In this document: piece by piece, positions 1-64,000 of the stretch
How positions within the stretch are numbered: position 1 is the stretch's first letter
How the letters are laid out: every line of letters starts with the position of its first letter
DNA from: Rhodobacter sp. SGA-6-6
Lineage (GTDB): Bacteria > Pseudomonadota > Alphaproteobacteria > Rhodobacterales > Rhodobacteraceae
Assembly (NCBI RefSeq): GCF_011043545.1
Contig: NZ_JAAKGP010000005.1
Coordinates: 1 to 64,000 of the forward strand
Length of the DNA stretch: 64,000 nucleotides
Direction: 5' to 3'
Program-made: the position numbers and the translations under genes
The notes under the pieces: generated by a model
The model's database searches: none
Seen by the model: only the letters and a program-made list of their open reading frames with translations
What the model was told of the DNA's origin: nothing

Positions 1-255
1 CATCTCGCCCGGCTGCAACGGAACCGCGGCCAGACGCAAAGTGCGCTGCTTTTCGCCGGCGAGGGGTTGAAGCGGCCGCGGCCCGGCGTGGAGCGGCTGT
101 TCGTCTGGCAGGACATCTATGCCTTCTGGCTGGATTTCGAATATCTGCATTGCCTGAAGGATCTGGGCCGGATGGCAGAAGGTGCCGCCGCCCTGGCGCG
201 GATGCGCGCCGCCGGAGCGCCCGGGCATCTCTATGCGGTGCTCGGTCTGGCGTGA
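1..255 (+). CDS. 3' end of an unidentified protein (partial)
   Basis: The frame is open from the first base of the window and stops at TGA 253-255, so the gene begins upstream and at least 84 residues are seen. The segment is rich in Ala, Arg and Leu with aromatic residues (VWQDIYAFWLDFEYLHCL) and looks helical, in the manner of TPR-like tails. I do not recognise the family. Codon use is the same as in the flanking genes, which supports real coding. The 161 bases after it (256-416) hold no feature I can support. Confidence 0.6.
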   Translation, partial: HLARLQRNRGQTQSALLFAGEGLKRPRPGVERLFVWQDIYAFWLDFEYLHCLKDLGRMAEGAAALARMRAAGAPGHLYAVLGLA

Positions 256-416
256 TGCGGTGGCGGCTCGCGGGCCCCGCCGGTTGCCATGCAGGCCCTT
301 GCACGGGCTTTGCACAAAAGCCGACTTTGCGGTTCATTCTGCAAATCGGCCGGTGTTCGGCGCGGAAGGTGCCGGACCTGCTTGTCTCGGCCCTCTGCGA
401 AAGCCATATCTTCCGC

Positions 417-1832
417 ATGGATTTCCATTTCGATCACAGCTGGGCCCGCGACCTGCCCGGCACCTATCTGCGGCTGGCGCCCGATCCGGCACCGGCGCCG
501 CGGCTGCTGGCCTTCAACCGCGGGCTGGCGGCGGAGCTGGGGCTGGAGGCCGAGGCGCTGGAGGCGGGCGCGGCGCGCTGGCTGTCGGGGGCGGAACTGC
601 CGCCCGGGGCCGATCCGCTGGCGCTGGCCTATGCCGGCCACCAGTTCGGTGGGTTCTCGCCGGTTCTGGGCGACGGGCGGGCGCATCTGCTGGGCGAGAT
701 CGTCACGCCCGACGGCCGGCGCTTCGACCTGCAGCTGAAGGGATCGGGCCGCACGCCGTTCTCCCGCGGCGGCGACGGCAAGGCCGCCATCGGCCCGATG
801 CTGCGGGAATACCTGGTCTCCGAGGCGATGCACGCGCTCGGCGTCCCCACCACCCGGTCGCTGGCGGTGGTGGCGACGGGAGAGGACATCTGGCGCGACG
901 CCGGCCGGCTGCCGGGCGCGGTGCTGGCCCGGGTGGCGGCCAGCCACATCCGCATCGGCAGCTTCCAGTTCCTCGCCGCCCGCGGCGAGGCGGAGAAGCT
1001 GCGGGCGCTGACCGACTATACCCTGGCCCGGCATTATCCCGGGGCGGAGGGTGCGCTCGGCCTGTTCGACGCGGTGGCGGCGCGGCAGGCGCGGCTGGTG
1101 GCGCAATGGATGGGGCTCGGCTTCATCCATGGGGTGATGAACACCGACAACATGGCGCTGTCGGGCGAGACCATCGACTACGGCCCCTGCGCCTTCATGG
1201 AGGGCTATGCGCCGGGCACGGTGTTTTCCTCGATCGACCGGCAGGGGCGCTATGCCTATGCCAACCAGCCGCTGATCCTGGGCTGGAACCTCGCCCGGCT
1301 GGCCGAGGCGCTGCTGCCGCTGATCGACCCGGACGGCGAGAAGGCGGTGGAGATCGCCAACGCCCGGCTGGCCGGGATCGCCGGGCTGTATCGGACGGAA
1401 TGGCTGGCGGTGATGCGTTGCAAGCTGGCGCTGGCGGGCGAGGACCCGGGCGACGAGGCGCTGGTCGAGGACCTGCTGAAGGCGATGGAGGGGGCGGACT
1501 GGACGCTGACCTTCCATCGTCTGGCCGGGGCGGTGGAGGGCGAGGGGCTGCTGCGGCCGCTGTTCGAGGACTTCGCCGCCATGGCGGAGTGGCTGCCGCG
1601 CTGGCGGGCGCGGCTGGCGCCGGATGCGGCGGCGCTGCTGCGCCGGGCCAATCCGGCGGTGATTCCCCGCAACCATCGGGTGGAGGAAGCGCTTGAGGCG
1701 GCGACCGCGGGCGACATGGCGCCGTTCGAGGCGCTGCTGGCCGCCGTCACCCGGCCCTTCGAGGAAAACGAGGCCTATATGCTGCCCGCCCCTTCGGGCT
1801 TCGGCCGCTATGTCACCTTCTGCGGCACCTGA
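417..1832 (+). CDS. selO: Protein adenylyltransferase SelO (YdiU/UPF0061 family)
   Basis: SelO is a pseudokinase-fold enzyme that transfers AMP to Ser/Thr/Tyr of target proteins and is linked to redox stress. The 471-residue product has the usual family length. It contains the conserved stretch GEIVTPDGRRFDLQLKGSGR followed by TPFSRGGDGKAAIGPMLREY (nucleotide-binding and Lys region), and IHGVMNTDNMALSGETIDYG (catalytic/metal loop). A Cys is the third residue from the C terminus (CGT), the place occupied by selenocysteine in animal SelO and by Cys in E. coli YdiU. The ATG at 417 was chosen because homology starts at once (MDFHFDHSWARDLPGTY); the frame is open further upstream but that part is not SelO-like. 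It stands alone on its strand. Confidence 0.93.
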   Translation: MDFHFDHSWARDLPGTYLRLAPDPAPAPRLLAFNRGLAAELGLEAEALEAGAARWLSGAELPPGADPLALAYAGHQFGGFSPVLGDGRAHLLGEIVTPDGRRFDLQLKGSGRTPFSRGGDGKAAIGPMLREYLVSEAMHALGVPTTRSLAVVATGEDIWRDAGRLPGAVLARVAASHIRIGSFQFLAARGEAEKLRALTDYTLARHYPGAEGALGLFDAVAARQARLVAQWMGLGFIHGVMNTDNMALSGETIDYGPCAFMEGYAPGTVFSSIDRQGRYAYANQPLILGWNLARLAEALLPLIDPDGEKAVEIANARLAGIAGLYRTEWLAVMRCKLALAGEDPGDEALVEDLLKAMEGADWTLTFHRLAGAVEGEGLLRPLFEDFAAMAEWLPRWRARLAPDAAALLRRANPAVIPRNHRVEEALEAATAGDMAPFEALLAAVTRPFEENEAYMLPAPSGFGRYVTFCGT

Positions 1833-1919
1833 GGCTCCTCCTGCGGCTGCGCCGCGTCGTCGCGCGGGCGCCGAACGACAGGCGTTGACCTTGCGCCCGC
1901 CCGGGGGTTTGCTGGCGAC

Positions 1920-2471
1920 ATGACCCCGCGCTCCGACATCCACGAAAGGCTTGCAGCCTCGCTGAGGGCCGCCCGCAAGGCCCGCGGCCTGTCGCTGGAC
2001 GCGGCGGCGAAGCTGTCGGGCGTCTCGCGCAGCATGGTGTCCCAGATCGAACGCGGCGAATCCTCTCCCACCGTCGCCACCCTGTGGAACCTGACCCAGG
2101 CGCTGCAGGTGGATTTCGCCGGCCTGCTGGAAGGCCGTCCCCGCCCGGGGGTGGAGGTCACCCGCGCCGCCGCCGCCCCGGTGATCGCCCGCGGCGGCGT
2201 CACCATCCGCATCCTCTCGCCCGCCGAGGCGGTGGGGGAGAACGAGGTCTACGACCTGACCTTCGCCCCCGGCGCGCGGCTGGTCTCGGACCCGCACGGA
2301 CCGGGCTGCCGCGAGCATCTGACGGTGATCGAGGGCCGGCTGCGGGTGGTTTCCGGGGCGGAGGCCGAGGATCTGGGGCCGGGCGACGTGGCCCGCTACC
2401 CGGCCGACCGCGACCACGAGATCGCGGCCACGGGGGCGGCGCGGGCGATCCTGATCGTGCAGGGCAGTTGA
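1920..2471 (+). CDS. XRE-family regulator with C-terminal cupin domain
   Basis: A 183-residue DNA-binding regulator. Residues about 8-62 form an XRE helix-turn-helix (RAARKARGLSLDAAAKLSGV then SRSMVSQIERGESSPTVATL). Residues about 90-180 form a small cupin barrel (HLTVIEGRLRV, GPGDVARYPADRDHEI) that would sense a small ligand. It lies on the same strand just before kbl-tdh, separated by 144 bases that carry inverted repeats, so local control of threonine breakdown is the natural inference. Ligand unknown. The family resembles regulators of amino-acid and polyamine use. Confidence 0.87.
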   Translation: MTPRSDIHERLAASLRAARKARGLSLDAAAKLSGVSRSMVSQIERGESSPTVATLWNLTQALQVDFAGLLEGRPRPGVEVTRAAAAPVIARGGVTIRILSPAEAVGENEVYDLTFAPGARLVSDPHGPGCREHLTVIEGRLRVVSGAEAEDLGPGDVARYPADRDHEIAATGAARAILIVQGS

Positions 2472-2532
2472 ACAGGCCGGGGGGCCAGCCCCCCGGACCC
2501 CCCGGAGTATTTGGGGCCAAGATGAAGGGGAA

Positions 2533-2596
2533 TCCGCTTTGGCGGATATATTTCCGCCATCTTGACTTTTCAGCTGGGGTGACGGAATTTCCGTCA
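2533..2596. promoter_or_regulatory. Inverted-repeat operator region upstream of kbl-tdh
   Basis: Two dyads lie between the XRE-cupin gene and kbl. GGCGGA-TATATT-TCCGCC sits at 2541-2558 and is preceded by a further TCCGC arm at 2533. A perfect 7-bp dyad TGACGGA-ATT-TCCGTCA sits at 2580-2596, directly before the ribosome-binding stretch GGAGGAGGGG (2601-2610). The dyads share the CGGA...TCCG core, as expected for repeated binding of one dimeric regulator. Assignment to the neighbouring XRE-cupin protein is inference. Confidence 0.6.
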
Positions 2597-2615
2597 AGGC
2601 GGAGGAGGGGCTGGA

Positions 2616-3809
2616 ATGGCGGATTCGGTGCAGTTTCTGGAGCATCTGTCGGCGGTCCTGTCGGGGATCGAGGCCGAGGGGCTGTTGAAGCGCGAGCGGC
2701 TGATCGAGGGGCCGCAGGGCGCCTGGGTCACGATGCAGGGCCGGCGGATGCTGAACCTCTGCGCCAACAATTACCTCGGGTTGGCGGATGACCCGCGGCT
2801 GGTGGCGGCGGCCAGGGCGGCGATGGAGAGCCACGGCTACGGCATGGCCTCGGTCCGTTTCATCTGCGGCACCGGCGACCTGCACCGGGCGCTGGAGCAG
2901 CGGCTGGCCGGCTTCCTGGGGATGGAGGACGCCATCCTCTTCGCCGCCTGTTTCGACGCCAACGGCGCGGTGTTCGAGCCCCTGCTGGGGCCGGAGGATG
3001 CGGTGGTTTCGGACAGCCTGAACCATGCCTCGATCATCGACGGCATCCGGCTGTCGAAGGCGCGCCGCTACCGTTACGCCAATGCCGACATGGCCGATCT
3101 GGAGGCGCAGCTGGCCCGTGCCCGCGCGGAGGGCGCGCGCTTCGTCATGGTGGCGACGGATGGCGTCTTCTCGATGGACGGCTACTTCGCGCCCCTGGCG
3201 GAAATCCGGGCGATTGCCGACCGTTACGGGGCGCTGGTGATGGTGGACGACTGCCATGCCACCGGCTTCGTCGGGCCGCAGGGCCGGGGCACGCCGGCCC
3301 GGACGGGAGTGCGGGCGGACATCCTGACCGGGACGCTCGGCAAGGCCCTGGGTGGTGCGCTCGGCGGCTATGTCGCCGGGCCGCAGCCGGTGGTGGACCT
3401 GCTGCGGCAAAGGGCGCGGCCCTATCTGTTCTCCAACGCGCTGCCTCCGGCGGTGGTGGCCGCGGGGCTGGCGGCGCTGGACATCGTGGAGGGGGCCGAC
3501 GACCTGCGGGCGCGGCTGACGGAGAATGCGGCTTACTGGCGGGCGGGGCTGGAGCGGCTCGGCTTCCGGCTGCTGCCCGGCGCGCATCCCATCGTGCCGG
3601 TGATGCTGGGCGATGCCGTTCTGGCGCAGCGGATGGCGGCGTCCCTGGGCGACAAGGGCGTGCATGTCGCGGGCTTCTTCTTCCCGGTGGTGCCGAAGGG
3701 GCAGGCGCGGATCAGGACGCAGATGAACGCGGCCCTGACGCGCGAGGATCTGGATTTCGGGCTGGCGGCCTTCGCCGCGGCCGGGCGGGAAACGGGGGTG
3801 CTGCCATGA
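2616..3809 (+). CDS. kbl: Glycine C-acetyltransferase (2-amino-3-ketobutyrate CoA ligase)
   Basis: A 397-residue PLP enzyme of the alpha-oxoamine synthase family. It cleaves 2-amino-3-ketobutyrate, the product of threonine dehydrogenase, with CoA to glycine and acetyl-CoA. The length matches E. coli Kbl. Visible family features are [12 protein letters not shown] near the N terminus, [22 protein letters not shown], and the PLP lysine in [18 protein letters not shown]. The start ATG has a strong Shine-Dalgarno (GGAGGAGGGG). Its last four bases overlap the start of tdh (ATGA), so the two are translationally coupled as in other bacteria. Confidence 0.95.
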
Positions 3810-4831
3810 AGGCCTTGGTCAAGAAGAAGGCGCAGGAAGGGCTGTGGATGGAGGACCGCCCGCTGCCCGAGATCGGCCCGGACGACGTGCTGATCCGGGT
3901 GCGCAAGACCGGCATCTGCGGCACCGACGTGCATATCTGGAACTGGGACGACTGGGCGCGGCGGACGGTGCCGGTGGGGCTGATCACCGGCCACGAATTC
4001 GCCGGCGAGATCGTGGAACTCGGCCGCGACGTGACCGACCTCGCGGTCGGCCAGCGCTGTTCCGGCGAGGGGCACCTGATCGGCAAGCACTCGCGCCAGT
4101 CCCGCGCCGGCAAGTTCCATCTGGACCCGGAGACGCGGGGGATCGGGGTGAACGAGCCCGGCGCCTTCGCCGAATACCTGCGGCTGCCGGCCTTCAACGT
4201 GGTGCCGCTGCCGGATTCGATCGACGACGAGATCGGTGCGATCCTCGATCCGCTGGGCAATGCCGTCCATACCGCGCTGTCCTTCGATCTGGTCGGCGAG
4301 GACGTGCTGATCACCGGGGCGGGCCCCATCGGCATCATGGCGGCGGCGGTGGCGCGGCATGTGGGCGCGCGGCATGTGGTGATCACCGACGTGAACCAGT
4401 CCCGGCTGGACCTTGCGGCGCGGGTGGCCGACGTGGTGCCGGTCAACGTGGCGCAGGAGGACCTGCGGTCGGTCTTCCCCGGGTTGAAGATGACGCAGGG
4501 GTTCGATGTCGGCATGGAGATGTCGGGCAGCCAGCAGGCGCTGGACCAGATGGTCGAGGCGATGGTGATGGGCGGCCGCATCGCCATGCTGGGCATCCCG
4601 CCGGGCAAAAGCCCGGTGGACTGGAGCCGGATCGTCTTCAAGGCGATCACCATCAAGGGCGTCTACGGGCGGGAGATTTTTGAAACGTGGTATAAAATGA
4701 TCGCCATGCTGGAGAACGGGCTGGACGTGCGCGGCGTGATCACCCACCGCTTCGGCGTGGACCGGTTCGAGGAAGGCTTCGCCGCGATGCGGTCGGGCCA
4801 GTCGGGCAAGGTGGTGCTGGACTGGGGGTGA
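3806..4831 (+). CDS. tdh: L-threonine 3-dehydrogenase
   Basis: A 341-residue zinc alcohol-dehydrogenase-family enzyme that oxidises L-threonine to 2-amino-3-ketobutyrate with NAD+, feeding Kbl. Catalytic zinc residues are present (GICGTDVH and GHE). The Rossmann motif is [19 protein letters not shown]. It aligns closely to E. coli Tdh from memory ([22 protein letters not shown]-type stretch, [26 protein letters not shown]). Oddly, the structural-zinc loop, normally with four Cys, reads [19 protein letters not shown] and has none. The product should therefore lack the structural zinc. The gene overlaps kbl by four bases. Confidence 0.95.
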
Positions 4832-5101
4832 CGGCTATCGGGACATTGCGGTCATCCGCGCGCAACGGAGGCCGGCGCCCGACCGCGGGTGGGCGCATCC
4901 GACGGTGCGTAGCAGGCGCTTTATGGTTCGGCCTCACCCCCGGCCGGAGCGGAAGCCGACGGCGCAGAAGCGCCCGCCCGGGGGCGGTCGGGCGCTGGCC
5001 GGGGGCGCGTTCCGCGCCTGTTGACCCGGCCGGGACTTCAGTCGGGAGCTGCGCGCAGGCGCTCCACTCCGATGGCAGCTTTGGGCTCAAAGCGGCCCTC
5101 T
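4832..5101. other. Gene-free stretch between tdh and oxyR
   Basis: This 270-base convergent region is GC-rich and carries no frame with recognisable protein similarity. Its codon pattern (many Arg/Gly/Ser in every frame) looks non-coding. It contains several short GC-rich inverted repeats (for example CGCCCGACCGCGGGTGGGCG around 4874-4893) that may act as transcription ends for tdh and oxyR, but none is followed by a clear T-run. I see nothing else in it. Confidence 0.4.
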
Positions 5102-5990
5102 TCACGCTCCGGCCGTCTCCCGCGCCACCTCGGCGATCTGGCGCAGTTGCGGGGCCAGCGGGTTCGACCGGCGCCAGACCATGCCGATGGTGCGGCGGGG
5201 CTGCGGCTCGGGGAAGGCGGCCACCGAGACCGGGGCGGAGCGGGTTTCCACCGGCACCGCCATTTCCGGGATCAGCGTCACCCCGATGCCGGCGCCGACC
5301 ATCTGCACCAGCGTCGACAGCGAGGAGCCGTCCATCATCTCGCGCGGGGCGGCGGTGTCGGCGGCGCAGAAGGACAGCGCCTGGTCGCGGAAGCAATGGC
5401 CCTCCTCCAGCAGCAGCAGGCGCATCTCGCGCAAGCTCTCGCGGTCGGGCACCGGCTTGCCGTCGTCGTCGCGGGGGCGGACCAGCATGAAGGCTTCGGA
5501 GAACAGCGCCACCTCCTCCAGCCCCGGCTCCGACACCGGAAGGGCGAGGAGCGCGCAGTCCAGCCGCCCCTCGGCAAGGTCGCGCAGCAGGCGCGGGGTG
5601 ATGGTCTCGCGCAGGGTCAGTTCCAGCGCCGGGTAAAGCACGGTCATCCGGGCGATCAGCCGGGGCAGCAGATAGGGCGCGACGGTGGGGATGACGCCGA
5701 TCCGCAGCCGCCCGGCCAGTTCCGAGCGCGCGGCGCGGGCGAGGTCTTCCAGCTCCTCGACCTGGCGCAGGATGGCGCGGGCGCGGGTCAGGAAATCCTC
5801 GCCGAAGGCGGTCAGCCGCAGGCTGCGCGGGCCGCGTTCCACCAGCGGCGTGCCAAGGGATTCTTCCAGATCGCGGATCTGCATCGACAGCGCCGGCTGC
5901 GAGATCGACGAGGCCTCCGCCGCGCGGCCGAAATGGCCGTGGCGGGCAAGCGCGTCGAAATAGCGGAGCTGGCGGAGGGTCAGATTCTGC

Positions 5991-5992
<2 letters not shown>
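5102..5992 (-). CDS. oxyR: Hydrogen-peroxide-responsive LysR regulator OxyR
   Basis: A 296-residue LysR-type regulator. The N-terminal winged helix-turn-helix is MQNLTLRQLRYFDALARHGH with FGRAAEASSISQPALSMQIR. The regulatory domain holds LLLLEEGHCFRDQALSFC, whose two Cys match the peroxidatic and resolving Cys (199 and 208) of E. coli OxyR, so direct H2O2 sensing by disulfide formation is expected. It is divergent from katG with a 141-base spacer containing an OxyR-like half-site array that overlaps its own start, consistent with autorepression. Confidence 0.95.
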
Positions 5993-8305
<2,313 letters not shown>

Positions 8306-8323
8306 CCGCGCCGAAGAAAGTGG

Positions 8324-8357
8324 GGCGCCTCCGGGAAACCGGGGGCGCCTTGCGTTT
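8324..8357 (+). terminator. Rho-independent terminator of katG
   Basis: GGCGCCTCCGG (8324-8334), loop GAAA, CCGGGGGCGCC (8339-8349), an 11-bp stem with one G-T pair, followed by TTGCGTTTTT. It starts 19 bases after the katG stop codon. Confidence 0.85.
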
Positions 8358-8459
8358 TTGGGGGCCGGCCTTCCTGCACCCCCTCGGCGCATGGCTTTCG
8401 CTTGTGGCGCGCGGCGGCCTCCTCCTATGATGGGACCGGGCAGGCAGGGGATGGGCCGG

Positions 8460-9131
8460 ATGGTATCGAGCATGGAGATGGCGCAACCCGCGGCGGGAGA
8501 GGGGGCGCAGGGCCGCTCCACCCGCGAGGACTGGCTGCGGCTGGCCCTGCAGACGCTGATCCGCGACGGCATCGACCGGGTGAAGATCCAGATCATGGCG
8601 CGGCAGCTGAACGTCTCGCGCTCCAGCTTCTACTGGTTCTTCAAGAGCCCGCAGGACCTTTACGGCCAGATGCTGGACCACTGGCTGGCCAAGAACACCG
8701 GCCCGATCCTGCAGCGGTCGCTGCGCCCGGCCCGCAGCATCACCGAGGCGATCCTGAACGTCTTCGAATGCTGGGTGAACGAGGAGTTGTTCGACCCGCA
8801 TCTGGACGTGGCGGTCCGCCTCTGGGCCCGCCGCGCGCCCGAGGTGCTGAAGGTGGTGGCCAGCGCCGACCAGCAGCGGCTGGACGCGCTGACCGAGATG
8901 TTCACCCGTCACGGCTTTGCCCCCGGCGATGCGCTGGTGCGGGCGCGGGTGCTGTATTTCACCCAGATCGGCCATTACACGCTGGACATCCGCGAGGACA
9001 TGGCGCTGCGGGCCTCGCGCACCCGGGCCTATGTGCTGGCCTTCTGCGGCCAGGAGCCGACGGCGGAGGAACTGGCCCGCTTCGGCGCGACGATCCGGGT
9101 GGCGACGGGCACCGAGGCCAGGCCGGGCTGA
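8460..9131 (+). CDS. TetR/AcrR-family transcriptional regulator
   Basis: A regulator of about 223 residues. The N-terminal HTH is visible (LRLALQTLIRDGIDRVKIQI, MARQLNVSRSSFYWFFKS); the aromatic-rich SSFYWFFKSPQDLY turn is typical of TetR recognition helices. The C-terminal half is helical and less conserved, as usual for ligand-binding domains. Several in-frame ATGs exist (8451, 8460, 8472). 8460 was chosen for its distance from the purine-rich GGGCAGGCAGGGG. Ligand and targets are not evident; manC follows 135 bases later and need not be a target. Confidence 0.8.
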   Translation: MVSSMEMAQPAAGEGAQGRSTREDWLRLALQTLIRDGIDRVKIQIMARQLNVSRSSFYWFFKSPQDLYGQMLDHWLAKNTGPILQRSLRPARSITEAILNVFECWVNEELFDPHLDVAVRLWARRAPEVLKVVASADQQRLDALTEMFTRHGFAPGDALVRARVLYFTQIGHYTLDIREDMALRASRTRAYVLAFCGQEPTAEELARFGATIRVATGTEARPG

Positions 9132-9154
9132 GCCGGCGGCTGTTCACCTGTGTC

Positions 9155-9170
9155 CGGGCCTTTCGGCCCG
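9155..9170 (+). terminator. Short hairpin after the TetR gene
   Basis: CGGGCC-TTTC-GGCCCG forms a perfect 6-bp stem with a 4-base loop 24 bases after the TetR stop codon. The downstream sequence (ATCCTGCCTTCTCT) is only pyrimidine-rich, so termination strength is uncertain. Confidence 0.4.
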
Positions 9171-9266
9171 ATCCTGCCTTCTCTCGGCCATGACAAGGAC
9201 AGAAGCCTGCGCCATGATGCCGGGCGAACCCCTTGTGCAGCCGGACCGAAAGACCAAGACCTGACC

Positions 9267-10682
9267 ATGATCACCCCTGTCCTCCTGTGCGGCGGCTCCG
9301 GCACGCGGCTCTGGCCGCTGTCGCGCAAGAGCTATCCCAAGCAGTTCGCCGCGCTGGTCGGCGAGCAGTCGCTGTTCCAGCAAAGCGCGCAGCGGCTGTC
9401 GGGCGAGGGCTTCGCCGCGCCGCTGGTCGTCACCGGCTCGGACTTCCGCTTCATCGTGACCGAGCAACTGGCGCAGGCGGGGATCGACCCGGGCGCGGTG
9501 CTGATCGAGCCGGCGGCGCGCAACACCGCGCCGGCGGTGCTGGCGGCGGCGCTGCATGTGGCGGCGACCGATCCCGAGGGGCTGCTACTGGTGGCGCCCT
9601 CGGATCATCTGGTGCCCGATGCCGCGGCCTTCCGGGCGGCGGTGCTGCGCGGCGTCGCGGCGGCGCGGGCGGGGCAGCTGGTGACCTTCGGCATCCGCCC
9701 GACCCGGGCCGAGACCGGCTATGGCTATCTGGAGCTGGCCGCGCCGGTGGCGGGCGAGGGCGCGCAGGCGCTGGCCCGCTTCGTCGAGAAGCCGGATGCG
9801 GCGCGGGCGGCGGAGTTCCTGGCCTCCGGCCGCCACCTGTGGAACGCCGGCATCTTCCTCTTCACCGCCCGCAGCCTGATCGCCGCCGTCGAGGCCCATG
9901 CCCCCGCGCTGCTGGCCCCGGTGCGCGAGGCGGTGGCGCAGGCGAAGCCCGACCTCGGCTTCCTGCGGCTGGACCCGGCGCCCTGGGCCGGCCTGCCCGA
10001 CCTGTCCATCGACTATGCGGTGATGGAGAAGGCCGCGAACCTGTCGGTGGTGCCCTACCTGGCCGACTGGTCCGACCTCGGCGGCTGGGAGGCGGTGTGG
10101 CAGGCCGGCACCCCGGATGCCGACGGGGTTGTCGCCTCGGACCGCGCCACCGCCATCGGCTGCCGCGACAGCCTGCTGCGGTCGGAAGCCGAGGGACAGG
10201 TGCTGGTCGGGATCGGGCTGGAGAACATCGTCGCGGTGGCGATGCCCGACGCCGTGCTGGTGGCCGACCGCCGCCGCACCCAGGACGTGAAGCTGGCGGT
10301 GGCGGCGCTGAAGCGGCAGGGCCGGCCGCAGGCCGAGCAGCTGCCGCGCGACTACCGGCCCTGGGGCTGGTTCGAGACGCTGATCCTGGCCGACCGTTTC
10401 CAGGTCAAGCGCATCCATGTCCACCCCGGCGCGGCGCTGTCGCTGCAAAGCCATGTGCATCGGTCGGAACACTGGATCGTGGTCTCCGGCACCGCGCGGG
10501 TGACGGTGGACGGCGAGGTGAAGCTGCTGTCCGAGAACCAGTCGGTCTATGTCCCGCTCGGCGCCGTCCACCGGATGGAGAACCCGGGCAAGGTGCCGAT
10601 GGTGCTGATCGAGGTGCAGACCGGCGCCTATCTGGGCGAGGACGACATCATCCGCTACGAGGACCTCTACGCCCGCCCCTGA
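9267..10682 (+). CDS. manC: Mannose-1-phosphate guanylyltransferase / mannose-6-phosphate isomerase
   Basis: A 471-residue bifunctional type II enzyme making GDP-mannose for polysaccharide and glycan synthesis. The nucleotidyltransferase domain starts at once with the pyrophosphorylase signature LLCGGSGTRLWPLSRKSYPK and includes RFVEKPD and LWNAGIFLF. The C-terminal isomerase cupin domain has RPWGWFE, SLQSHVHRSEHWIVVSG and ENQSVYVPLGAVHRMENPG. The frame is open upstream of 9267, but homology starts exactly at this ATG. It converges on the LuxR-type gene; the two overlap by 16 bases. algA and xanB are names used for the same family. Confidence 0.93.
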   Translation: MITPVLLCGGSGTRLWPLSRKSYPKQFAALVGEQSLFQQSAQRLSGEGFAAPLVVTGSDFRFIVTEQLAQAGIDPGAVLIEPAARNTAPAVLAAALHVAATDPEGLLLVAPSDHLVPDAAAFRAAVLRGVAAARAGQLVTFGIRPTRAETGYGYLELAAPVAGEGAQALARFVEKPDAARAAEFLASGRHLWNAGIFLFTARSLIAAVEAHAPALLAPVREAVAQAKPDLGFLRLDPAPWAGLPDLSIDYAVMEKAANLSVVPYLADWSDLGGWEAVWQAGTPDADGVVASDRATAIGCRDSLLRSEAEGQVLVGIGLENIVAVAMPDAVLVADRRRTQDVKLAVAALKRQGRPQAEQLPRDYRPWGWFETLILADRFQVKRIHVHPGAALSLQSHVHRSEHWIVVSGTARVTVDGEVKLLSENQSVYVPLGAVHRMENPGKVPMVLIEVQTGAYLGEDDIIRYEDLYARP

Positions 10683-11470
10683 GCCCCCGGCTTCAGCAGC
10701 GGCAGCAACAGCGCGAACAGCTCCGCCTGGCTGGAGATGCCGCATTTGCCGTAGAGCTGGCGGCGGAAGACCTTGACCGTCTGCACCGAGACCCCGAGCC
10801 GCAGGGCGATGGAGGTGGAGGAATGGCCGCGCAGGATCAGCAGCGCCACCTCGGCCTGCCGCGGCGAGAGGGAGATGCCGCGCGGGGCCAGCGCGGCGAC
10901 CAGCCCGCCGGCCACGTCCTCGGGCGCGGCATCGGTGGCGGTCAGGCCGGCCCAATGCCGCTCGGCCAGTGCCAGCACCACCGGGGCGAGCCGCGCCACC
11001 GCCTCCACCTCGCGCGGGGCGAAGGTCTGGCCTGAGGTGCGGTCGCGGCCGAGGCAGAGGTTCAGCGACACCCCGGGCGCGGGATAGGCGACATAGGTCA
11101 GTTCGTCGATCAGCGTGGTTTCCTGATAATATTCAAGGTAATAGCGGCTGCGCTGGAAGGCGTCCGGCGCCACGTCCAAGAGCCGATACATCCCCGCCGG
11201 CGCCCGGCTGAGGTGCAGGTCGTGGAACGGGTCCAGCAGGTAGGCACCGGCCAGATAGGTGGTCGGCAGGGCGTCGAACACCGGGCTGTCGCCGGACTGG
11301 ACATACAGCACCTGCGGCGGGCCGGCGTCGCGGTAGGCCAGCACCAGAAGGTTGTCGGGCGCGGCCAGCCGGTGGAACAGCTGCATCAGCGCCGCCTCGA
11401 ACCCCGGGCGGCCGAGCCGCCGCACCGCCTCGGCCAGGGCATCCTCGGCCTGATTGCCGAATGGGTCCAT
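10667..11470 (-). CDS. LuxR-type HTH regulator of the adjacent polyamine importer
   Basis: A 267-residue regulator. The C-terminal LuxR/FixJ HTH is clear ([40 protein letters not shown]). The N-terminal 190 residues form a sensory domain I cannot name; no receiver Asp pattern or acyl-homoserine-lactone-binding signature is evident. ATG 11470 starts the conserved part. It is divergent from the PotABCD-like operon, and a perfect palindrome lies in the 94-base spacer, which suggests direct control and autoregulation. Confidence 0.85.
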
Positions 11471-11502
11471 CGCTGCCTCTCCGGTCGCTGCGATACCTCT
11501 CT

Positions 11503-11562
11503 GGGGGTATATACCCCCCGGAACCCTTGTGCCTAGCCTGTTCCAGCGAGAGCCGGGGGTAT
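11503..11562. promoter_or_regulatory. Palindromic operator between the LuxR-type gene and the pot operon
   Basis: GGGGGTATATACCCCC (11503-11518) is a perfect 16-bp palindrome. The half-site GGGGGTAT recurs at 11555-11562, overlapping the ribosome-binding region of the ATPase gene. This fits a dimeric HTH regulator; the divergent LuxR-type protein is the obvious candidate. Confidence 0.65.
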
Positions 11563-11564
11563 GC

Positions 11565-12617
11565 ATGGCGGCTGCCATCGAGATCATCGAGGTCGTGAAG
11601 CGCTTCGGCGCCACCACCGCACTGGAAAGCCTGACACTTTCGATCGCCGACAACGAGTTCTTCACCCTGCTGGGTCCCTCGGGCTGCGGCAAGACCACCG
11701 TCCTGCGGATGATCGCCGGGTTCGAGCCGGTCAGCGCCGGGGAAATCCGGCTCTTCGGCCAGAACATCGCCGCGCTGCCGCCCGACCGCCGGCCGGTCAA
11801 CACCGTCTTCCAGCACTACGCCCTGTTCCCGCATATGTCGGTGATCGACAACGTGGCCTTCGGGCTGAAGATGAAGGGGGTGGACCTTGCCGCGCGGCGG
11901 GCGCGGGCGGGCAAGATGCTGGAGATGGTGCATCTGTCCGCCTTCGCCGAAAGGCTGCCGGCGCAGCTGTCGGGCGGACAGCAGCAGCGGGTGGCGCTGG
12001 CGCGGGCTCTGGCGCCGGAGCCGCGGGTGCTGCTGCTGGACGAACCCTTGTCGGCGCTGGACCTGAAGCTGCGGCAGGCGATGCGGATCGAGCTGAAGCA
12101 GCTGCAGCAGGACACCGGCATCACCTTCATCTTCGTGACCCACGACCAGGAAGAGGCGCTGACGATGTCCGACCGCATCGCGGTGATGTCGGCCGGGCGG
12201 TTGCAGCAGGTGGGCACCGCGCGCGACATCTACGAGACGCCGCTGAACCGCTTCGTGGCGGATTTCATCGGCGAAACCAATCTGTTGCCGGTCGACGTTG
12301 AAGCGATCTCTCAAGATGCCTCGCGCGTCCGCCTGCCCGGCGGTGGCGCGCTGACCGTGCCGGGCACGGCCACCCCCGGAAGGCATACGCTGTCGATCCG
12401 GCCCGAGCGGCTGGTCCCCGATCCCGCCGGCCCGCTGAAGGCGCGGCTGGAGCGGGTGGTCTATCTGGGCACCGACCTGCACCTGATGACCCGGCTGCAG
12501 GACGGCAGCGGGCTGGTGGTCAGGATGCAGAATTCCGCCCGCAGCGCGCTGCCCGCAGCGGGCGAGGTTCTGTCCATCGCCATCGAGGAAGGCGCCGCGC
12601 GCCTTCTGGCCGACTGA
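11565..12617 (+). CDS. Polyamine-type ABC transporter ATPase (PotA-like)
   Basis: A 350-residue importer ATPase. Walker [10 protein letters not shown], signature [16 protein letters not shown], Walker [13 protein letters not shown] and H-loop VTHDQEEAL are all intact. The C-terminal TOBE-type domain (about residues 245-350) is typical of PotA/FbpC-class ATPases. ATG 11565 follows the GGGGGT stretch. The stop overlaps the next gene (TGATG). It is the first gene of a four-gene importer operon; substrate class (spermidine/putrescine or a related amine) follows from the binding protein. Confidence 0.92.
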
Positions 12618-13537
12618 TGGCCGGCGCGCCCGGAGCCGGCGGCGGCCCGAAGGACGCCGGATGGGGGCCGCTGGCGCTGCCGCTGATGCTGCCGACCTGG
12701 GCGGTGATCGGCATCTTCCTGGCGCTGCCGGTGCTGCTGATGGCGGTCTATTCCTTCCTGACCCGCGAGTTCCGCGGCGGCGTCGAATGGCAGTTCTCGC
12801 TGGCCGCCTACGACCAGTTCTTCGTCACCCGCGGCCTGTTCGGGGACGAGCCGCCCAGCCTGGAATGGACCTATATCCTGATCTTCTGGCGCTCGCTCTG
12901 GCAGGCGGCGCTGGCGACCGGCCTCTGCCTTCTGATCGGCTTCCCCACCGCCTGGTTCATCGCCACGAGGTCCCCGCGCAGCCGCACGGTCTGGTTGTTC
13001 CTGGTGACCATCCCCTATTGGGTCAACCTGCTGATCCGCACGGTTTCGCTGAAATTCCTGATCCGCGACAACGGCCCGCTGAACGAATTCCTGATGGGCA
13101 TCGGCCTGACCTCCGGCCCCCTGCCGCTGGTCAACACCAACCTCGCCGTCCAGCTGGGCCTGTTCTACAGCTACCTGCCGTTCATGGTGCTGCCGATCTA
13201 TGCCGCGGTGGAGCGTTACAATTTCGCGCTGTCCGAGGCCGCCGCCGACCTCTACGCCGGCCGCTGGCGCATCCTGTGGGAGATCACCCTGCCGGTGGTC
13301 CGCCCCGGCATCGTCGCCGGGTGCCTTTTGGTCTTCATCCCCTCGCTCGGCGCTTTCCTGGCGCCCGACCTGCTGGGCGGGGCGAAGAATTTCATGATCG
13401 GCAGCCTGATCGACGAGCAGTTCAAGGGGTCGCAGGGCAACTGGCCCTTCGGCGCCGCGGTCTCGGTGATCCTGATGACGCTGGTGATGCTGGCGCTGCT
13501 GATCTACGCCCGGGCGCAGGGCAGGGGGCGGGCATGA
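12617..13537 (+). CDS. Polyamine-type ABC transporter permease (PotB-like)
   Basis: A 306-residue inner-membrane permease with about six transmembrane segments, the first at [20 protein letters not shown]. The cytoplasmic EAA loop that docks to the ATPase is seen as [20 protein letters not shown]. Start and stop overlap both neighbours (TGATG with the ATPase gene, ATGA with the next permease), showing one transcript and coupled translation. Confidence 0.92.
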
Positions 13538-14334
13538 GGGGCGTGCGCCATTACCCCGGCTTCCTGGCGCTGACGCTGGTCTGCCTGACGGTGCTTTATG
13601 CGCCCCTGCTGGTCGTCACCGCCTACAGCTTCAACGGATCGACCTCGATCACCCAATGGGGCGGCTTCTCCTGGCGCTGGTATGCCGATGTCTTCACCGG
13701 CCCCGAATCCGCCCGCTTCGGCCTGGCCGCCCGCAACTCGCTGACCATTGCGGTGCTGGCCGCCACCGCCGCCACGCTGATCGCCACCGCCGCCAGCCTG
13801 GCCATGGTGCGCGGCGGCCGATTCCGCGGCCGCACCGCCAGCTTCGCCCTGATCAACCTGCCGCTGATGGTGCCCGAGATCGTCACCGCCGTCGCCAGCC
13901 TGATCTTTTTCACCATGGTCGGGCTGCGCACAGGGTATGGCACCATCCTGATCGCCCACATCACCTTCTGCATCCCCTTCGCCTACCTGCCGATCTCGGC
14001 CCGGCTGGAGGGGATCGAGCCCTTCTTCGAGGAGGCCGCCCGCGACCTCTACGCCAGCCGCTTCCGCGCCTTCACCCAGGTGCTGCTGCCCCTGATGGCG
14101 CCCGGCGTGATCTCGGGCTGGCTGCTGGCCTTCATCATCAGCCTGGACGACTTCATCATCACCAATTTCGTCAAGGGCGCCGGGATGGAGACCCTTCCCA
14201 CCGCCATCTTCGGCAGCGTGAAACAGGGCATCAAGCCCAACATCATGGCGATTTCCACCCTGATGCTGGCGGCCTCGGCCGCCGTGGTCACGCTGTCCTG
14301 GCTGATCAACCGAAGGGGCCAGAGAAGCCCCTGA
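13534..14334 (+). CDS. Polyamine-type ABC transporter permease (PotC-like)
   Basis: A 266-residue second permease with six predicted membrane segments ([20 protein letters not shown] first). The EAA loop reads [20 protein letters not shown], and [20 protein letters not shown] is the conserved PotC segment. It overlaps the upstream permease by four bases and is followed after 22 bases by the binding-protein gene, with AGAGAGGA as its Shine-Dalgarno. Confidence 0.92.
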
Positions 14335-14356
14335 ACCCGCAGAGAGGACGACCCTG

Positions 14357-15379
14357 ATGAAACGCTTCGGAATTGCGCTCTTGCCCCTCCTCGCCTCGCC
14401 GGCCTTCGGCGAAGGGGAGCTGAAGGTCTACCACTGGTTCGAATACATGCCGCAGGAGCTGGTCGACAAGTTCCAGGCCGAGACCGGCATCACCGTCACC
14501 ATCGACACCTACGATTCGAACGAGGCGATGCTGGCCAGCCTGAAGGCCGGCAAGCTCGGCCAATACGACGTGGCGGTGCCGGGCGACTACATGGTGCAGA
14601 TCATGGCGGAGGAGGGGCTGCTGGACAGCTTCTCCCCCGCAGACCTGCCGAACTTCGGCAACATCGCCCCGCAATGGCTGGACGTGCCCTTCGACCCGGG
14701 CCGCAAGTCCTCGATCCCCTATCAATGGGGCTCCACCGCCTTCGCGGTCAACCGCGACGTCTACCAGGGCGACATAAACACCCTGGCGATCCTCTTCGAC
14801 CCGCCGGACGAGCTGAAGGGCAGGATCAACGTGCTGGACAGCCAGGGCGAGGTCCTGGCGCTCGGCTCGATCTACCTCGGCATCCCGCAATGCAGCCAGG
14901 ACCGCGCGCAGCTGAAGGCGCTGATGGACATGCTGCTGGCGGCCAAGCCGCATTGGGCCTCGTTCGGCTCCGATACGGCGAAGGACGTGCTGGTCTCCGG
15001 CGATGCCGCGGCGGGAATGATCTACAACGGCTTCGCCGCCAAGGCCCGGGCCGAGGGGGCCAATGTCGAATACGCCTATCCGAAGGAGGGCTTCGTGGTC
15101 TGGATGGACAACGCGGTGCTGCTGAAGGACGCGCCCAACCGCGACAATGCGCTGAAGTTCCTGAATTTCCTGCTGGAGCCCGAGAACGCCGCCGCGGTCA
15201 CCAATTACGCCGCCTATACCGCCGGCGTGACCGGGGTGGAGCCCTTCCTGGCCGAGGAGATCCGAACCTCGCCCGAGACCAACCCGCCCGCCGACGCCCC
15301 GGCGGGCAGCTTCGTCGCCGTCTGCGACGAGGCGACCCAGAAGCTCTACGACGCGATCTGGACCAACCTGAAGAAGTGA
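14357..15379 (+). CDS. Polyamine-type periplasmic binding protein (PotD-like)
   Basis: A 340-residue secreted protein. The N-terminal signal peptide MKRFGIALLPLLASPAFGEG is cleaved probably after the AFG motif. The mature part begins LKVYHWFEYMPQELVDKF and contains QYDVAVPGDYMVQIM and YPKEGFVVWMDNAVLLKDAP, all typical of PotD/PotF. It captures a polyamine in the periplasm for the permeases encoded upstream. It is the last gene of the operon, followed by a GC hairpin. Confidence 0.92.
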   Translation: MKRFGIALLPLLASPAFGEGELKVYHWFEYMPQELVDKFQAETGITVTIDTYDSNEAMLASLKAGKLGQYDVAVPGDYMVQIMAEEGLLDSFSPADLPNFGNIAPQWLDVPFDPGRKSSIPYQWGSTAFAVNRDVYQGDINTLAILFDPPDELKGRINVLDSQGEVLALGSIYLGIPQCSQDRAQLKALMDMLLAAKPHWASFGSDTAKDVLVSGDAAAGMIYNGFAAKARAEGANVEYAYPKEGFVVWMDNAVLLKDAPNRDNALKFLNFLLEPENAAAVTNYAAYTAGVTGVEPFLAEEIRTSPETNPPADAPAGSFVAVCDEATQKLYDAIWTNLKK

Positions 15380-15387
15380 CGCCGCCG

Positions 15388-15409
15388 CCCGCGCCCCACC
15401 CGGCGCGGG
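15388..15409 (+). terminator. Hairpin after the pot operon
   Basis: CCCGCGCC-CCACCC-GGCGCGGG, a perfect 8-bp stem nine bases after the binding-protein stop codon. There is no T-run, so it may be a weak terminator or an mRNA 3'-end stabiliser. Confidence 0.45.
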
Positions 15410-15449
15410 CCGCCGGCCGGAAATCCGCCGCGCCGCCGCGCGTTCCCGA

Positions 15450-15478
15450 TTGACGCCCCCCGCCAAACCCCCTACATC
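15450..15478 (+). promoter_or_regulatory. Sigma-70-type promoter of tRNA-Cys
   Basis: TTGACG (15450-15455), a 17-base spacer and TACATC (15473-15478) end 13 bases before the mature tRNA start, as expected for a separately transcribed tRNA gene. Confidence 0.65.
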
Positions 15479-15491
15479 CCCGGGGCAGCGA

Positions 15492-15565
15492 GGCGGGTTG
15501 GCGGAGAGGTTACGCAGCGGATTGCAAATCCGTGAAGACCGGTTCGATTCCGGTACCCGCCTCCA
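15492..15565 (+). tRNA. tRNA-Cys (GCA)
   Basis: A 74-base tRNA. The acceptor stem GGCGGGT (15492-15498) pairs with ACCCGCC (15555-15561), the discriminator is T and CCA is encoded. The anticodon GCA lies in the loop of GCGGATTGCAAATCCGT, and the T arm is CCGGTTCGATTCCGG. It is very close to E. coli tRNA-Cys in the anticodon and T arms. It is followed by T-rich sequence (AAGTCTTTTCAAGCACTTTTTT) that should end transcription. Confidence 0.97.
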
Positions 15566-15623
15566 AGTCTTTTCAAGCACTTTTTTCTGCTAGCGCCGCG
15601 CCCGGTCTCAGTTCGATAGAGCC

Positions 15624-15707
15624 GTGGTCATCGCGCAGATGCAGGAACTTTGGCAGGAACTGACCCGCATCCGGCAGGCTCACCGGCAGGGGGCGGACCC
15701 GGCATAA
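15624..15707 (+). other. Very short frame (27 codons) downstream of tRNA-Cys, possible gene remnant
   Basis: A GTG-started frame encoding VVIAQMQELWQELTRIRQAH plus a few residues to a TAA. The amphipathic helical pattern looks protein-like and the frame is open back to a TAG near 15594, but it has no ribosome-binding site. It lies between a tRNA gene and an operon end, where integrated elements often leave fragments. I cannot name a parent gene. Confidence 0.25.
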
Positions 15708-15722
15708 GCATCGCAGCCCGCG

Positions 15723-17369
15723 TCACCCCGGCGGGGGCGAAAGCAACGCGCGGGCGCGGGACAGTTCTTCCTCGTCCCAGTAGCCGATGATGATGCCGCT
15801 TTTCAGCACCGGGTCGGCCCCGCGGCGCAGCAGGTCGTCTTCGGCGGTGAACCAGTCGTCCGCCACGGTGATCCGGCTGCGGCCCGCGCGATACCAGCGC
15901 AGCAGCGCCGCCCTCAGCGCCTCGACCACCGGGCCTTGCGCCGGATCGGCGCCGAGGTCGCGCAGCTCCTGCGGGTCGGCGGCCAGGTCGAACAGCATCG
16001 GCCGCTGGCCCGGCACCTCGACCAGCTTGAAGCGGCCGTCGGTGATCATCACCATCCGGCTGTCCTGCACCGGGGTTCCCAGCCGCAGCCGGGCGGCGTC
16101 GGCGGCGAAGTCGTATTCCGAGACCGCATGGCGGCGCGGCCAGCCCTTTGCCGCGCCGTGCAGCAGCGGCAGCAGCGACAGCCCTTCCAGCACATGCGGC
16201 TTCGGCCGGCCGCCGAAGAAATCCAGGAAGGTCGGGGCGAGGTCGATCATCTCGACCAGCGCCTCCTGCGTCGTGCCGCGGGTGGCATCCGCCTCGGGCG
16301 AGGGGTCCGCCACGATCAGCGGCACCTTGGCCGAGACATCGTGGAACAGGTATTTCTCGCCCAGCCAGTGGTCGCCCAGATAGTCGCCGTGGTCCGAGGT
16401 GAACACGATCATCGTGCGCTCGGTCAGCCCCTTGCGGTCGAGGAAGTCGAACAGCAGGCCCAGCTGGTCGTCGATCTGCCGGATCAGCCCCATATAGGCC
16501 GGGATCACCCGCTCCCGCACCTCGTCGCGCGAGAAGTTGCGGGAATAGGGCTCCTGCATGAAGGCGGCGTGGACCGGATGGGCGTCCTGCCGCTCGGCCT
16601 CGGACCGGATGGCGGGCTGCACGTCCGCCGGGCCATACATGTCGTGATAGGGGGCCGGGACGATATAGGGCCAGTGCGGCTTGATGTAGGAGAGATGCGC
16701 GCACCAAGGGCGGCCGTCGGCTTCGGCCGTCTCGATGAACTCCATGGCGCGGCGGGTCATGTAGGGGGTTTCGGAATCCTCCTCGGCCACCCGCGCCGGC
16801 TTGCCGGCATGGGCCAGCAGCCAGCCGTTCTGCGTCTCGCCCTCCGGCCCCTCGGCGGAATTGGCCCAATATTCCCAAGGGTTGTCCGCCGCATAGCCCC
16901 TGTCGCGCAGGTAGCGGTCATAGGCCGGTTCCGGTGCGCCGTCGGGGTGCAGGCCGTCGTCCCGCTCCCAGGGCTCGAAGCCGCATTGCGCCGAATGCAC
17001 GCCGATGATCGACTCCGGGTCGATCCCCAGCCGGGCCATGCCCTCGTGATCGGCCGCCATATGGGTCTTGCCGACCAGCACGCAGCGCACGCCGATCTCG
17101 CGCAGGTGGTCGCCGAGCGTCGGTTCCCCGACCCGCAGCGGCACGCCGTTCTGGGTCGACCCGTGCGAGCGCATGTAGCGGCCGGTATAGGCCGACATCC
17201 GCGACGGGCCGCAGATGGTGGACTGCACATAGGCATTGGTGAAGCGCACCCCGCGCGCCGCCAGCCGGTCGATGTTCGGGGTCTTCAGCGTCGGATGCCC
17301 GGCGCAGCCGAGGTAATCGAAGCGCAGCTGGTCGCACATGATCCAGAGGATGTTCCTGGCCTTGCTCAT
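15723..17369 (-). CDS. Formylglycine-dependent sulfatase / phosphonate monoester hydrolase-like enzyme
   Basis: A 548-residue alkaline-phosphatase-superfamily hydrolase. The modification motif CGPSR sits in STICGPSRMSAYTGRY, where Cys would become formylglycine. Metal and active-site motifs are visible: DQLRFDYLG, GKTHM, FTSDHGDYLGDHWLGEK. The context STQNGVPL after the motif recalls phosphonate monoester hydrolases and related broad sulfatases. It has no signal peptide, so it should act in the cytoplasm on an imported ester. It is the last gene of an operon with a NitT/TauT-type importer; its ATG overlaps the permease stop (TGATG). The maturase (FGE or anSME) is not in this window. Confidence 0.9.
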   Translation of the reverse strand: MSKARNILWIMCDQLRFDYLGCAGHPTLKTPNIDRLAARGVRFTNAYVQSTICGPSRMSAYTGRYMRSHGSTQNGVPLRVGEPTLGDHLREIGVRCVLVGKTHMAADHEGMARLGIDPESIIGVHSAQCGFEPWERDDGLHPDGAPEPAYDRYLRDRGYAADNPWEYWANSAEGPEGETQNGWLLAHAGKPARVAEEDSETPYMTRRAMEFIETAEADGRPWCAHLSYIKPHWPYIVPAPYHDMYGPADVQPAIRSEAERQDAHPVHAAFMQEPYSRNFSRDEVRERVIPAYMGLIRQIDDQLGLLFDFLDRKGLTERTMIVFTSDHGDYLGDHWLGEKYLFHDVSAKVPLIVADPSPEADATRGTTQEALVEMIDLAPTFLDFFGGRPKPHVLEGLSLLPLLHGAAKGWPRRHAVSEYDFAADAARLRLGTPVQDSRMVMITDGRFKLVEVPGQRPMLFDLAADPQELRDLGADPAQGPVVEALRAALLRWYRAGRSRITVADDWFTAEDDLLRRGADPVLKSGIIIGYWDEEELSRARALLSPPPG

Positions 17370-18133
17370 CAGGACTGCCCGTCGTTGCGGTAGTGCCAGA
17401 ACAGCACCCCCTTCTCGATCCGCAGGATCGCCGTGTTCACCGCCAGCCCGGTCAGCGCGATGGCGAGGATGCCCGCCAGCCCGCCGGCGATCTGGAAGTT
17501 CTCCTGCTGGCGCTGCAGGAAGACGCCGATGCCGTCGGTGGCCAGCAGGATCTCGGAGGTGACCGAGACCAGCAGCGCCGCCGCCACCGCCATGCGGACC
17601 CCGGTCAGGATCATCGGCGTCGCGGCGGGCAGGTCGACGCGCAGCATCGTCTCCCACCGGGTCAGGTGCAGCGAGCGGGCGACGAGGCTGGTCATGGCGT
17701 TGCGGACCTTCGAGGCCTCGAAGGTGTTTATCAGGATCGGGATGGCGGCGGCGAAGGCGATCATCGTCACCTTGGCGGCGTCGCCGGTGCCGGCAAACAG
17801 CATCACCAGCGGCACGATGGCGGGGGGCGGCAGGGTCGCCAGCATGTCGATCACCGGCTCGAACAGCCAGCCGAGAAGGCGCACCCGGCCCAGCAGGATG
17901 CCCAGGGGGACCATCGTCGCCGCCGCGAGGACGAAGCCGATCAGCACCCGGCGCAGGGTGGCGCCCATCTGGTCGAGGATGATCCAGAAGTTCTGCACCG
18001 CGGCCATCAGCACCTTGCCCGGCCCGGGGAACAGCGGCGAGGCGATCTGCGCCGCGGCCAGCGCCCACAGCGCCAGCAGGGCCAGCGGCAGGGCAAGGGG
18101 CGCGGCTAAGGCGGCGGCGCGGGCAGGGGTCAT
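17369..18133 (-). CDS. NitT/TauT-type ABC transporter permease
   Basis: A 254-residue BPD_transp_1 permease of the SsuC/TauC class with about six membrane segments (LALPLALLALWALAAAQIAS first). Ligand-class features include FPGPGKVLMA near the N terminus and TLPPPAIVPLVMLFAGTGDA. The EAA-loop region is around SLHLTRWETMLRVDLPAATP. ATG 18133 overlaps the upstream permease gene by four bases. It probably pairs with that permease as a heterodimer. Confidence 0.9.
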   Translation of the reverse strand: MTPARAAALAAPLALPLALLALWALAAAQIASPLFPGPGKVLMAAVQNFWIILDQMGATLRRVLIGFVLAAATMVPLGILLGRVRLLGWLFEPVIDMLATLPPPAIVPLVMLFAGTGDAAKVTMIAFAAAIPILINTFEASKVRNAMTSLVARSLHLTRWETMLRVDLPAATPMILTGVRMAVAAALLVSVTSEILLATDGIGVFLQRQQENFQIAGGLAGILAIALTGLAVNTAILRIEKGVLFWHYRNDGQS

Positions 18134-18900
18134 GCCGGATACCCCATCTGCTTCACATGCCAGCCGGTCAGCAGCCGCCGGCCCAGGTTGACCAGCATCG
18201 CCAACAGCACGCCGTTGACCATGGTCACGAACATCAGCGCGTAGGTCTCCGGGATGCGGATGGAAAAGCTCTTGCGGACCAGCAGGTAGCCGATGCCGTC
18301 GCGCCCGGCGATCATCTCGGACACCACCACCGCGATCAGGCTGACGGCGGCGGCATAGCGGATGCCGGCGAAGATCTCCGGCAGGGCGGCGGGCAGCTTG
18401 ATGTGCCACAGGATCTGCGCCGGCGTCATCCGCATCATCCGGCCGTTCAGGATCTGCTCGACCGGCACCGCCCGCAGCGCCGCGACCCCGTTCAGGTAGG
18501 GCCCCCAGATCGTCACCATCACGATGATGAAGATGTAGAGCTTCAGCCCCAACCCGAAGCCGAAGATCGCCAGCGGCACGATGGCGGCGGGCGGGATCGG
18601 CTGCAACAGGCCGGTGAGGGTGCGGAAGCCGCGCTCGAAGAAGGGCGAGACATCGGACAGCACCGCCAGCGCGATGCCGATCAGCGTCGCCAGCACCAGC
18701 CCGGCGACGGCGCGGCCAAGGGTCATCGCCTCGGCCGCCAGCAGTTCGCCGTTGCGGATCATCTCGGCGGCGCCGGCGGCGATCTCGGCCAGCCCGGGGA
18801 AGTAGCGCGAGGGCACGATGCCCAGCCGGCTGACCGTCTCCCAGACCAGCAGCACGAACAGCAGCGAGACCAGGCCCCGCAGGCGCAGCGCCGCCGTCAT
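18130..18900 (-). CDS. NitT/TauT-type ABC transporter permease
   Basis: A 256-residue paralogue of the permease encoded just downstream. It has YFPGLAEIAAGAAEM, GLLQPIPPAAIVPLAIFGFG, and the EAA-type loop MMRMTPAQILWHIKLPAALP. Having two different permease genes in one NitT/TauT operon instead of one is a variation of the family theme, and implies a heterodimeric channel. It overlaps the ATPase gene by four bases. Confidence 0.9.
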   Translation of the reverse strand: MTAALRLRGLVSLLFVLLVWETVSRLGIVPSRYFPGLAEIAAGAAEMIRNGELLAAEAMTLGRAVAGLVLATLIGIALAVLSDVSPFFERGFRTLTGLLQPIPPAAIVPLAIFGFGLGLKLYIFIIVMVTIWGPYLNGVAALRAVPVEQILNGRMMRMTPAQILWHIKLPAALPEIFAGIRYAAAVSLIAVVVSEMIAGRDGIGYLLVRKSFSIRIPETYALMFVTMVNGVLLAMLVNLGRRLLTGWHVKQMGYPA

Positions 18901-19685
18901 GGCGCCACCGGCTGGCGGAAGGCGCGGATGCGGGCCAGCACCTCGTGGCGGGCGTGCAGGTAGTCGGGATGCTCGCGCGTGGCGATCTGGTCGCGGGCCT
19001 TGCCCAGGCCGACCGTGATCTCGGTCGCCACCCGGGTCGGGCGCTTCGACAGCACCACCACCTTGTCGGCCATGTAGACCGCCTCGTCCACGTCATGGGT
19101 GACCAGCAGGCAGGTCTGGCGGAAGCGCTGCGCCAGGTCGAGGATCAGGTCCTGCATGTCGGCCCGGGTCTGCGCATCCACGGCGGCCAGCGGCTCGTCC
19201 AGCAGCAACAGGTCGCTTTCCGAGGCGAGGCCGCGCGCGATGGCGACCCGCTGCTGCATCCCGCCCGACAGCTGCCAGGGGTATTTGTGCAGCGCGTCGC
19301 CCAGGCCGACGGCATGGAGCAGTTCCTCCGCCCGCGCCGCCTTGGCGGCCCGGCCCTGCGGCCCGCGCATGGCGAAGGTCACGTTGCGCAGCGCGGTCTT
19401 CCAGGGAAAGAGCGAGCGGCTGTAGTCCTGGAACACCAGCGCAAGGCCCTGCGGCGGCGACAGGACCTGCCGGCCGCGGAACCGCACCTCGCCGGCGTCG
19501 GCCGGCTGCAACCCGGCCAGCGCCATCAGCAGCGTGGTCTTGCCGCAGCCGGAGGGGCCGACCACCGCGACGAAATCGCCCTCGCGGACCGAGAAGGAGA
19601 TGCCGTCGAGGATCGTCGTCCGCCCCGCGCCTGCGCCGAAGGCCTTGCGCAGGTCGCGCGCTTCGAGGATCGGGCCGTCCTGCAT
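18897..19685 (-). CDS. NitT/TauT-type ABC transporter ATPase
   Basis: A 262-residue ATPase of the SsuB/TauB class. Walker [11 protein letters not shown]-loop region FQDYSRSLFPWKTALRNVTF, signature LSGGMQQRVAIARGLA, Walker B LLLLDEPLAAVD and VTHDVDEAV are intact. The start codon follows the binding-protein stop directly, with no gap. It energises import of the ester handled by the sulfatase. Confidence 0.92.
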   Translation of the reverse strand: MQDGPILEARDLRKAFGAGAGRTTILDGISFSVREGDFVAVVGPSGCGKTTLLMALAGLQPADAGEVRFRGRQVLSPPQGLALVFQDYSRSLFPWKTALRNVTFAMRGPQGRAAKAARAEELLHAVGLGDALHKYPWQLSGGMQQRVAIARGLASESDLLLLDEPLAAVDAQTRADMQDLILDLAQRFRQTCLLVTHDVDEAVYMADKVVVLSKRPTRVATEITVGLGKARDQIATREHPDYLHARHEVLARIRAFRQPVAP

Positions 19686-20663
19686 CTACTGGCCGAAGTT
19701 GGCGGTCAGGTCCTCGGCGGTGATCGGCGCGGTCATCATGCCGTGCCGCTTCAGCGCGTCCAGCAGATATTGCACGTCCGACAACTCCACCACCGTGCTT
19801 TCGCGCGCGACCGGCAGGCGCACGTCCTTTGCCGCTTCGGGCGTCAGGCCGACGTATTTCTCGGCCGCCGCGGTCAGCAGCTCCTTGTCGGCCAGCAGTC
19901 TGGCCCGCGACGCCTCGGTCACTTCGGCGAAGGCGCGGATGGCCTCGGGATGTTCGGCGATATAGCTTTCGTTGGCGAAGATCACGTCCGACAGGCCCGG
20001 GGTGGTCAGGTCCGCCAGCATCCCGGTGGCGATCTCGACCGCGCCGATGTCGGGGTTGTGCATGATCGCGGCATAAAACGGGTTCACCACGCAGGCCGCG
20101 TCGATGGCGCCCTGCTGCAGGGCCGCCTCTATCTGCGGGAAGGGCAGGACGACCGGCTGCACGTCCTCCCAGGTCAGCCCGGCGGCGGCCAGGTGGTCGC
20201 GCCAGGCCAGTTCGCACAACCCGCCGTTGGCGTTCAGCGCGATCTTGCGGCCTTTCACCCCGGCCACATCGGCGATGCCCGAGGCTTTCGAGGCGACGAA
20301 GCCGGTATATTGCATGTCCGGCGCCTTCTCGTGGCCGAGCGCCAGCACCAGCTTCAGCGGCACGCCGTTCATCCGGGCATTGATCGGCGGGATCGGCGCC
20401 GAATAGCCGAGGTCGGCCGAGCCCGAGGCCAGCGCGGCCACCACGGCCGGGCCGCCCTGCGCCTCGAAGATTTCCAGGTCGATGCCGGCGGCCTCGTATT
20501 CGCCGGCATCTTTCGCCACCATCACCGACAGCATGGAATCCGCCATCAGATAGGCGAGGCGCAGCTTGGTATTCTCGGCCAGGGCCGGAGGGGCGAAGAG
20601 GCTGCTGCCGAATGCCGTCGCAACGGCCCCGGCCGCAAGAATGCGGGTCAGGACGGGGGTCAT
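19686..20663 (-). CDS. NitT/TauT-type periplasmic substrate-binding protein
   Basis: A 325-residue secreted protein. The signal peptide is MTPVLTRILAAGAVATAFGS with cleavage near ALAEN. The mature part follows the SsuA/TauA/NMT1 pattern (LRLAYLMADSMLSVMVAKDA, LASGSADLGYSAPIPPINAR). Family members bind sulfonates, sulfate esters, taurine or thiamine precursors. Neighbouring sulfatase and absence of tauD/ssuD favour a sulfate (or phosphonate) ester, by inference. A good Shine-Dalgarno (AAGGAG) precedes the ATG. It is the first gene of the five-gene operon and is divergent from a MarR gene. Confidence 0.9.
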   Translation of the reverse strand: MTPVLTRILAAGAVATAFGSSLFAPPALAENTKLRLAYLMADSMLSVMVAKDAGEYEAAGIDLEIFEAQGGPAVVAALASGSADLGYSAPIPPINARMNGVPLKLVLALGHEKAPDMQYTGFVASKASGIADVAGVKGRKIALNANGGLCELAWRDHLAAAGLTWEDVQPVVLPFPQIEAALQQGAIDAACVVNPFYAAIMHNPDIGAVEIATGMLADLTTPGLSDVIFANESYIAEHPEAIRAFAEVTEASRARLLADKELLTAAAEKYVGLTPEAAKDVRLPVARESTVVELSDVQYLLDALKRHGMMTAPITAEDLTANFGQ

Positions 20664-20710
20664 GGTGGCTCCTTGTCGGGTGGGGGAATCGTGCCTCTGC
20701 GGGCATCTTG

Positions 20711-20747
20711 CTTGATAAAGTCAACTTTAAACTTGATCTTGTCAAGT
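20711..20747. promoter_or_regulatory. Overlapping MarR-type operators in the divergent promoter
   Basis: An AT-rich island with three dyads: TTGA-TAAAG-TCAA (20712-20724), ACTTGA-TCTTG-TCAAGT (20731-20747), and between them TCAACTTTAAACTTGA (20721-20736), symmetric but for the C/C pair. The first and second share the TTGA-N5-TCAA layout and their centres are 21 bp apart, two helical turns. TTGACA on the minus strand (20740-20745) inside the second dyad is a plausible -35 box for the importer operon. Confidence 0.7.
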
Positions 20748-20792
20748 ATGTTTTCGGGCCGCATGGTGGGGCCGTTCCAACGCGAGTTCCTT

Positions 20793-21233
20793 ATGACCGA
20801 CGACATCCGCGACCTGTTCTCCTACCGGCTGGCGCGGCTGGCGCGGGCGAACGACCGCGATGCGCAAAGCTCGCTCTTCGGCCGGCACGGCATGGTGCTG
20901 AGCGAATGGCGCACGCTTTCGGTGATCCGGGTGACCAGGCCCTGCACGCTGCGCCGGCTGGCGACCGAGGATTTCCTGGACGAGGGCCAGATGAGCCGGA
21001 CCGTCAAGACGCTGGTCGACCGCGGCTGGGTGGCGCGGACGCCCGCGCCGGACGACGGGCGGTCCTTCCTGCTGGCGCTGACGCCGGAGGGCGAGGCGGT
21101 CTACCAGTCGATCCTGCCCGAGGTCATCGCCGCCAACGAGGCGATGCTGGTCTGCCTGACCGCCGAGGAACGGCAGCACCTGATGAGCGCCCTGCAGAAG
21201 ATCCTCGACGCCCTGCGCGCCGCGGCGCAGTAG
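20793..21233 (+). CDS. MarR-family regulator, divergent from the sulfatase-importer operon
   Basis: A regulator of about 146 residues with the MarR winged helix: RPCTLRRLATEDFLDEGQMS then RTVKTLVDRGWVARTPAPDD and the wing DDGRSFLLALTPEG. The start is ambiguous: ATG 20793 gives MTDDIRDLFSYRLARLAR, and in-frame ATG 20763 would add ten residues; neither has a strong Shine-Dalgarno. The operators upstream lie between it and the importer operon, so control of that operon by an imported ester or its product is the simplest reading. Confidence 0.87.
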   Translation: MTDDIRDLFSYRLARLARANDRDAQSSLFGRHGMVLSEWRTLSVIRVTRPCTLRRLATEDFLDEGQMSRTVKTLVDRGWVARTPAPDDGRSFLLALTPEGEAVYQSILPEVIAANEAMLVCLTAEERQHLMSALQKILDALRAAAQ

Positions 21234-21388
21234 GGGGCCGGCCGTCATCCCGGTGTGGTCGGGCGAACTTGCCAGATGGCATCGCGGAAGCATGGCGAAG
21301 CTGCGGCCTGCCTGCGTTGGCGACCTGAGTAAAAAATGATCGACCGCTTGCGTCGGTTTTCCGTGCCACTTGCCGCCATCATTATGTG

Positions 21389-21432
21389 ATGTTGACTAGG
21401 AAACATAACCGGTGCAGTTTCCTAGTCAACAT
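21389..21432. promoter_or_regulatory. Long perfect inverted repeat upstream of the second MarR gene
   Basis: ATGTTGACTAGGAAAC (21389-21404) and its exact complement GTTTCCTAGTCAACAT (21417-21432) flank a 12-base spacer. The right arm ends 16 bases before the GTG start of the MarR gene, and the left arm contains a TTGACT -35-like box. Autoregulation is inferred. Confidence 0.7.
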
Positions 21433-21448
21433 ATCGTGGAGAGAATAG

Positions 21449-21904
21449 GTGTCACGTGCCGTATCCAACCTGACCGATCATACCGGCTACTGGATGCGCA
21501 TGGTGTCGAACGCAGTGTCGCAGGAATTCGCACGCAAGGTTGCGGAGGAAGGGGTGACGGTGGCCGAATGGTCCTTCATGCGCGCCCTTTTCAGTGAAGA
21601 ACGAATGCCCCCCACGGCACTGGCTGACAGGATGGGCATGACCCGAGGCGCGATCAGCAAGCTTGCCGACCGACTGGTTGCCAAGGGTTTGGTCCTGCGG
21701 GACGAGAGCGAGACGGACAAGCGCGGCCAATTGCTATCGCTGTCACCGAAGGGACGGGCAAAGGTGCCGCTCCTTGCCCGGCTCGCCGATGCGAATGACG
21801 CTGAATATTTCGGCGTGCTGACCGGGGAAGAGCGCCACGCGCTCGACCGGATTCTGAGGGGCCTCGTCGAACGGCGAGGACTGAGTGCAACGCCGGTGGA
21901 CTGA
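21449..21904 (+). CDS. MarR-family regulator in a lower-GC segment
   Basis: A 151-residue MarR protein: VTVAEWSFMRALFSEERMPP, TALADRMGMTRGAISKLADR, LVAKGLVLRDESETDKRGQL. GTG 21449 is preceded by GGAGAG at five bases. The codon mix and base composition are visibly less GC-rich than the flanking operons, and the gene is followed by broken mobile-element material, so horizontal acquisition is likely. It would bind the long inverted repeat upstream. What it regulates has probably been lost: the next gene is a chimera. Confidence 0.88.
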   Translation: MSRAVSNLTDHTGYWMRMVSNAVSQEFARKVAEEGVTVAEWSFMRALFSEERMPPTALADRMGMTRGAISKLADRLVAKGLVLRDESETDKRGQLLSLSPKGRAKVPLLARLADANDAEYFGVLTGEERHALDRILRGLVERRGLSATPVD

Positions 21905-21945
21905 TCCGCCGGCCGACGGAAACATCCAGCATGAAAGGAACCGCC

Positions 21946-22221
21946 ATGGATACGGAACGAACTGCTGCTGCCAAAATTTGCCTGAAGGCTGCGCATGATG
22001 GCAGCCTCGGTTTCCCGGAGATTGTGGGCAAGCTAAGGATTTCGCCGAAGATGGCTGTCCGGCTGGAAAAGGCGTTCGGCACGCCTGCCCGTGAATGGCT
22101 GATGCGGCAGCTCGACTACGAGCTGGCTGAAGTCATGCGCCGGGCCAAGAAGATCAAGGTCGAGCCTTTCCGTGCATCGGCCACGGAAAGCGGGGGAACG
22201 CATGAACGCCGTCGAGATTGA
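21946..22221 (+). pseudogene. Chimeric frame: DUF1398 N terminus fused to HigA-type antitoxin C terminus
   Basis: A 91-codon frame with a good Shine-Dalgarno (AAAGGA). Residues 1-30 (MDTERTAAAKICLKAAHDGS, LGFPEIVGKL) match the start of DUF1398-family proteins. From residue 31 on, RISPKMAVRLEKAFGTPARE, WLMRQLDYELAEVMRRAKKI, KVEPF matches the C-terminal half of HigA-type antitoxins. The antitoxin HTH is missing and so is the rest of DUF1398, so a deletion has joined two genes in frame. The protein may be made but should have neither function. Confidence 0.65.
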
Positions 22222-22222
22222 A
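22202..22222 (+). other. Seven-codon 5' stub of a methyltransferase-like gene
   Basis: ATGAACGCCGTCGAGATTGAA encodes MNAVEIE behind the ribosome-binding site GGGGGAAC. This is, from memory, the characteristic N terminus of large DNA methyltransferase/restriction proteins (MNAVEIEEA...). After codon seven the sequence switches to serine-recombinase sequence, so this looks like the left edge of a deletion junction. The match is short and therefore tentative. Confidence 0.35.
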
Positions 22223-22224
22223 GT

Positions 22225-22826
22225 ATCCATACCTGCACCAACAATCGCACCATTCTGCGCGACAAGCTGGAAGAGCGTGTGCTGACGGGATTGCAGGAGC
22301 GGCTGATCTCGGCCGAAGCGGTGAAGGAAGCCGTCCGCGCCTATGTCATGGAAACCAACCGGCTGAACCATCAGCGGCGGGCGCAACAGACAGCGACAGC
22401 CGCGCGATGGCGAAGATCGCCGGGATCATCCCGGCCATCGAGGACGGTATGTATCAGCCGTCGATGAAGGCCCGGATGGACGAGTTGGAGCGCCAGAAGG
22501 CTGATATCGCCGCCCGCATGGCCGAAGCCCCCGCCGATGTGCCGGATGTTCACCCGAATGTAGCGGCGAACTACAGCCGCAACGTCGTGCGCTTCGCCGA
22601 GGCCCTGAGCGATCCCGATGGTGGGAGGCAAGCCGCCGAGGCGCTGCGTTCCCTTATCGGCGAGATCATCGTCACGCCCGGCGAGAAGCGGGGCGAGGTT
22701 CATGCCGAGCTACGCGGCGAGTTGATGGGCATTCTCGGCGTTGCCCGCCGCCCAGTCGGAACAGGGGCGAACACCTGTTATGCCGCCAGTGGCCGCACGC
22801 CCCCCCGCAACCAAATAATACGATAA
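22225..22826 (+). pseudogene. C-terminal remnant of a large serine recombinase, frameshifted
   Basis: The fragment begins in the zinc-ribbon end (TCTNNRTILRDKLEERVLTG) and continues LQERLISAEAVKEAVRAYVM, ETNRLNHQRRAQQ in one frame to about 22395. It then shifts frame and reads AKIAGIIPAIEDGMYQPSMK, ARMDELERQKADIAARMAEA, then GRQAAEALRSLIGEIIVTPG to a TGA at 22824-22826. The catalytic Ser domain and most of the DNA-binding domain are missing. Such recombinases integrate phages and mobile elements, so this marks the worn end of a former element. A hairpin terminator follows. Confidence 0.85.
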
Positions 22827-22863
22827 ACCCTGCTAAACCACTCGGTTGGCGGGGTTTTGTTTT
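22825..22863 (+). terminator. Terminator after the recombinase remnant
   Basis: AAACCCTGC (22825-22833) pairs with GCGGGGTTT (22849-22857) with one G-T pair, enclosing a second short stem AACC/GGTT, and is followed by TGTTTT. It is probably the original terminator of the recombinase gene. Confidence 0.65.
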
Positions 22864-22923
22864 GCCCGGACCACATCCGCCAACAAAATGAAAAACTTGC
22901 ACCCAAAAGTGCAAATCGGGGGT

Positions 22924-23250
22924 CTACACGCACACCGGCAGCACCGCGGCCGGCAGCGATGTCCAGATCGCCGCGATCAGCGCGGCGGTGGCCAGCGTCA
23001 GGGCGGCGCGGCGCATGAAGCCCGGCGCGGGACCGAGGCGGGTCCAGCCGAGAGCCATCAGCACCACCAGTTGCGCGAGGATCGCCAGCGCCGCGCCCGC
23101 CAGCACCGCAAGCCGGCCCCATGAGATGCCGGCCGGACCGGACGCGAGGGGCCAGTCCGCCGCGCAGACCAGGCCATGCAGGCCGTAGAGCGCGCTGAAC
23201 GAGATCAGCCACAGCGTCAGCGGCAAGGCCATGCGGAGCACATCGGTCAT
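22924..23250 (-). CDS. Small membrane protein at the end of the oxidase operon (CoxO-like position)
   Basis: A 108-residue protein with three hydrophobic helices (LPLTLWLISFSALYGLHGLV, LAVLAGAALAILAQLVVLMA, LTLATAALIAAIWTSLPAAV). It overlaps the fused oxidase subunit gene by four bases, so it is made with it. By position it corresponds to the small gene after coxN in alphaproteobacterial coxMNOP clusters. Sequence alone does not give a function; a structural or assembly role in the oxidase is inference. The operon ends here, directly beside the mobile-element scar. Confidence 0.75.
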   Translation of the reverse strand: MTDVLRMALPLTLWLISFSALYGLHGLVCAADWPLASGPAGISWGRLAVLAGAALAILAQLVVLMALGWTRLGPAPGFMRRAALTLATAALIAAIWTSLPAAVLPVCV

Positions 23251-25748
23251 GCGACGGCCCCCGGCACCCAGACCGCCGCCAGCGCCATGGCACCGGTCAG
23301 CGCGGTGAAATCCGCCCAGAGCTGGACGATCCGCGCTTCTCCGATCCGCCGGGGAGAGGCGTAGCCGGCCCTCACCCGAGCTGACAGAAACCCCAGCATG
23401 ATCAGCGCGATAGCGGTGTGCAGGGCGACATGCCCTGCCAGCAGCCACAGGGTGGCGTCATAGGCGTGGCCCGCAGGATTCGGCCGCGTCAGCCAGACCG
23501 AGGCCGCCGCCGCAGCCAGCGTTCCGGCGCCGAGCAGGGCGAGGGTCAGCCCGGTGACGGCGCTTCGCCCGCGCCGGATCGACCGGACCGTCAGCCGGGG
23601 CCCGGCCAGCAGGCCGGCGATGCCGGCCAAGGCCAGTGCCGGGCCGGCGAGACCCGGTTCGATCCAGGAGGGCGGCGGCCAGTTCGGGGCGATGGTCCAC
23701 AGGAAGGCATAGCCGAACAGCAGCGCTCCGAAATGCACCCCGTCCGCCAGCAGCAGTGCCAGCGACCCCCACCATCCGGGCGGGTCGGGCACTTCCCAGG
23801 AACTCGGCAATTGCAGGCCATGGCCGGCGTCGAGCGGGCCTTCGTCCACCTTCCGGCCGAGGCCCCAGGCCCAGACCAGCGCCACCACGACCACCCCTGC
23901 CAGCGCGACGGCGGACAGGGCATAGGCCCCGACCAGCGGCGCCAGAAACGAGGTGCTGGTGACCACCGCCAGAAGGAAGGGCAAGCGGGAATTGCCGGGC
24001 AGGATCGCCACCTGCGCAGGCTCGCCCGAGGCGGTGGCGACGATCAGGGTCTCGCGCCGGTTGCGCGCAGGATCGCCCAGATAGCCCTCGCCGCGGGCGA
24101 TGCGGTGGGGCAGGGCGGGGTCCTCGGCCAGCGGATAGCGGCCGCCGACGATGGGGATGGAGGCGAAGCCGTAGATCGGATTGGGCAGGACCGTGGCCCA
24201 TTCCAGCGTGCCCGCGTTCCACGGGTTGCGGCGGCCGCGCAGCGCAACCGCGCTGTTGATCGCGACGTCCAGGATCACCAGCGCGAAGCCGATCGCCATC
24301 GCGAAGGCGCCGACCGAGGCGACGAGGTTGATCGTCTCCCATGCCTCGCCCGGATCATAGGTCCAGGTGCGGCGGCGCTGGCCCAGAAGCCCGGCCCAAT
24401 GCACGGCAAGGAAGGTCAGGTGGAAGGCGGGCACGGTGATCCAGAAGGCGATCTCGCCCAGCCGGAAGAACCGGGTGCGGCCGGTCATCACCGGCAGGTA
24501 ATAGTAGACCGCCGCGACCATCGGAAAGACATAGCCGCCGATCAGCACGTAATGCAGGTGGGCCACCACGAAATGGGTGTCGTGGGCCTGCCAGTCGAAG
24601 GGGACGATGGCCAGCATCACCCCGGTCAGCCCGCCGATCACGAAGGTGGCGAAGAAGCCCATGATCCAGAGCATCGGCAGCCGCATCACCGGGCGGCCCT
24701 GCCAGAGCGTGCCGATCCAGGAGAAGACCATCACCGCCGTCGGCACCGCGACCAAGGTCGAGGCCGCCGAGAAGAAGGCGAGGCTCAGGTGCGGGATGCC
24801 GGTGGCGAACATGTGGTGGACCCAGAGCCCGAAGCTCAGCACCGCCAGCGACACCACCGCGGCGACGACCCAGCCGTAGCCCATCAGCTGCGTCCGCGCC
24901 ATGACCGGCAGGATGGTGGCGATCATCCCGGCGGCGGGCAGGAAGATGATGTAGACCTCCGGGTGGCCGAACAGCCAGAACAGGTGCTGCCAGAGCAGGG
25001 GATCGCCGCTGTTCTCGACCTGATAGAACGGCCAGTCCAGCGCCCGCTCGATCTCCAGGAGCACCGAGCCGAGGATCATCGGCGGGAAGGCGGTCAGGAT
25101 CATCACCGCGACGACCAGCATGACCCAGGCGAAGATCGGCATCCGCGAGAGCGACATGCCGGCCGCGCGGTAGCGCAGCACGGTCACCACCACCTCGCAG
25201 GCGGCGGCGATGGCCGAGACCTCGATCGAGGTGATGCCGAGCAGCCAGACGTCCGCCCCGATCCCGGGCGAGAACGCGGCCGAGGACAGCGGCGGATACA
25301 TGAACCAGCCGCCGTCGGGCGAAAGCCCCATCACCATGGCGGCGATCACGGCAAGGCCGCCGAAGATGTAGACCCACAGCCCGTAGGCCCCGAGCCGCGG
25401 GAAGGCGAGGTCGCGGGTGCCCAGCATCCCCGGCAGGATCAGGATCGACAGCGCCTCGAAGAAGGGGATGGCGAAGAGGAACATCATCACCGTGCCGTGC
25501 ATGGTGAAGATCTGGTTGTAGACCTCCGGCTCCATGAAGGCCGAGCGGGGCGAGGCAAGCTGCGCCCGGATCAGCATGGCGAGGATGCCGCCGATGACGA
25601 AGAAGGCGGTGGCCACGCCCAGGAACAGCAGGCCGATGTCGTTGTTGTTGTTCGTGGAAAGCCAGCCGCGCAGGCCCCGCTCCGGCGCCCAGACCGGCAG
25701 CAGGCGCCGGTGCAGGCGAAGGGCCGTGGCGCGGCGGGGGGCGGTCAT
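23247..25748 (-). CDS. Heme-copper oxidase subunit I-III fusion (CoxN-like)
   Basis: An 833-residue membrane protein that reduces O2 to water. Residues about 30-570 are subunit I: heme a ligand His in MHGTVMMF, CuB ligands in GHPEVYII and WVHHMF, and both heme-iron His in THFVVAHLHYVL. After a linker, residues about 590-833 are subunit III-like helices (SLALLLADGVHFGALLFGYA). The D-channel Asp is kept (RDLAFPR), but the usual following Asn is Gly. At the K-channel position, where the common motif is FKTPMLW, this protein reads VMRLPMLW. It overlaps the subunit II gene by four bases. Fusion of I and III is known from CoxN of coxMNOP clusters. Confidence 0.92.
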   Translation of the reverse strand: MTAPRRATALRLHRRLLPVWAPERGLRGWLSTNNNNDIGLLFLGVATAFFVIGGILAMLIRAQLASPRSAFMEPEVYNQIFTMHGTVMMFLFAIPFFEALSILILPGMLGTRDLAFPRLGAYGLWVYIFGGLAVIAAMVMGLSPDGGWFMYPPLSSAAFSPGIGADVWLLGITSIEVSAIAAACEVVVTVLRYRAAGMSLSRMPIFAWVMLVVAVMILTAFPPMILGSVLLEIERALDWPFYQVENSGDPLLWQHLFWLFGHPEVYIIFLPAAGMIATILPVMARTQLMGYGWVVAAVVSLAVLSFGLWVHHMFATGIPHLSLAFFSAASTLVAVPTAVMVFSWIGTLWQGRPVMRLPMLWIMGFFATFVIGGLTGVMLAIVPFDWQAHDTHFVVAHLHYVLIGGYVFPMVAAVYYYLPVMTGRTRFFRLGEIAFWITVPAFHLTFLAVHWAGLLGQRRRTWTYDPGEAWETINLVASVGAFAMAIGFALVILDVAINSAVALRGRRNPWNAGTLEWATVLPNPIYGFASIPIVGGRYPLAEDPALPHRIARGEGYLGDPARNRRETLIVATASGEPAQVAILPGNSRLPFLLAVVTSTSFLAPLVGAYALSAVALAGVVVVALVWAWGLGRKVDEGPLDAGHGLQLPSSWEVPDPPGWWGSLALLLADGVHFGALLFGYAFLWTIAPNWPPPSWIEPGLAGPALALAGIAGLLAGPRLTVRSIRRGRSAVTGLTLALLGAGTLAAAAASVWLTRPNPAGHAYDATLWLLAGHVALHTAIALIMLGFLSARVRAGYASPRRIGEARIVQLWADFTALTGAMALAAVWVPGAVA

Positions 25749-26383
25749 GGGGCGGCTCCTTCCAGGAATGCGGCCCAGCCGGCCGGATCGTGGGCGCGGA
25801 CGGTGAACACATGCTCGCGGTATCCCGCGCCGCTGAACTCGGCGGAGGCGCCGGCATAGTCGCCCGGCGCATCCGCCTCGATCCGAAGCCGGTTGGTGCG
25901 GCCGGGAATGGCGTCCAGCTTGCCGGCAAGGCGCGGCACCCAGAAGGCGTGGATCACGTCGAGGCTGGTGATCTCGACATCCACCGGGCGCTGTGCGGGG
26001 ATGTGCAGGATGTTGCGGGTGACGACACCCGGCGCGTCAGCGTAGCGGAAGGTCCACTCCCATTGCCGCGCCTCGGCGCCGACCACCACAAGATCCACCG
26101 CGTCCCGCGGCCGCAGCCGCTCGCCCACCACCAGCCCCCAGGCGGTCAGGGCGGTCAGGACCACCAGCGGGAAGGCGAGCCCGAGGCCCCAGACCCAGAC
26201 CCGCTCGTCGGCCCGGCCCTCCGCCCGGCGCCGCCAGGCGGCCAGCAGCAGCAGCATGACGAGGCCGAAGATCATGCCGGACCCCGTCAGCATGACCGTC
26301 CACAATAGCCCGATCTCGCGCGCGGCCGGGCCGGCGGGATGCAGCGCGGACAGGGTTTCGGTGCAACCGGCAAGGCACGGCAG
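25745..26383 (-). CDS. Oxidase subunit II lacking the CuA site (CoxM-like position), start unclear
   Basis: A lipobox-like LPCLAGC (Cys codon at 26363-26365) is followed by HPAGPAAREIGLLWTVMLTG, two membrane helices and a cupredoxin-like domain (WEWTFRYAD, IHAFWVPRLAGKLDAIPG). Where CuA subunits have the Cys-Ser-Glu-x-Cys-Gly-x-x-His-x-x-Met motif, this one reads SAEFSGAGYREHVF, without either Cys. That is the pattern of quinol oxidase subunit II (CyoA type). No ATG, GTG or TTG is in frame between the lipobox and the divergent gene at 26417; the first downstream ATG (26293) would cut off conserved residues. The 5' end given is therefore nominal. Confidence 0.75.
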   Translation of the reverse strand: MPCLAGCTETLSALHPAGPAAREIGLLWTVMLTGSGMIFGLVMLLLLAAWRRRAEGRADERVWVWGLGLAFPLVVLTALTAWGLVVGERLRPRDAVDLVVVGAEARQWEWTFRYADAPGVVTRNILHIPAQRPVDVEITSLDVIHAFWVPRLAGKLDAIPGRTNRLRIEADAPGDYAGASAEFSGAGYREHVFTVRAHDPAGWAAFLEGAAP

Positions 26384-26416
26384 CGTTGTCCCGGCAGCGA
26401 CAGAGGGAGAACGGCG

Positions 26417-26956
26417 ATGCCGCAGGAGATGATCCAACCCGAAGGCAGGTCCGCCCCGGGGGTGGAGGACCCGATCACCGATACCGCCGGCTACCACGAC
26501 AGCGAGTCGCGGATCGCGATCTGGGGCCACCCCCTGCACGCGATGTCGGTGGCCTTTCCGGTGGCGCTGACCTTCTGCGCCTTCGGGGCCGACCTGTTCT
26601 ACTGGTGGTCGGGGGCGACCCGATGGGCCTGGGCCGCCTATTGGGCCTCGGGGACCGCCTTCCTGTTCGGGCTGGCCGCGGGCGCCATCGGCACGCTGGA
26701 ACTGCTCAGCGTCCCCGGCATCCGCATCCGCGCCATGGCCTGGACGCATTTCATCATCGCCATGCTGCTCCTGTCGCTGCTCGGCCTGAACTGGGGCTGG
26801 CGGATGACCGGCTGGCAGGAGGCCGTGCTGCCCTGGGGCATCCTGATGAGCGGCTTCTCGGTTCTGGTCGTGGTGGCGACGGGCTGGCATGGCGGGAAGC
26901 TCGTCTTCGACTACGGGCTGGGAACGTCGAAGGGCAGCTCGCGCCCCAGCGGCTGA
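26417..26956 (+). CDS. DUF2231-type membrane protein
   Basis: A 179-residue protein with four hydrophobic helices. The conserved start of the domain is seen (IWGHPLHAMSVAFPVALTFC), then AYWASGTAFLFGLAAGAIGT, MAWTHFIIAMLLLSLLGLNW and GFSVLVVVATGWHGGKLVFD. Proteins of this family often accompany respiratory and copper genes, and their function is unknown. ATG 26417 is preceded by GAGGGAGA. It is the only plus-strand gene inside the oxidase island, is divergent from the subunit II gene, and its 3' end overlaps the CopD-like gene by 46 bases. Confidence 0.82.
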   Translation: MPQEMIQPEGRSAPGVEDPITDTAGYHDSESRIAIWGHPLHAMSVAFPVALTFCAFGADLFYWWSGATRWAWAAYWASGTAFLFGLAAGAIGTLELLSVPGIRIRAMAWTHFIIAMLLLSLLGLNWGWRMTGWQEAVLPWGILMSGFSVLVVVATGWHGGKLVFDYGLGTSKGSSRPSG

Positions 26957-27420
26957 AGCAGCCAGTCGGGCATCGGCAGCTCCTCCAGCCGGGGCTTCGC
27001 CAGCACGAGGGAAAGCACGCAGAGGACGATGCCGCACAGCGCAAGCGTCGGCAGCAGCGGGCCGGGCGGTTCGTGCCGGCCCTCGGTCTCGGCCACGGCG
27101 ACGATGGTATGGCCGATCCAGGCGTGCAGCGTGACCAATGCGGCGACGCAGACCAGCTTGGCGAACATCCAGCCGGTGAAGACCTCGCGCAGGAAGATCA
27201 GCGAAGTGCCGGTCGCCACGGTCAGGACGGCGGCGGGGGTTGCCAGCCAGGTGAATCCGTAATGGGTGGCCTGCCGGATGCGGGTGTAATCCGCAGGCGT
27301 GATCGCCCGGTCGTGCCGCGCCAGCATCGCCGGCAGCGCCGCCAGACCGGCGATCCAGACCGCGAGGAAGCCGATGTGCAGGGCCTTCAGATGCGGGATG
27401 ATCGCTTCCAGCGCGCTCAT
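26911..27420 (-). CDS. CopD-like membrane protein
   Basis: A 169-residue protein with four membrane helices (LKALHIGFLAVWIAGLAALP, FTWLATPAAVLTVATGTSLI, KLVCVAALVTLHAWIGHTIV, LPTLALCGIVLCVLSLVLAK). The intramembrane His and the layout suit the CopD/DUF2269 superfamily of copper or heme-linked membrane proteins. Its position between ctaG and the oxidase genes supports a role in copper delivery or oxidase assembly. It overlaps ctaG by four bases (ATGA). Confidence 0.7.
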   Translation of the reverse strand: MSALEAIIPHLKALHIGFLAVWIAGLAALPAMLARHDRAITPADYTRIRQATHYGFTWLATPAAVLTVATGTSLIFLREVFTGWMFAKLVCVAALVTLHAWIGHTIVAVAETEGRHEPPGPLLPTLALCGIVLCVLSLVLAKPRLEELPMPDWLLQPLGRELPFDVPSP

Positions 27421-28127
27421 GCCGGGCGGCCCATGCCCTGCCAGCCGCGCCGGGCCAGCATTCCGCCGATGACCAGGAACGGCAGCCCCGCCGGCACCCA
27501 CATGATCAGCCCGCCAAGCTGCTGGTCGGTCAGCGGCAACAGCCCGAAGGCCAAGGGCGCGGTCGCGTGAATCCCGTAAAGGGCGGCGGGCGCAAAGGTC
27601 AGCAGCGCGCCGAGGAGCGCCATCTGCATGTAGCCGGCCAGCGTGGCCCCCAGTGCCAGCCCCGGCGGCAGCCGGGGGTTCAGCACCGCCGCCCAGTAGA
27701 CCACCGCCGACCCCAGCAGCGTCGCCTGCATCGCCCAGTAGATCGCCGTGTTGCCGAGCGCCAGGTCATAGGCCGCCGGCAGGTGCCAGAGCCACAGCAC
27801 GGCGGCATGGACCACGAAGGGCAGCACCGGGGACCCCGGGGCCTTGAGGGGCAGGGCCGCGGCGATCAGCGGCGCGGCGAGGACGACAAGCGCTACATGA
27901 TGCACCACCCGGGCCGAGAACAGCGCCGCCGACAGCGCGCAGAGCGGCGAGACGAAGGCGATTGCCAGCACCGCCACGCCGGCCAGCCCTGCACCGCTTC
28001 GCCGCAGCAACAAGGCCAGAAGCACCAGCGCGACCAGCAGCCCCGGATCGAGGTTCCACCGCATCCAAAGCCCGGCCGGGTCCGGCGCCGGCCCGCAGTA
28101 GATGCCCTGGAACGCCCCGAGGTCCAT
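27417..28127 (-). CDS. ctaG: Cytochrome oxidase assembly protein of the CtaG (caa3) family
   Basis: A 236-residue protein with seven membrane helices. Family features are the N-terminal YCGPAPDPAGLWMRWNLDPG, FVSPLCALSAALFSARVVHH, LWLWHLPAAYDLAL and DQQLGGLIMWVPAGLPFLVI. This is the Bacillus-type CtaG needed for assembly of caa3-like oxidases, not the Cox11-type CtaG. It precedes the copD-like and oxidase genes in one transcript direction and probably supports CuB insertion into the fused subunit I. Confidence 0.88.
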   Translation of the reverse strand: MDLGAFQGIYCGPAPDPAGLWMRWNLDPGLLVALVLLALLLRRSGAGLAGVAVLAIAFVSPLCALSAALFSARVVHHVALVVLAAPLIAAALPLKAPGSPVLPFVVHAAVLWLWHLPAAYDLALGNTAIYWAMQATLLGSAVVYWAAVLNPRLPPGLALGATLAGYMQMALLGALLTFAPAALYGIHATAPLAFGLLPLTDQQLGGLIMWVPAGLPFLVIGGMLARRGWQGMGRPA

Positions 28128-28136
28128 CGCGGCGGC

Positions 28137-30044
28137 CTACGGGCTGCCCAGCCGGTAGGCCACCACCTGATCCGCCACCTGCGGCTTCAGGATCGAATTG
28201 CCCCCTGCGGTGAAGACGACGTAATCGACACCCTCATGGGTGAAGACCGCGGGGATCGCGACCGAGGGCGCCGCCACGATGTCGGACCACAGCTCTTCCC
28301 CCGTCGCGGCATCCAGCGCGCGCACCCGGTCGTCCATCGAGGCGCCGATGAAGACCACGCCGCCCGCCGTCACCACCGGCCCGCCCAAAGTGGGCGAGCC
28401 CCAGGCCCGCATCCCGTAGAAGCCCCAGCGCTGGGTCAGGCCGAAGGGAACCTCGTAGAGCCTTTCGCCGCTGGCCAAGTCGTAGGCCGAGAAGGTGCCG
28501 AAGGGCGGCTCCCAGCAGGGCAGGCCCAGGCTGTTGGTCCATTCATACAGCTCGATCCCGTAAGGCGACCCTTCCTGCGCGTGGAACCCGGCCTCGTTGC
28601 CGCCTTCGATATTGCCGTCGGTAGCGTTGTGGACCTCGCTCTCGTAATCCTCGCGCGGGATCAGGCGCAGCACCTGCACGACGCGGCTGCTGTTGACGTA
28701 GAGGATGCCGCTGCGCGGATCGACCGCGGCGCCGCCCCAGTTGTTGGCGCCGGCGGTGCCCGGCCAAAGGAAGGTGCCCTCGACCGAAGGCGGGGTGAAC
28801 AGGCCCTCGTAGCGATAGGTCTCGCGGTCCTTCGAGCATTCGCCCAGCGACAGGGCGTCGGACAGGCCCCAGACGCCGGGCAGGTCCTCGACCGGCACCG
28901 TCGGCGGCGGGACCGTGACGAAGGGCTGCGTTGCCGCCGTCCCCTCGCCTTCGGCGTCCGAAGGCGGCACCGGGCGGTCCTCGATCGGGAACAGCGGTTC
29001 GCCGGTCCGGCGGTCCAGCACGAAGATGAAGCCCTGCTTGGTGGTCTGCACCAGCGCCGGGATCACCTCGTCCCCGCGCCGGATGTCCACCAGCGTGGGC
29101 GCCGAGGGCGTGTCGTAGTCCCAGATGTCGTGCCGGATGTGCTGGAACGACCAGGCCACCGCGCCGGTCTCGATGTCGACCGCGGTGGTCGAGGTCGCCA
29201 GCGGAATGCCCTCCAGCCGGTTGCCGCCCCAGTAGTTCGGCGAGGGCGAGGAGACCGGCACGTAGACCAGCCCCAGTTCCGGGTCCGCCGACATCGAGGA
29301 CCAGATGTTCGCGGTGCCGGTGCGCGGGATCAGTTCGGCGGGAATGAAGCCGGTGTCCCACAGCAACTCGCCGGTGCGGGCATCGACGGCCATCAGGTTG
29401 CCCGGCGGCTCCACCGTGTATTCCCAGTCCATCCCGGACCAGCCGATCAGGATCCTGTCGCCGACGATGGTGGGCGGCTGCAACAGCGAGAACGGGAAGA
29501 CGGCGTTTGTCTCGTTCCACTGGTTGACGTTCAGGACACCGTTCACGCCGAAGTCCGCGCAAGGCTTGCCGGTGTCGGCATCGACCGCGTGCAGGGTGGC
29601 GTCCATCGTGCCGAGGTAGACCCGCTTCTCGCAAGGTCCCGTCGCCCCGCTTTCCCAATAGGCGACGCCCCGGTTCTTCAGCGCGGGCTGGGTCAGGGCT
29701 TCGAGCGTGGACTGGCTGTCGTAGCGCCACTTCTCTTCCCCGGTGGCGGGGTCCAGCGCGATGATGCGGTAGAACGGCGTGCCCAGGTAGAGGGTGCCGT
29801 TGGCATAGATCGGCGTTGCCGACCACACCGTTTCCGGCAGCTCGCCCGACCCGTCCGCGACATCGCCGGTCCGCACCTCCCAGGCACGCTCCAGCCGCGG
29901 GACGGTCTCCGGGGTGAAGGAGGCAACGTCGGCGAACTTGCTGGCCGAAAGCGTGCCGTTGAAGGTGTCCCAGCGGGTCTGCTCGGCCTGGGCCGGCAGG
30001 GGGCACAGCAGGGAGGTGGACAGAAGCGCGAGGTGCCGGGTCAT
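28137..30044 (-). CDS. PQQ-dependent dehydrogenase, glucose/quinate type, catalytic subunit
   Basis: A 635-residue periplasmic quinoprotein. A signal peptide (LALLSTSLLCPLPAQAEQ) is followed by an eight-bladed propeller with repeated PQQ-type motifs (LDPATGEEKWRYDSQ, AVDARTGELLWDTG, AYDLASGERLYEV, LDAATGEELW). Features of membrane glucose and quinate dehydrogenases are CEKRVYLGTMDATLHAVDAD with TGKPCADFGVNG, and LPCWEPPFGT. The membrane domain that these enzymes normally carry at the N terminus is absent and appears as the separate gene just upstream, overlapping by four bases. Electrons would go to ubiquinone. Substrate (glucose or another sugar/polyol) is not fixed by sequence. Confidence 0.9.
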   Translation of the reverse strand: MTRHLALLSTSLLCPLPAQAEQTRWDTFNGTLSASKFADVASFTPETVPRLERAWEVRTGDVADGSGELPETVWSATPIYANGTLYLGTPFYRIIALDPATGEEKWRYDSQSTLEALTQPALKNRGVAYWESGATGPCEKRVYLGTMDATLHAVDADTGKPCADFGVNGVLNVNQWNETNAVFPFSLLQPPTIVGDRILIGWSGMDWEYTVEPPGNLMAVDARTGELLWDTGFIPAELIPRTGTANIWSSMSADPELGLVYVPVSSPSPNYWGGNRLEGIPLATSTTAVDIETGAVAWSFQHIRHDIWDYDTPSAPTLVDIRRGDEVIPALVQTTKQGFIFVLDRRTGEPLFPIEDRPVPPSDAEGEGTAATQPFVTVPPPTVPVEDLPGVWGLSDALSLGECSKDRETYRYEGLFTPPSVEGTFLWPGTAGANNWGGAAVDPRSGILYVNSSRVVQVLRLIPREDYESEVHNATDGNIEGGNEAGFHAQEGSPYGIELYEWTNSLGLPCWEPPFGTFSAYDLASGERLYEVPFGLTQRWGFYGMRAWGSPTLGGPVVTAGGVVFIGASMDDRVRALDAATGEELWSDIVAAPSVAIPAVFTHEGVDYVVFTAGGNSILKPQVADQVVAYRLGSP

Positions 30045-30385
30045 GGCGCTGCGGTCCGAAGGGGCGGGCGTGCCGCGACGACAAGGATCGTCAGGACGAC
30101 CAGTGCCATGACGATGGTGAGCGCATCCTGCATCAGGAACCATGCCGCGACCGCGGTCAGCACCGCCGCAACGAAGGTCGCGAAGACGACCAGCCGGCGG
30201 CGACCGCCGGTCGGATGCGCCATCGCAAGGGCTGCAAGCCCAAGAAGTGCGGCCAGGGCGCCGATCAGCGCCAGCAGCGCGCCGGCCGTGCCGGTGACGC
30301 CGGTTCCTTCGGTTATCCAGGCATATCCGGCCAGACCGACGCCTGCGAGGGCGGGAAGAAGAGCGCTGAACTGAAGCATGACCAC
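30041..30385 (-). CDS. Membrane anchor of the PQQ dehydrogenase
   Basis: A 114-residue protein with four hydrophobic segments (ALLPALAGVGLAGYAWITEG, GALLALIGALAALLGLAALA, LVVFATFVAAVLTAVAAWFL, LTIVMALVVLTILVVAA). In membrane glucose dehydrogenase about 140 N-terminal residues form such a bundle. Here it is encoded separately, its stop overlapping the start of the catalytic gene. It probably anchors the enzyme and presents it to quinone. ATG 30385 or the in-frame ATG two codons later may be used. Confidence 0.75.
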   Translation of the reverse strand: MVMLQFSALLPALAGVGLAGYAWITEGTGVTGTAGALLALIGALAALLGLAALAMAHPTGGRRRLVVFATFVAAVLTAVAAWFLMQDALTIVMALVVLTILVVAARPPLRTAAP

Positions 30386-30480
30386 GGGTTCTCCGGCATC
30401 CCAACCCCGTCAGTCACCGATCGGTTCCCTCCAGGTGCAGGACCGAGGAATCGCGTCGGAGCAGAGAGGCGCGCGGCACA

Positions 30481-31464
30481 TCACCCCATCACCGGAGCCG
30501 AAAGCTCCCGATGCATCGGCCTCAGCCCGAGCGCATCGCGCCTGGGTTCCAAGGCGGCGAATTCCGCCAGAAGCCAGTCGCGCACCTTCTGCACCGCCGG
30601 GCGGCCGAGCGCCGAGCGGCGCGCCACCAGCTGGTAGAACATGCCCGTCCGCAACAGGCGGCCGCCGGCAGGGACCAGCCCGCCGCTGAGGACCTCGCCC
30701 GCCACGACATGCCACCAGCCGAGCGCCACCCCCTGGCCCTTGATCGCGCCTTGGATCACCAGCGCATAATCGGAAAAGCTGAGTTCCGTCGCCTCCTGCA
30801 TCGGCCCGATCTCCATCGCTTCCAGAAAGCGCGGCCAGGGAATGCGCATCTTGCCCATCAGGCTGGCCAGGACCTGCCCCTTCAACCCCTCCGGCCCGTC
30901 GATGGGTCCGTGGTCGCGGCGATAGGCCGGGCTGCAGATCGGGATCACCACCTCGGGAACCAGCGGCCAGGCCACGGTCTCGCCGTCGTCGGGAGGGTCG
31001 TAGCGCAGGCCGATGTCGGCGGCGCCGAGCCGGCCGAGCGGCTCTCCATGGATCAGGTCCAGCCGCAGGGTGACTTCCGGCACGTCCCGGCGGAAGCGGT
31101 CGAACCGCGGCATGAGCCAGTGGATCGCAAAGGCCGAGGTGACCGAGACCGTCACCACCTCGGGGTCCTGGAGCCGGGTCTGGATCTCGCAGACGGCTTC
31201 CTCGATCCGGTCGAACCCGTCGCGCACGGCCCGATGGAGCAGGCGGCCCTCGGCCGTCAGCTCCAGCCCGCCGGAGCCGCGCAGGAACAGGCTGGTGCCG
31301 AGATGCCGCTCCAGCCGCGAGATCATCCGGCTGATCGCGGGCTGCGTCACGTTGAACTCGCGGGCGGCGAGGGTGAAGTTGCAATGCCTCGCGGCCGCCT
31401 CGAACATGAAGAGGGCGCCCGAAGAGGGCAGTCTGGCGCGCAGGGTCATCTGGGGTTCCGGCAT
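30481..31464 (-). CDS. LysR-family regulator (GcvA-like)
   Basis: A 327-residue LysR protein. The HTH reads SGALFMFEAAARHCNFTLAA, REFNVTQPAISRMISRLERH. The effector domain starts VVTVSVTSAFAIHWLMPRFD, the pattern of the GcvA-like subgroup. It is divergent from the flavin oxidoreductase/acyl-CoA ligase operon with a 117-base spacer and is the natural regulator of it. The ligand is not evident. Confidence 0.88.
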   Translation of the reverse strand: MPEPQMTLRARLPSSGALFMFEAAARHCNFTLAAREFNVTQPAISRMISRLERHLGTSLFLRGSGGLELTAEGRLLHRAVRDGFDRIEEAVCEIQTRLQDPEVVTVSVTSAFAIHWLMPRFDRFRRDVPEVTLRLDLIHGEPLGRLGAADIGLRYDPPDDGETVAWPLVPEVVIPICSPAYRRDHGPIDGPEGLKGQVLASLMGKMRIPWPRFLEAMEIGPMQEATELSFSDYALVIQGAIKGQGVALGWWHVVAGEVLSGGLVPAGGRLLRTGMFYQLVARRSALGRPAVQKVRDWLLAEFAALEPRRDALGLRPMHRELSAPVMG

Positions 31465-31581
31465 GATTTCAAGTTATGGCGATCCTACTATTTCTGCGCT
31501 GATCAGGGAATATGCCGGTGCTAAGGTGACTTCAGATATGGCCGTTCACCGGCGGCCGCCTGCCAGCAGGAAGTCCCCGAT

Positions 31582-33582
31582 TTGTCCGCCAGCTTTCCGC
31601 ACCTGTTCTCTCCGCTCGTCCTCCGGGGCCATGAGATCCGCAACCGCATCCTTTCGACCGGGCACCAGACCTGGCTGGCCGAGGGCAACCGGCCGGGCGA
31701 AGCCCTGATCGCCTACCACGAGGCGCGGGCGCGGGGCGGCGCCGGGCTGATCGTCAACGAGGCGGCGCGGTTCCACCCTTCGGCCATCGGCGAGGCGCCG
31801 GACCTGACGCTGATCCATGACGATGCCATCCCGCATTATGCGCGGCTGGCGGCGGCGGTGCATCGCCACGGCGCGAAGATCTTCGGCCAGTTGTCGCATC
31901 CCGGCCGGGTGACGCGGCGGATGACCGACGGGATGCGCGGCGTGGTCTGGGCGCCGTCGTCGGTGCCCGAGAACCGCTTCCATGTCGTGCCGCGCGAAAT
32001 GCCCGCCGAGATGGTGGCCGAGATCGTCGAGGCCGCCGGCGCCGCTGCCGGGCGCTACGCCGAGGCGGGCTATGACGGCGTGGAACTGATGGCGAGCCAT
32101 GGGCTGCTGTTCGCGCAATTCCTCAACCCGGCGGTGAACCGGCGCGAGGACATCTACGGCGGCAGCGAGGAGAACCGTCTGCGGCCGCTGCGCGAGGCGC
32201 TGATCGCGGTGCGGCGCGCGGTGGGCGAAGGGGTGGTCGTGGGCCTGCGGATTTCGGCCGACGAGGCCGAGGAGGGCGGGCTGGACCAGGACCGCGTTCT
32301 GGCGGTCTGCCGCAGGCTCGGCGACGAGGGGCTGGTCGATTACATCAACACCACGCTCGGCTCGATGGCGGGACCGGGGGCCTCGGTCCATGTCGCGCCG
32401 CCGATGGAGATGGCGCCGGCCTATGTCGCGCCGAAGGCGGCGGCGATCCGGGCACAGGTCTCGGTGCCGGTCTTCGTGGCCGGGCGGATCAACCAGCCGC
32501 AGGTGGCCGAGGCGGTGCTGGCGGCGGGACAGGCCGACATGTGCGGCATGACCCGGGCGATGATCGCCGACCCCGACATGGCGCGGAAGGCGCGCGAGGG
32601 CAGGGCCGAGGACATCCGCGCCTGTATCGGCTGCAACCAGGCCTGCATCGGCCATTTCCATGCCGGTTATCCGATTTCCTGCATCCAAAACCCGGTCTCG
32701 GGGCGCGAATTGCGCCTGCCGCCGGTGCCGCCCGCGGCACGCGCGCTGAAGGTGCTGGTCGCGGGGGCGGGACCGGCCGGGATGAAGGCCGCCGTCACCG
32801 CCGCCGAGATGGGGCATCAGGTGGTGCTGGCCGAGGCCGCCGCGCAGGCGGGCGGGCAGGCGCTGCTGGCCCAGCTTCTGCCCGACCGGGCCGAGTTCGG
32901 CGGGTTGGTGACCAACCTGCTGACCGAACTCCGCCTGCGTCAGGTCGACCTCCGCCTCAACACCCGCGTCGACGCCGCCCTGCTGCGGGCCGAGCGGCCG
33001 GATGCGCTGGTCATCGCCACCGGCTCCACCCCCTTCATGCCCCGGATCGAGGGCGGCGAGACCGGCGGCCATGTCGTCACCGCCGCCGAGGTGCTGACCG
33101 GCCGGGCCAGGCCCGGCGGCCGGGTGGTGATCGCCGACTGGCGCTGCGACCAGATCGGCGTCGGCCTGGCGGTGATGCTGGCGCGGCGCGGGCATCATGT
33201 CCGCCTTGCGGTCGCCGGAATCTGCGCGGGCCAGAACCTGCAGCAATATGTCCGCGACCTCTGGGCCGGGCGGCTGCACGAGGCGGGGATCGAGGTGATC
33301 CCCTATGCCCGCATCTACGGTGTCGACAAGGACACCGCCTGGTTTCTCCATACCGCCAGCGGCGCGGCCATCACGCTGGAAGGGGTGGAGACGCTGGTGC
33401 TGGTCGAGGGCAACACCCCCGACATGACGCTTCAGCGCGAGGTTGCCGGCTTGGGCATTCCCAGCATCACCGTCGGCGATTGCACCCTTGCCCGCACGGC
33501 CGAAGAGGCGATCCACGACGGGCTGGTGTTGACCCGCGGTTTCCTGGGCGGGCTTGCAGACCCGGCAGGAGAACGGGCATGA
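31582..33582 (+). CDS. FMN/4Fe-4S/FAD oxidoreductase (2,4-dienoyl-CoA reductase / N-demethylase family)
   Basis: A 666-residue two-domain enzyme. The N-terminal old-yellow-enzyme barrel (residues about 5-350) has FGQLSHPGR, GYDGVELMASHGLLFAQFLN and GMTRAMIADPDMARKA. The iron-sulfur ligands are CIGCNQACIGHFHAGYPISC. The C-terminal FAD/NAD domain begins KVLVAGAGPAGMKAAVTAAE. Relatives reduce 2,4-dienoyl-CoA or 2-enoates, or demethylate trimethylamine, dimethylglycine and N-methylprolines. The substrate cannot be chosen from sequence, though acyl-CoA neighbours favour an enoyl/dienoyl-type role. It uses a TTG start with AGGAAG upstream, and its stop overlaps the next gene (ATGA). Confidence 0.87.
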   Translation: MSASFPHLFSPLVLRGHEIRNRILSTGHQTWLAEGNRPGEALIAYHEARARGGAGLIVNEAARFHPSAIGEAPDLTLIHDDAIPHYARLAAAVHRHGAKIFGQLSHPGRVTRRMTDGMRGVVWAPSSVPENRFHVVPREMPAEMVAEIVEAAGAAAGRYAEAGYDGVELMASHGLLFAQFLNPAVNRREDIYGGSEENRLRPLREALIAVRRAVGEGVVVGLRISADEAEEGGLDQDRVLAVCRRLGDEGLVDYINTTLGSMAGPGASVHVAPPMEMAPAYVAPKAAAIRAQVSVPVFVAGRINQPQVAEAVLAAGQADMCGMTRAMIADPDMARKAREGRAEDIRACIGCNQACIGHFHAGYPISCIQNPVSGRELRLPPVPPAARALKVLVAGAGPAGMKAAVTAAEMGHQVVLAEAAAQAGGQALLAQLLPDRAEFGGLVTNLLTELRLRQVDLRLNTRVDAALLRAERPDALVIATGSTPFMPRIEGGETGGHVVTAAEVLTGRARPGGRVVIADWRCDQIGVGLAVMLARRGHHVRLAVAGICAGQNLQQYVRDLWAGRLHEAGIEVIPYARIYGVDKDTAWFLHTASGAAITLEGVETLVLVEGNTPDMTLQREVAGLGIPSITVGDCTLARTAEEAIHDGLVLTRGFLGGLADPAGERA

Positions 33583-35660
33583 GCGGCGTCCTTTCGGCCC
33601 TGTTGCGCCCCGACCGGCTGGCGATCGTGGGGGCCAGCCCGAAGGAGGGCAGCTTCGGCGCGAACCTGCTGCAATCCGTCCGCCATCTGGGTTTCGCGGG
33701 CGAGATCGCGCTGGTCAATCCGCGTTACGACCGGATCGGCGGCATGGCCTGCCACGGCAGCCTGGCCGAGGTGCCCGGAGGCGTGGATTGCGCCGCCTTC
33801 GCGGTGGGGGATGCGCATCTGGTGGCCTCGATGCTGGACGCCGCGGCGGCCGGCCTGCGCGGTGCCGTCCTGTTCGGCCGCGCCCATGGCGAGGAAGCAG
33901 GCCGCCCGCGCGCCGATCTGGTCCGCGAGATCGCGCGCAGTGCCGGAATGGCGGTCTGCGGCGCGAACTGCATGGGCTTCGTCAACCTCGGCCACCGGCT
34001 GCAGCTGACCGGGATGCCCTTCAAGGCGCTGCCCGCGCCCTCGGGGGTGGCGCTGATCTCGCATTCCGGCTCCAGCTGGTCGGGGCTGGTCGGCAACCGC
34101 CGGCAGATGGGCTTCGACTATGCGATCTCGGCCGGGCAGGAGCTGACGACCGGCGCTGCCGACTACATCCGCTTTCTCGTCGAAGACACCGAGGTGCGGG
34201 TGATCGCCTGCGTGCTGGAGACGGTCCGCGATCCCGCCGGTTTCCTTGCCGCCGCCGATCTGGCGCGGGCGAAGGGCGTGCCGGTCATCGTGCTGAAACT
34301 GGGGCGCAGCGCGGCGTCGAAGCAGTTCGCCATCTCGCATTCCGGCGCGCTTTCCGGGTCGAACGCCGCCTATGACGCGGCCTTCGCCCGCCATGGCGTG
34401 GTCCAGGTGCGCAGCCTCGACGAATTGCTGGATACCGCCGAGCTGATGGCCCTGCGCCGGATCATGCCCGCGCCCGGCATCGCGCTCGGCACCGATTCCG
34501 GCGGCGAGCGGCAGTTGATCGCCGACCTGGCCGCCGACCTGGGCTTGCCCTTCGCGGAACTGGCGCCGCAGACGCTTGCGGCGATCGATGCGCATCTCGA
34601 TCCGGGGATGGAGGCGTCGAATCCGCTCGACTACTGGGGCGACGGCGGCGACATCATGGCGCCGGTGCTGGGCGAGATGGCGAAGGACCCCGGCGTCGGC
34701 ATCGTGGTCATGGCCTCCAACCTGCCGCCCGACCGTCCCTTCTCGGACCAATCGGCGGCGGCCATCCTCAAGGTCCATGCCGGGACCGGCAAGCCGGTGG
34801 CGGTGATGGGAAACATCGCCACCACGCTTTCCCCCGCGGTCGCCGAGAGGTTGCGCGGGCATGGCATTGCGGTGCTGATGGGCACGGTCAGCGGGCTGGC
34901 CGCGCTCGGCCATCTGCGGCGCTGGTATTTCGGGTTTGCGACGGAGGATACCACCCCGCCGCTGCCGCTGTCGGCCGAAGCAGAGGCGCTTATCGCCGGG
35001 GCGGGCCGGGACATGCTGCGCAGCGCCGAGGGATTCCGGCTGCTGGAAGACGCCGGCATCCCCTGCGCCCCCTTCGCGGAAGTGCAAGGGCCGGAGGAGA
35101 TTGCCGCCTTCGCCGCCCGCCACGGCTGGCCGCTGGTGCTGAAGATCGACGATGCGGCCATTCCCCATAAATCCGATCTGGGCGGCGTCTTCCTGGGTCT
35201 TGGAAGCGCGGATGAGGCGGAGGCGGCGTGGACTGCGTTGCGGCTGCGCCATCCGCAGGCGCCGGTCATCGTGCAGGCCATGGTCCAGGGTGTGGAACTG
35301 ATCCTGGGCATGACCACCGACCCCGATTTCGGGCCGCTGGTCACGCTGGGCCTCGGCGGCGTCTTCACCGAGATCTTCCGCGACACCACGGCGCTTCTGC
35401 CGCCGTTCAGCCCCGAGACCGCCCGGTCTGCGCTGGAGGGGCTGACGGCCTTTCCGCTGCTGACCGGCGCCCGCGGCCGCCCGCCCGCCGATCTGGAGGC
35501 GCTCTGCGCCCTGATCTCGCGGTTCAGCGCCTTTGCCGCCGGCGCCGCGGGCCGGATCGCCGAGATCGAGATCAACCCGGTGCTTGCCGGGCCGGAGGGG
35601 GCGCTTGCCGTCGACTGCCTTGCCCTGCGCCAGAAGGAGAAGCCGCACCATGAGCACTGA
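33579..35660 (+). CDS. ADP-forming acyl-CoA ligase (fused alpha-beta)
   Basis: A 693-residue enzyme of the acetate:CoA ligase (ADP-forming)/succinyl-CoA-synthetase-like superfamily. It has an N-terminal CoA-binding domain (LAIVGASPKEGSFGANLL), a flavodoxin-like ligase domain with the phospho-His region (ALISHSGSSWSGLV and FAISHSGALSGSN), and a C-terminal ATP-grasp domain (PLVLKIDDAAIPHKSDLGGV, EIEINPVLA). It activates a carboxylate with CoA and ATP. Members include acetate, pimelate-like and hydroxycinnamate ligases, so the substrate is open. Translation is coupled on both sides: it overlaps the upstream gene by 4 and the downstream gene by 11 bases. Confidence 0.87.
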   Translation: MSGVLSALLRPDRLAIVGASPKEGSFGANLLQSVRHLGFAGEIALVNPRYDRIGGMACHGSLAEVPGGVDCAAFAVGDAHLVASMLDAAAAGLRGAVLFGRAHGEEAGRPRADLVREIARSAGMAVCGANCMGFVNLGHRLQLTGMPFKALPAPSGVALISHSGSSWSGLVGNRRQMGFDYAISAGQELTTGAADYIRFLVEDTEVRVIACVLETVRDPAGFLAAADLARAKGVPVIVLKLGRSAASKQFAISHSGALSGSNAAYDAAFARHGVVQVRSLDELLDTAELMALRRIMPAPGIALGTDSGGERQLIADLAADLGLPFAELAPQTLAAIDAHLDPGMEASNPLDYWGDGGDIMAPVLGEMAKDPGVGIVVMASNLPPDRPFSDQSAAAILKVHAGTGKPVAVMGNIATTLSPAVAERLRGHGIAVLMGTVSGLAALGHLRRWYFGFATEDTTPPLPLSAEAEALIAGAGRDMLRSAEGFRLLEDAGIPCAPFAEVQGPEEIAAFAARHGWPLVLKIDDAAIPHKSDLGGVFLGLGSADEAEAAWTALRLRHPQAPVIVQAMVQGVELILGMTTDPDFGPLVTLGLGGVFTEIFRDTTALLPPFSPETARSALEGLTAFPLLTGARGRPPADLEALCALISRFSAFAAGAAGRIAEIEINPVLAGPEGALAVDCLALRQKEKPHHEH

Positions 35661-36462
35661 CTACGAGACGATCCGCGTGGAGCTTTCCGACGAGGGGGTC
35701 GCCCATATCATCCTCAACCGCCCCCGGGTGCTGAACGCGATCAACTCGGTGATGATGCGCGAGGTGAACGAGGTGTTGGACGCGCTGGAACGCGACCCGG
35801 CGGTGCGCTGCTTCATCCTGTCGGGCGAGGGCAGGGCCTTCTCGGCCGGCTTCGATCTGAAGGAATCCGCCGCCGCGGGCGAGCGGACGGTGCAGGACTG
35901 GCGCCGGGTGCTGGAGGCCGACTTCGATTTCGTGATGCGGTTCTGGGATTGTCCGAAGCCGACGATCTCGGCCATCCACGGCCACTGCATCGGCGGCGGG
36001 CTGGAACTGGCCGCGGCCTGCGACATCGCCATCGCCGGCGAGGATGCGGTCTTCGGTGAGCCCGAGGTGCGGTTCGGCTCGGGCATCGTCGCCATGCTGC
36101 TGCCCTGGATGGTGGCGCCGAAACACGCCAAGGACATCCTCTTGACCGGCAACGACCAGATCGGCGCCACCCGGGCGGCCGAGATCGGCCTGGTGACCGA
36201 GGCGGTCTGGGAAGGCCATCATGTCGAGCGGGCCTTCGAGAAGGCGCGCGAGATCGTCGCGGCGGCGCCCCTGTCGGTGGAACTGACCAAGCGGGCGATC
36301 AACCGCAGCTACGACATCCGCGGGATGCGCAATGCGCTGCTGGCGGCGGTGGAGACCGACATCGTGATCGAAACCTCCGGCGGGGCCGAGCGCGCCGAAT
36401 TCAACCGCATCCGCCGGGAAGAGGGGCTGAAGGCCGCCATCGCCTGGCGCAACAGCCGCTGA
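35650..36462 (+). CDS. Enoyl-CoA hydratase/isomerase family protein
   Basis: A 270-residue crotonase. The oxyanion loop reads GRAFSAGFDLKE and HGHCIGGGLELAAACDIAIA. Both catalytic Glu of hydratases are present (GGLELAA and FGEPEVRFG), so hydration of an enoyl-CoA is likely. ATG 35650 lies inside the end of the ligase gene and starts the conserved region. A ligase directly followed by a crotonase also occurs in hydroxycinnamate (feruloyl-CoA) pathways, which is an alternative to ordinary beta-oxidation. It is last in its operon and converges on the fadB-like gene. Confidence 0.88.
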   Translation: MSTDYETIRVELSDEGVAHIILNRPRVLNAINSVMMREVNEVLDALERDPAVRCFILSGEGRAFSAGFDLKESAAAGERTVQDWRRVLEADFDFVMRFWDCPKPTISAIHGHCIGGGLELAAACDIAIAGEDAVFGEPEVRFGSGIVAMLLPWMVAPKHAKDILLTGNDQIGATRAAEIGLVTEAVWEGHHVERAFEKAREIVAAAPLSVELTKRAINRSYDIRGMRNALLAAVETDIVIETSGGAERAEFNRIRREEGLKAAIAWRNSR

Positions 36463-36484
36463 CCGAAGGCGCCGGGCAGCCGCC

Positions 36485-36507
36485 AGGTGATCGCTCGGCG
36501 ATCACCT
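36485..36507. terminator. Hairpin between convergent operons
   Basis: AGGTGATCGC-TCG-GCGATCACCT is a perfect 10-bp stem with a 3-base loop. It overlaps the stop codon of the minus-strand fadB-like gene and lies 22 bases after the enoyl-CoA hydratase stop. It can act in both directions, although there is no long T-run. Confidence 0.55.
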
Positions 36508-38466
36508 TTCCGGGCGGACGGTTCCGCGCGCGCTGCAGAACATCGGCCCGCCCTTGGGGCGGGGGAAACCGTAGCCGTGGACCTCGACAAGGTCGATGTC
36601 TTCCGGCGTGGCGGCGATGCCTTCGGCAAGGATTTTGCGCCCTTCGTCCGCCATGACGCCGACCAGAGCCGCGGCGATGTCCGCGGCCGGCATCTCGCGC
36701 GCGCCCTTGCGATACGGGGCAAGCAGCGCCGCCACCTGCTGCGACGGCAGCGGCTCGCGGCTGCCCGGGGCGTAGTCATACCACCCGCCGCCGGTTTTCT
36801 GGCCCAGCCTGCCCGCGCGCACCAGAATGTCGCCCGCCGTTTCCGGCACGTCCCGGCCAAGGGCGCGCGCCGTCTCCCGCGCGCGGAAGGCGACATCCAG
36901 CCCGGCCATGTCCTGCATCTCGAACGGACCCATGGCGAAGCCGAAGCCGCGCATCGCGGCGTCGATCCCGGCCGGGGAGATGCCGTCGCGCAGCATCGCC
37001 TCGGCCCCGGCGCGGTAACGCAGCAGGATGCGGTTGCCGATGAAGCCCTCGCAGTTTCCCGCCCGCACCGCGACCTTGCCCAGCCTGCGGGCCAGGTCGA
37101 AGCCGGTGGCGACCACTTCGGGGCCGGTCGCCGTGAGGGGAACGATCTCGAGCAGTTTCATCACCTGGGCGGGACTGAAGAAATGCAGGGCGATGAACCG
37201 CTCCTGCCCCGGCAGCCCGCGGACGATCTCTTCGGGGTCGAGGTAGGAGGTATTGGTGGCCAGGATCGTCTCGCGGCCGCAGACCTCGGCCAGCCGTGCG
37301 AAGACCTCGCGCTTGAGGGTGAGGTCCTCGAACACGGCCTCGATGACCAGATCGCAGCCGGCAAGCCCGGCAGGATCGGTTATGCCGGTGACGGCCTCGC
37401 GTCTGGCGCGGGCGGCGGCCTCGTCGTGCAGGCCGCGTTTCACCTGCGTCGCCAGGATGCCGTCGAGCCGGTCCATGGCGCGGGCGAGCGGGGCCTCGCC
37501 GGTTTCGGACAGCACGACCCGCAGCCCGGCATTGGCCAGCGCCGCGGCGATGCCGGCGCCCATCGTGCCGCCGCCGACCACGCCGACGCGGCCGAGGGGG
37601 CGGGGGGCGATCCCGCGCAGGGCGGCGGGCCTGGCCGCCGCGCGTTCGGCGAAGAACAGGTAGCGCAGCGCTGCGGCCTCGTCCGAATTGCGCAACTTCA
37701 GGAAGGTCTCCCGTTCCAGGCGCATCCCGGCCTCGAACCCTGCCGAAATGCCGTGGCGCAGGACGGCCAGCGCCGCCGCCGGTGCGGGATTGCCGCGCGC
37801 GGCCTTGGCGATGCGGGCGCCGGCGGCGGACCAGAAGGCCTCGCCCGGATCGGCCAGGTCCTTCTGCCGTGCGCCGGGATGCCGGGCCTTGCCGGACACC
37901 TCCTGCGCGAAGGCGAGGGCGTCGGCGATCAGGTCCGCACCGGCCAGCCGGTCGGCAAGGCCCGCGGCCAGCGCCTCGGCCGCGTCCATCTGGCGGTTCG
38001 TTGTGATCATCTCCACCGCCGCCGCCACGCCGATGAGACGCGGCAGCCTCTGGGTGCCGCCCGCCCCGGGGATGATCCCGAGCGCCGTTTCCGGCAGGCC
38101 GAACCGCGCGCCGGAGGCGGCGATGCGGTAGTGGCAGCCAAGGGCAAGCTCGGCCCCGCCGCCGAGGGCCGGTCCGTTGACGGCGGCGATCCAGGGCTTC
38201 GCCGCCGCCTCGATCGCGGCGATCACATCGGGCAGGTGCGGAGCCTCGGGCGGGCGGTCGAATTCCGTTATGTCGGCGCCGCCGACGAAAAGCCGGCCCG
38301 CCCCGGTCAGGATCGCGGCGCGGATCGCCGGGTCGCGGCCGACCTCGGCGATCACTTCGCCCAACTGCCGGCGCAGCGCCCGGCCGAGGGCGTTCACCGG
38401 AGGATTGTCGAGGGTGACGACGGCGATGCCGTCCCGGTCCTGCCGGGTGAGGAGCGTTGCGGTCAT
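36502..38466 (-). CDS. Bifunctional enoyl-CoA hydratase / 3-hydroxyacyl-CoA dehydrogenase
   Basis: A 654-residue FadB/FadJ-like enzyme for steps two and three of beta-oxidation. The N-terminal crotonase domain has GPALGGGAELALGCHYRIAA and GLPETALGIIPGAGG with both catalytic Glu. The dehydrogenase domain starts VGVVGGGTMGAGIAAALANA and holds the catalytic His in FIALHFFSPAQVMKLLEIV. A C-terminal 3HCDH domain ends the protein. It is slightly shorter than E. coli FadB (about 730). ATG 38466 overlaps the thiolase gene by four bases, so the two are coupled. Confidence 0.92.
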   Translation of the reverse strand: MTATLLTRQDRDGIAVVTLDNPPVNALGRALRRQLGEVIAEVGRDPAIRAAILTGAGRLFVGGADITEFDRPPEAPHLPDVIAAIEAAAKPWIAAVNGPALGGGAELALGCHYRIAASGARFGLPETALGIIPGAGGTQRLPRLIGVAAAVEMITTNRQMDAAEALAAGLADRLAGADLIADALAFAQEVSGKARHPGARQKDLADPGEAFWSAAGARIAKAARGNPAPAAALAVLRHGISAGFEAGMRLERETFLKLRNSDEAAALRYLFFAERAAARPAALRGIAPRPLGRVGVVGGGTMGAGIAAALANAGLRVVLSETGEAPLARAMDRLDGILATQVKRGLHDEAAARARREAVTGITDPAGLAGCDLVIEAVFEDLTLKREVFARLAEVCGRETILATNTSYLDPEEIVRGLPGQERFIALHFFSPAQVMKLLEIVPLTATGPEVVATGFDLARRLGKVAVRAGNCEGFIGNRILLRYRAGAEAMLRDGISPAGIDAAMRGFGFAMGPFEMQDMAGLDVAFRARETARALGRDVPETAGDILVRAGRLGQKTGGGWYDYAPGSREPLPSQQVAALLAPYRKGAREMPAADIAAALVGVMADEGRKILAEGIAATPEDIDLVEVHGYGFPRPKGGPMFCSARGTVRPER

Positions 38467-39677
38467 GCGGTCCCGGTCCTTTCGATGAGCAGCGCGATCC
38501 CTTGGCCGACGCCGATGCACATGGTGCAGAGCGCATAGCGGCCGCCGCGGCGTTCCAGCTCATGCACCGCCGTCAGCGCCAGCCTTGCGCCGGAGGCGCC
38601 GAGCGGATGGCCGACGGCGATCGCGCCGCCGTTGGGGTTCACATGGCCTGCATCGTCGGGCAGGCCGAGGCCGCGCAGCACCGCAAGGGACTGGGCGGCG
38701 AAAGCCTCGTTCAATTCGACGACATCCATGTCCCGGATCGTCAGGCCGGTGCGGGCCAGCAGCCGCTGCACCGCGGGCACCGGGCCGTATCCCATCACCC
38801 GCGGCGCAACCCCGGCGGCGGTCATGGCGACGACGCGCGCGCGGGGCTCCAGCCCGAGTTCCCACACCGCCCGGTCGGAGGCCAGCATCACCGCCGCCGC
38901 CCCGTCGTTGACGCCCGAGGCATTGCCCGCCGTCACGCTGTTTACCGGCCCGTTCAGCGGCTTCAGCCGCCGAAGCTGGTCGGCGGTGGTCTCGGGGCGG
39001 GGATGTTCGTCGGTGTCGAAGACCAGCGGATCGCCGCGCCGCTGCGGCAGGGTGACGGGGGTGATTTCCGCATCGAATCGCCCGGCCGCCCGGGCCGCGG
39101 CCCATCTGTTCTGGCTGCGCAGGGCGAAGGCGTCCTGGTCCTCGCGCGAGATGGCGTAGTCCTGCGCCAGGTTGTCGGCAGTCTGCGGCATGGAATCGAT
39201 GCCATGCGCCGCCTCCATGCGCGGATTGGCAAAGCGCCAGCCGATGGTGGTGTCGAAAATCTCCGCCCGGCGCGAAAAGGCCGCCTCCGCCTTGGCCATG
39301 ACGAAGGGCGAGCGGGTCATGTGCTCGACCCCGCCCGCGATCAGCAGGTCGGCCTCGCCGCAGCGGATGGTCCGGGCGGCCTGACCGACGGCCTCGAGTC
39401 CCGAGCCGCAGAGGCGGTTCACGGTGACGCCGGGCACCGTCACCGGCAGCCCGGCCAGCAGAAGCGCCATGCGCGCGACATTGCGGTTGTCCTCGCCCGC
39501 CTGGTTCACGCAGCCGAGGACGACATCCTCGACCAGCGCCGGGTCCATCTCCGGGTGGCGGGCGATCAGTGCCGCCAGCGGGACCGCCGCCAGATCGTCG
39601 GCGCGCAGATGCGCGAGCGCTCCGCCATGCCGGCCGAAGGGGGTGCGGATGCCGTCCACGATCCAGGCGTTTTTCAT
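38463..39677 (-). CDS. Thiolase of the 3-oxoadipyl-CoA type
   Basis: A 404-residue acetyl-CoA acyltransferase. The nucleophilic Cys lies in VNRLCGSGLEAV, the His in GGAIAVGHPLGASGAR and the second Cys in CTMCIGVGQG. The stretch FVMAKAEAAFSRRAEIFDTT and IGWRFANPRMEAAHGIDSMP closely follows PcaF/PaaJ thiolases, which cut 3-oxoadipyl-CoA to succinyl-CoA and acetyl-CoA. This suggests the pathway handles a dicarboxylic C6 chain. The gene starts at ATG 39677 and is divergent from the aminotransferase, with a strong palindrome between them. Confidence 0.9.
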   Translation of the reverse strand: MKNAWIVDGIRTPFGRHGGALAHLRADDLAAVPLAALIARHPEMDPALVEDVVLGCVNQAGEDNRNVARMALLLAGLPVTVPGVTVNRLCGSGLEAVGQAARTIRCGEADLLIAGGVEHMTRSPFVMAKAEAAFSRRAEIFDTTIGWRFANPRMEAAHGIDSMPQTADNLAQDYAISREDQDAFALRSQNRWAAARAAGRFDAEITPVTLPQRRGDPLVFDTDEHPRPETTADQLRRLKPLNGPVNSVTAGNASGVNDGAAAVMLASDRAVWELGLEPRARVVAMTAAGVAPRVMGYGPVPAVQRLLARTGLTIRDMDVVELNEAFAAQSLAVLRGLGLPDDAGHVNPNGGAIAVGHPLGASGARLALTAVHELERRGGRYALCTMCIGVGQGIALLIERTGTA

Positions 39678-39762
39678 GGCGGGTCTCCGGAGGGGGCGCG
39701 ACGTCGGACCGCCGATGGAGGGCGGTCGATGGGCGAGGATAACCACGATCTTTCCGCCGTCG

Positions 39763-39798
39763 CAACATTTCTGATTGATCGGGCAATCAGAAATGTTG
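39763..39798. promoter_or_regulatory. TetR-type operator between the thiolase and aminotransferase genes
   Basis: CAACATTTCTGATTG (39763-39777) and its exact complement CAATCAGAAATGTTG (39784-39798) flank six bases. The core GATTGATCGGGCAATC (39773-39788) matches GATTGATCGGTCAATC at 50262-50277 in 15 of 16 positions. The BetI operator in E. coli has the same ATTGA...TCAAT character. A TTGACT -35-like box (39796-39801) follows for the plus-strand operon. Binding by the TetR protein encoded at 47.1 kb is inferred. Confidence 0.75.
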
Positions 39799-39892
39799 AC
39801 TCGCGGCCCGGTTTGGCCACTACTTGCGCAGAAGGATCCGACCGGGCGGATTGGGGGCAGACCCCTGCGACCGGGAATGCAGGGGGAATGCG

Positions 39893-41284
39893 ATGGCGGG
39901 GAAGATGCTGGAAACCATCGACGAGGCGATGCGCGCGCATGTCCTGGTGCCGGCGCAGGAGATGGAGAAGCTGGGCAAGGCCTCGCAGCCGGTGCTGACC
40001 CGTGCCGAGGGAATCTATGTCTATGCCGAAGACGGCCGGCGCCTGATCGACGGGCCCGCCGGGATGTGGTGCGCCCAGGTCGGCTATGGCCGCCGCGAGA
40101 TCGTCGATGCCATCGCGCATCAGGCCATGGTGCTGCCCTATGCCTCGCCCTGGTATATGGCCACCAGCCCGGCGGCGCGGCTGGCGGAGAAGATCGCCTC
40201 GCTGACGCCGGGCGACCTGAACCGGGTCTTCTTCACCACCGGCGGGTCGACCGCGGTGGACAGCGCGCTGCGGTTTTCCGAGTTCTACAACAACGTGCTG
40301 GGCCGGCCGCAGAAGAAGCGCATCATCGTGCGCTATGACGGCTACCACGGCAGCACGGCGCTGACGGCGGCCTGCACCGGCCGCACCGGCAACTGGCCGA
40401 ACTTCGACATCCGCCAGGACCGCATCTCGTTCCTGTCCAGCCCCAATCCGCGCCATGCGGGCAACCGCAGCCAGGAGGCCTTCCTGGACGATCTGGTCAG
40501 GGAGTTCGAGGACCGCATCGAAGAGCTTGGCGCCGACACCATCGCCGCCTTCCTGGCCGAGCCGATCCTCGCCTCGGGCGGGGTGATCATCCCGCCGCAG
40601 GGCTATCACGCGCGGTTCAAGGCGGTCTGCGAGAAGCACGACATCCTCTACATCTCGGACGAGGTGGTGACGGGCTTCGGCCGCTGCGGCGAATGGTTCG
40701 CCTCCGAAAAGGTGTTCGGCGTGGTGCCGGACATCATCACCTTCGCCAAGGGCGTCACCTCGGGCTATGTGCCGCTCGGCGGGCTCGCGATCTCGGAGCG
40801 TGTGCTGGCGCGGGTCTCGGGCGCGAATGCGAAGGGAAGCTGGTTCACCAACGGCTATACCTACAACAACCATCCGGTGGCCTGCGCGGCGGCGCTGGCG
40901 AACATCGAGCTGATGGAGCGGGAAGGCATCGTCGATCACGCCCGCGACATGGCCGGGTATTTCGCCTCGGCACTGGCCTCGCTGCGCGACCTGCCGGGCG
41001 TGGCCGAGACCCGCTCGGTCGGGCTGGTGGGCTGCGTGCAATGCCTGCTGGACCCCTCCCGCGCCGACGGCAATGCCGAGGACAAGGCCTTCACGCTGAA
41101 GGTCGACGAGCGCTGCTTCGAGCTTGGGCTGATCGTGCGGCCGCTCGGCGATCTCTGCGTGATCTCGCCGCCGCTGGTCATCACCCGCGCGCAGATCGAC
41201 GACATGGTGGCGATCCTGGCCCGCGCGATTGCCGAGGTGGGCGCCGCCCACGGACTGAAAGCGAAGGACCCGGCCGCCGTGTGA
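39893..41284 (+). CDS. Class III (omega-amino acid/diamine) aminotransferase
   Basis: A 463-residue PLP aminotransferase. Features are [37 protein letters not shown], the metal/PLP-contact [15 protein letters not shown] and the PLP lysine in [16 protein letters not shown]. Close types act on omega-amino acids, putrescine/cadaverine or taurine with pyruvate. Paired with the next gene, it would turn a terminal amine into an aldehyde and then an acid. ATG 39893 is preceded by AGGGGGAA. Expression is probably repressed through the palindrome upstream. Confidence 0.9.
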
Positions 41285-41324
41285 CGCGGCCGGCGACGAA
41301 ACCCTCCATCCGACAGGAACCGAC

Positions 41325-42812
41325 ATGCTGCAACAGATCGACTGGCACGCCCGCGCCAAGGCCGCGGCCCTTCCGACCCGCCCCTTCATCGACGGCAAAT
41401 ATGTCGACAGCCTTTCGGGCGAGACCTTCGCCTGCGTCTATCCGGGCGACGGCAGGCTGCTGGCGGATGTCGCCTCCTGCAACGAGGCCGATGTGGATGC
41501 AGCGGTGCGCTCGGCCCGCAAGGCGTTCGACGCAGGGGTCTGGTCGCGGATGGCGCCCGCCGACCGCCGCCGCATCCTGCTGCGCTTTTCCGAACTGATC
41601 CTCGCCAACCGCGAGGAACTGGCGCTCTTGGAAACGCTGAACGTCGGCAAGCCGATCGCCAATGCCTACAACGGCGACGTGGTCAGCGCCGCGGCCTGCA
41701 TCGCCTGGTATGCCGAGGCCATCGACAAGGTCTATGGCGAGGTCGCGGCCACCGCCCACGACATGACGACGCTGGTTGTCCGCGAGCCGCTCGGCATCGT
41801 CGCCGCGGTGGTGCCCTGGAACTATCCGATGTCGATGGCGGCCTGGAAGCTGGGGCCGGCGCTGGCGACCGGCAATTCCGTCATCCTGAAGCCGGCCGAG
41901 CAATCGCCCTTCACCGCGCTGAAATTCGGCGAGCTTGCCATCGAGGCGGGGATGCCGCCCGGCGTGCTGAACGTGATCCCCGGCCTCGGCCATGTCGCGG
42001 GCAGGGCGCTCGGCCTGCATATGGATGTCGATTGCGTCGGCTTCACCGGCTCGACCGAGGTCGGCAAGTATTTCATGCAGTATTCCGGCCAGTCGAACAT
42101 CAAGCGGATCGGGCTGGAACTGGGCGGCAAGTCGCCCCAGGTGGTGCTGGCCGACTGCGACGATCTGGACGCCGCGGCGGCGGGGATCGCGGCGGGGATC
42201 TTCGCCAATACGGGGCAGGTCTGCAACGCCGGCTCGCGGCTGATCGTGGACGAGAAGGTGCGCGACGCGCTGCTGGAGAAGATCGCCGCCCAGGCGAAGG
42301 TCTTCGCCCCCGGCGACCCGCTGGACCCGGCAACCCGCATGGGGTCGATGGTCAGCGAGGAGCAGATGGACCGCGTGCTCGGCTACATCGACGCCGGCCG
42401 CGCCGACGGCGCCCGCGCGACGCTGGGCGGCAACCGGGTGAAGACGGAAACCGGCGGCTTCTACATCGAGCCGACGATCTTCGAGGGGGTCCGCAACGAC
42501 ATGAAGATCGCGCAGGAGGAAATCTTCGGGCCGGTGCTGTCGGCGATCACCGTGAAGGGCTTCGACGAGGCGATGGCGGTGGCGAACGACACCATCTACG
42601 GCCTGGCCGGTGCGGTCTGGACCGGATCGGTGAAGAACGCCCACCGGGCCGCCAAGGCGATCAGGGCCGGGGTGGTCTGGGTGAACTGCTTCGACCGCGG
42701 CTCGCTGGCCGTTCCCTTCGGCGGGTTCAAGCAGTCCGGCTTCGGCCGCGACAAGTCCCTGCACGCGATGGACAAGTATACCGACCTCAAGGCGGTCTGG
42801 TTCGCACACTGA
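41325..42812 (+). CDS. Aldehyde dehydrogenase (PuuC-like)
   Basis: A 495-residue NAD(P)-dependent aldehyde dehydrogenase. Key residues are Asn in VPWNYPMSMAAWKLGPALA, Glu in GLELGGKSPQ, Cys in FANTGQVCNAGSRL and EEIFGPVLSAI. N-terminal and central sequence resemble PuuC, which oxidises gamma-glutamyl-aminobutyraldehyde and related amino-aldehydes. It follows the aminotransferase after 40 bases, which fits sequential amine to aldehyde to carboxylate conversion. A perfect hairpin separates it from the acyl-CoA ligase. Confidence 0.92.
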   Translation: MLQQIDWHARAKAAALPTRPFIDGKYVDSLSGETFACVYPGDGRLLADVASCNEADVDAAVRSARKAFDAGVWSRMAPADRRRILLRFSELILANREELALLETLNVGKPIANAYNGDVVSAAACIAWYAEAIDKVYGEVAATAHDMTTLVVREPLGIVAAVVPWNYPMSMAAWKLGPALATGNSVILKPAEQSPFTALKFGELAIEAGMPPGVLNVIPGLGHVAGRALGLHMDVDCVGFTGSTEVGKYFMQYSGQSNIKRIGLELGGKSPQVVLADCDDLDAAAAGIAAGIFANTGQVCNAGSRLIVDEKVRDALLEKIAAQAKVFAPGDPLDPATRMGSMVSEEQMDRVLGYIDAGRADGARATLGGNRVKTETGGFYIEPTIFEGVRNDMKIAQEEIFGPVLSAITVKGFDEAMAVANDTIYGLAGAVWTGSVKNAHRAAKAIRAGVVWVNCFDRGSLAVPFGGFKQSGFGRDKSLHAMDKYTDLKAVWFAH

Positions 42813-42821
42813 ACCGCCCTT

Positions 42822-42852
42822 GCACCTCGCCCGTGCTCCCCGGGCGAGGTGC
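42822..42852 (+). terminator. Perfect intercistronic hairpin after the aldehyde dehydrogenase gene
   Basis: GCACCTCGCCCG (42822-42833), loop TGCTCCC, CGGGCGAGGTGC (42841-42852), a perfect 12-bp stem without T-run. It lies inside an operon, so partial termination or mRNA processing/stabilisation is more likely than a full stop. Confidence 0.55.
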
Positions 42853-42882
42853 GTCATCCTCTTGCGCCGATTGGAGCCGCCG

Positions 42883-44532
42883 ATGTGGAAGGACCAAGTC
42901 CTCGCCGACCCCGTGATCCCTTATGAGGAGCGCCGCCGCCGGATCGAGGCCGAGCCGCTGCCGGAGAACATCGGCGCGCTGATCGACGCGGCGGCCGACG
43001 AGGCGGGCGACCGCATCCTGTGGAACTTCTTCGACAGCGGCGAGACCATCACCTATGCGCAGATGCGCGCGCAGGTGAACGGACTGGCGGCGCGGCTGCT
43101 GGCGCTGGGGATCGGCAAGGGCACCCATGTCGGGGTCATGCTGCCGAACATCCCGGCCTTTCCGCTGACCTGGCTGGCACTTGGGCGGATCGGCGCGGTG
43201 ATGCTGCCGGTCAATCCGGGCTATACCCCGCGCGAGATCGCCCATGTCATGCAGGTGGCGGAGGCGGAGTGGATGGTGGCCCATGCCGACACCCGCGCCG
43301 TGCTGGATCAGGCCAGAGCCGAAGGGCTGGTCTCGCTGCCCGAAGAGCGGCTGATCGTCGTGGGCGGCGCGGGGCCGCACAGCTGGGAGGCTCTGGCCGC
43401 GGAACCCGCCGGCAGCTTCGCCCCGCCGGCGCCGGTCGGCCATGACGACCTGCTGAACATCCAGTTCACCTCGGGCACCAGCGGCTTTCCCAAGGGCTGT
43501 ATGTTGAGCCAGCGCTACTGGCTCTCGGCGGGCAAGGTGAACGCCTTCCGCGACGGGCGCGTCTATCGCCGCATCCTTGCCTCGACCCCGTTCTTCTACA
43601 TGGACCCGCAATGGCTGCTGCTGATGACGCTGTATCAGCGCGCCACGCTTTTCGTGGCGGCGAAGCAGTCGACCAGCCGCTTCACGGCCTGGCTGAAGGA
43701 GCACGGGATCGAATTCTGCCTGCTGCCCTGGGTGCTGCACGGCATGGCGCAGCAAGCCCATGACGCCGACAACCGGGTGATCCGCGCCAACATCTACGGC
43801 TGCCCGCGCGACCTGCACAAGGGGATCGAGGCGCGGTTCGACCTGAACGCGCGCGAGGCCTTCGGCATGACCGAGATCGGCCCGGCGATGTTCATGCCGG
43901 TCGAGCGCGCCGACAAGGTGGGCTCGGGCTCCTGCGGCCTGCCTTGCCCGTTCCGCGACTGCCGGATCGTGGGCGAGGATAGCCGGCCCGTTCCGCAGGG
44001 CGAGACCGGCGAATTGCAGATCCGTGGCCCGGGGATCATGCTGGGCTATTACAACAACCCCGCCGCCACCGCCGAGGTGTTGCGCGACGGCTGGTTCTCC
44101 ACCGGCGACCTGTTCCGCCAGGACGAGGAGGGGTTCTTCTACATCGTCGGGCGCAAGAAGGACATGATCCGCCGCTCGGCCGAGAACATCGCCGCCCGCG
44201 AAGTGGAAACCGTGCTGGCCGCGGCCCCCGGCGTGGCCGAGGTGGCGGTGGTGGGCGTGCCCGACCCCCTGCGCGGCGAAGAGGTCAAGGCCTATCTGCG
44301 GCTGAAAGAAGGGGTGGCGGCGAACGGGCAGGTGCTGGACGGCATCATCGCCGCCGCGACGGCGGGGCTGGCGCCGTTCAAGGTGCCGCGCTTCTATGCC
44401 TTCGTCGAGGATTTCCCCCGCACGGCATCGCTGAAGATCGCCAAGCCGCAGATCACCGCCGGCGTGGCCGACCTGCGCGCGGGCGCCTTCGATCGGGTCA
44501 CCGGAAGCTGGATCGAAGGGGTGCAGGCATGA
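42883..44532 (+). CDS. AMP-forming acyl-CoA ligase (CaiC-like)
   Basis: A 549-residue ANL-superfamily enzyme that activates a carboxylate to its CoA thioester via an acyl-AMP. The P-loop-like motif is IQFTSGTSGFPKGCMLS, followed by FGMTEIGP, the hinge STGDLFRQDEEGFFYIVGRK and the C-terminal catalytic Lys region ASLKIAKPQ. The N-terminal half (WNFFDSGETITYAQM) resembles carnitine/crotonobetaine-CoA ligases. ATG 42883 follows GGAG. It gives the operon a second ligase besides the ADP-forming one, suggesting two acid intermediates or salvage. It overlaps the next gene by four bases. Confidence 0.9.
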   Translation: MWKDQVLADPVIPYEERRRRIEAEPLPENIGALIDAAADEAGDRILWNFFDSGETITYAQMRAQVNGLAARLLALGIGKGTHVGVMLPNIPAFPLTWLALGRIGAVMLPVNPGYTPREIAHVMQVAEAEWMVAHADTRAVLDQARAEGLVSLPEERLIVVGGAGPHSWEALAAEPAGSFAPPAPVGHDDLLNIQFTSGTSGFPKGCMLSQRYWLSAGKVNAFRDGRVYRRILASTPFFYMDPQWLLLMTLYQRATLFVAAKQSTSRFTAWLKEHGIEFCLLPWVLHGMAQQAHDADNRVIRANIYGCPRDLHKGIEARFDLNAREAFGMTEIGPAMFMPVERADKVGSGSCGLPCPFRDCRIVGEDSRPVPQGETGELQIRGPGIMLGYYNNPAATAEVLRDGWFSTGDLFRQDEEGFFYIVGRKKDMIRRSAENIAAREVETVLAAAPGVAEVAVVGVPDPLRGEEVKAYLRLKEGVAANGQVLDGIIAAATAGLAPFKVPRFYAFVEDFPRTASLKIAKPQITAGVADLRAGAFDRVTGSWIEGVQA

Positions 44533-46124
44533 AACCGCAATATGATGCGATCATCGTCGGCGGCGGCCACAACGGCCTGACCTGCGGCGCCTATCTGGCG
44601 CGCGCAGGCGTGAAGGTTCTGGTGGTCGAGCGCCGGGACATCGTCGGCGGCGCCGCCGTCACCGAGGAATTCGCGCCGGGCTATCGCAGTTCGACCGCCT
44701 CCTACTACCAGGGCCTGCTGCAGCCGAAGGTCATCCTCGACCTCGAATTGCAGAAATACGGGTTCGAGGTGCTGCCAGCCCCGCCCACGGTCTTTGCGCT
44801 GGACGGCGGGCGCACCTTCACCATGTGGGACGACCCCGAGAAATTCGCCGCTGAGATCGCGAAATTCTCCAACGCCGATGGCGAGGCCTATGCGAAATAC
44901 CGCGCGCATATGCAGAAGATCGCCCCGCACATGAAGCGGCTGCTGTGGGAGGTGCCGGTCAATCCCGGCAGCGGCCGCTTGCGCGACCTGAAGCGGCTGG
45001 CCGGTTTCGTCTGGCGCTTCCGCCGGATCGGGCCGCAGTTCCACGACATCTACAACCTCTTGACGATGAGCGCATACGACTACCTGTCGCGCTGGTTCTC
45101 GTCCGAGGAGGTGAAGCTGGTCCTCGGCTTCTTCGCCGGCGGCGGCGGGGCGAATTCCAGCCTGAAGACGCCGGGCTCGGCCTATATGCTGGCGCGCGGC
45201 ATCGTGCGCGACGGCGCCACGGCGGCGGGGCCGGCGGGCTTCATGAAGGGCGGCATGGGCGCGATCTCCGAGGCGATCCGCCGTTCGGGCGAAGCCCATG
45301 GCATGGAGGTCCGCACCTCCTGCCCGGTGGAGCGCATCCTGGTGGAACAGGGCCGCGCCGTGGGGGTGCGGCTGGAGGGCGGCGAGGAAATCCGCTCGAA
45401 GATCGTCATCGCCAATGCCACCGCGCGGACGATCTTCACCCGGCTGCTGGACCCCGGGACCCTGCCCGAGGAGTTCAACCGCGACATCCGCAACATCCGC
45501 TGCGAAAGCACGGTGTTCCGGGTCAATCTCGCGCTGTCCGCGCTGCCCGAGGCGCCGGTCTTCGGCCAGACCAACCCCGAAGGCGCGATCATGCCGCAGA
45601 TGACCATCGCGCCCTCGGTTTCCTACATGGAGCGCGCCTGGCACCAGGCTCAGGCGGGCGAGATGGCGGAAGAGCCGTTCCTGATCGTCAAGGTCCCCAC
45701 GATGGTCGACCCGACGCTGGCGCCCGAGGGGCATCACGTGATGAACCTGTTCGGCGGCCATGCCCCCTATACGCTGGCGCGCGGCAGCTGGGACGAGCGG
45801 CGCGAAGAGCTGTGGCAGCGGGTGCTGAAGGTGCTGAAGACGCAGTTCCCCGACATCGAGGGCAGGATCCTGCACCGCCAGATCCTGACGCCGCTGGACC
45901 TGGAGCGGATCTTCGACCTGCCCAACGGCCATGTCCATCACGGCGAGATCAGCGCCGACCAGATGTTCTTCCGCCGCTTCTCACCCGGATACGCCGATTA
46001 CCGCAGCCCGGTCGCGGGGCTTTACCAGGCCTCGGCCTCGGTGCATCCCGGCGGGGGCGTCACCGGCGTTCCGGGGCACAATGCGGCGAAGGTCATCCTC
46101 GAAGACCGCCGGACATGGAGCTGA
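44529..46124 (+). CDS. FAD-dependent oxidoreductase, phytoene-desaturase/PYROXD2-like
   Basis: A 531-residue flavoprotein. The dinucleotide motif is IIVGGGHNGLTCGAYLARAG, followed by VVERRDIVGGAAVTEEFAPG. The C-terminal region has LFGGHAPYTLARGSWDERRE and the family tail YQASASVHPGGGVTGVPGHN. This resembles PYROXD2 and bacterial relatives of carotenoid desaturases, whose reactions are mostly unknown. No carotenoid genes are nearby. In this operon a role in oxidising an amine or saturated acyl intermediate is possible but unproven. ATG 44529 overlaps the ligase stop. Confidence 0.87.
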   Translation: MKPQYDAIIVGGGHNGLTCGAYLARAGVKVLVVERRDIVGGAAVTEEFAPGYRSSTASYYQGLLQPKVILDLELQKYGFEVLPAPPTVFALDGGRTFTMWDDPEKFAAEIAKFSNADGEAYAKYRAHMQKIAPHMKRLLWEVPVNPGSGRLRDLKRLAGFVWRFRRIGPQFHDIYNLLTMSAYDYLSRWFSSEEVKLVLGFFAGGGGANSSLKTPGSAYMLARGIVRDGATAAGPAGFMKGGMGAISEAIRRSGEAHGMEVRTSCPVERILVEQGRAVGVRLEGGEEIRSKIVIANATARTIFTRLLDPGTLPEEFNRDIRNIRCESTVFRVNLALSALPEAPVFGQTNPEGAIMPQMTIAPSVSYMERAWHQAQAGEMAEEPFLIVKVPTMVDPTLAPEGHHVMNLFGGHAPYTLARGSWDERREELWQRVLKVLKTQFPDIEGRILHRQILTPLDLERIFDLPNGHVHHGEISADQMFFRRFSPGYADYRSPVAGLYQASASVHPGGGVTGVPGHNAAKVILEDRRTWS

Positions 46125-46128
46125 GCCG

Positions 46129-46992
46129 ATGCTGATAGATTTCTCCAGCCGCCCGCCCCACCCGGACTTCGCGCCGCCGGCGCCGCATCTGCAGAACTAC
46201 CGCCGGGTCTATCGCGCCAGCGAAAGCCGTTCGGCCGCCACCGAGGCGGGGCAGGGGCTGGACGGCTGGCTGGACACCTATGAAAGGCTTGGCGCGCGCC
46301 ATGTCGTGCTGAAGGCGCGCGACCTGACCACCACCTTCGGCTTCAGGATCCCGAACGAGACGGTGGCGGATTTCGTCCGCGCCCACGGCCCGCGCTACAT
46401 CGGCTTTGCCGGGGTGGACCCGTGGCAGGCCGATGCCGTGGCGCAGTTCGACCATGCCGTCCGCACCCTGGGCCTGCGCGGGCTGAACCTGCAATGCTTC
46501 GAGTTGAAGCTGCGCCCGGACGATGAGCGGCTGTTCCCGCTCTACGAGAAGGCGATCGAGCTGGACGTGCCGGTGAACATCCACTGCGGCATCAACTTCT
46601 CGACCCACACCCCGATGGCGCTGGGGCGGCCGGAATACATCGACAACGTGATGGTGCGCTATCCTGACCTGCGCGCCGTGGCCTCGCCGCCGGGCTGGCC
46701 CTGGGTGCAGGAGCTGATCGGCGTGGCCTGGCGGCACCCGAACCTTTACATCGGCGTGCTGGCCGTCCGGCCCAAGCTGCTGGCCAAGCCACATTCGGGA
46801 TACGAGCCGCTGCTGCAATACGGCCGGACCCTCCTGAAGGAGAAGATGATCTTCGGATCTGCCTTCCCGATGATGCCGGTCGAGACCGCGCTGGCGGAGC
46901 TTGAGACCCTCGGCCTCGACGATGCCACGCGGCGGCTGTGGCTGCACGACAATGCGGCCCGTCTCCTGGGGCTGCCGCCTGCCCGAGCTTGA
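46129..46992 (+). CDS. Amidohydrolase-superfamily homologue with most metal ligands missing
   Basis: A 287-residue TIM-barrel protein of the amidohydrolase-2 (decarboxylase/hydrolase) type. The fold signature is seen in IHCGINFSTHTPMALGRPEY, GWPWVQELIGVAWRHPNLYI and GSAFPMMP. The N-terminal DxHxH motif is replaced by DFSSRPP, the His before GWPW is replaced by ASPP, and the Asp of the usual GSDFP is Ala; only the central His (IHCG) remains. It therefore probably lacks the canonical metal centre. It is translated with the PYROXD2-like gene four bases upstream. Function unknown. Confidence 0.75.
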   Translation: MLIDFSSRPPHPDFAPPAPHLQNYRRVYRASESRSAATEAGQGLDGWLDTYERLGARHVVLKARDLTTTFGFRIPNETVADFVRAHGPRYIGFAGVDPWQADAVAQFDHAVRTLGLRGLNLQCFELKLRPDDERLFPLYEKAIELDVPVNIHCGINFSTHTPMALGRPEYIDNVMVRYPDLRAVASPPGWPWVQELIGVAWRHPNLYIGVLAVRPKLLAKPHSGYEPLLQYGRTLLKEKMIFGSAFPMMPVETALAELETLGLDDATRRLWLHDNAARLLGLPPARA

Positions 46993-47053
46993 CTTTGCCG
47001 GTCCCCCCTATATTGCCGGGGGGATTGCGCCGTGGTGATGATCCTGCCGTGAA

Positions 47054-47719
47054 ATGACCGATGTTCCGATGACCGAGCAGAAACCGAAGATCCGGCGCAG
47101 CGCTGCCGGCGCCCAGAAAAGCCGCGACGATCAGGTGGTGGACCGCCGCCGCTCGCTTCTGAAAGCGGCGGTGAAGGTGATCTCGAAGCGCGGCCTGACC
47201 GGCGTCACCATCAATTCCATCGCGGCCGAGGCGGAATGTTCCTATGGCGTGGTCGCCTTCCACTTCCAGTCGAAGGAGGGGATCATCTTCGCCGCCCTCG
47301 ATCACAGCGCGGCGGAATACGAGGCCTTTCTGGCGCGGCTGAACGCGTCCGAGCGCAGCCCGGCCGAGCGGATCCGCCACATGATCGACACCGATTTCAG
47401 CCGCAAGGCGGCGGGGCAGGATTCCATCGCGCTCTGGCTGGCCTTCTGGGCCGAGGCGGCGCGGGTGCCGAGCTTCCGCAAGCGCTGCGCGGCCTTGCGC
47501 ATCCATTACAACAAGGCCGTTGCCGCCGATGTCGAGGAACTGGCGCGGCAGCGCGGCGTCGGGATCGATGCGGAACAGGTGGCGGTTTCGCTGAATGCGA
47601 TGATCTCGGGCCTGTGGATCGAGAACCTGCTGCTGCCGATCACCGTGGCCGAGGGCCAGAGGCGCGGGCACGACGCCTGCATGGCCTTCATGCGGCACTA
47701 TTTCCCCAGGGATTTCTGA
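47054..47719 (+). CDS. TetR-family regulator (BetI-like)
   Basis: A 221-residue regulator. The HTH is LLKAAVKVISKRGLTGVTIN, SIAAEAECSYGVVAFHFQSK, followed by the C-terminal TetR_C_6/BetI-type domain (RKAAGQDSIALWLAFWAEAA, FRKRCAALRIHYNKAVAADV). BetI-class proteins bind ATTGA...TCAAT palindromes, and such sites lie at 39.77 and 50.27 kb, upstream of the operons on both sides. It is thus the likely repressor of the whole amine-catabolic island, responding to a substrate or intermediate. A second in-frame ATG at 47069 is possible. It converges on the deacetylase gene with a 16-base gap. Confidence 0.87.
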   Translation: MTDVPMTEQKPKIRRSAAGAQKSRDDQVVDRRRSLLKAAVKVISKRGLTGVTINSIAAEAECSYGVVAFHFQSKEGIIFAALDHSAAEYEAFLARLNASERSPAERIRHMIDTDFSRKAAGQDSIALWLAFWAEAARVPSFRKRCAALRIHYNKAVAADVEELARQRGVGIDAEQVAVSLNAMISGLWIENLLLPITVAEGQRRGHDACMAFMRHYFPRDF

Positions 47720-47735
47720 GGGGCGGCGAGGGGCC

Positions 47736-48770
47736 TCAGCCCCGGGCCGCCTCGAAGCCCTTCAGGACGTTGACCGCATTCACCCCGACCGCCTCGATCG
47801 CATAGCCGCCCTCCATCACGAACAGCGTGGGCAGGTTCAGGGCGGCGATGCGGCGGCCGATCTGCGGGTAATCCCCGCCCGTCAGGCGGAAGTGGGAGAT
47901 GGGGTCCTCCTCGAAGGTATCGACGCCCAGCGAGACCACCAGCCGGTCCGGGGCGAAGGCCCTGATCCGGTCGATCCCTTGGTCCAGCGCGCCGGACCAG
48001 GCCGCGAAATCCGCGCCCCAGGGCAGCGGCAGGTTGAGGTTGAACCCTTCGCCTTCGCCTTCCCCGGTCTCGTCGGCGAAACCGATGTAATAGGGATATT
48101 CCTGCACCGGATCGCCATGGATCGAGACCGTCAGCACATCGCCCCGGCCGTAGAAGATGTCCTGGGTGCCGTTGCCATGGTGGTAGTCGATGTCCAGCAC
48201 GGCCACACGCGCCGCGCCGCCGTCGCGGAAGGCCTGCGCGGCGATGGCGGCATTGTTGAGAAAGCAGTAGCCGCCGAAATAGTCGCGCCCCGCATGATGC
48301 CCCGGCGGACGGCAGAGCGCGAAGGCCGCGGCTTCGCCCCCGTCGATCAGCCGCGCCCCGGTCAGCGCGCAGTCGGCGGCGGCGCGGGCGGCTTTCCAGG
48401 TGCCTTCCAGCACCGGGCTGCTCATGTCCACCGCATAGCGGCCCAGCTCGGCGCCGGGGCGCACGGTCGGGATCATCCGCGTCCGCCGCGGCGGCCAGAT
48501 GTTGGGATAGGCCGGGATCGGCCCGACCTCGGCCGCCCACGCCTCCCACGCGGTTTCCAGGAAGCGCAGGAAGGCGGCGTCGTGCACCGCCAGCAGCGGC
48601 GCGGTCCCGAAGCTGTCGGGGCCGACGACCGGGCCGAGGTTGGCGCGCTTCACCTCGTCCAGCACCAGTTCGGCGCGGCGCGGGATCTCGAAGGCATCGA
48701 CCCATCTGCCGCGGTAGAATTCGGTATCGACGCTTTGCAGGGCGTGGAGATCGGAGAAGATCGTCTTCAT
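47736..48770 (-). CDS. Acetylpolyamine amidohydrolase (class II histone-deacetylase family)
   Basis: A 344-residue zinc deacetylase. Typical motifs are CRPPGHHAGRDYFGGYCFLN, zinc ligands in VLDIDYHHGNGTQDIFY and SLGVDTFEEDP, and the catalytic Tyr region MEGGYAIEAVGVNAVNVLKG. The N-terminal MKTIFSDLHALQSVDTEFYR is typical of acetylpolyamine deacetylases (AphA/ApaH-type). It releases acetate from N-acetylputrescine, -cadaverine or -spermidine. It lies eight bases after the amidase gene in one operon and so links this region to polyamines or amides. Confidence 0.92.
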   Translation of the reverse strand: MKTIFSDLHALQSVDTEFYRGRWVDAFEIPRRAELVLDEVKRANLGPVVGPDSFGTAPLLAVHDAAFLRFLETAWEAWAAEVGPIPAYPNIWPPRRTRMIPTVRPGAELGRYAVDMSSPVLEGTWKAARAAADCALTGARLIDGGEAAAFALCRPPGHHAGRDYFGGYCFLNNAAIAAQAFRDGGAARVAVLDIDYHHGNGTQDIFYGRGDVLTVSIHGDPVQEYPYYIGFADETGEGEGEGFNLNLPLPWGADFAAWSGALDQGIDRIRAFAPDRLVVSLGVDTFEEDPISHFRLTGGDYPQIGRRIAALNLPTLFVMEGGYAIEAVGVNAVNVLKGFEAARG

Positions 48771-48778
48771 CGGGGGCC

Positions 48779-50209
48779 TCAAAAGGGAAGGGAAGGACGG
48801 GTTTTTGATGTGCCATACCAGCCGCCGAGCGCGGCCTCGTAGGCAAGGCCGGCGGTGAAGACCGACTGGTCCTCGTAGCTGCGGCCGACCAGCTGGATGC
48901 CGGTCGGCACGCCGTTCGGCGCATGGCCCGAGGGCACCGCCAGCACCGGGCAGCGGCTGAGCATGTTGAAGGGCCAGGCCATGGTCCAGCCCAGATAGGA
49001 GTCGATCTCCTTGCCGTTGATGATCAGCGGGTCGCTGAAATCGAACTCCGCCGGCACCGCGGGAAGGGCGAGGGTGGGGCAGAGGAACAGGTCGAACCCC
49101 TCCATCATCGGGCCGAAATGCGACCAGATCCTCCCTTCGACCTCGAGGCTGGCTAGGTAGTCGCGGGTGGTCACGTCCAGCGAGGCGCGGGCGAAGGCGG
49201 CGGCATAGCCGGTCAACTGGGCCTCGCGTTCGTCCAGATATTCGGCGAGCCAGGCGCCGAACAGGGTTTTGTGATGGGTGGCCGCGGCGTGATAGACCTC
49301 CCACGACCAGGGCAGGTCCACCTCGACAACCTCGGCCCCGAGCCCGCGGAACACCTCCAGCGCGGCCAGGGTGTTCGCCCGCACCGCCGGATCGACCTCC
49401 ATGAAGCCTAAATCCAGCGACCAGGCGATCCGCCAGCCCTTCACCCCGGAACGGTCGGTGGCCAGTTCCAGCTTCGGCTTCAGCGAGGCGATGTCTTCCG
49501 GATGCGGCCCGGCCAGCACGTTCTGCATCAGCAGGCAGTCCTCGACCGAGCGCGCCATCGGACCGGGATGGTTGTAATGATCCAGGTTGAAGGGCGGCGT
49601 GGAAGGCACCCTTCCATAGGGCGGCTTGAACCCCACCACGCCCGAGGCCGAGGCCGGGATGCGGATCGACCCGCCGATGTCGGACCCCGTGGCCAACGCG
49701 GTCAGCCCCGCCGCCAGCGCCGCGCCCGCCCCGCCGGACGACCCGCCAGGCGTGAAGGCGGGGTTCCAGGGGTTGCGGGTGACGCCCCATTGCCGGGAAT
49801 GGCAGAAGGGCGCGCAGGAGAACTCGGGCGTGGTGGTGCGGGCGTGGACGATGGCGCCCGCCTCCAGCAGCCGCGCGACCAAAGGCGCGCTCTTTTCCGC
49901 GACATGGCCGGCATAGAGCAGCGAGCCGTAGGTGGTGATCTTCCCCGCCATCATGTTCTCGTCCTTCAGCGCCGTCGGCACCCCGTCCAGCGGGCCGGCC
50001 GGTGCGCCGGACGCATAGCGGGCCTCGGAACGACGGGCCTGGTCCCGCGCTTCGTCGCCATAGGTGAAGCAGATCGCGTTCAGGCCGGCCGCACTGTCCG
50101 CGATGCGCGCAAGATGGGCGTCGACCACCTCCACCGGCGAGATTTTCCGGGCGCGATACAGCCGGATCAGCTCGGCGGCGCCAAGGTAGCAAAGAGAGGT
50201 TTCGCTCAT
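48779..50209 (-). CDS. Amidase-signature family hydrolase
   Basis: A 476-residue amidase. The Ser-cisSer-Lys triad is visible: Lys in GVPTALKDENMMAGKITTYG, and the Ser residues in FTPGGSSGGAGAALAAGLTA with TGSDIGGSIRIPAS. It hydrolyses an amide to acid plus amine, but the substrate is unspecified by sequence. ATG 50209 (MSETSLCYLGAAELIRLYRA) begins the conserved part, though no clear Shine-Dalgarno is seen. It is divergent from the peptide-type importer with the TetR-type palindrome in the spacer, so import and amide cleavage are likely co-regulated. Confidence 0.9.
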   Translation of the reverse strand: MSETSLCYLGAAELIRLYRARKISPVEVVDAHLARIADSAAGLNAICFTYGDEARDQARRSEARYASGAPAGPLDGVPTALKDENMMAGKITTYGSLLYAGHVAEKSAPLVARLLEAGAIVHARTTTPEFSCAPFCHSRQWGVTRNPWNPAFTPGGSSGGAGAALAAGLTALATGSDIGGSIRIPASASGVVGFKPPYGRVPSTPPFNLDHYNHPGPMARSVEDCLLMQNVLAGPHPEDIASLKPKLELATDRSGVKGWRIAWSLDLGFMEVDPAVRANTLAALEVFRGLGAEVVEVDLPWSWEVYHAAATHHKTLFGAWLAEYLDEREAQLTGYAAAFARASLDVTTRDYLASLEVEGRIWSHFGPMMEGFDLFLCPTLALPAVPAEFDFSDPLIINGKEIDSYLGWTMAWPFNMLSRCPVLAVPSGHAPNGVPTGIQLVGRSYEDQSVFTAGLAYEAALGGWYGTSKTRPSLPF

Positions 50210-50261
50210 GGCAGGAAGGGCTTTCGGCAAGGGGAAGGCAGCGCCATTAAACGCATTGCTC

Positions 50262-50277
50262 GATTGATCGGTCAATC
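50262..50277. promoter_or_regulatory. TetR-type operator between the amidase and importer operons
   Basis: GATTGATCGGTCAATC, a near-perfect 16-bp palindrome. It equals the core at 39773-39788 in 15 of 16 positions and ends six bases before the TTGACA of the importer promoter. Confidence 0.75.
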
Positions 50278-50283
50278 AGTTTG

Positions 50284-50311
50284 TTGACAGGTTTCCGTTT
50301 CGGGGTATTGT
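50284..50311 (+). promoter_or_regulatory. Promoter of the peptide-type importer operon
   Basis: TTGACA (50284-50289), a 16-base spacer and TATTGT (50306-50311). It stands 96 bases before the first importer gene and directly beside the palindromic operator. Confidence 0.6.
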
Positions 50312-50406
50312 CGGATTCACGAGTTGGCCGATGCTCGCCGAAGCTGCGCAAGACAGCCGGAAACTGGCCGGATTTCAACGGCAACCACGTCTGACAGGGT
50401 AACGAC

Positions 50407-52014
50407 ATGAACGAATCGCACCACCGCCAGATGGATGATCTGGCCAGCCGACTGCGCCGCGGCCAGATCTCGCGCCGCGCGTTTCTGGCGCAAAGCGCAG
50501 CCCTGCTTGCCAGCGGCGCCCTGGCCGGCATTCCGGGCATCGCGCGCGCGCAAGGAGGCGAGCCGAAATCGGGCGGCTTCATGCGGCTCGGCCTGCACAA
50601 TGCCTCGCAGAACGACAACCTGGACCCGGGCACCTGGTCCACCAGCTGGACCGGCGCGGGGTTCAACGGCGCGGTCTACAACAACCTGGTCGAGATCCTG
50701 CCCGACGGCTCGGCCGAGGGCGACCTGGCCGAAAGCTGGGAGACCGGCGCGGGTGCCACGGTCTGGCGCTTCACCCTGCGCAAGGGCATCACCTTCCACG
50801 ACGGCCGCAGCCTGACCGCCGAGGATGTCCGCCAGTCCTTCCTGCATCACATGAAGCCCGACTCGACCTCGGGCGCGCGGGCCATCGTCCAGCAGATCGC
50901 GGACATCCAGATCGAAGGCTCGGATGTCGTGGTCTTCACCCTGTCCGAAGGCAATGCCGACTTCCCCTATCTGCTGTCGGATTATCACCTCTCGGTCTTC
51001 CCGGCGCTGGAGGGCGGCGGCATCGACACCACCTCCGGCATGGGCACCGGCGCCTTCCTGCTGGACAGCTTCGAGCCGGGCATCGCCCTGCGGCTGGTGC
51101 GCAACCCGAACTACCACAAGAACAACAAGCCCTATCTGGACGAGGTGGAATTCATCTCGGTCCCCGACGCCACCGCGCGGCTGAACGCGCTGCTGACCGG
51201 CGAGGTCGATTTCATCCAGGACGTCGACATCCGCAACGTGCCGATGATCGAGGGCAGCGCCGACTTCCATGTCCAGCGCGTGCCGGGGCTGCGGCATTTC
51301 TCCTTCGACATGGACACCCGCGTCGCGCCCTTCGACAACCCCGACGTGCGGCTGGCGCTGAAATATGCGCTGGACCGCGACGACGTGATCGAGAAGGTCT
51401 TCCTGGGCGAGGGGCGCAAAGGCAACGACAACCCGGTGTCGCAGATCCAGAAGTTCTGGCACGAGATGCCGCAGCGCGACTACAGCGTCGAGAAGGCGAA
51501 GGAGCATCTGGCCAAGGCCGGGATGGACAGCGTGTCGGTCGATCTGCATGTGGCCGAGAACGCCTTCGCCGGTGCGATCGAGGCGGCGGTGCTGTATCAG
51601 GAACATGCTGCAGCGGCGGGGATCAGCATCAACGTCGTGCGCGAGGCGGCCGACGGCTATTGGGAGAACGTCTGGCTGAAGAAGCCCTTCGCCGCGGTGG
51701 ACTGGTTCGGCCGGGCCACGGTGGACTGGCTGTTCTCGACCATCTACACCACCGGGGCGCCGTGGAACGCGGGCTGGTCCAACGCGCGTTTCGACGAGTT
51801 GCACGCCCTGGCCCGCGCCGAGACCGACGATGCCAAGCGGACGGCCTATTACGCCGAGATGCAGCAGATCGTGCATGACGACGGCAACATCCTGACGGTG
51901 GCTTTCGTCGACTGGCGCAACGCGATCTCGAACAAGATCGGCTATGGCGAGGTCGGCGGGCTGATGCCGCTGGACAACATGCGGATCTGCGAACGCTGGT
52001 GGCGCAAGGACTGA
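50407..52014 (+). CDS. Dipeptide/oligopeptide-type ABC binding protein, copy 1
   Basis: A 535-residue family 5 solute-binding protein. A twin-arginine signal (SRRAFLAQSAALLASGAL) ends near ARAQG. Family motifs include LAESWETGAGATVWRFTLRK, FHDGRSLTAEDVRQS, GTGAFLLDSFEPG and VRNPNYH. Such proteins bind peptides, nickel chelates, glycosides or other amides. With amidase and acetylpolyamine deacetylase divergently encoded, an amide-linked compound is a reasonable ligand. It is first in the operon and is closely related to the next gene. Confidence 0.92.
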   Translation: MNESHHRQMDDLASRLRRGQISRRAFLAQSAALLASGALAGIPGIARAQGGEPKSGGFMRLGLHNASQNDNLDPGTWSTSWTGAGFNGAVYNNLVEILPDGSAEGDLAESWETGAGATVWRFTLRKGITFHDGRSLTAEDVRQSFLHHMKPDSTSGARAIVQQIADIQIEGSDVVVFTLSEGNADFPYLLSDYHLSVFPALEGGGIDTTSGMGTGAFLLDSFEPGIALRLVRNPNYHKNNKPYLDEVEFISVPDATARLNALLTGEVDFIQDVDIRNVPMIEGSADFHVQRVPGLRHFSFDMDTRVAPFDNPDVRLALKYALDRDDVIEKVFLGEGRKGNDNPVSQIQKFWHEMPQRDYSVEKAKEHLAKAGMDSVSVDLHVAENAFAGAIEAAVLYQEHAAAAGISINVVREAADGYWENVWLKKPFAAVDWFGRATVDWLFSTIYTTGAPWNAGWSNARFDELHALARAETDDAKRTAYYAEMQQIVHDDGNILTVAFVDWRNAISNKIGYGEVGGLMPLDNMRICERWWRKD

Positions 52015-52070
52015 CCGGCCGGGCGCAAGGGGCGCGGCCTCTGGGGGGCCTGTCCCGACGACTGCCGGTT

Positions 52071-52091
52071 GCCCGCCCGATGCGGGCGGGC
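52071..52091 (+). terminator. Hairpin between the two binding-protein genes
   Basis: GCCCGCCC-GATGC-GGGCGGGC, a perfect 8-bp stem within the 128-base gap, without T-run. It may cause partial termination or protect the upstream mRNA. Confidence 0.5.
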
Positions 52092-52142
52092 CGCCGGCGG
52101 CGCAACATCAGACGACGTTCTCATCCAGGGGGAGGAAACCCG

Positions 52143-53747
52143 ATGCGAGATTCCGGGACCGTGTCCGGCAGGCTGGCCCTGCGCTCTTTCACCGCCATGG
52201 CGCCGTCGCGGCGCGGGTTCCTGGGCGGTGCCGCCCTGGCGGCGGGGGCGTTCTTCATGCCCGCCTCCCTTGCCGCGCAGGAGGGGCCGAAACAGGGCGG
52301 CACCCTGCGCTACGGGATGAACGACGGCTCGCAGCAGGACACGCTGGAGCCGGGAAGCTGGAGCACGGTGATGTGCGGCGCGGCCTTCAACGGTGCGCTC
52401 TGCAACAACCTGGTCGAGCTTCTGCCCGATGGATCGCTGGCCGGGGACCTGGCCGAAAGCTGGGAGGGCGCCGAGGGCGCGACCCGCTGGACCTTCATTC
52501 TGCGCAAGGGGGTGAAATTCCACGACGGCCGCCCCTTCACCGCCGAGGATGCGCGCCAGTCGCTTTTGCATCACATGGGCGAGGAAAGCACCTCGGGCGC
52601 GTTGGCCATCGTCGGCCAGATCGCCGACATCGCGGTGGAGGGCGAGGACCGGCTGGTCGTCACGCTTTCGCAGGGCAATGCCGACTTCCCCTACCTGCTG
52701 TCGGACTACCATCTGTCGATCTTCCCGGCGAAGGACGGCGGCGGCATCGACTGGGAAAGCGGCATCGGCACCGGCGCCTTCCGGCTGGAAAGCTTCGAGC
52801 CGGGGATCGCCGTGCGCCTTGTCCGCAACCCCGACTACCACAAGCCCGGCCTGCCGCATTTCGATGCGGTGGAATTCATCAACATCCCCGACAGCACCGC
52901 GCGGCTGAACGCCCTGCTGACCGGCGAGGTCGACGTGATCGAGGATGTCGACATCCGCAACGTTGCGCTGATCGAGGGCAACCAGGGGTTCAAGGTCCAC
53001 CGCACCCCCAGTCTGCGGCACCTGACCTTCGACATGAACTGCTCTGTCGCGCCCTTCGACAATCCGGCGGTGCGCAAGGCGCTGAAGCTGGCCATCGACC
53101 GCGAGGACATCATCGCCAAGGTCTTCCTCGGCGAGGGTGAGGCGGGCAACGACAACCCGGTGGCGCCGATCATGCCGCTCTGGGCCGAGACCCCGCCGCC
53201 GCACCGCTACGACCCGGAAGCCGCCCGCGCCCTGCTGGCCGAGGCCGGGATCGAGGGGCTGACCGTCGATCTTTCCACCGCCGAATCCGCCTTTCCCGGG
53301 GCGATCGAGGCGGCGGTTCTGTTCCGCGAACATGCGGCCAAGGCGGGGATCACCGTCAACGTGGTGCAGGAGGCGGACGACGGCTACTGGGACAATGTCT
53401 GGCTGAAGAAGCCGTTCAACGCCTCGGACTGGTATGGGCGCGTCACGCTCGACTGGCTGTTCGCCACCTCCTACACCTCGGACTCGCCGTGGAACAACAC
53501 CGGCTTCCACAACGCGCGCTTCGACGAGCTGCACGGGCTGGCCCAAGCGGAAAGCGACGAGGCGGTGCGTAGGGCGCAATATGCCGAGATGCAGCAGATC
53601 CTGCATGACGAGGGCGGGGTGATCACCGTGGCTTTCGTCAGCTGGCGGCTCGCCATGACGGAAAACATCGGTCATGCTGAGACGGGCGGCATCCTGCCCG
53701 CCGACAACCACCGCTGCGCCGAACGCTGGTGGCGCAGCGACGTGTGA
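52143..53747 (+). CDS. Dipeptide/oligopeptide-type ABC binding protein, copy 2
   Basis: A 534-residue paralogue of the preceding protein; well over half of the residues agree by eye over the whole mature length (for example GNADFPYLLSDYHLS, TARLNALLTGEVD, DDGYWDNVWLKKPF against EAADGYWENVWLKKPF). The signal is twin-arginine type (PSRRGFLGGAALAAGAFFMP). GGAGGAAA precedes ATG 52143; the frame is open further upstream but has no SD there. The pair arose by tandem duplication and probably feeds the same permease with different ligands or affinities. Confidence 0.92.
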   Translation: MRDSGTVSGRLALRSFTAMAPSRRGFLGGAALAAGAFFMPASLAAQEGPKQGGTLRYGMNDGSQQDTLEPGSWSTVMCGAAFNGALCNNLVELLPDGSLAGDLAESWEGAEGATRWTFILRKGVKFHDGRPFTAEDARQSLLHHMGEESTSGALAIVGQIADIAVEGEDRLVVTLSQGNADFPYLLSDYHLSIFPAKDGGGIDWESGIGTGAFRLESFEPGIAVRLVRNPDYHKPGLPHFDAVEFINIPDSTARLNALLTGEVDVIEDVDIRNVALIEGNQGFKVHRTPSLRHLTFDMNCSVAPFDNPAVRKALKLAIDREDIIAKVFLGEGEAGNDNPVAPIMPLWAETPPPHRYDPEAARALLAEAGIEGLTVDLSTAESAFPGAIEAAVLFREHAAKAGITVNVVQEADDGYWDNVWLKKPFNASDWYGRVTLDWLFATSYTSDSPWNNTGFHNARFDELHGLAQAESDEAVRRAQYAEMQQILHDEGGVITVAFVSWRLAMTENIGHAETGGILPADNHRCAERWWRSDV

Positions 53748-53796
53748 CGGCCGGCGGCAGCCCCATGGAAATACGGTTCACCGGAGAGACCAGAGT

Positions 53797-54762
53797 ATGC
53801 GCATGACCTCCCATCCGATCCTGTCCATGGTGATCGGTCGGATCGGTCTGGGGCTTCTCAGCCTGCTGATCGTCTCTCTGGTGATCTTCTTCTCGGTCGA
53901 GCTGCTGCCGGGCAGCTATGCCTCCGCCATTCTCGGCCAGACCGCCACGCCCGAGGCGGTGGCGGCGATGGAAGAGAAGCTGGGGCTGAACCAGCCCGCG
54001 GTCCTGCGCTACCTCGCCTGGCTGGGCGGGGCGGCGACCGGCGATCTGGGCATGTCCTTCGCCGGGCGCCCGGTGATGACGGTGCTGGGGCCGCGGCTGA
54101 TGAACACCGTCTCCTTGGCCGCCATCACCGCGCTGATCGCCGTGCCGCTGGCAATCATGCTGGGCATCCTCTGCGCCCGGTTCCGGGGGCGGTTCATCGA
54201 CCGTTTCCTGTCCACCTCGACCCTGGCCTCGATCTCGGTGCCGGAGTTCTTCGTGGCCTATGTGGTGATGATGGTGCTGGCGGTGAAGCTGCAATGGTTC
54301 CCCTCGATGGCGGGCATCCGCAACAGCATGGACTTCGGCGAGCAGCTTTACCGCATGGTGCTGCCGATCCTGACCCTGCTTCTGGTGATCCTTGCGCATA
54401 TGGTGCGCAACACGCGGGCGGCGATCCTGTCCGTCATGGCCAGCCCCTATGTCGAGATGGCCCGGCTGAAGGGCGAACCCGAAGGCCGCGTCGTCATGCG
54501 CCAGGCGCTGCCCAATGCCATCGGCCCCATCGCCAGCGTGGTGGCGCTGAACCTTGCCTACCTGATCTCGGGCGTGGTCGTGATCGAGGTCGTCTTCGTC
54601 TACCCCGGTGTGGGCCAGGCGATGATCGACGCCGTGCGCAACCGCGACGTTCCGGTGATCCAGGCCTGCGCGCTGATCTTCGCCACCGCCTACATCGGCT
54701 TCAACCTGATCGCCGACATCATCTCCATCGTCAGCAATCCGCGCCTGCTGCATCCGCGCTGA
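53797..54762 (+). CDS. Peptide-type ABC permease (DppB-like)
   Basis: A 321-residue permease. The N-terminal helix GLGLLSLLIVSLVIFFSVEL is followed by the family's periplasmic loop (LPGSYASAILGQTATPEAVA) and a six-helix core. The EAA loop is EMARLKGEPEGRVVMRQALP with NAIGPIASVVALNLAYLISG. A Shine-Dalgarno-like GGAGAGA lies before ATG 53797; ATG 53803 is an alternative. It partners the next gene product. Confidence 0.92.
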   Translation: MRMTSHPILSMVIGRIGLGLLSLLIVSLVIFFSVELLPGSYASAILGQTATPEAVAAMEEKLGLNQPAVLRYLAWLGGAATGDLGMSFAGRPVMTVLGPRLMNTVSLAAITALIAVPLAIMLGILCARFRGRFIDRFLSTSTLASISVPEFFVAYVVMMVLAVKLQWFPSMAGIRNSMDFGEQLYRMVLPILTLLLVILAHMVRNTRAAILSVMASPYVEMARLKGEPEGRVVMRQALPNAIGPIASVVALNLAYLISGVVVIEVVFVYPGVGQAMIDAVRNRDVPVIQACALIFATAYIGFNLIADIISIVSNPRLLHPR

Positions 54763-54769
54763 GGACACC

Positions 54770-55645
54770 ATGGACCAAAGCTTTGACGCCCGCTCCGTCC
54801 CCGGCCGCCTGACCCGCGCCCTGCGGCTGATCGGCCAGGCCCCGCTTACCGCGAAGTTCGGCATGGTTGTCGTGGCCGCCTATGCCTTCGTCGCGGTCTT
54901 CGCGCCCTGGCTTGCCCCCTATGACGAGGTCGAGGTGGTCTCGCGCATCCCCTTCGACGGCTGGAGCGCCGAGCATCTCTTGGGCACCGACCAGCTTGGC
55001 CGGGATTTCCTGTCGCGGCTGATCTACGGTGCGCGCAATTCGATCTCGATCGCGCTGGTCACCACGGTGATCTCCTTCGTCATCGGCTGCCTCCTGGGCA
55101 TGTTCGCGGCGCTGGTGGGCGGCATCGTCGACCAGATCATTTCCCGCATCGTCGATGCGCTGATGTCGGTGCCGGACCTGATCTTCATCCTGATGATCCT
55201 GTCGATCTTCGGCTCGTCCATTCCCAACCTGATCCTGATCATCGCCATCCTGACCTCGACCCGGTTCTTCCGCATCGCCCGGGCGGCGGCGCTGAACGTG
55301 GCCAGCCTCGATTTCGTCGAGGCGGCGAAGGTGAGGGGCGAAAGCCTGTTGTGGATCTCGGTCAACGAGATCTTTCCCAACATCCTGCCGCTGATCCTGT
55401 CGGAACTGGGGATGCGGTTCTGCTTCATCTTCCTGTCCATCGCCGCGCTGTCCTTCCTGGGCGTCGGCATCCAGCCGCCGACGGCGGAATGGGGCTCGAT
55501 GGTCCGCGACAATGCCGCGCTGATCAACATGGGCGACATCACCCCGCTGATCCCGGCGGCCGCCATCGCCTTCCTCGCCATCGCGGTGAATTTCGTCGTC
55601 GACTGGCTCCTGAACCGCGCCAGCGGCCTGAACGAGGAGGGCTGA
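54770..55645 (+). CDS. Peptide-type ABC permease (DppC-like)
   Basis: A 291-residue permease with an N-terminal helix (FGMVVVAAYAFVAVFAPWLA), the DppC motif LLGTDQLGRDFLSRLIYGAR, and the EAA loop FVEAAKVRGESLLWISVNEI. It starts seven bases after dppB-like and ends three bases before the ATPase gene, within one transcript. Confidence 0.93.
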   Translation: MDQSFDARSVPGRLTRALRLIGQAPLTAKFGMVVVAAYAFVAVFAPWLAPYDEVEVVSRIPFDGWSAEHLLGTDQLGRDFLSRLIYGARNSISIALVTTVISFVIGCLLGMFAALVGGIVDQIISRIVDALMSVPDLIFILMILSIFGSSIPNLILIIAILTSTRFFRIARAAALNVASLDFVEAAKVRGESLLWISVNEIFPNILPLILSELGMRFCFIFLSIAALSFLGVGIQPPTAEWGSMVRDNAALINMGDITPLIPAAAIAFLAIAVNFVVDWLLNRASGLNEEG

Positions 55646-55648
55646 GCC

Positions 55649-57274
55649 ATGACCGTCACGGCAGAAGCCGCCCCGGTGCTGGAGGTCCGGGATCTTCGGA
55701 TCGACGCGAAATCCAACGACCGCTGGTCGCAGATCGTCAAGGGCGTCAGCTTCGCCATCCGCCCGGGCGAGGTGCTGGGGCTGGTGGGCGAATCCGGCGC
55801 CGGGAAGTCCACCATCGGCCTTGCGGCGCTTGGCTACCTGCGCCCCGGCGCGCGGGCCTCGGGCGGCACGGTGCGGCTTCTGGGCACGGAACTGCTGGCG
55901 ATCCCGGAAGAGGAACGCCGCCCACTGCGTGGCACGAAGGTCGCCTATGTCGCGCAAAGCGCCCAGGCCGCCTTCAACCCCGCGCATCGGCTGATGGACC
56001 AGATCACCATGGTCGCGGTGGACCGCGGCGGGCTGACGCGCGCGGTTGCGGAAAAACGGGCGGTCGACCTGTTCGCGGCGCTCCAGCTTCCCGATCCGCA
56101 GAGCTTCGGGTCGCGCTATCCGCATCAGGTCTCGGGCGGGCAGCTGCAGCGGGCCATGGTCGCCATGGCGATGATCTGCAATCCGGCGCTGATCGTCTTC
56201 GACGAACCCACCACCGCGCTGGACGTGACCACCCAGGTCGAGGTGCTGATCTCGATCCGCAAGGTGATCGAGGATTTCGGCGTGGCCGCGATCTACATCA
56301 CCCACGACCTGGCGGTTGTGGCGCAGATCGCGCATCGGGTCGCCGTGCTGCGCTACGGCGAGGTGGTGGAAGAGGCCCCCATCGCCGAGATCATGGACAA
56401 TCCGCAGCATCCCTACACCAAGAGCCTCTGGGCGGTGCACGAGATGCCGGCGGAGCCGTCGGGCGCGCATGGTGCGAAGGGGCAGCCGCTGCTGTCGGTC
56501 GAGACGCTTTCGGCGCATTACCAGGATTTCCAGGTGCTGAAGGACATCGAGCTGGCCATCGGCCGCGGCGAGACGGTGGCGCTGGTGGGCGAATCCGGCT
56601 CGGGGAAATCGACGCTGGGGCGGGTGATCACCGGGCTGAAGGAACCGTCGCAGGGTCGGATCGTCTTCGACGGCAAGCCGCTGCCCGAGAAGGTGCGCCA
56701 GCGCTCGCTGGAGCTGCTGCGGCGCATCCAGATCATCTATCAGTCCGCGGATACCGCGCTCAACCCGCGGCAGACCGTCCGCAAGATCGTCGGGCGGCCG
56801 CTGACGCTGTATCAGGGGCTGCGCGGCGCGGCGCGCGAGGCGCGGGTGGCCGAACTGCTGAGGATGGTCGAACTGGACGAGACCCATGCCGACCGCCTGC
56901 CGGGCCAGCTTTCGGGCGGGCAGAAGCAGCGCGTGGCGATCGCGCGCGCGCTGGCCGCCGGCCCCGACCTGATCATCTGCGACGAGATCACTTCGGCGCT
57001 GGACAAGGTGGTCCAGGCCGAGGTGCTGCGGATGCTGATCGGCCTGCAGGACAGGCTCGGCGTGTCCTATCTCTTCATCACCCACGACATCGAGGTGGTG
57101 CGCGCCATCGCCGACCGGGTGGTGGTCATGCAGCACGGCGGCATCGTCGAGCAGGGCGGCAAGGAAGAGGTCTTCTCGCCCCCCCACGCGCCCTATACCG
57201 GCAAGCTGCTGGCCTCGGTGCCGGACATGGCGGTCGGCTGGCTGGACCGCATCATGGCCGCACGCGCGGTCTGA
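55649..57274 (+). CDS. Fused peptide-type ABC ATPase (DppD-DppF)
   Basis: A 541-residue protein with two complete ATPase domains. Domain 1 has GESGAGKST, VSGGQLQRAMVAMAM and IVFDEPTTALD. Domain 2 has GESGSGKST, LSGGQKQRVAIARALA and IICDEITSALD. In the classical operon these are separate DppD and DppF proteins. One polypeptide therefore supplies both ATPase sites of the importer. Each half carries its own H-loop (ITHDLAVVA, ITHDIEVVR). It is the last gene of the operon, convergent with the XRE-cupin gene. Confidence 0.93.
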   Translation: MTVTAEAAPVLEVRDLRIDAKSNDRWSQIVKGVSFAIRPGEVLGLVGESGAGKSTIGLAALGYLRPGARASGGTVRLLGTELLAIPEEERRPLRGTKVAYVAQSAQAAFNPAHRLMDQITMVAVDRGGLTRAVAEKRAVDLFAALQLPDPQSFGSRYPHQVSGGQLQRAMVAMAMICNPALIVFDEPTTALDVTTQVEVLISIRKVIEDFGVAAIYITHDLAVVAQIAHRVAVLRYGEVVEEAPIAEIMDNPQHPYTKSLWAVHEMPAEPSGAHGAKGQPLLSVETLSAHYQDFQVLKDIELAIGRGETVALVGESGSGKSTLGRVITGLKEPSQGRIVFDGKPLPEKVRQRSLELLRRIQIIYQSADTALNPRQTVRKIVGRPLTLYQGLRGAAREARVAELLRMVELDETHADRLPGQLSGGQKQRVAIARALAAGPDLIICDEITSALDKVVQAEVLRMLIGLQDRLGVSYLFITHDIEVVRAIADRVVVMQHGGIVEQGGKEEVFSPPHAPYTGKLLASVPDMAVGWLDRIMAARAV

Positions 57275-57317
57275 AGCGGGGCGGCGGAGGAACGCACGGC
57301 TTGGAGTTGCTGACAAA

Positions 57318-57343
57318 AGCGGCGGTGAAGCCGGCGTCACCGC
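57318..57343 (-). terminator. Terminator of the XRE-cupin gene
   Basis: Read on the minus strand: GCGGTGA-CGCCGGCT-TCACCGC, a perfect 7-bp stem, followed by CGCTTTTGTC. It lies ten bases after the XRE-cupin stop codon. Confidence 0.6.
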
Positions 57344-57352
57344 TCGCGCTGG

Positions 57353-57949
57353 TCAGACCGTTGCCGGGGCGACGACCCAGATCACCTCGCAGGGGGTGTC
57401 GCCGATGGCCCAGAAGCGGACCAGGGTGGTGGCGGGGAAGGCGAAGCTGTCGCCCTCGCGGACGGCGAACTCGGTGCCGTTCAGCTCCAGCCCCAGCGTG
57501 CCCGACAGCACCAGCCCGCATTTGCCGCCCTCGGCATCGCTGTAGGGCTCGCCCGACGAGGCGCCGGGCTGCAACAGGAAGCGCAGCATCTGGATCTTCG
57601 GCTGGGTGTCGGGGGTCAGCAGTTCCTTGACCAGCGCCCCGTCATGATAGGTCAGCGACCGGCGCGCGCCGCGCGGCACGATGTATTCGGCCGCCTGGTC
57701 CTCCTGCCCGCCGTCGCGGTGGAACAGCCAGTTCACCGGCATGTCCATCGCCGCGCAGATCGCCCGCAGGGTGCGGATCGAGGGCGCGGCCAGCCCGCGT
57801 TCGACCTGGCTCAGCATCCCCACCGAGATGCCGGCGGGTTCCGCCACCTGGCGCAGCGACAGGCCGCGCATCTGCCGGCGCAGGCGCAGCGTCTCACCCA
57901 CCTGGGCGGTGTCGCTCGGTGCCGCAAGGATGTTCGGTTCGGTCTGCAT
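57353..57949 (-). CDS. XRE-cupin regulator (PuuR-like)
   Basis: A 198-residue regulator. The XRE HTH reads LRLRRQMRGLSLRQVAEPAG, ISVGMLSQVERGLAAPSIRT; the cupin domain spans about residues 100-198 (MLRFLLQPGASSGEPYSDAE, SGTLGLELNGTEFAVREGDS). PuuR of E. coli has this build and represses putrescine use. Here the gene is divergent from a polyamine-type importer followed by a PuuB-like oxidase, so a similar role is likely. It is distinct from the shorter XRE-cupin protein beside kbl-tdh. Confidence 0.9.
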   Translation of the reverse strand: MQTEPNILAAPSDTAQVGETLRLRRQMRGLSLRQVAEPAGISVGMLSQVERGLAAPSIRTLRAICAAMDMPVNWLFHRDGGQEDQAAEYIVPRGARRSLTYHDGALVKELLTPDTQPKIQMLRFLLQPGASSGEPYSDAEGGKCGLVLSGTLGLELNGTEFAVREGDSFAFPATTLVRFWAIGDTPCEVIWVVAPATV

Positions 57950-57980
57950 TCAGCGCCCCCACATGGTGCCAGATCGCAAG

Positions 57981-58051
57981 AACTTAAACCACAAGTCAAG
58001 TTGTTCGCCAAAGTTAAAATATGTTGACAGATTTTTTAACACTATCATAAT
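57981..58051 (+). promoter_or_regulatory. Promoter and AT-rich operator region of the second polyamine importer
   Basis: TTGACA (58024-58029), 16 bases, CATAAT (58046-58051) is the best sigma-70-type promoter in the window. Upstream, AACTT (57981) and AAGTT (58011) and GTCAA (57995-57999) and TTGAC (58024-58028) form loose inverted repeats in strongly AT-rich sequence, the likely target of the divergent XRE-cupin regulator. Confidence 0.65.
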
Positions 58052-58152
58052 TCTCTTCAGGCTGCCCGTTCTGCGACAAGGGTTTGGAGGAACCTGCCGA
58101 CCGCGACGGCCTGAAAGATATGCCAGAATCGGGATATTGGGAGGGAAACATC

Positions 58153-59181
58153 ATGCGAGCTATCAAGGTTGCCGCGTTCGTCGCGGCGGCGGCATCGGCG
58201 GCGGGCGGGGCGCAGGCGCGCGACCTGACCATCGCCGGCTGGGGCGGCAACTACCAGGACGCCCAGCGAAGCGCCTATTTCGAGCCCTTCGCCGAGGCGG
58301 CCGGGCTGTCCTTCGTCGAGACCACCTACCTGGGCGGGCTGGCCGAGATCAAGGCCATGGTGGAAACCGGCAATGTCACCTGGGATTTCCTGATCATGGG
58401 CGGGGCCGAGCTGCAACTGGCCTGCGACGAGGGCCTGCTGGAGGAACTGGACTGGGAGGCGATCGGCCAGGACGGGCTGCTGCCCGGCGCGGCCACGCCC
58501 TGCGGCGTGGGCAACGTGGTGATCGGCAACGGCTATGCCTACAACACCGAAGCCTTCCCCGAGCCGCCGCAGGACTGGGCGGATTTCTTCGACCCCGAGA
58601 AGTTCCCCGGCAAGCGCGGGGCACGCAACACCCCGAACATGAACCTGGAATTCGCGCTGATGGCCGACGGCGTGCCGCCCGATCAGGTCTACGAGGTGCT
58701 GTCCACGCCCGAGGGCGTCGACCGGGCCTTCGCGCAATGGGACAGGATCAAGCCGCTGCTGCAGTTCTGGGAATCCGGGGCGCAGCCGGTGGAATGGCTG
58801 GCCAGCAACAACGTGGCGATGTCCACCGCCTACAACGGCCGCATCGTCATGGCCAAGCGCGAGGGTAAGCCGCTGGAATTCGTCTGGAAGAACCATCTGG
58901 TGAACATGGACGGCTGGGCGATGGTCAAGGGCTCGCCCTTCAAGGACCACTTGACCGCGTTCTTCAAGGTGGTGAACGACCCCGAGAACCAGGCGAAGTT
59001 CTCGTCGCTGATGCCTTACGGCCCGGCGAACGCCGCCGCGGCCGAATTCCTGACCCCGGAAATCCTGGCGGACCTGCCCGCGGGCGACAACATCGCCGAG
59101 GCGGCGTTCTATTCCGACGAATTCTGGATCGACCATCTGGACGAGTTGAACGAACGCTGGAGCCGCTGGTCCACCCAGTAA
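58153..59181 (+). CDS. Polyamine-type periplasmic binding protein (PotD/PotF-like)
   Basis: A 342-residue secreted protein: signal peptide MRAIKVAAFVAAAASAAGGA with cleavage near AQARD, then LTIAGWGGNYQDAQRSAYFE and WDFLIMGGAELQLACDEGLL. The pattern is that of extracellular solute-binding family 1 proteins for putrescine/spermidine and similar amines. GAGGGAA precedes ATG 58153. It heads a six-gene operon and is separated from the permeases by a strong hairpin, a common way to make more binding protein than permease. Confidence 0.9.
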   Translation: MRAIKVAAFVAAAASAAGGAQARDLTIAGWGGNYQDAQRSAYFEPFAEAAGLSFVETTYLGGLAEIKAMVETGNVTWDFLIMGGAELQLACDEGLLEELDWEAIGQDGLLPGAATPCGVGNVVIGNGYAYNTEAFPEPPQDWADFFDPEKFPGKRGARNTPNMNLEFALMADGVPPDQVYEVLSTPEGVDRAFAQWDRIKPLLQFWESGAQPVEWLASNNVAMSTAYNGRIVMAKREGKPLEFVWKNHLVNMDGWAMVKGSPFKDHLTAFFKVVNDPENQAKFSSLMPYGPANAAAAEFLTPEILADLPAGDNIAEAAFYSDEFWIDHLDELNERWSRWSTQ

Positions 59182-59192
59182 CCCCCTGCAAT

Positions 59193-59220
59193 GCTCCGGC
59201 GGCAGGCCCGCCGCCGGAGC
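59193..59220 (+). terminator. Perfect intercistronic hairpin after the binding-protein gene
   Basis: GCTCCGGCGGC-AGGCCC-GCCGCCGGAGC, a perfect 11-bp stem 11 bases after the stop codon. No T-run follows; partial termination or 3'-end protection is the likely effect. Confidence 0.6.
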
Positions 59221-59241
59221 CCCCCGAAAGGTGACCGGAAA

Positions 59242-60414
59242 ATGAGCGCTGCGACCCGCAAGCCGGGCGGCGGCAGGCTGGTGGCCCTGATCCTGCTGAC
59301 CGTGCCGCTGGCCGTCTATGCCTTCCTCTACCTGATGCCGATCGGCTCGGTCCTGTCGCTCAGCCTCGACAACGGCGCGCTGGGGGAAAGCCTGTCGCAC
59401 ATCCGCGCCGCCGACCCGGCCGACCGCGACGCGCAGGCCGCCGCCCTGATCGCCGACATGCAGGCGATGGAGCCGGGCCGGCAGGCCGAGGTCGCGCGCG
59501 AACTGAACCAGGAGATGAGCGGCTTCCGCACCCTGTTCCTGAAGACCGCGCGCGCCTCGGACGGGATCGAGCCGACGCTGGCGGGGCTGGTCGTCGCCGA
59601 TCCGCGCTGGGGCGAGGAGAAATACTGGCAGGTGATCCGGCAGAATGCCGCGCCGATCACCTGGCGGCACTACCAGCGCGCCACCGGCCTGGTGGTGGAC
59701 GACGACGGCCGCATCACCGCCGGGGGCGACGACATCTACCTGCAGATCATGGGGCGCACGCTGGTGATCGCGGTGCAGGTCACGCTGGTGACGCTGCTGA
59801 TCAGCTATCCGCTGGCCTATGCGGTGGCCAATGCGCCGCGGCGGCTGGCGGCCTTCGTGCTGGTCGCGGTGCTGCTGTCCTTCTGGACCTCGATCCTGGT
59901 GCGCACCACCGCCTGGGTGATCCTGCTGCAGACGGCGGGGCTGGTGAACACCTTCCTGATCTGGACCGGGCTGGTGGACGAGCCGGTGCAGCTGATCTTC
60001 AACCGCTTCGGCGCCATCGTCGCCATGACGCATGTGCTGCTGCCCTTCGCCATCATCCCGATGATGAACGTGATGCGCACCATCCCGAAATCGCAGGTCG
60101 ATGCCTCGCGCAGCCTCGGCGCCGGGCCCGTCGAATCCTTCCTGCGGGTCTATTTCCCGCAGACCCTGCGCGGGGTGGGCGTGGGCGGCGGCACCGTCTT
60201 CATCCTGGCGCTGGGCTTCTACATCACCCCGGCGCTGACCGGCGGGCCGAAGGACCAGATGCTGTCCTTCTACATCGCCGATTTCGTCAAGCGGGCGCTG
60301 AACTGGGGCATGGCCTCGGCGCTGTCGGTGCTGCTGCTGGCCATGGTGCTGGCGCTGGTGGCGCTGTTCGGGCTGGTGCGCTGGCTTTCCGCCCGGCAGG
60401 GAGGGCGGGCCTGA
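59242..60414 (+). CDS. Polyamine-type ABC permease (PotB-like) with long first periplasmic loop
   Basis: A 390-residue permease. Helix 1 (LVALILLTVPLAVYAFLYLM) is followed by a periplasmic insert of about 130 residues, then the usual core (TLVIAVQVTLVTLLISYPLA) with EAA loop VDASRSLGAGPVESFLRVYF. The insert makes it about 80-100 residues longer than the PotB-like permease at 12.6 kb. GGTGACCGGAAA lies before ATG 59242. It overlaps the next permease gene by one base. Confidence 0.9.
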   Translation: MSAATRKPGGGRLVALILLTVPLAVYAFLYLMPIGSVLSLSLDNGALGESLSHIRAADPADRDAQAAALIADMQAMEPGRQAEVARELNQEMSGFRTLFLKTARASDGIEPTLAGLVVADPRWGEEKYWQVIRQNAAPITWRHYQRATGLVVDDDGRITAGGDDIYLQIMGRTLVIAVQVTLVTLLISYPLAYAVANAPRRLAAFVLVAVLLSFWTSILVRTTAWVILLQTAGLVNTFLIWTGLVDEPVQLIFNRFGAIVAMTHVLLPFAIIPMMNVMRTIPKSQVDASRSLGAGPVESFLRVYFPQTLRGVGVGGGTVFILALGFYITPALTGGPKDQMLSFYIADFVKRALNWGMASALSVLLLAMVLALVALFGLVRWLSARQGGRA

Positions 60415-61196
60415 TGTCGCGCGCGATCTTCTGGGTCTCGACCGTGCTGGCGCTGCTGTTCCTGGTGGTGCCGCTGGCGCTGGTGATGCCGCTGGCCTTC
60501 AACGGCAGCTCCTTCCTGACCTATCCGATGGAGGGCTTCTCGCTGAAATGGTTCGAGGAGGTGTTCACCGAAGGGAACTGGGTGCGCGCCTTCGGCAACA
60601 GCCTGAAGGTCGCCCTCGGCACCACCGCGGTGGCGCTGGTGATCGGCGGGCTGGCCGCGACCGGGCTGATGCTGACCGGGCGCTGGCTGCAGATCGTGCT
60701 GACCGGGCTTTTCGTCTCGCCGATGATCGTGCCCTCGATCGTGATCGGCGTCGCCTTCGCCTATTCCTTCGGGCGGATGGGCCTCAGCGGCAGCTATGCC
60801 GGGCTGGTCCTTTCCCATTCCATCCTGGCCGCGCCGCTGGTGTTCCTGTCGATCCTCACCTCGCTGCGGGGCCTCGACCCTGATCTCGACCTTGCCGCGG
60901 CCTCGCTGGGCGCCTCGCGCGGGCAGCGGTTCCGCCATGTGACCCTGCCGCTGGCCGCGCCCGGCTTCGCGGCGGGGGCGCTGTTCGCCTTCACCACCTC
61001 CTTCGACGAGGTGGTGGTGGCGCTGTTCGTGGCCTCGCCCGACTCGCTCACCCTGCCGGTGGCGCTGTTCGCCGGCCTGCGCGACCGGCTCCAGCCGACG
61101 CTGGTGGTGGTGGCGCTGCTCTTGTCGCTGATCAGCTTCGCCTTCCTCTGGCTGATGGCGCGGCTGCAGCGGCTGAACGCGCCGCAGAAGCCCTGA
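60414..61196 (+). CDS. Polyamine-type ABC permease (PotC-like)
   Basis: A 260-residue permease with six helices. Motifs are FNGSSFLTYPMEGFSLKWFE (typical PotC N-terminal loop), the EAA loop DLAAASLGASRGQRFRHVTL and FAFTTSFDEVVVALFVASPD. The ATG shares its first base with the stop codon of the previous gene. It pairs with the long PotB-like protein. Confidence 0.92.
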   Translation: MSRAIFWVSTVLALLFLVVPLALVMPLAFNGSSFLTYPMEGFSLKWFEEVFTEGNWVRAFGNSLKVALGTTAVALVIGGLAATGLMLTGRWLQIVLTGLFVSPMIVPSIVIGVAFAYSFGRMGLSGSYAGLVLSHSILAAPLVFLSILTSLRGLDPDLDLAAASLGASRGQRFRHVTLPLAAPGFAAGALFAFTTSFDEVVVALFVASPDSLTLPVALFAGLRDRLQPTLVVVALLLSLISFAFLWLMARLQRLNAPQKP

Positions 61197-61197
61197 A

Positions 61198-62244
61198 ATG
61201 GAACCGACCATGGCCTTCATCGACATCCGCACCATCGACAAGTTCTACGGCAGCTTCCAGGCGCTGTCCGAGGTGTCGCTTTCCATCCCGAAGGGGGCCT
61301 TCGTCACGCTTCTGGGCCCCTCCGGTTCGGGCAAGACCACGCTTCTGAAGATCCTCGCCGGGTTCGAGGGCGTCTCGGCCGGGCAGATCCTGCTCGACGG
61401 CCGCGACATCACCGCGCTGAAGCCCGAGGCCCGCAACTTCGGGCTGGTGTTCCAGGGCTATGCGCTGTTCCCGCACATGAGCGTGTTCGACAACATCGCC
61501 TATCCGCTGAAGGTGCGCCGCAAGGGCAGGGGAGAGATCGCCGCCCGGGTCGAGGCGATGCTGGACCTGGTGCAGTTGCGCCCCTTCGCCCGCCGCAAGC
61601 CGCAGGAACTGTCGGGCGGGCAGCAGCAGCGCGTGGCGCTGGCCCGGGCGCTGGTGTTCCAGCCCGACCTGCTGCTGCTGGACGAGCCGATGTCGGCCTT
61701 GGACAAGAAGCTGCGCGTCGACCTGCAGGACCAGCTGCGCGACATCCACCAGCGGCTGGGCACCACCTTCATCAACGTCACCCACGACCAGGAAGAGGCG
61801 ATGCACATGTCCGACCGCATCGCGGTGATGAACCTGGGCCGGATCGAGCAATACGATATGGCCCATACGCTTTACCGCCGCCCGGCCTCGCGCTTCGTGG
61901 CGGATTTCGTCGGCAAGTCGAACATCTTCGCCGGCACCGTTGAGGGCGGCGCCTTCGCCACCGAGGAATTCCGCATGGCCCTGCCGGCCGACGGCGCCCG
62001 GCCCGGCGCGGCCGAACTGGTGATCCGCCCCGAGGACATCCGCCTCGGCGCCGCCGTCGCCGGCGACGTGGTGCTGGCCGGGTCGGTTGCCGCCTCCACC
62101 TATTCCGGCGACCGCGCGCTCTACTCCATCGCGCTGCCGGGCGGGCGGGTCATGCTGACCTACGGCAGCGCCCGCGACGGCGCGCTGGAACCCGGCGCGC
62201 CGGTGCAGATCGCCTTCGATGCCCGCGACGGCATCCTGATTTGA
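61198..62244 (+). CDS. Polyamine-type ABC transporter ATPase (PotA-like)
   Basis: A 348-residue ATPase: Walker A GPSGSGKTT, signature [16 protein letters not shown], Walker B LLLLDEPMSALD, H-loop [18 protein letters not shown], and a C-terminal TOBE domain. The start may be ATG 61198 or ATG 61210, where homology begins (MAFIDIRTIDKFYGSFQALS). It completes the second polyamine-type importer of the window; the first has its ATPase gene at the front of the operon instead. Confidence 0.92.
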   Translation: MEPTMAFIDIRTIDKFYGSFQALSEVSLSIPKGAFVTLLGPSGSGKTTLLKILAGFEGVSAGQILLDGRDITALKPEARNFGLVFQGYALFPHMSVFDNIAYPLKVRRKGRGEIAARVEAMLDLVQLRPFARRKPQELSGGQQQRVALARALVFQPDLLLLDEPMSALDKKLRVDLQDQLRDIHQRLGTTFINVTHDQEEAMHMSDRIAVMNLGRIEQYDMAHTLYRRPASRFVADFVGKSNIFAGTVEGGAFATEEFRMALPADGARPGAAELVIRPEDIRLGAAVAGDVVLAGSVAASTYSGDRALYSIALPGGRVMLTYGSARDGALEPGAPVQIAFDARDGILI

Positions 62245-62260
62245 CGAAAGGATTCCTGGA

Positions 62261-62617
62261 ATGAGCAAACTCAAATCCGCCCGCACCGCCGATCTCGACG
62301 GGGGAGAGCCGGGCCTGCCCGACCCCGGCAAGCTTCTGGATGGCGCGCCCGAGTTCCGGTCCTGGTCGCTGATCGAGGGCCCCATCGCCGCCGGCGTCTG
62401 GGCCGCGACGCCGGGCCATCACCGCGTCGTCCGCGACAGCGACCTGATCGAGAGCTTCTACATCGTCGAGGGCGAGGTCGACCTCTACGAGGACGGCGCC
62501 GCCGCCCCCCGCCGCTTCGGCCCGGGCGATCTGGTGGTGCTGGAGCCGGGCTTCACCGGCAGCTGGAAGACCATCAGCCCGATGCGCAAGATCTATTTCA
62601 CCACCACGCGGGCCTGA
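62261..62617 (+). CDS. Small cupin protein (DUF861/EutQ-like)
   Basis: A 118-residue single-cupin protein: IAAGVWAATPGHHRVVRDSD, FYIVEGEVDLYED, FGPGDLVVLEPGFTGSWKTI and the tail MRKIYFTTTRA. Proteins of this kind are often found beside PuuB-like oxidases and polyamine importers. A catalytic or ligand-buffering role is not established. Ribosome site GAAAGGA precedes the ATG, 16 bases after the ATPase gene. Confidence 0.82.
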   Translation: MSKLKSARTADLDGGEPGLPDPGKLLDGAPEFRSWSLIEGPIAAGVWAATPGHHRVVRDSDLIESFYIVEGEVDLYEDGAAAPRRFGPGDLVVLEPGFTGSWKTISPMRKIYFTTTRA

Positions 62618-62641
62618 GCCCCGCACAGCCGGAGAGATGCC

Positions 62642-63946
62642 ATGAAGACCACGCCCTTCTGGTGGGAAGAAGCCGAGCCGCAGCACGGCGAGCGCAGCTT
62701 CGACAGGACCGACTGCGCCGTGCTGATCGTCGGCTCGGGCTACAGCGGCCTTTCTGCCGCGATCACCCTGGCCGAGGCGGGCCAGACCGGCATCATGGTG
62801 GTCGATTCCTTGCGCATCGGCGAGGGGGCGAGTTCCCGAAACGGCGGCCAGATCGGCAATGCGGCGAAGTTCACCGAAGCCCAGGCTGCCGCCCGCTTCG
62901 GCGACAAGCGGGCGCGGGAAATCATGGACGACTATGCCCGCTCGATGCCCTTCATGCTGGCGCGGGGGGCGACGCTGAAGGACCCGTTCGACCTGAACCT
63001 CTGCGGCACCATCACCGGCGCGCACAGCCGCAAGGACATGGCCAGGCTGCGGCAGGGGCGCGACCGCCTGCCCCCGGACCAGCGGCAGAGCTACGAGATC
63101 ATCGACGAGATGCAGGTGCCGCGGGTGCTGAAGACCTCGATCTACCGCGGCGCCGTGGTGCGCCACGACCAGGGCAACATCCATCCGGCGAAATACGTCC
63201 GCGCGCTGGCCAACCGGGCGCGCGAACTGGGCGTGCGCATCTTCACCGGCTGGCGCTATCTCGGCGCCCGACGGGCCTCGCAGGGCCACATCGCGCAGCT
63301 GGGCGCGGTGCAGGGCGGCGAGGCGGCGGAGATCCGGGCCGACCGCATCCTGCTGGCGATGAACGGCTATGTCGGCCCCGAGGTGCCCTGGCTGCGCAAG
63401 CGCACCATCCCGGTGCAAAGCTACATGATCGCCACCGAGGAGATGCCCTTCGACCTGCTGGAAAGCCTGATCCCGGGCAACCGCGCGGTGGGCGACACCA
63501 AGCACATCCTCTACTACTTCCGCCGCTCGCCCGACGGGAAGCGCATCCTCTTCGGCGGCCGCGCCCGCTTCCGCACCTCGACCGAGGAGGAAGGCGCCGC
63601 CGGCCTGCGCCGCTTCATGGAGCACACCTTCCCGGAAACCCGCGGGGTGGGGCTGAGCCATGCCTGGCTGGGCAATGTCTGCTTCGCCTACGACTTCTGC
63701 TCGCACGGCGGCCGGATGGAGGACGGGGTCTACTACGTCTCCTGCTGCAACGGCGGCGGCATCTCGAACCAGACCCATCTGGGCCACCGCATCGCCGAAT
63801 ACATGCTGGGCAAGCCCGGCACCGACCGCGGCGTGATCGGCAGCCACTTCCCGAAGCTTTATTTCTACAACGGCAATCCCTGGTTCCTGCCGATGGTGGG
63901 AACCTGGTATCGCTTCCTCGACAGATCGGCGCGCTGGTTCGACTAG
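62642..63946 (+). CDS. FAD-dependent amine oxidase of the PuuB (gamma-glutamylputrescine oxidase) type
   Basis: A 434-residue D-amino-acid-oxidase-fold flavoprotein. The N terminus (FWWEEAEPQ) and dinucleotide motif VLIVGSGYSGLSAAITLAEA are followed by GEGASSRNGGQIGNAAKFTE, typical of PuuB/OrdL. The C-terminal part has FGGRARFRTSTEEEGAAGLR and CCNGGGISNQTHLGHRIAEY. PuuB oxidises gamma-glutamyl-putrescine to the aldehyde with H2O2 release. No glutamyl-putrescine synthetase (puuA) is in this window, so the exact amine is uncertain. The peroxide it would make suits the katG/oxyR pair elsewhere in the window, though no link is shown. Confidence 0.88.
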   Translation: MKTTPFWWEEAEPQHGERSFDRTDCAVLIVGSGYSGLSAAITLAEAGQTGIMVVDSLRIGEGASSRNGGQIGNAAKFTEAQAAARFGDKRAREIMDDYARSMPFMLARGATLKDPFDLNLCGTITGAHSRKDMARLRQGRDRLPPDQRQSYEIIDEMQVPRVLKTSIYRGAVVRHDQGNIHPAKYVRALANRARELGVRIFTGWRYLGARRASQGHIAQLGAVQGGEAAEIRADRILLAMNGYVGPEVPWLRKRTIPVQSYMIATEEMPFDLLESLIPGNRAVGDTKHILYYFRRSPDGKRILFGGRARFRTSTEEEGAAGLRRFMEHTFPETRGVGLSHAWLGNVCFAYDFCSHGGRMEDGVYYVSCCNGGGISNQTHLGHRIAEYMLGKPGTDRGVIGSHFPKLYFYNGNPWFLPMVGTWYRFLDRSARWFD

Positions 63947-63968
63947 CCCCGCGCCGCAGCAGGACATC

Positions 63969-64000
63969 ATGACGACGAGCCTTCGTGCCGCCGGCCGCGG
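63969..64000 (+). CDS. Start of a further gene, cut by the window end
   Basis: ATG 63969 is preceded by AGGACATC and begins MTTSLRAAGR, in frame to the last base. It follows the PuuB-like gene by 22 bases and is probably part of the same operon. Too short to identify. Confidence 0.45.
   Translation, partial: MTTSLRAAGR

Follow-up and report, generated by a model that had tools for sequence, protein, structure and literature searches.

Gene content and organisation

The region under study covers positions 30481 to 57274 of the window, by which we mean the whole 64-kb stretch of DNA analysed. Its genes and predicted operator sites, with the abbreviations used below, are as follows.

30481..31464, minus strand: GcvA-like LysR regulator (Pfam HTH_1 and LysR_substrate), divergent from OYE; separate control unit
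31582..33582, plus strand: FMN/FeS/FAD reductase of OYE type (OYE; Pfam Oxidored_FMN and Pyr_redox_2), like mycofactocin-OYE_2, BaiCD and 2,4-dienoyl-CoA reductase
33579..35660, plus strand: NDP(ADP)-forming acyl-CoA ligase (NDP-ligase; CoA_binding_2, Succ_CoA_lig, ATP-grasp_5)
35650..36462, plus strand: enoyl-CoA hydratase (ECH; ECH_1, E 4e-45)
36502..38466, minus strand: FadB/FadJ-like hydratase/3-hydroxyacyl-CoA dehydrogenase (FadB; ECH_1, 3HCDH_N, 3HCDH)
38463..39677, minus strand: thiolase of PcaF/PaaJ type (TIGR02430 and NF006551, both above cut-off)
39773..39788: first predicted operator palindrome, GATTGATCGGGCAATC, in the gap between thiolase and AT; 12-bp flanks symmetric at 10 of 12 positions
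39893..41284, plus strand: class III aminotransferase of PRK07036 type (AT; NF005447, 716.9 against a cut-off of 618 bits; PDB 3i5t, E 4e-286)
41325..42812, plus strand: PuuC/KauB-like aldehyde dehydrogenase (ALDH; Aldedh, E 7e-166; best PDB match KauB, 6b4r, 652.6 bits)
42883..44532, plus strand: AMP-forming acyl-CoA ligase (ACS; AMP-binding and C-terminal domain)
44529..46124, plus strand: CrtO/PYROXD2-like FAD oxidoreductase (Amino_oxidase, E 8e-19)
46129..46992, plus strand: Amidohydro_2 protein (AH2; E 2e-36), an amidohydrolase fold without the usual metal ligands
47054..47719, plus strand: BetI-like TetR regulator (TetR_N, TetR_C_6; BetI model 103.9 bits, under the cut-off of 201.3)
47736..48770, minus strand: acetylpolyamine amidohydrolase (APAH), histone-deacetylase fold (Hist_deacetyl, E 9e-68)
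48779..50210, minus strand: amidase-signature amidase (Amidase, E 3e-86)
50262..50277: second predicted operator palindrome, GATTGATCGGTCAATC, in the gap between amidase and SBP 1
50407..52014, plus strand: family 5 solute-binding protein 1 (SBP 1; SBP_bac_5, E 3e-73)
52142..53747, plus strand: family 5 solute-binding protein 2 (SBP 2; SBP_bac_5), tandem paralogue of SBP 1 with 65% identity
53803..54762, plus strand: Dpp-type permease B (DppB; BPD_transp_1)
54770..55645, plus strand: Dpp-type permease C (DppC; BPD_transp_1)
55649..57274, plus strand: fused Dpp-type ATPase DF (DppDF; ABC_tran, two stretches)

Profile matches placed every gene named in the first-pass annotation where it had been reported. 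AH2 and both regulators, LysR and TetR, were absent from that gene list. The region comprises several units rather than one block: (i) LysR and OYE-NDP-ligase-ECH; (ii) FadB-thiolase; and (iii) AT-ALDH-ACS-CrtO-like-AH2-TetR together with APAH-amidase and the Dpp-type importer with its two SBPs. OYE scored 577.6 bits with TIGR03997, under the cut-off of 793, with 1ps9 as its best PDB match, and the FadB/FadJ-like protein fell under the FadB and FadJ equivalog cut-offs.

A shared palindrome and a predicted regulon

The exact palindrome GATTG-N6-CAATC occurs twice in the window, in the thiolase-AT and amidase-SBP 1 gaps, against a mean of 0.05 copies in shuffled sequence, and none of 100 shuffles gave two. 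An 18-base form, TGATTGATCGGNCAATCA, has two sites with up to two mismatches in the whole 4.29-Mb genome, both of them in the window, while the reversed pattern gave none in the same scan. With one mismatch in the ten fixed bases we counted two sites in the window against a shuffle mean of 1.79, which is not beyond chance, and the case for the palindrome is therefore built on its exact copies, on where they lie and on how they are conserved. No palindrome is present in the LysR-OYE gap.

We identified the palindrome at both places in 13 other full-cluster loci, from Cereibacter, Paracoccus, Tabrizicola, Mesorhizobium and others. Twelve of these are non-identical (L124 equals L140 in sequence), and the pairs L039/L131 and L134/L135 are each 95% identical. 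It is absent from three partial clusters (L118, L156 and L180), in none of which a TetR match was found, and at a further locus (L043) a TetR relative of 63% identity adjoins an identical palindrome and a 77% AT. Since the palindrome stands in the two gaps and nowhere else in the genome, unit (iii) constitutes a single predicted regulon, and we propose the BetI-like TetR as its putative owner. Around the AT site, 9-10 of the 12 flanking positions show symmetry in five of the seven loci with an adjacent FadB or thiolase (the window, L039, L131, L134 and L135; the exceptions are L132 and L142) and in none of the seven without, the random background for symmetry at 8 or more of 12 positions being 0.8%. 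FadB-thiolase is probably part of the same predicted regulon.

Distribution of the cluster

The first-pass annotation had suggested looking for the gene set in related genomes. Of 80 named loci retrieved via AH2, ten combine AT, APAH and amidase, each with at least 60% identity; nine keep the gene order of the window and one (L141) is rearranged, and L142 has a single SBP. The set was also identified on plasmid pLA6_002 and in L039. As a control, 40 loci around other PRK07036 AT matches were fetched, and after exclusion of L039 (full cluster) and L058 (a paralogue from the same genome), none of the remaining 38 holds AH2 or a match that reaches the identity threshold set for ACS (40%), CrtO (45%), ALDH (60%) or APAH (60%). 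The gene association thus exceeds chance. Inheritance of the cluster is patchy. In the open-licence literature we found no described system or chemistry that resembles it.

Amine-processing enzymes

Four PDB sequences named APAH match the window APAH at E 5.2e-107 or better. In the acetyl-diamine/polyamine deacetylase group (cluster 4), as defined in the available part of PMC11532494, PIS replaces the PEG gatekeeper of HDAC10 and residue 117 is non-acidic. Both features of the characterised acetyl-diamine deacetylase appear in the window protein, with EDPIS in both alignments and Ser aligned to Gly117 of 9gkz (PMC11532494). We infer that 9gkz is the PsApaH of that study, since its residues at 106, 117 and PIS fit. 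The same portion of the source connects Glu106 with N8-acetylspermidine selectivity in one cluster-4 member and reports His in the promiscuous PsApaH (PMC11532494); the window APAH has Pro here, which bears on specificity and not on membership.

The amidase scores under the cut-off of every NCBIfam model among the best 25 listed; its best PDB match is an aryl acylamidase (E 2e-57), and the 6-aminohexanoate-cyclic-dimer hydrolase ranks only 16th. For AT, the PDB ranking runs from 3i5t (952 bits) through putrescine aminotransferase (355 bits), the best match with a named function, to 6g4b (286 bits), which we take to be the 6-aminohexanoate transaminase of Pseudomonas jessenii. The 6-aminohexanoate or nylon chemistry raised in the first-pass annotation is accordingly disfavoured, because neither AT nor amidase is closest to known 6-aminohexanoate enzymes. 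ALDH is nearest in the PDB to KauB and misses the PuuC equivalog cut-off (597.6 against 850 bits).

A CoA ligase paired with a metal-less amidohydrolase-fold protein

The two acyl-CoA ligases do differ, as had been claimed, and belong to separate superfamilies, one of the ADP-forming ATP-grasp type and one AMP-forming. The best PDB match of the latter, ACS, is feruloyl-CoA synthetase (E 5e-57). We set aside a reading restricted to hydroxycinnamates, which this match might suggest: one predicted operator is common to AT, amidase and importer, and APAH and ALDH indicate amines. The CrtO-like FAD protein, presumably PYROXD2-like as the first reading held, scores 278 bits with NF045689, below the cut-off of 1000.

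In metal-dependent Amidohydro_2 proteins the usual ligands are the HxH of strand 1, a His on each of strands 5 and 6, and an Asp on strand 8. The strand-5 His alone is kept in AH2, in 12 of 12 aligned sequences including that of the window; among four relatives at 33-36% identity, three keep the strand-6 His and strand-8 Asp, and none of those three has HxH. Among the best 50 matches listed in a fold search, 3irs is nearest, followed by decarboxylases of the Amidohydro_2 family; apart from 3irs, the matches are distant family members of 13-18% identity. 3irs is also the sole PDB sequence match at E 1e-5; it is uncharacterised and therefore gives no function for AH2. With one uncharacterised protein and distant relatives as its fold matches, AH2 is left without an assigned function.

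ACS lies near AH2 in 72 of the 80 loci found via AH2, accompanied in 27 by ALDH and the CrtO-like enzyme. This recurrence spans Alphaproteobacteria and Burkholderiales. We also identified AH2 operons with ALDH-ACS-CrtO-AH2 and Pot-type importers that contain neither AT nor APAH, so the substrate of this core need not be an acylated diamine. One narrow search of the open-licence literature, which is weak evidence, found no described function for a pairing of CoA ligase and metal-less amidohydrolase-fold protein, and we flag it here as recurrent. Tentatively, and with a low expectation of being right, we suggest that ACS and AH2 might form an undescribed two-enzyme module, in which the ligase would form the CoA ester of an amine- or amide-derived acid and AH2 would act on that ester, for example by amine loss or ring opening; the cluster would then be a CoA-based breakdown of polyamine type that bypasses gamma-glutamylation and polyamine oxidases.

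Beta-oxidation genes

The thiolase scores 680.7 bits with TIGR02430 (cut-off 597) and 684.9 with NF006551 (cut-off 605), and is the sole TIGR02430 match above cut-off in this genome. FadB and/or thiolase adjoins AT in seven of 13 non-identical full clusters, window counted, in varying gene order; a thiolase does so in the window, L039, L132, L134, L135 (there cut by a contig end) and L142. Three of these thiolases were scored (window, L142 and G094, which equals L039), and all lie above the TIGR02430 cut-off. In the other six clusters (L137-L141 and L228) neither gene was found beside AT, within 1.2 kb upstream in L140 and 3.7-4.3 kb in the rest. PaaA family proteins are absent from all four cluster genomes tested, and intradiol dioxygenases from three of them, which, with the thiolase scores, favours our main reading; one weak intradiol match (44 bits) in this genome counts against it, as do two above-cut-off TIGR02430 thiolases in G583, neither placed next to AT. 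Of the 3-oxoadipyl-CoA end originally proposed, the thiolase assignment stands as putative; the C6 dicarboxyl product is no more than a possible end point, drawn solely from thiolases that pass the 3-oxoadipyl-CoA model.

The OYE-NDP-ligase-ECH unit

The best PDB match of NDP-ligase is 7cm9 (E 4e-87), named as the DMSP lyase DddX, and its conserved SHSGA(L/I) histidine loop is taken to be the DddX-type phosphohistidine loop. DddX is ATP-dependent and forms acryloyl-CoA from DMSP, with Glu432 as catalytic residue and aromatic residues at 391 and 435, in the part of the source available (PMC8163506). In two relatives (L219 and L220) the OYE-NDP-ligase-ECH trio is found on a stretch that lacks the AT block. 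NDP-ligase relatives of at least 69% identity occur in the same three of 13 genus genomes as AH2, own genome counted; a fourth (G587) has a 53% relative and no AH2. A plasmid search with NDP-ligase returned one record, the La 6 plasmid, whose cluster (pLA6_002) also holds an OYE (60%) and two GcvA-like LysR genes.

No acyl-CoA dehydrogenase (PF00441) matches in the window, in agreement with the first-pass annotation, and ten match elsewhere in the genome. The suggestion that a PYROXD2-like or OYE-type flavoenzyme stands in for it is not needed, because the La 6 cluster and a second AT-TetR cluster in the present genome each have an acyl-CoA dehydrogenase next to an NDP-ligase. For these linked dehydrogenases the top model is acryloyl-CoA reductase, under its cut-off. 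In L221 and L222, NDP-ligase/ECH pairs have putative AcuI-like reductases nearby, named by eye from their ORF starts.

Interpretation

What sequence establishes is which genes are present, that the set is conserved and that the palindrome is common to both gaps. Our main reading, which we hold as probable (about 60%), is that the region encodes an inducible regulon for the catabolism of small amines in amide form, with TetR/palindrome control and CoA-based breakdown; N-acylated di- or polyamines are the most likely candidates. The BetI-like TetR would repress the AT, amidase/APAH and importer operons through GATTG-N6-CAATC, and likewise the divergent FadB-thiolase operon where present, until an inducer amine lifts repression. 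The compound would be taken up by the Dpp-type importer, APAH and amidase would release the amine, AT would convert it to an aldehyde, the KauB-like ALDH to an acid and ACS to a CoA ester. One or two further steps may fall to AH2 and the CrtO-like flavoenzyme, and FadB and the PcaF-type thiolase would complete the route by beta-oxidation. LysR-linked OYE-NDP-ligase-ECH may be accessory, as a second CoA-activation and enoyl-CoA-handling branch. The general order of import, deacylation, transamination, oxidation, CoA activation and beta-oxidation appears well supported, and acylated di- or polyamines are the likeliest substrates. From the chain first drawn for these genes we retain the amine or amide to acid to CoA set, given the common palindrome, the APAH residues, the KauB-like ALDH and FadB/thiolase in 7 of 13 clusters; one continuous linear pathway is unsupported, because the LysR-OYE-NDP-ligase-ECH unit is separate, has no operator and stands apart from AT in L219 and L220.

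That separation, the lack of a palindrome and the feruloyl-CoA synthetase match of ACS would also fit independently acquired neighbours with different substrates, such as a hydroxycinnamate-like CoA module beside a polyamine module. This is possible, if somewhat unlikely, given that NDP-ligase (at least 69%) and AH2 share the same 3 of 13 genus genomes (G587, at 53%, lacking AH2) and that OYE and two LysR genes lie within the La 6 cluster. We regard as unlikely a C6 route from 1,6-diaminohexane or 6-aminohexanoate through adipate, adipyl-CoA and 3-oxoadipyl-CoA to succinyl-CoA and acetyl-CoA. The thiolase beside AT in six loci, the absence of PaaA from the four genomes tested and a step order equal to that of the caprolactam-induced proteins of P. 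jessenii, as far as the source excerpt describes them (PMC6061476), argue for it; yet AT ranks 6g4b far down, the cyclic-dimer hydrolase is 16th for the amidase, six of 13 full clusters have no FadB or thiolase found next to AT, and neither AH2 nor the CrtO-like enzyme is accounted for.

Quite improbable, in our estimate, is a C3 route, in which oxidation would yield an N-substituted beta-alanine, where aminopropyl polyamines are the source, or else a betaine analogue. The CoA ester of this product would beta-eliminate the amine to give acryloyl-CoA for ECH and reductases. The C3 route would explain the DddX match of NDP-ligase, the first rank of the acryloyl-CoA reductase model for the linked dehydrogenases and the AcuI-like reductases; however, NCBIfam models are scarce for these families, so that best matches carry little meaning, and the PcaF-type thiolase would be superfluous. 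If the amide-borne amine regulon works as we propose, it would add a CoA-based branch to amine catabolism, and, the regulon being defined and its operator predicted, simple reporter screening could reveal the substrate.

Comparison with known systems

The fold of AH2 resembles the TIM-barrel protein BB4693 of Bordetella bronchiseptica (3irs), itself uncharacterised. NDP-ligase shares its superfamily and histidine loop with DddX (PMC8163506, in part), and differs in having no DMSP context. As in the KauB and PuuC oxidation of polyamine aldehydes, the window ALDH is nearest to KauB; unlike PuuC, it lies under the equivalog cut-off and has no glutamylation enzymes among its neighbours, no glutamine-synthetase or PuuD-type match for PuuA/PuuD of the gamma-glutamyl-putrescine pathway being found among the scanned genes.

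In Pseudomonas aeruginosa, disruption of PA0321 or PA1409 reduced and delayed growth on acetylputrescine and acetylcadaverine (PMC4784309). Their deacetylases and APAH come from one superfamily, whereas the available portion of that source names no partner of CoA-ligase, CrtO-like or AH2 type (PMC4784309). The caprolactam pathway of P. jessenii uses a hydantoinase-like caprolactamase, for which no Pfam match was found among the scanned genes between 30.5 and 57.3 kb, and a putative CoA-transferase, whereas the window has CoA ligases, APAH, amidase, a Dpp importer, the CrtO-like enzyme and AH2, and its AT is not nearest to the 6-aminohexanoate transaminase of that pathway. In the sections available (PMC6061476), what the two systems share is a clustered omega-aminotransferase, ALDH, CoA activation, beta-oxidation and thiolase.

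Gene content and layout

The gene list proposed for 30481-57274 by the first-pass annotation was borne out when ORFs were called from codon-position GC and families assigned with Pfam and NCBIfam scans. Adjacent genes overlap or lie no more than about 130 bp apart within these runs:

FMN/FeS/FAD reductase (OYE), ADP-forming acyl-CoA ligase (NDP-ligase), enoyl-CoA hydratase (ECH)
thiolase, FadB
class III aminotransferase (AT), PuuC/KauB-like aldehyde dehydrogenase (ALDH), AMP-forming acyl-CoA ligase (ACS), CrtO/PYROXD2-like FAD oxidoreductase (CrtO), Amidohydro_2-fold protein (AH2), BetI-like regulator (TetR)
acetylpolyamine amidohydrolase (APAH), amidase
binding proteins SBP1 and SBP2, DppB, C and DF

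ECH/FadB and TetR/APAH are convergent, and AT scores 952 bits against PDB 3i5t, which we take to be a Rhodobacter sphaeroides protein. Directly before the region (23247-30404) are a COX1-family oxidase subunit, a CtaG-like assembly factor and a PQQ-type dehydrogenase. Next door, a PuuR-like HTH-cupin regulator, a Pot-type importer, a cupin and a DAO-like oxidase (57353-63946) form a second, separate polyamine-type unit.

A palindrome shared by the operons

The palindrome GATTG-N6-CAATC has two exact copies in the 64-kb window, in the thiolase/AT and amidase/SBP1 gaps. With one mismatch allowed there are still two, which is chance level (mean 1.79); a 16-base form with up to three mismatches gives five matches against a mean of 1.14, namely the two sites, both again on the opposite strand, and one unrelated place. 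Across the whole genome of 4.29 Mb in 67 contigs, TGATTGATCGGNCAATCA occurs twice at up to two mismatches (control 0).

Exact copies were identified in 25 of 247 fetched loci, including full clusters, contig-end pieces (L123, L136), short re-fetches and the AT-TetR pair L043/L014; those in L065 and L202 are taken as chance. In 13/13 two-site loci, tblastn places one palindrome 89-187 bp from the AT start and the other 40-57 bp from the amidase start. Because AT (77%) and TetR (63%) flank the palindrome in L043, this arrangement ties it to that TetR as a predicted operator.

At the window's AT site the extended arms are near-perfect, as if the site overlapped two divergent -35 regions. Such arms occur in 5/7 loci in which FadB or thiolase adjoins AT and in 0/7 without them; merging identical or 95% identical loci leaves 3/5 versus 0/6, which makes shared predicted control of the FadB-thiolase and AT operons likely.

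Related clusters and the acyl-CoA dehydrogenase

In Paracoccaceae bacterium La 6 the full cluster forms one 26-kb run on plasmid pLA6_002 (CP031587), within which FadB and thiolase had no match.

Genes of the pLA6_002 cluster (percentages, identity to the window's protein)
AT, 74%
ALDH, 81%
ACS, 71%
CrtO-like, 69%
AH2, 74%
OYE, 60%
NDP-ligase, 37%
acyl-CoA dehydrogenase
choline-dehydrogenase-like enzyme
two GcvA-like LysR genes
Dpp importer, one binding protein
amidase, APAH, TetR
21847-23061 (of L228, the fetched locus), NylB'-annotated protein of the beta-lactamase family, adjacent to APAH

The window's own genome has a second cluster (L058, contig C1, 614700-634600) with, in order, AT (70%), TetR (48%), NDP-ligase, acyl-CoA dehydrogenase and a Pot importer. 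Compared with the La 6 pair, its NDP-ligase shows 52% identity and its dehydrogenase 73%; compared with the window's, the NDP-ligase shows 39%. This gene order links an acyl-CoA dehydrogenase to an AT-TetR pair outside the window, so the step does not have to be assigned to OYE or the CrtO-like enzyme, the two candidates put forward for it in the first-pass annotation. AcuI-like reductases (named by eye) lie near NDP-ligase/ECH pairs in L221 (12561-13649) and L222 (7983-8972), a hint of acryloyl-CoA.

The thiolase and the end product

Only the window's thiolase exceeds the TIGR02430 cut-off in its own genome, and only the cluster's in G094, another cluster genome; counted over the whole genome, one exceeds it in G585 and two in G583. 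The thiolase of locus L142 also scores above it. PaaA is absent from 4/4 cluster genomes, and intradiol dioxygenase gives a single weak match across the four, in the window's own. A dicarboxylyl end product is possible. The general amine-to-CoA idea of the first-pass annotation holds, with its C6 end point unproven: family membership does not reveal thiolase specificity, and no thiolase-type gene was found beside AT in 6/13 non-identical full clusters, within the sequence covered by fetched loci.

Distribution and fold of AH2

AH2 is present in 3/13 genomes of the genus, the window's own counted. Across the class sample it has a match at E 1e-30 in 36/385 genomes, at ≥45% identity in 12 (own counted) and at 30-39% in the other 24. 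The best 80 of 386 relatives in a named collection were kept as loci, several of which share a genus (Caballeronia, Bosea, Mesorhizobium) and are non-independent. As several stop at a contig end, companion counts among these best 80 are lower bounds, and those for ACS are conditional on AH2, through which all were collected: ACS (≥40% identity) in 72/80, lying within 3 kb of AH2 in 65/80; ALDH (≥60%), CrtO (≥45%) and ACS jointly in 27/80; and AT, APAH and amidase, each ≥60%, in 10/80.

Besides the full AT/APAH/Dpp form, layouts include ALDH-Pot importer-ACS-CrtO-AH2 without AT (e.g. Paraburkholderia xenovorans LB400, Methylobacterium, Azospirillum), Pot importer-ACS-amidase-AH2 in Bosea, and in Sulfitobacter a Pot importer with DAO-like oxidase plus ACS-AH2-amidase. 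Across these AH2-found loci, AH2 with ACS is the most constant element. Hydantoinase A/B-like and gamma-glutamyltransferase-like ORFs (named by eye) also lie near AH2 (L119, 3530-7284 and 17643-19376; L117, 14732-16441).

In 12 aligned AH2 sequences, the window's included, the strand-5 His is kept in all and the strand-1 His, strand-6 His and strand-8 Asp in none, with the canonical Amidohydro_2 ligands, matched by strand, as the reference. Four relatives at 33-36% identity were also aligned: three of them have retained His on strand 6 and Asp on strand 8, and lack both the strand-1 pair and the strand-5 His. The AlphaFold model (mean pLDDT 87) is closest, among the matches listed, to 3irs (function unassigned), then to decarboxylases and other superfamily members that share 13-18% identity with it. 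Given these alignment and structure matches, we claim for AH2 only the fold and the ligand loss.

The cluster is real and probably a regulated amine-to-CoA catabolic set. Built around an ACS-AH2-CrtO core, it would be a variation on known amine-transamination pathways.
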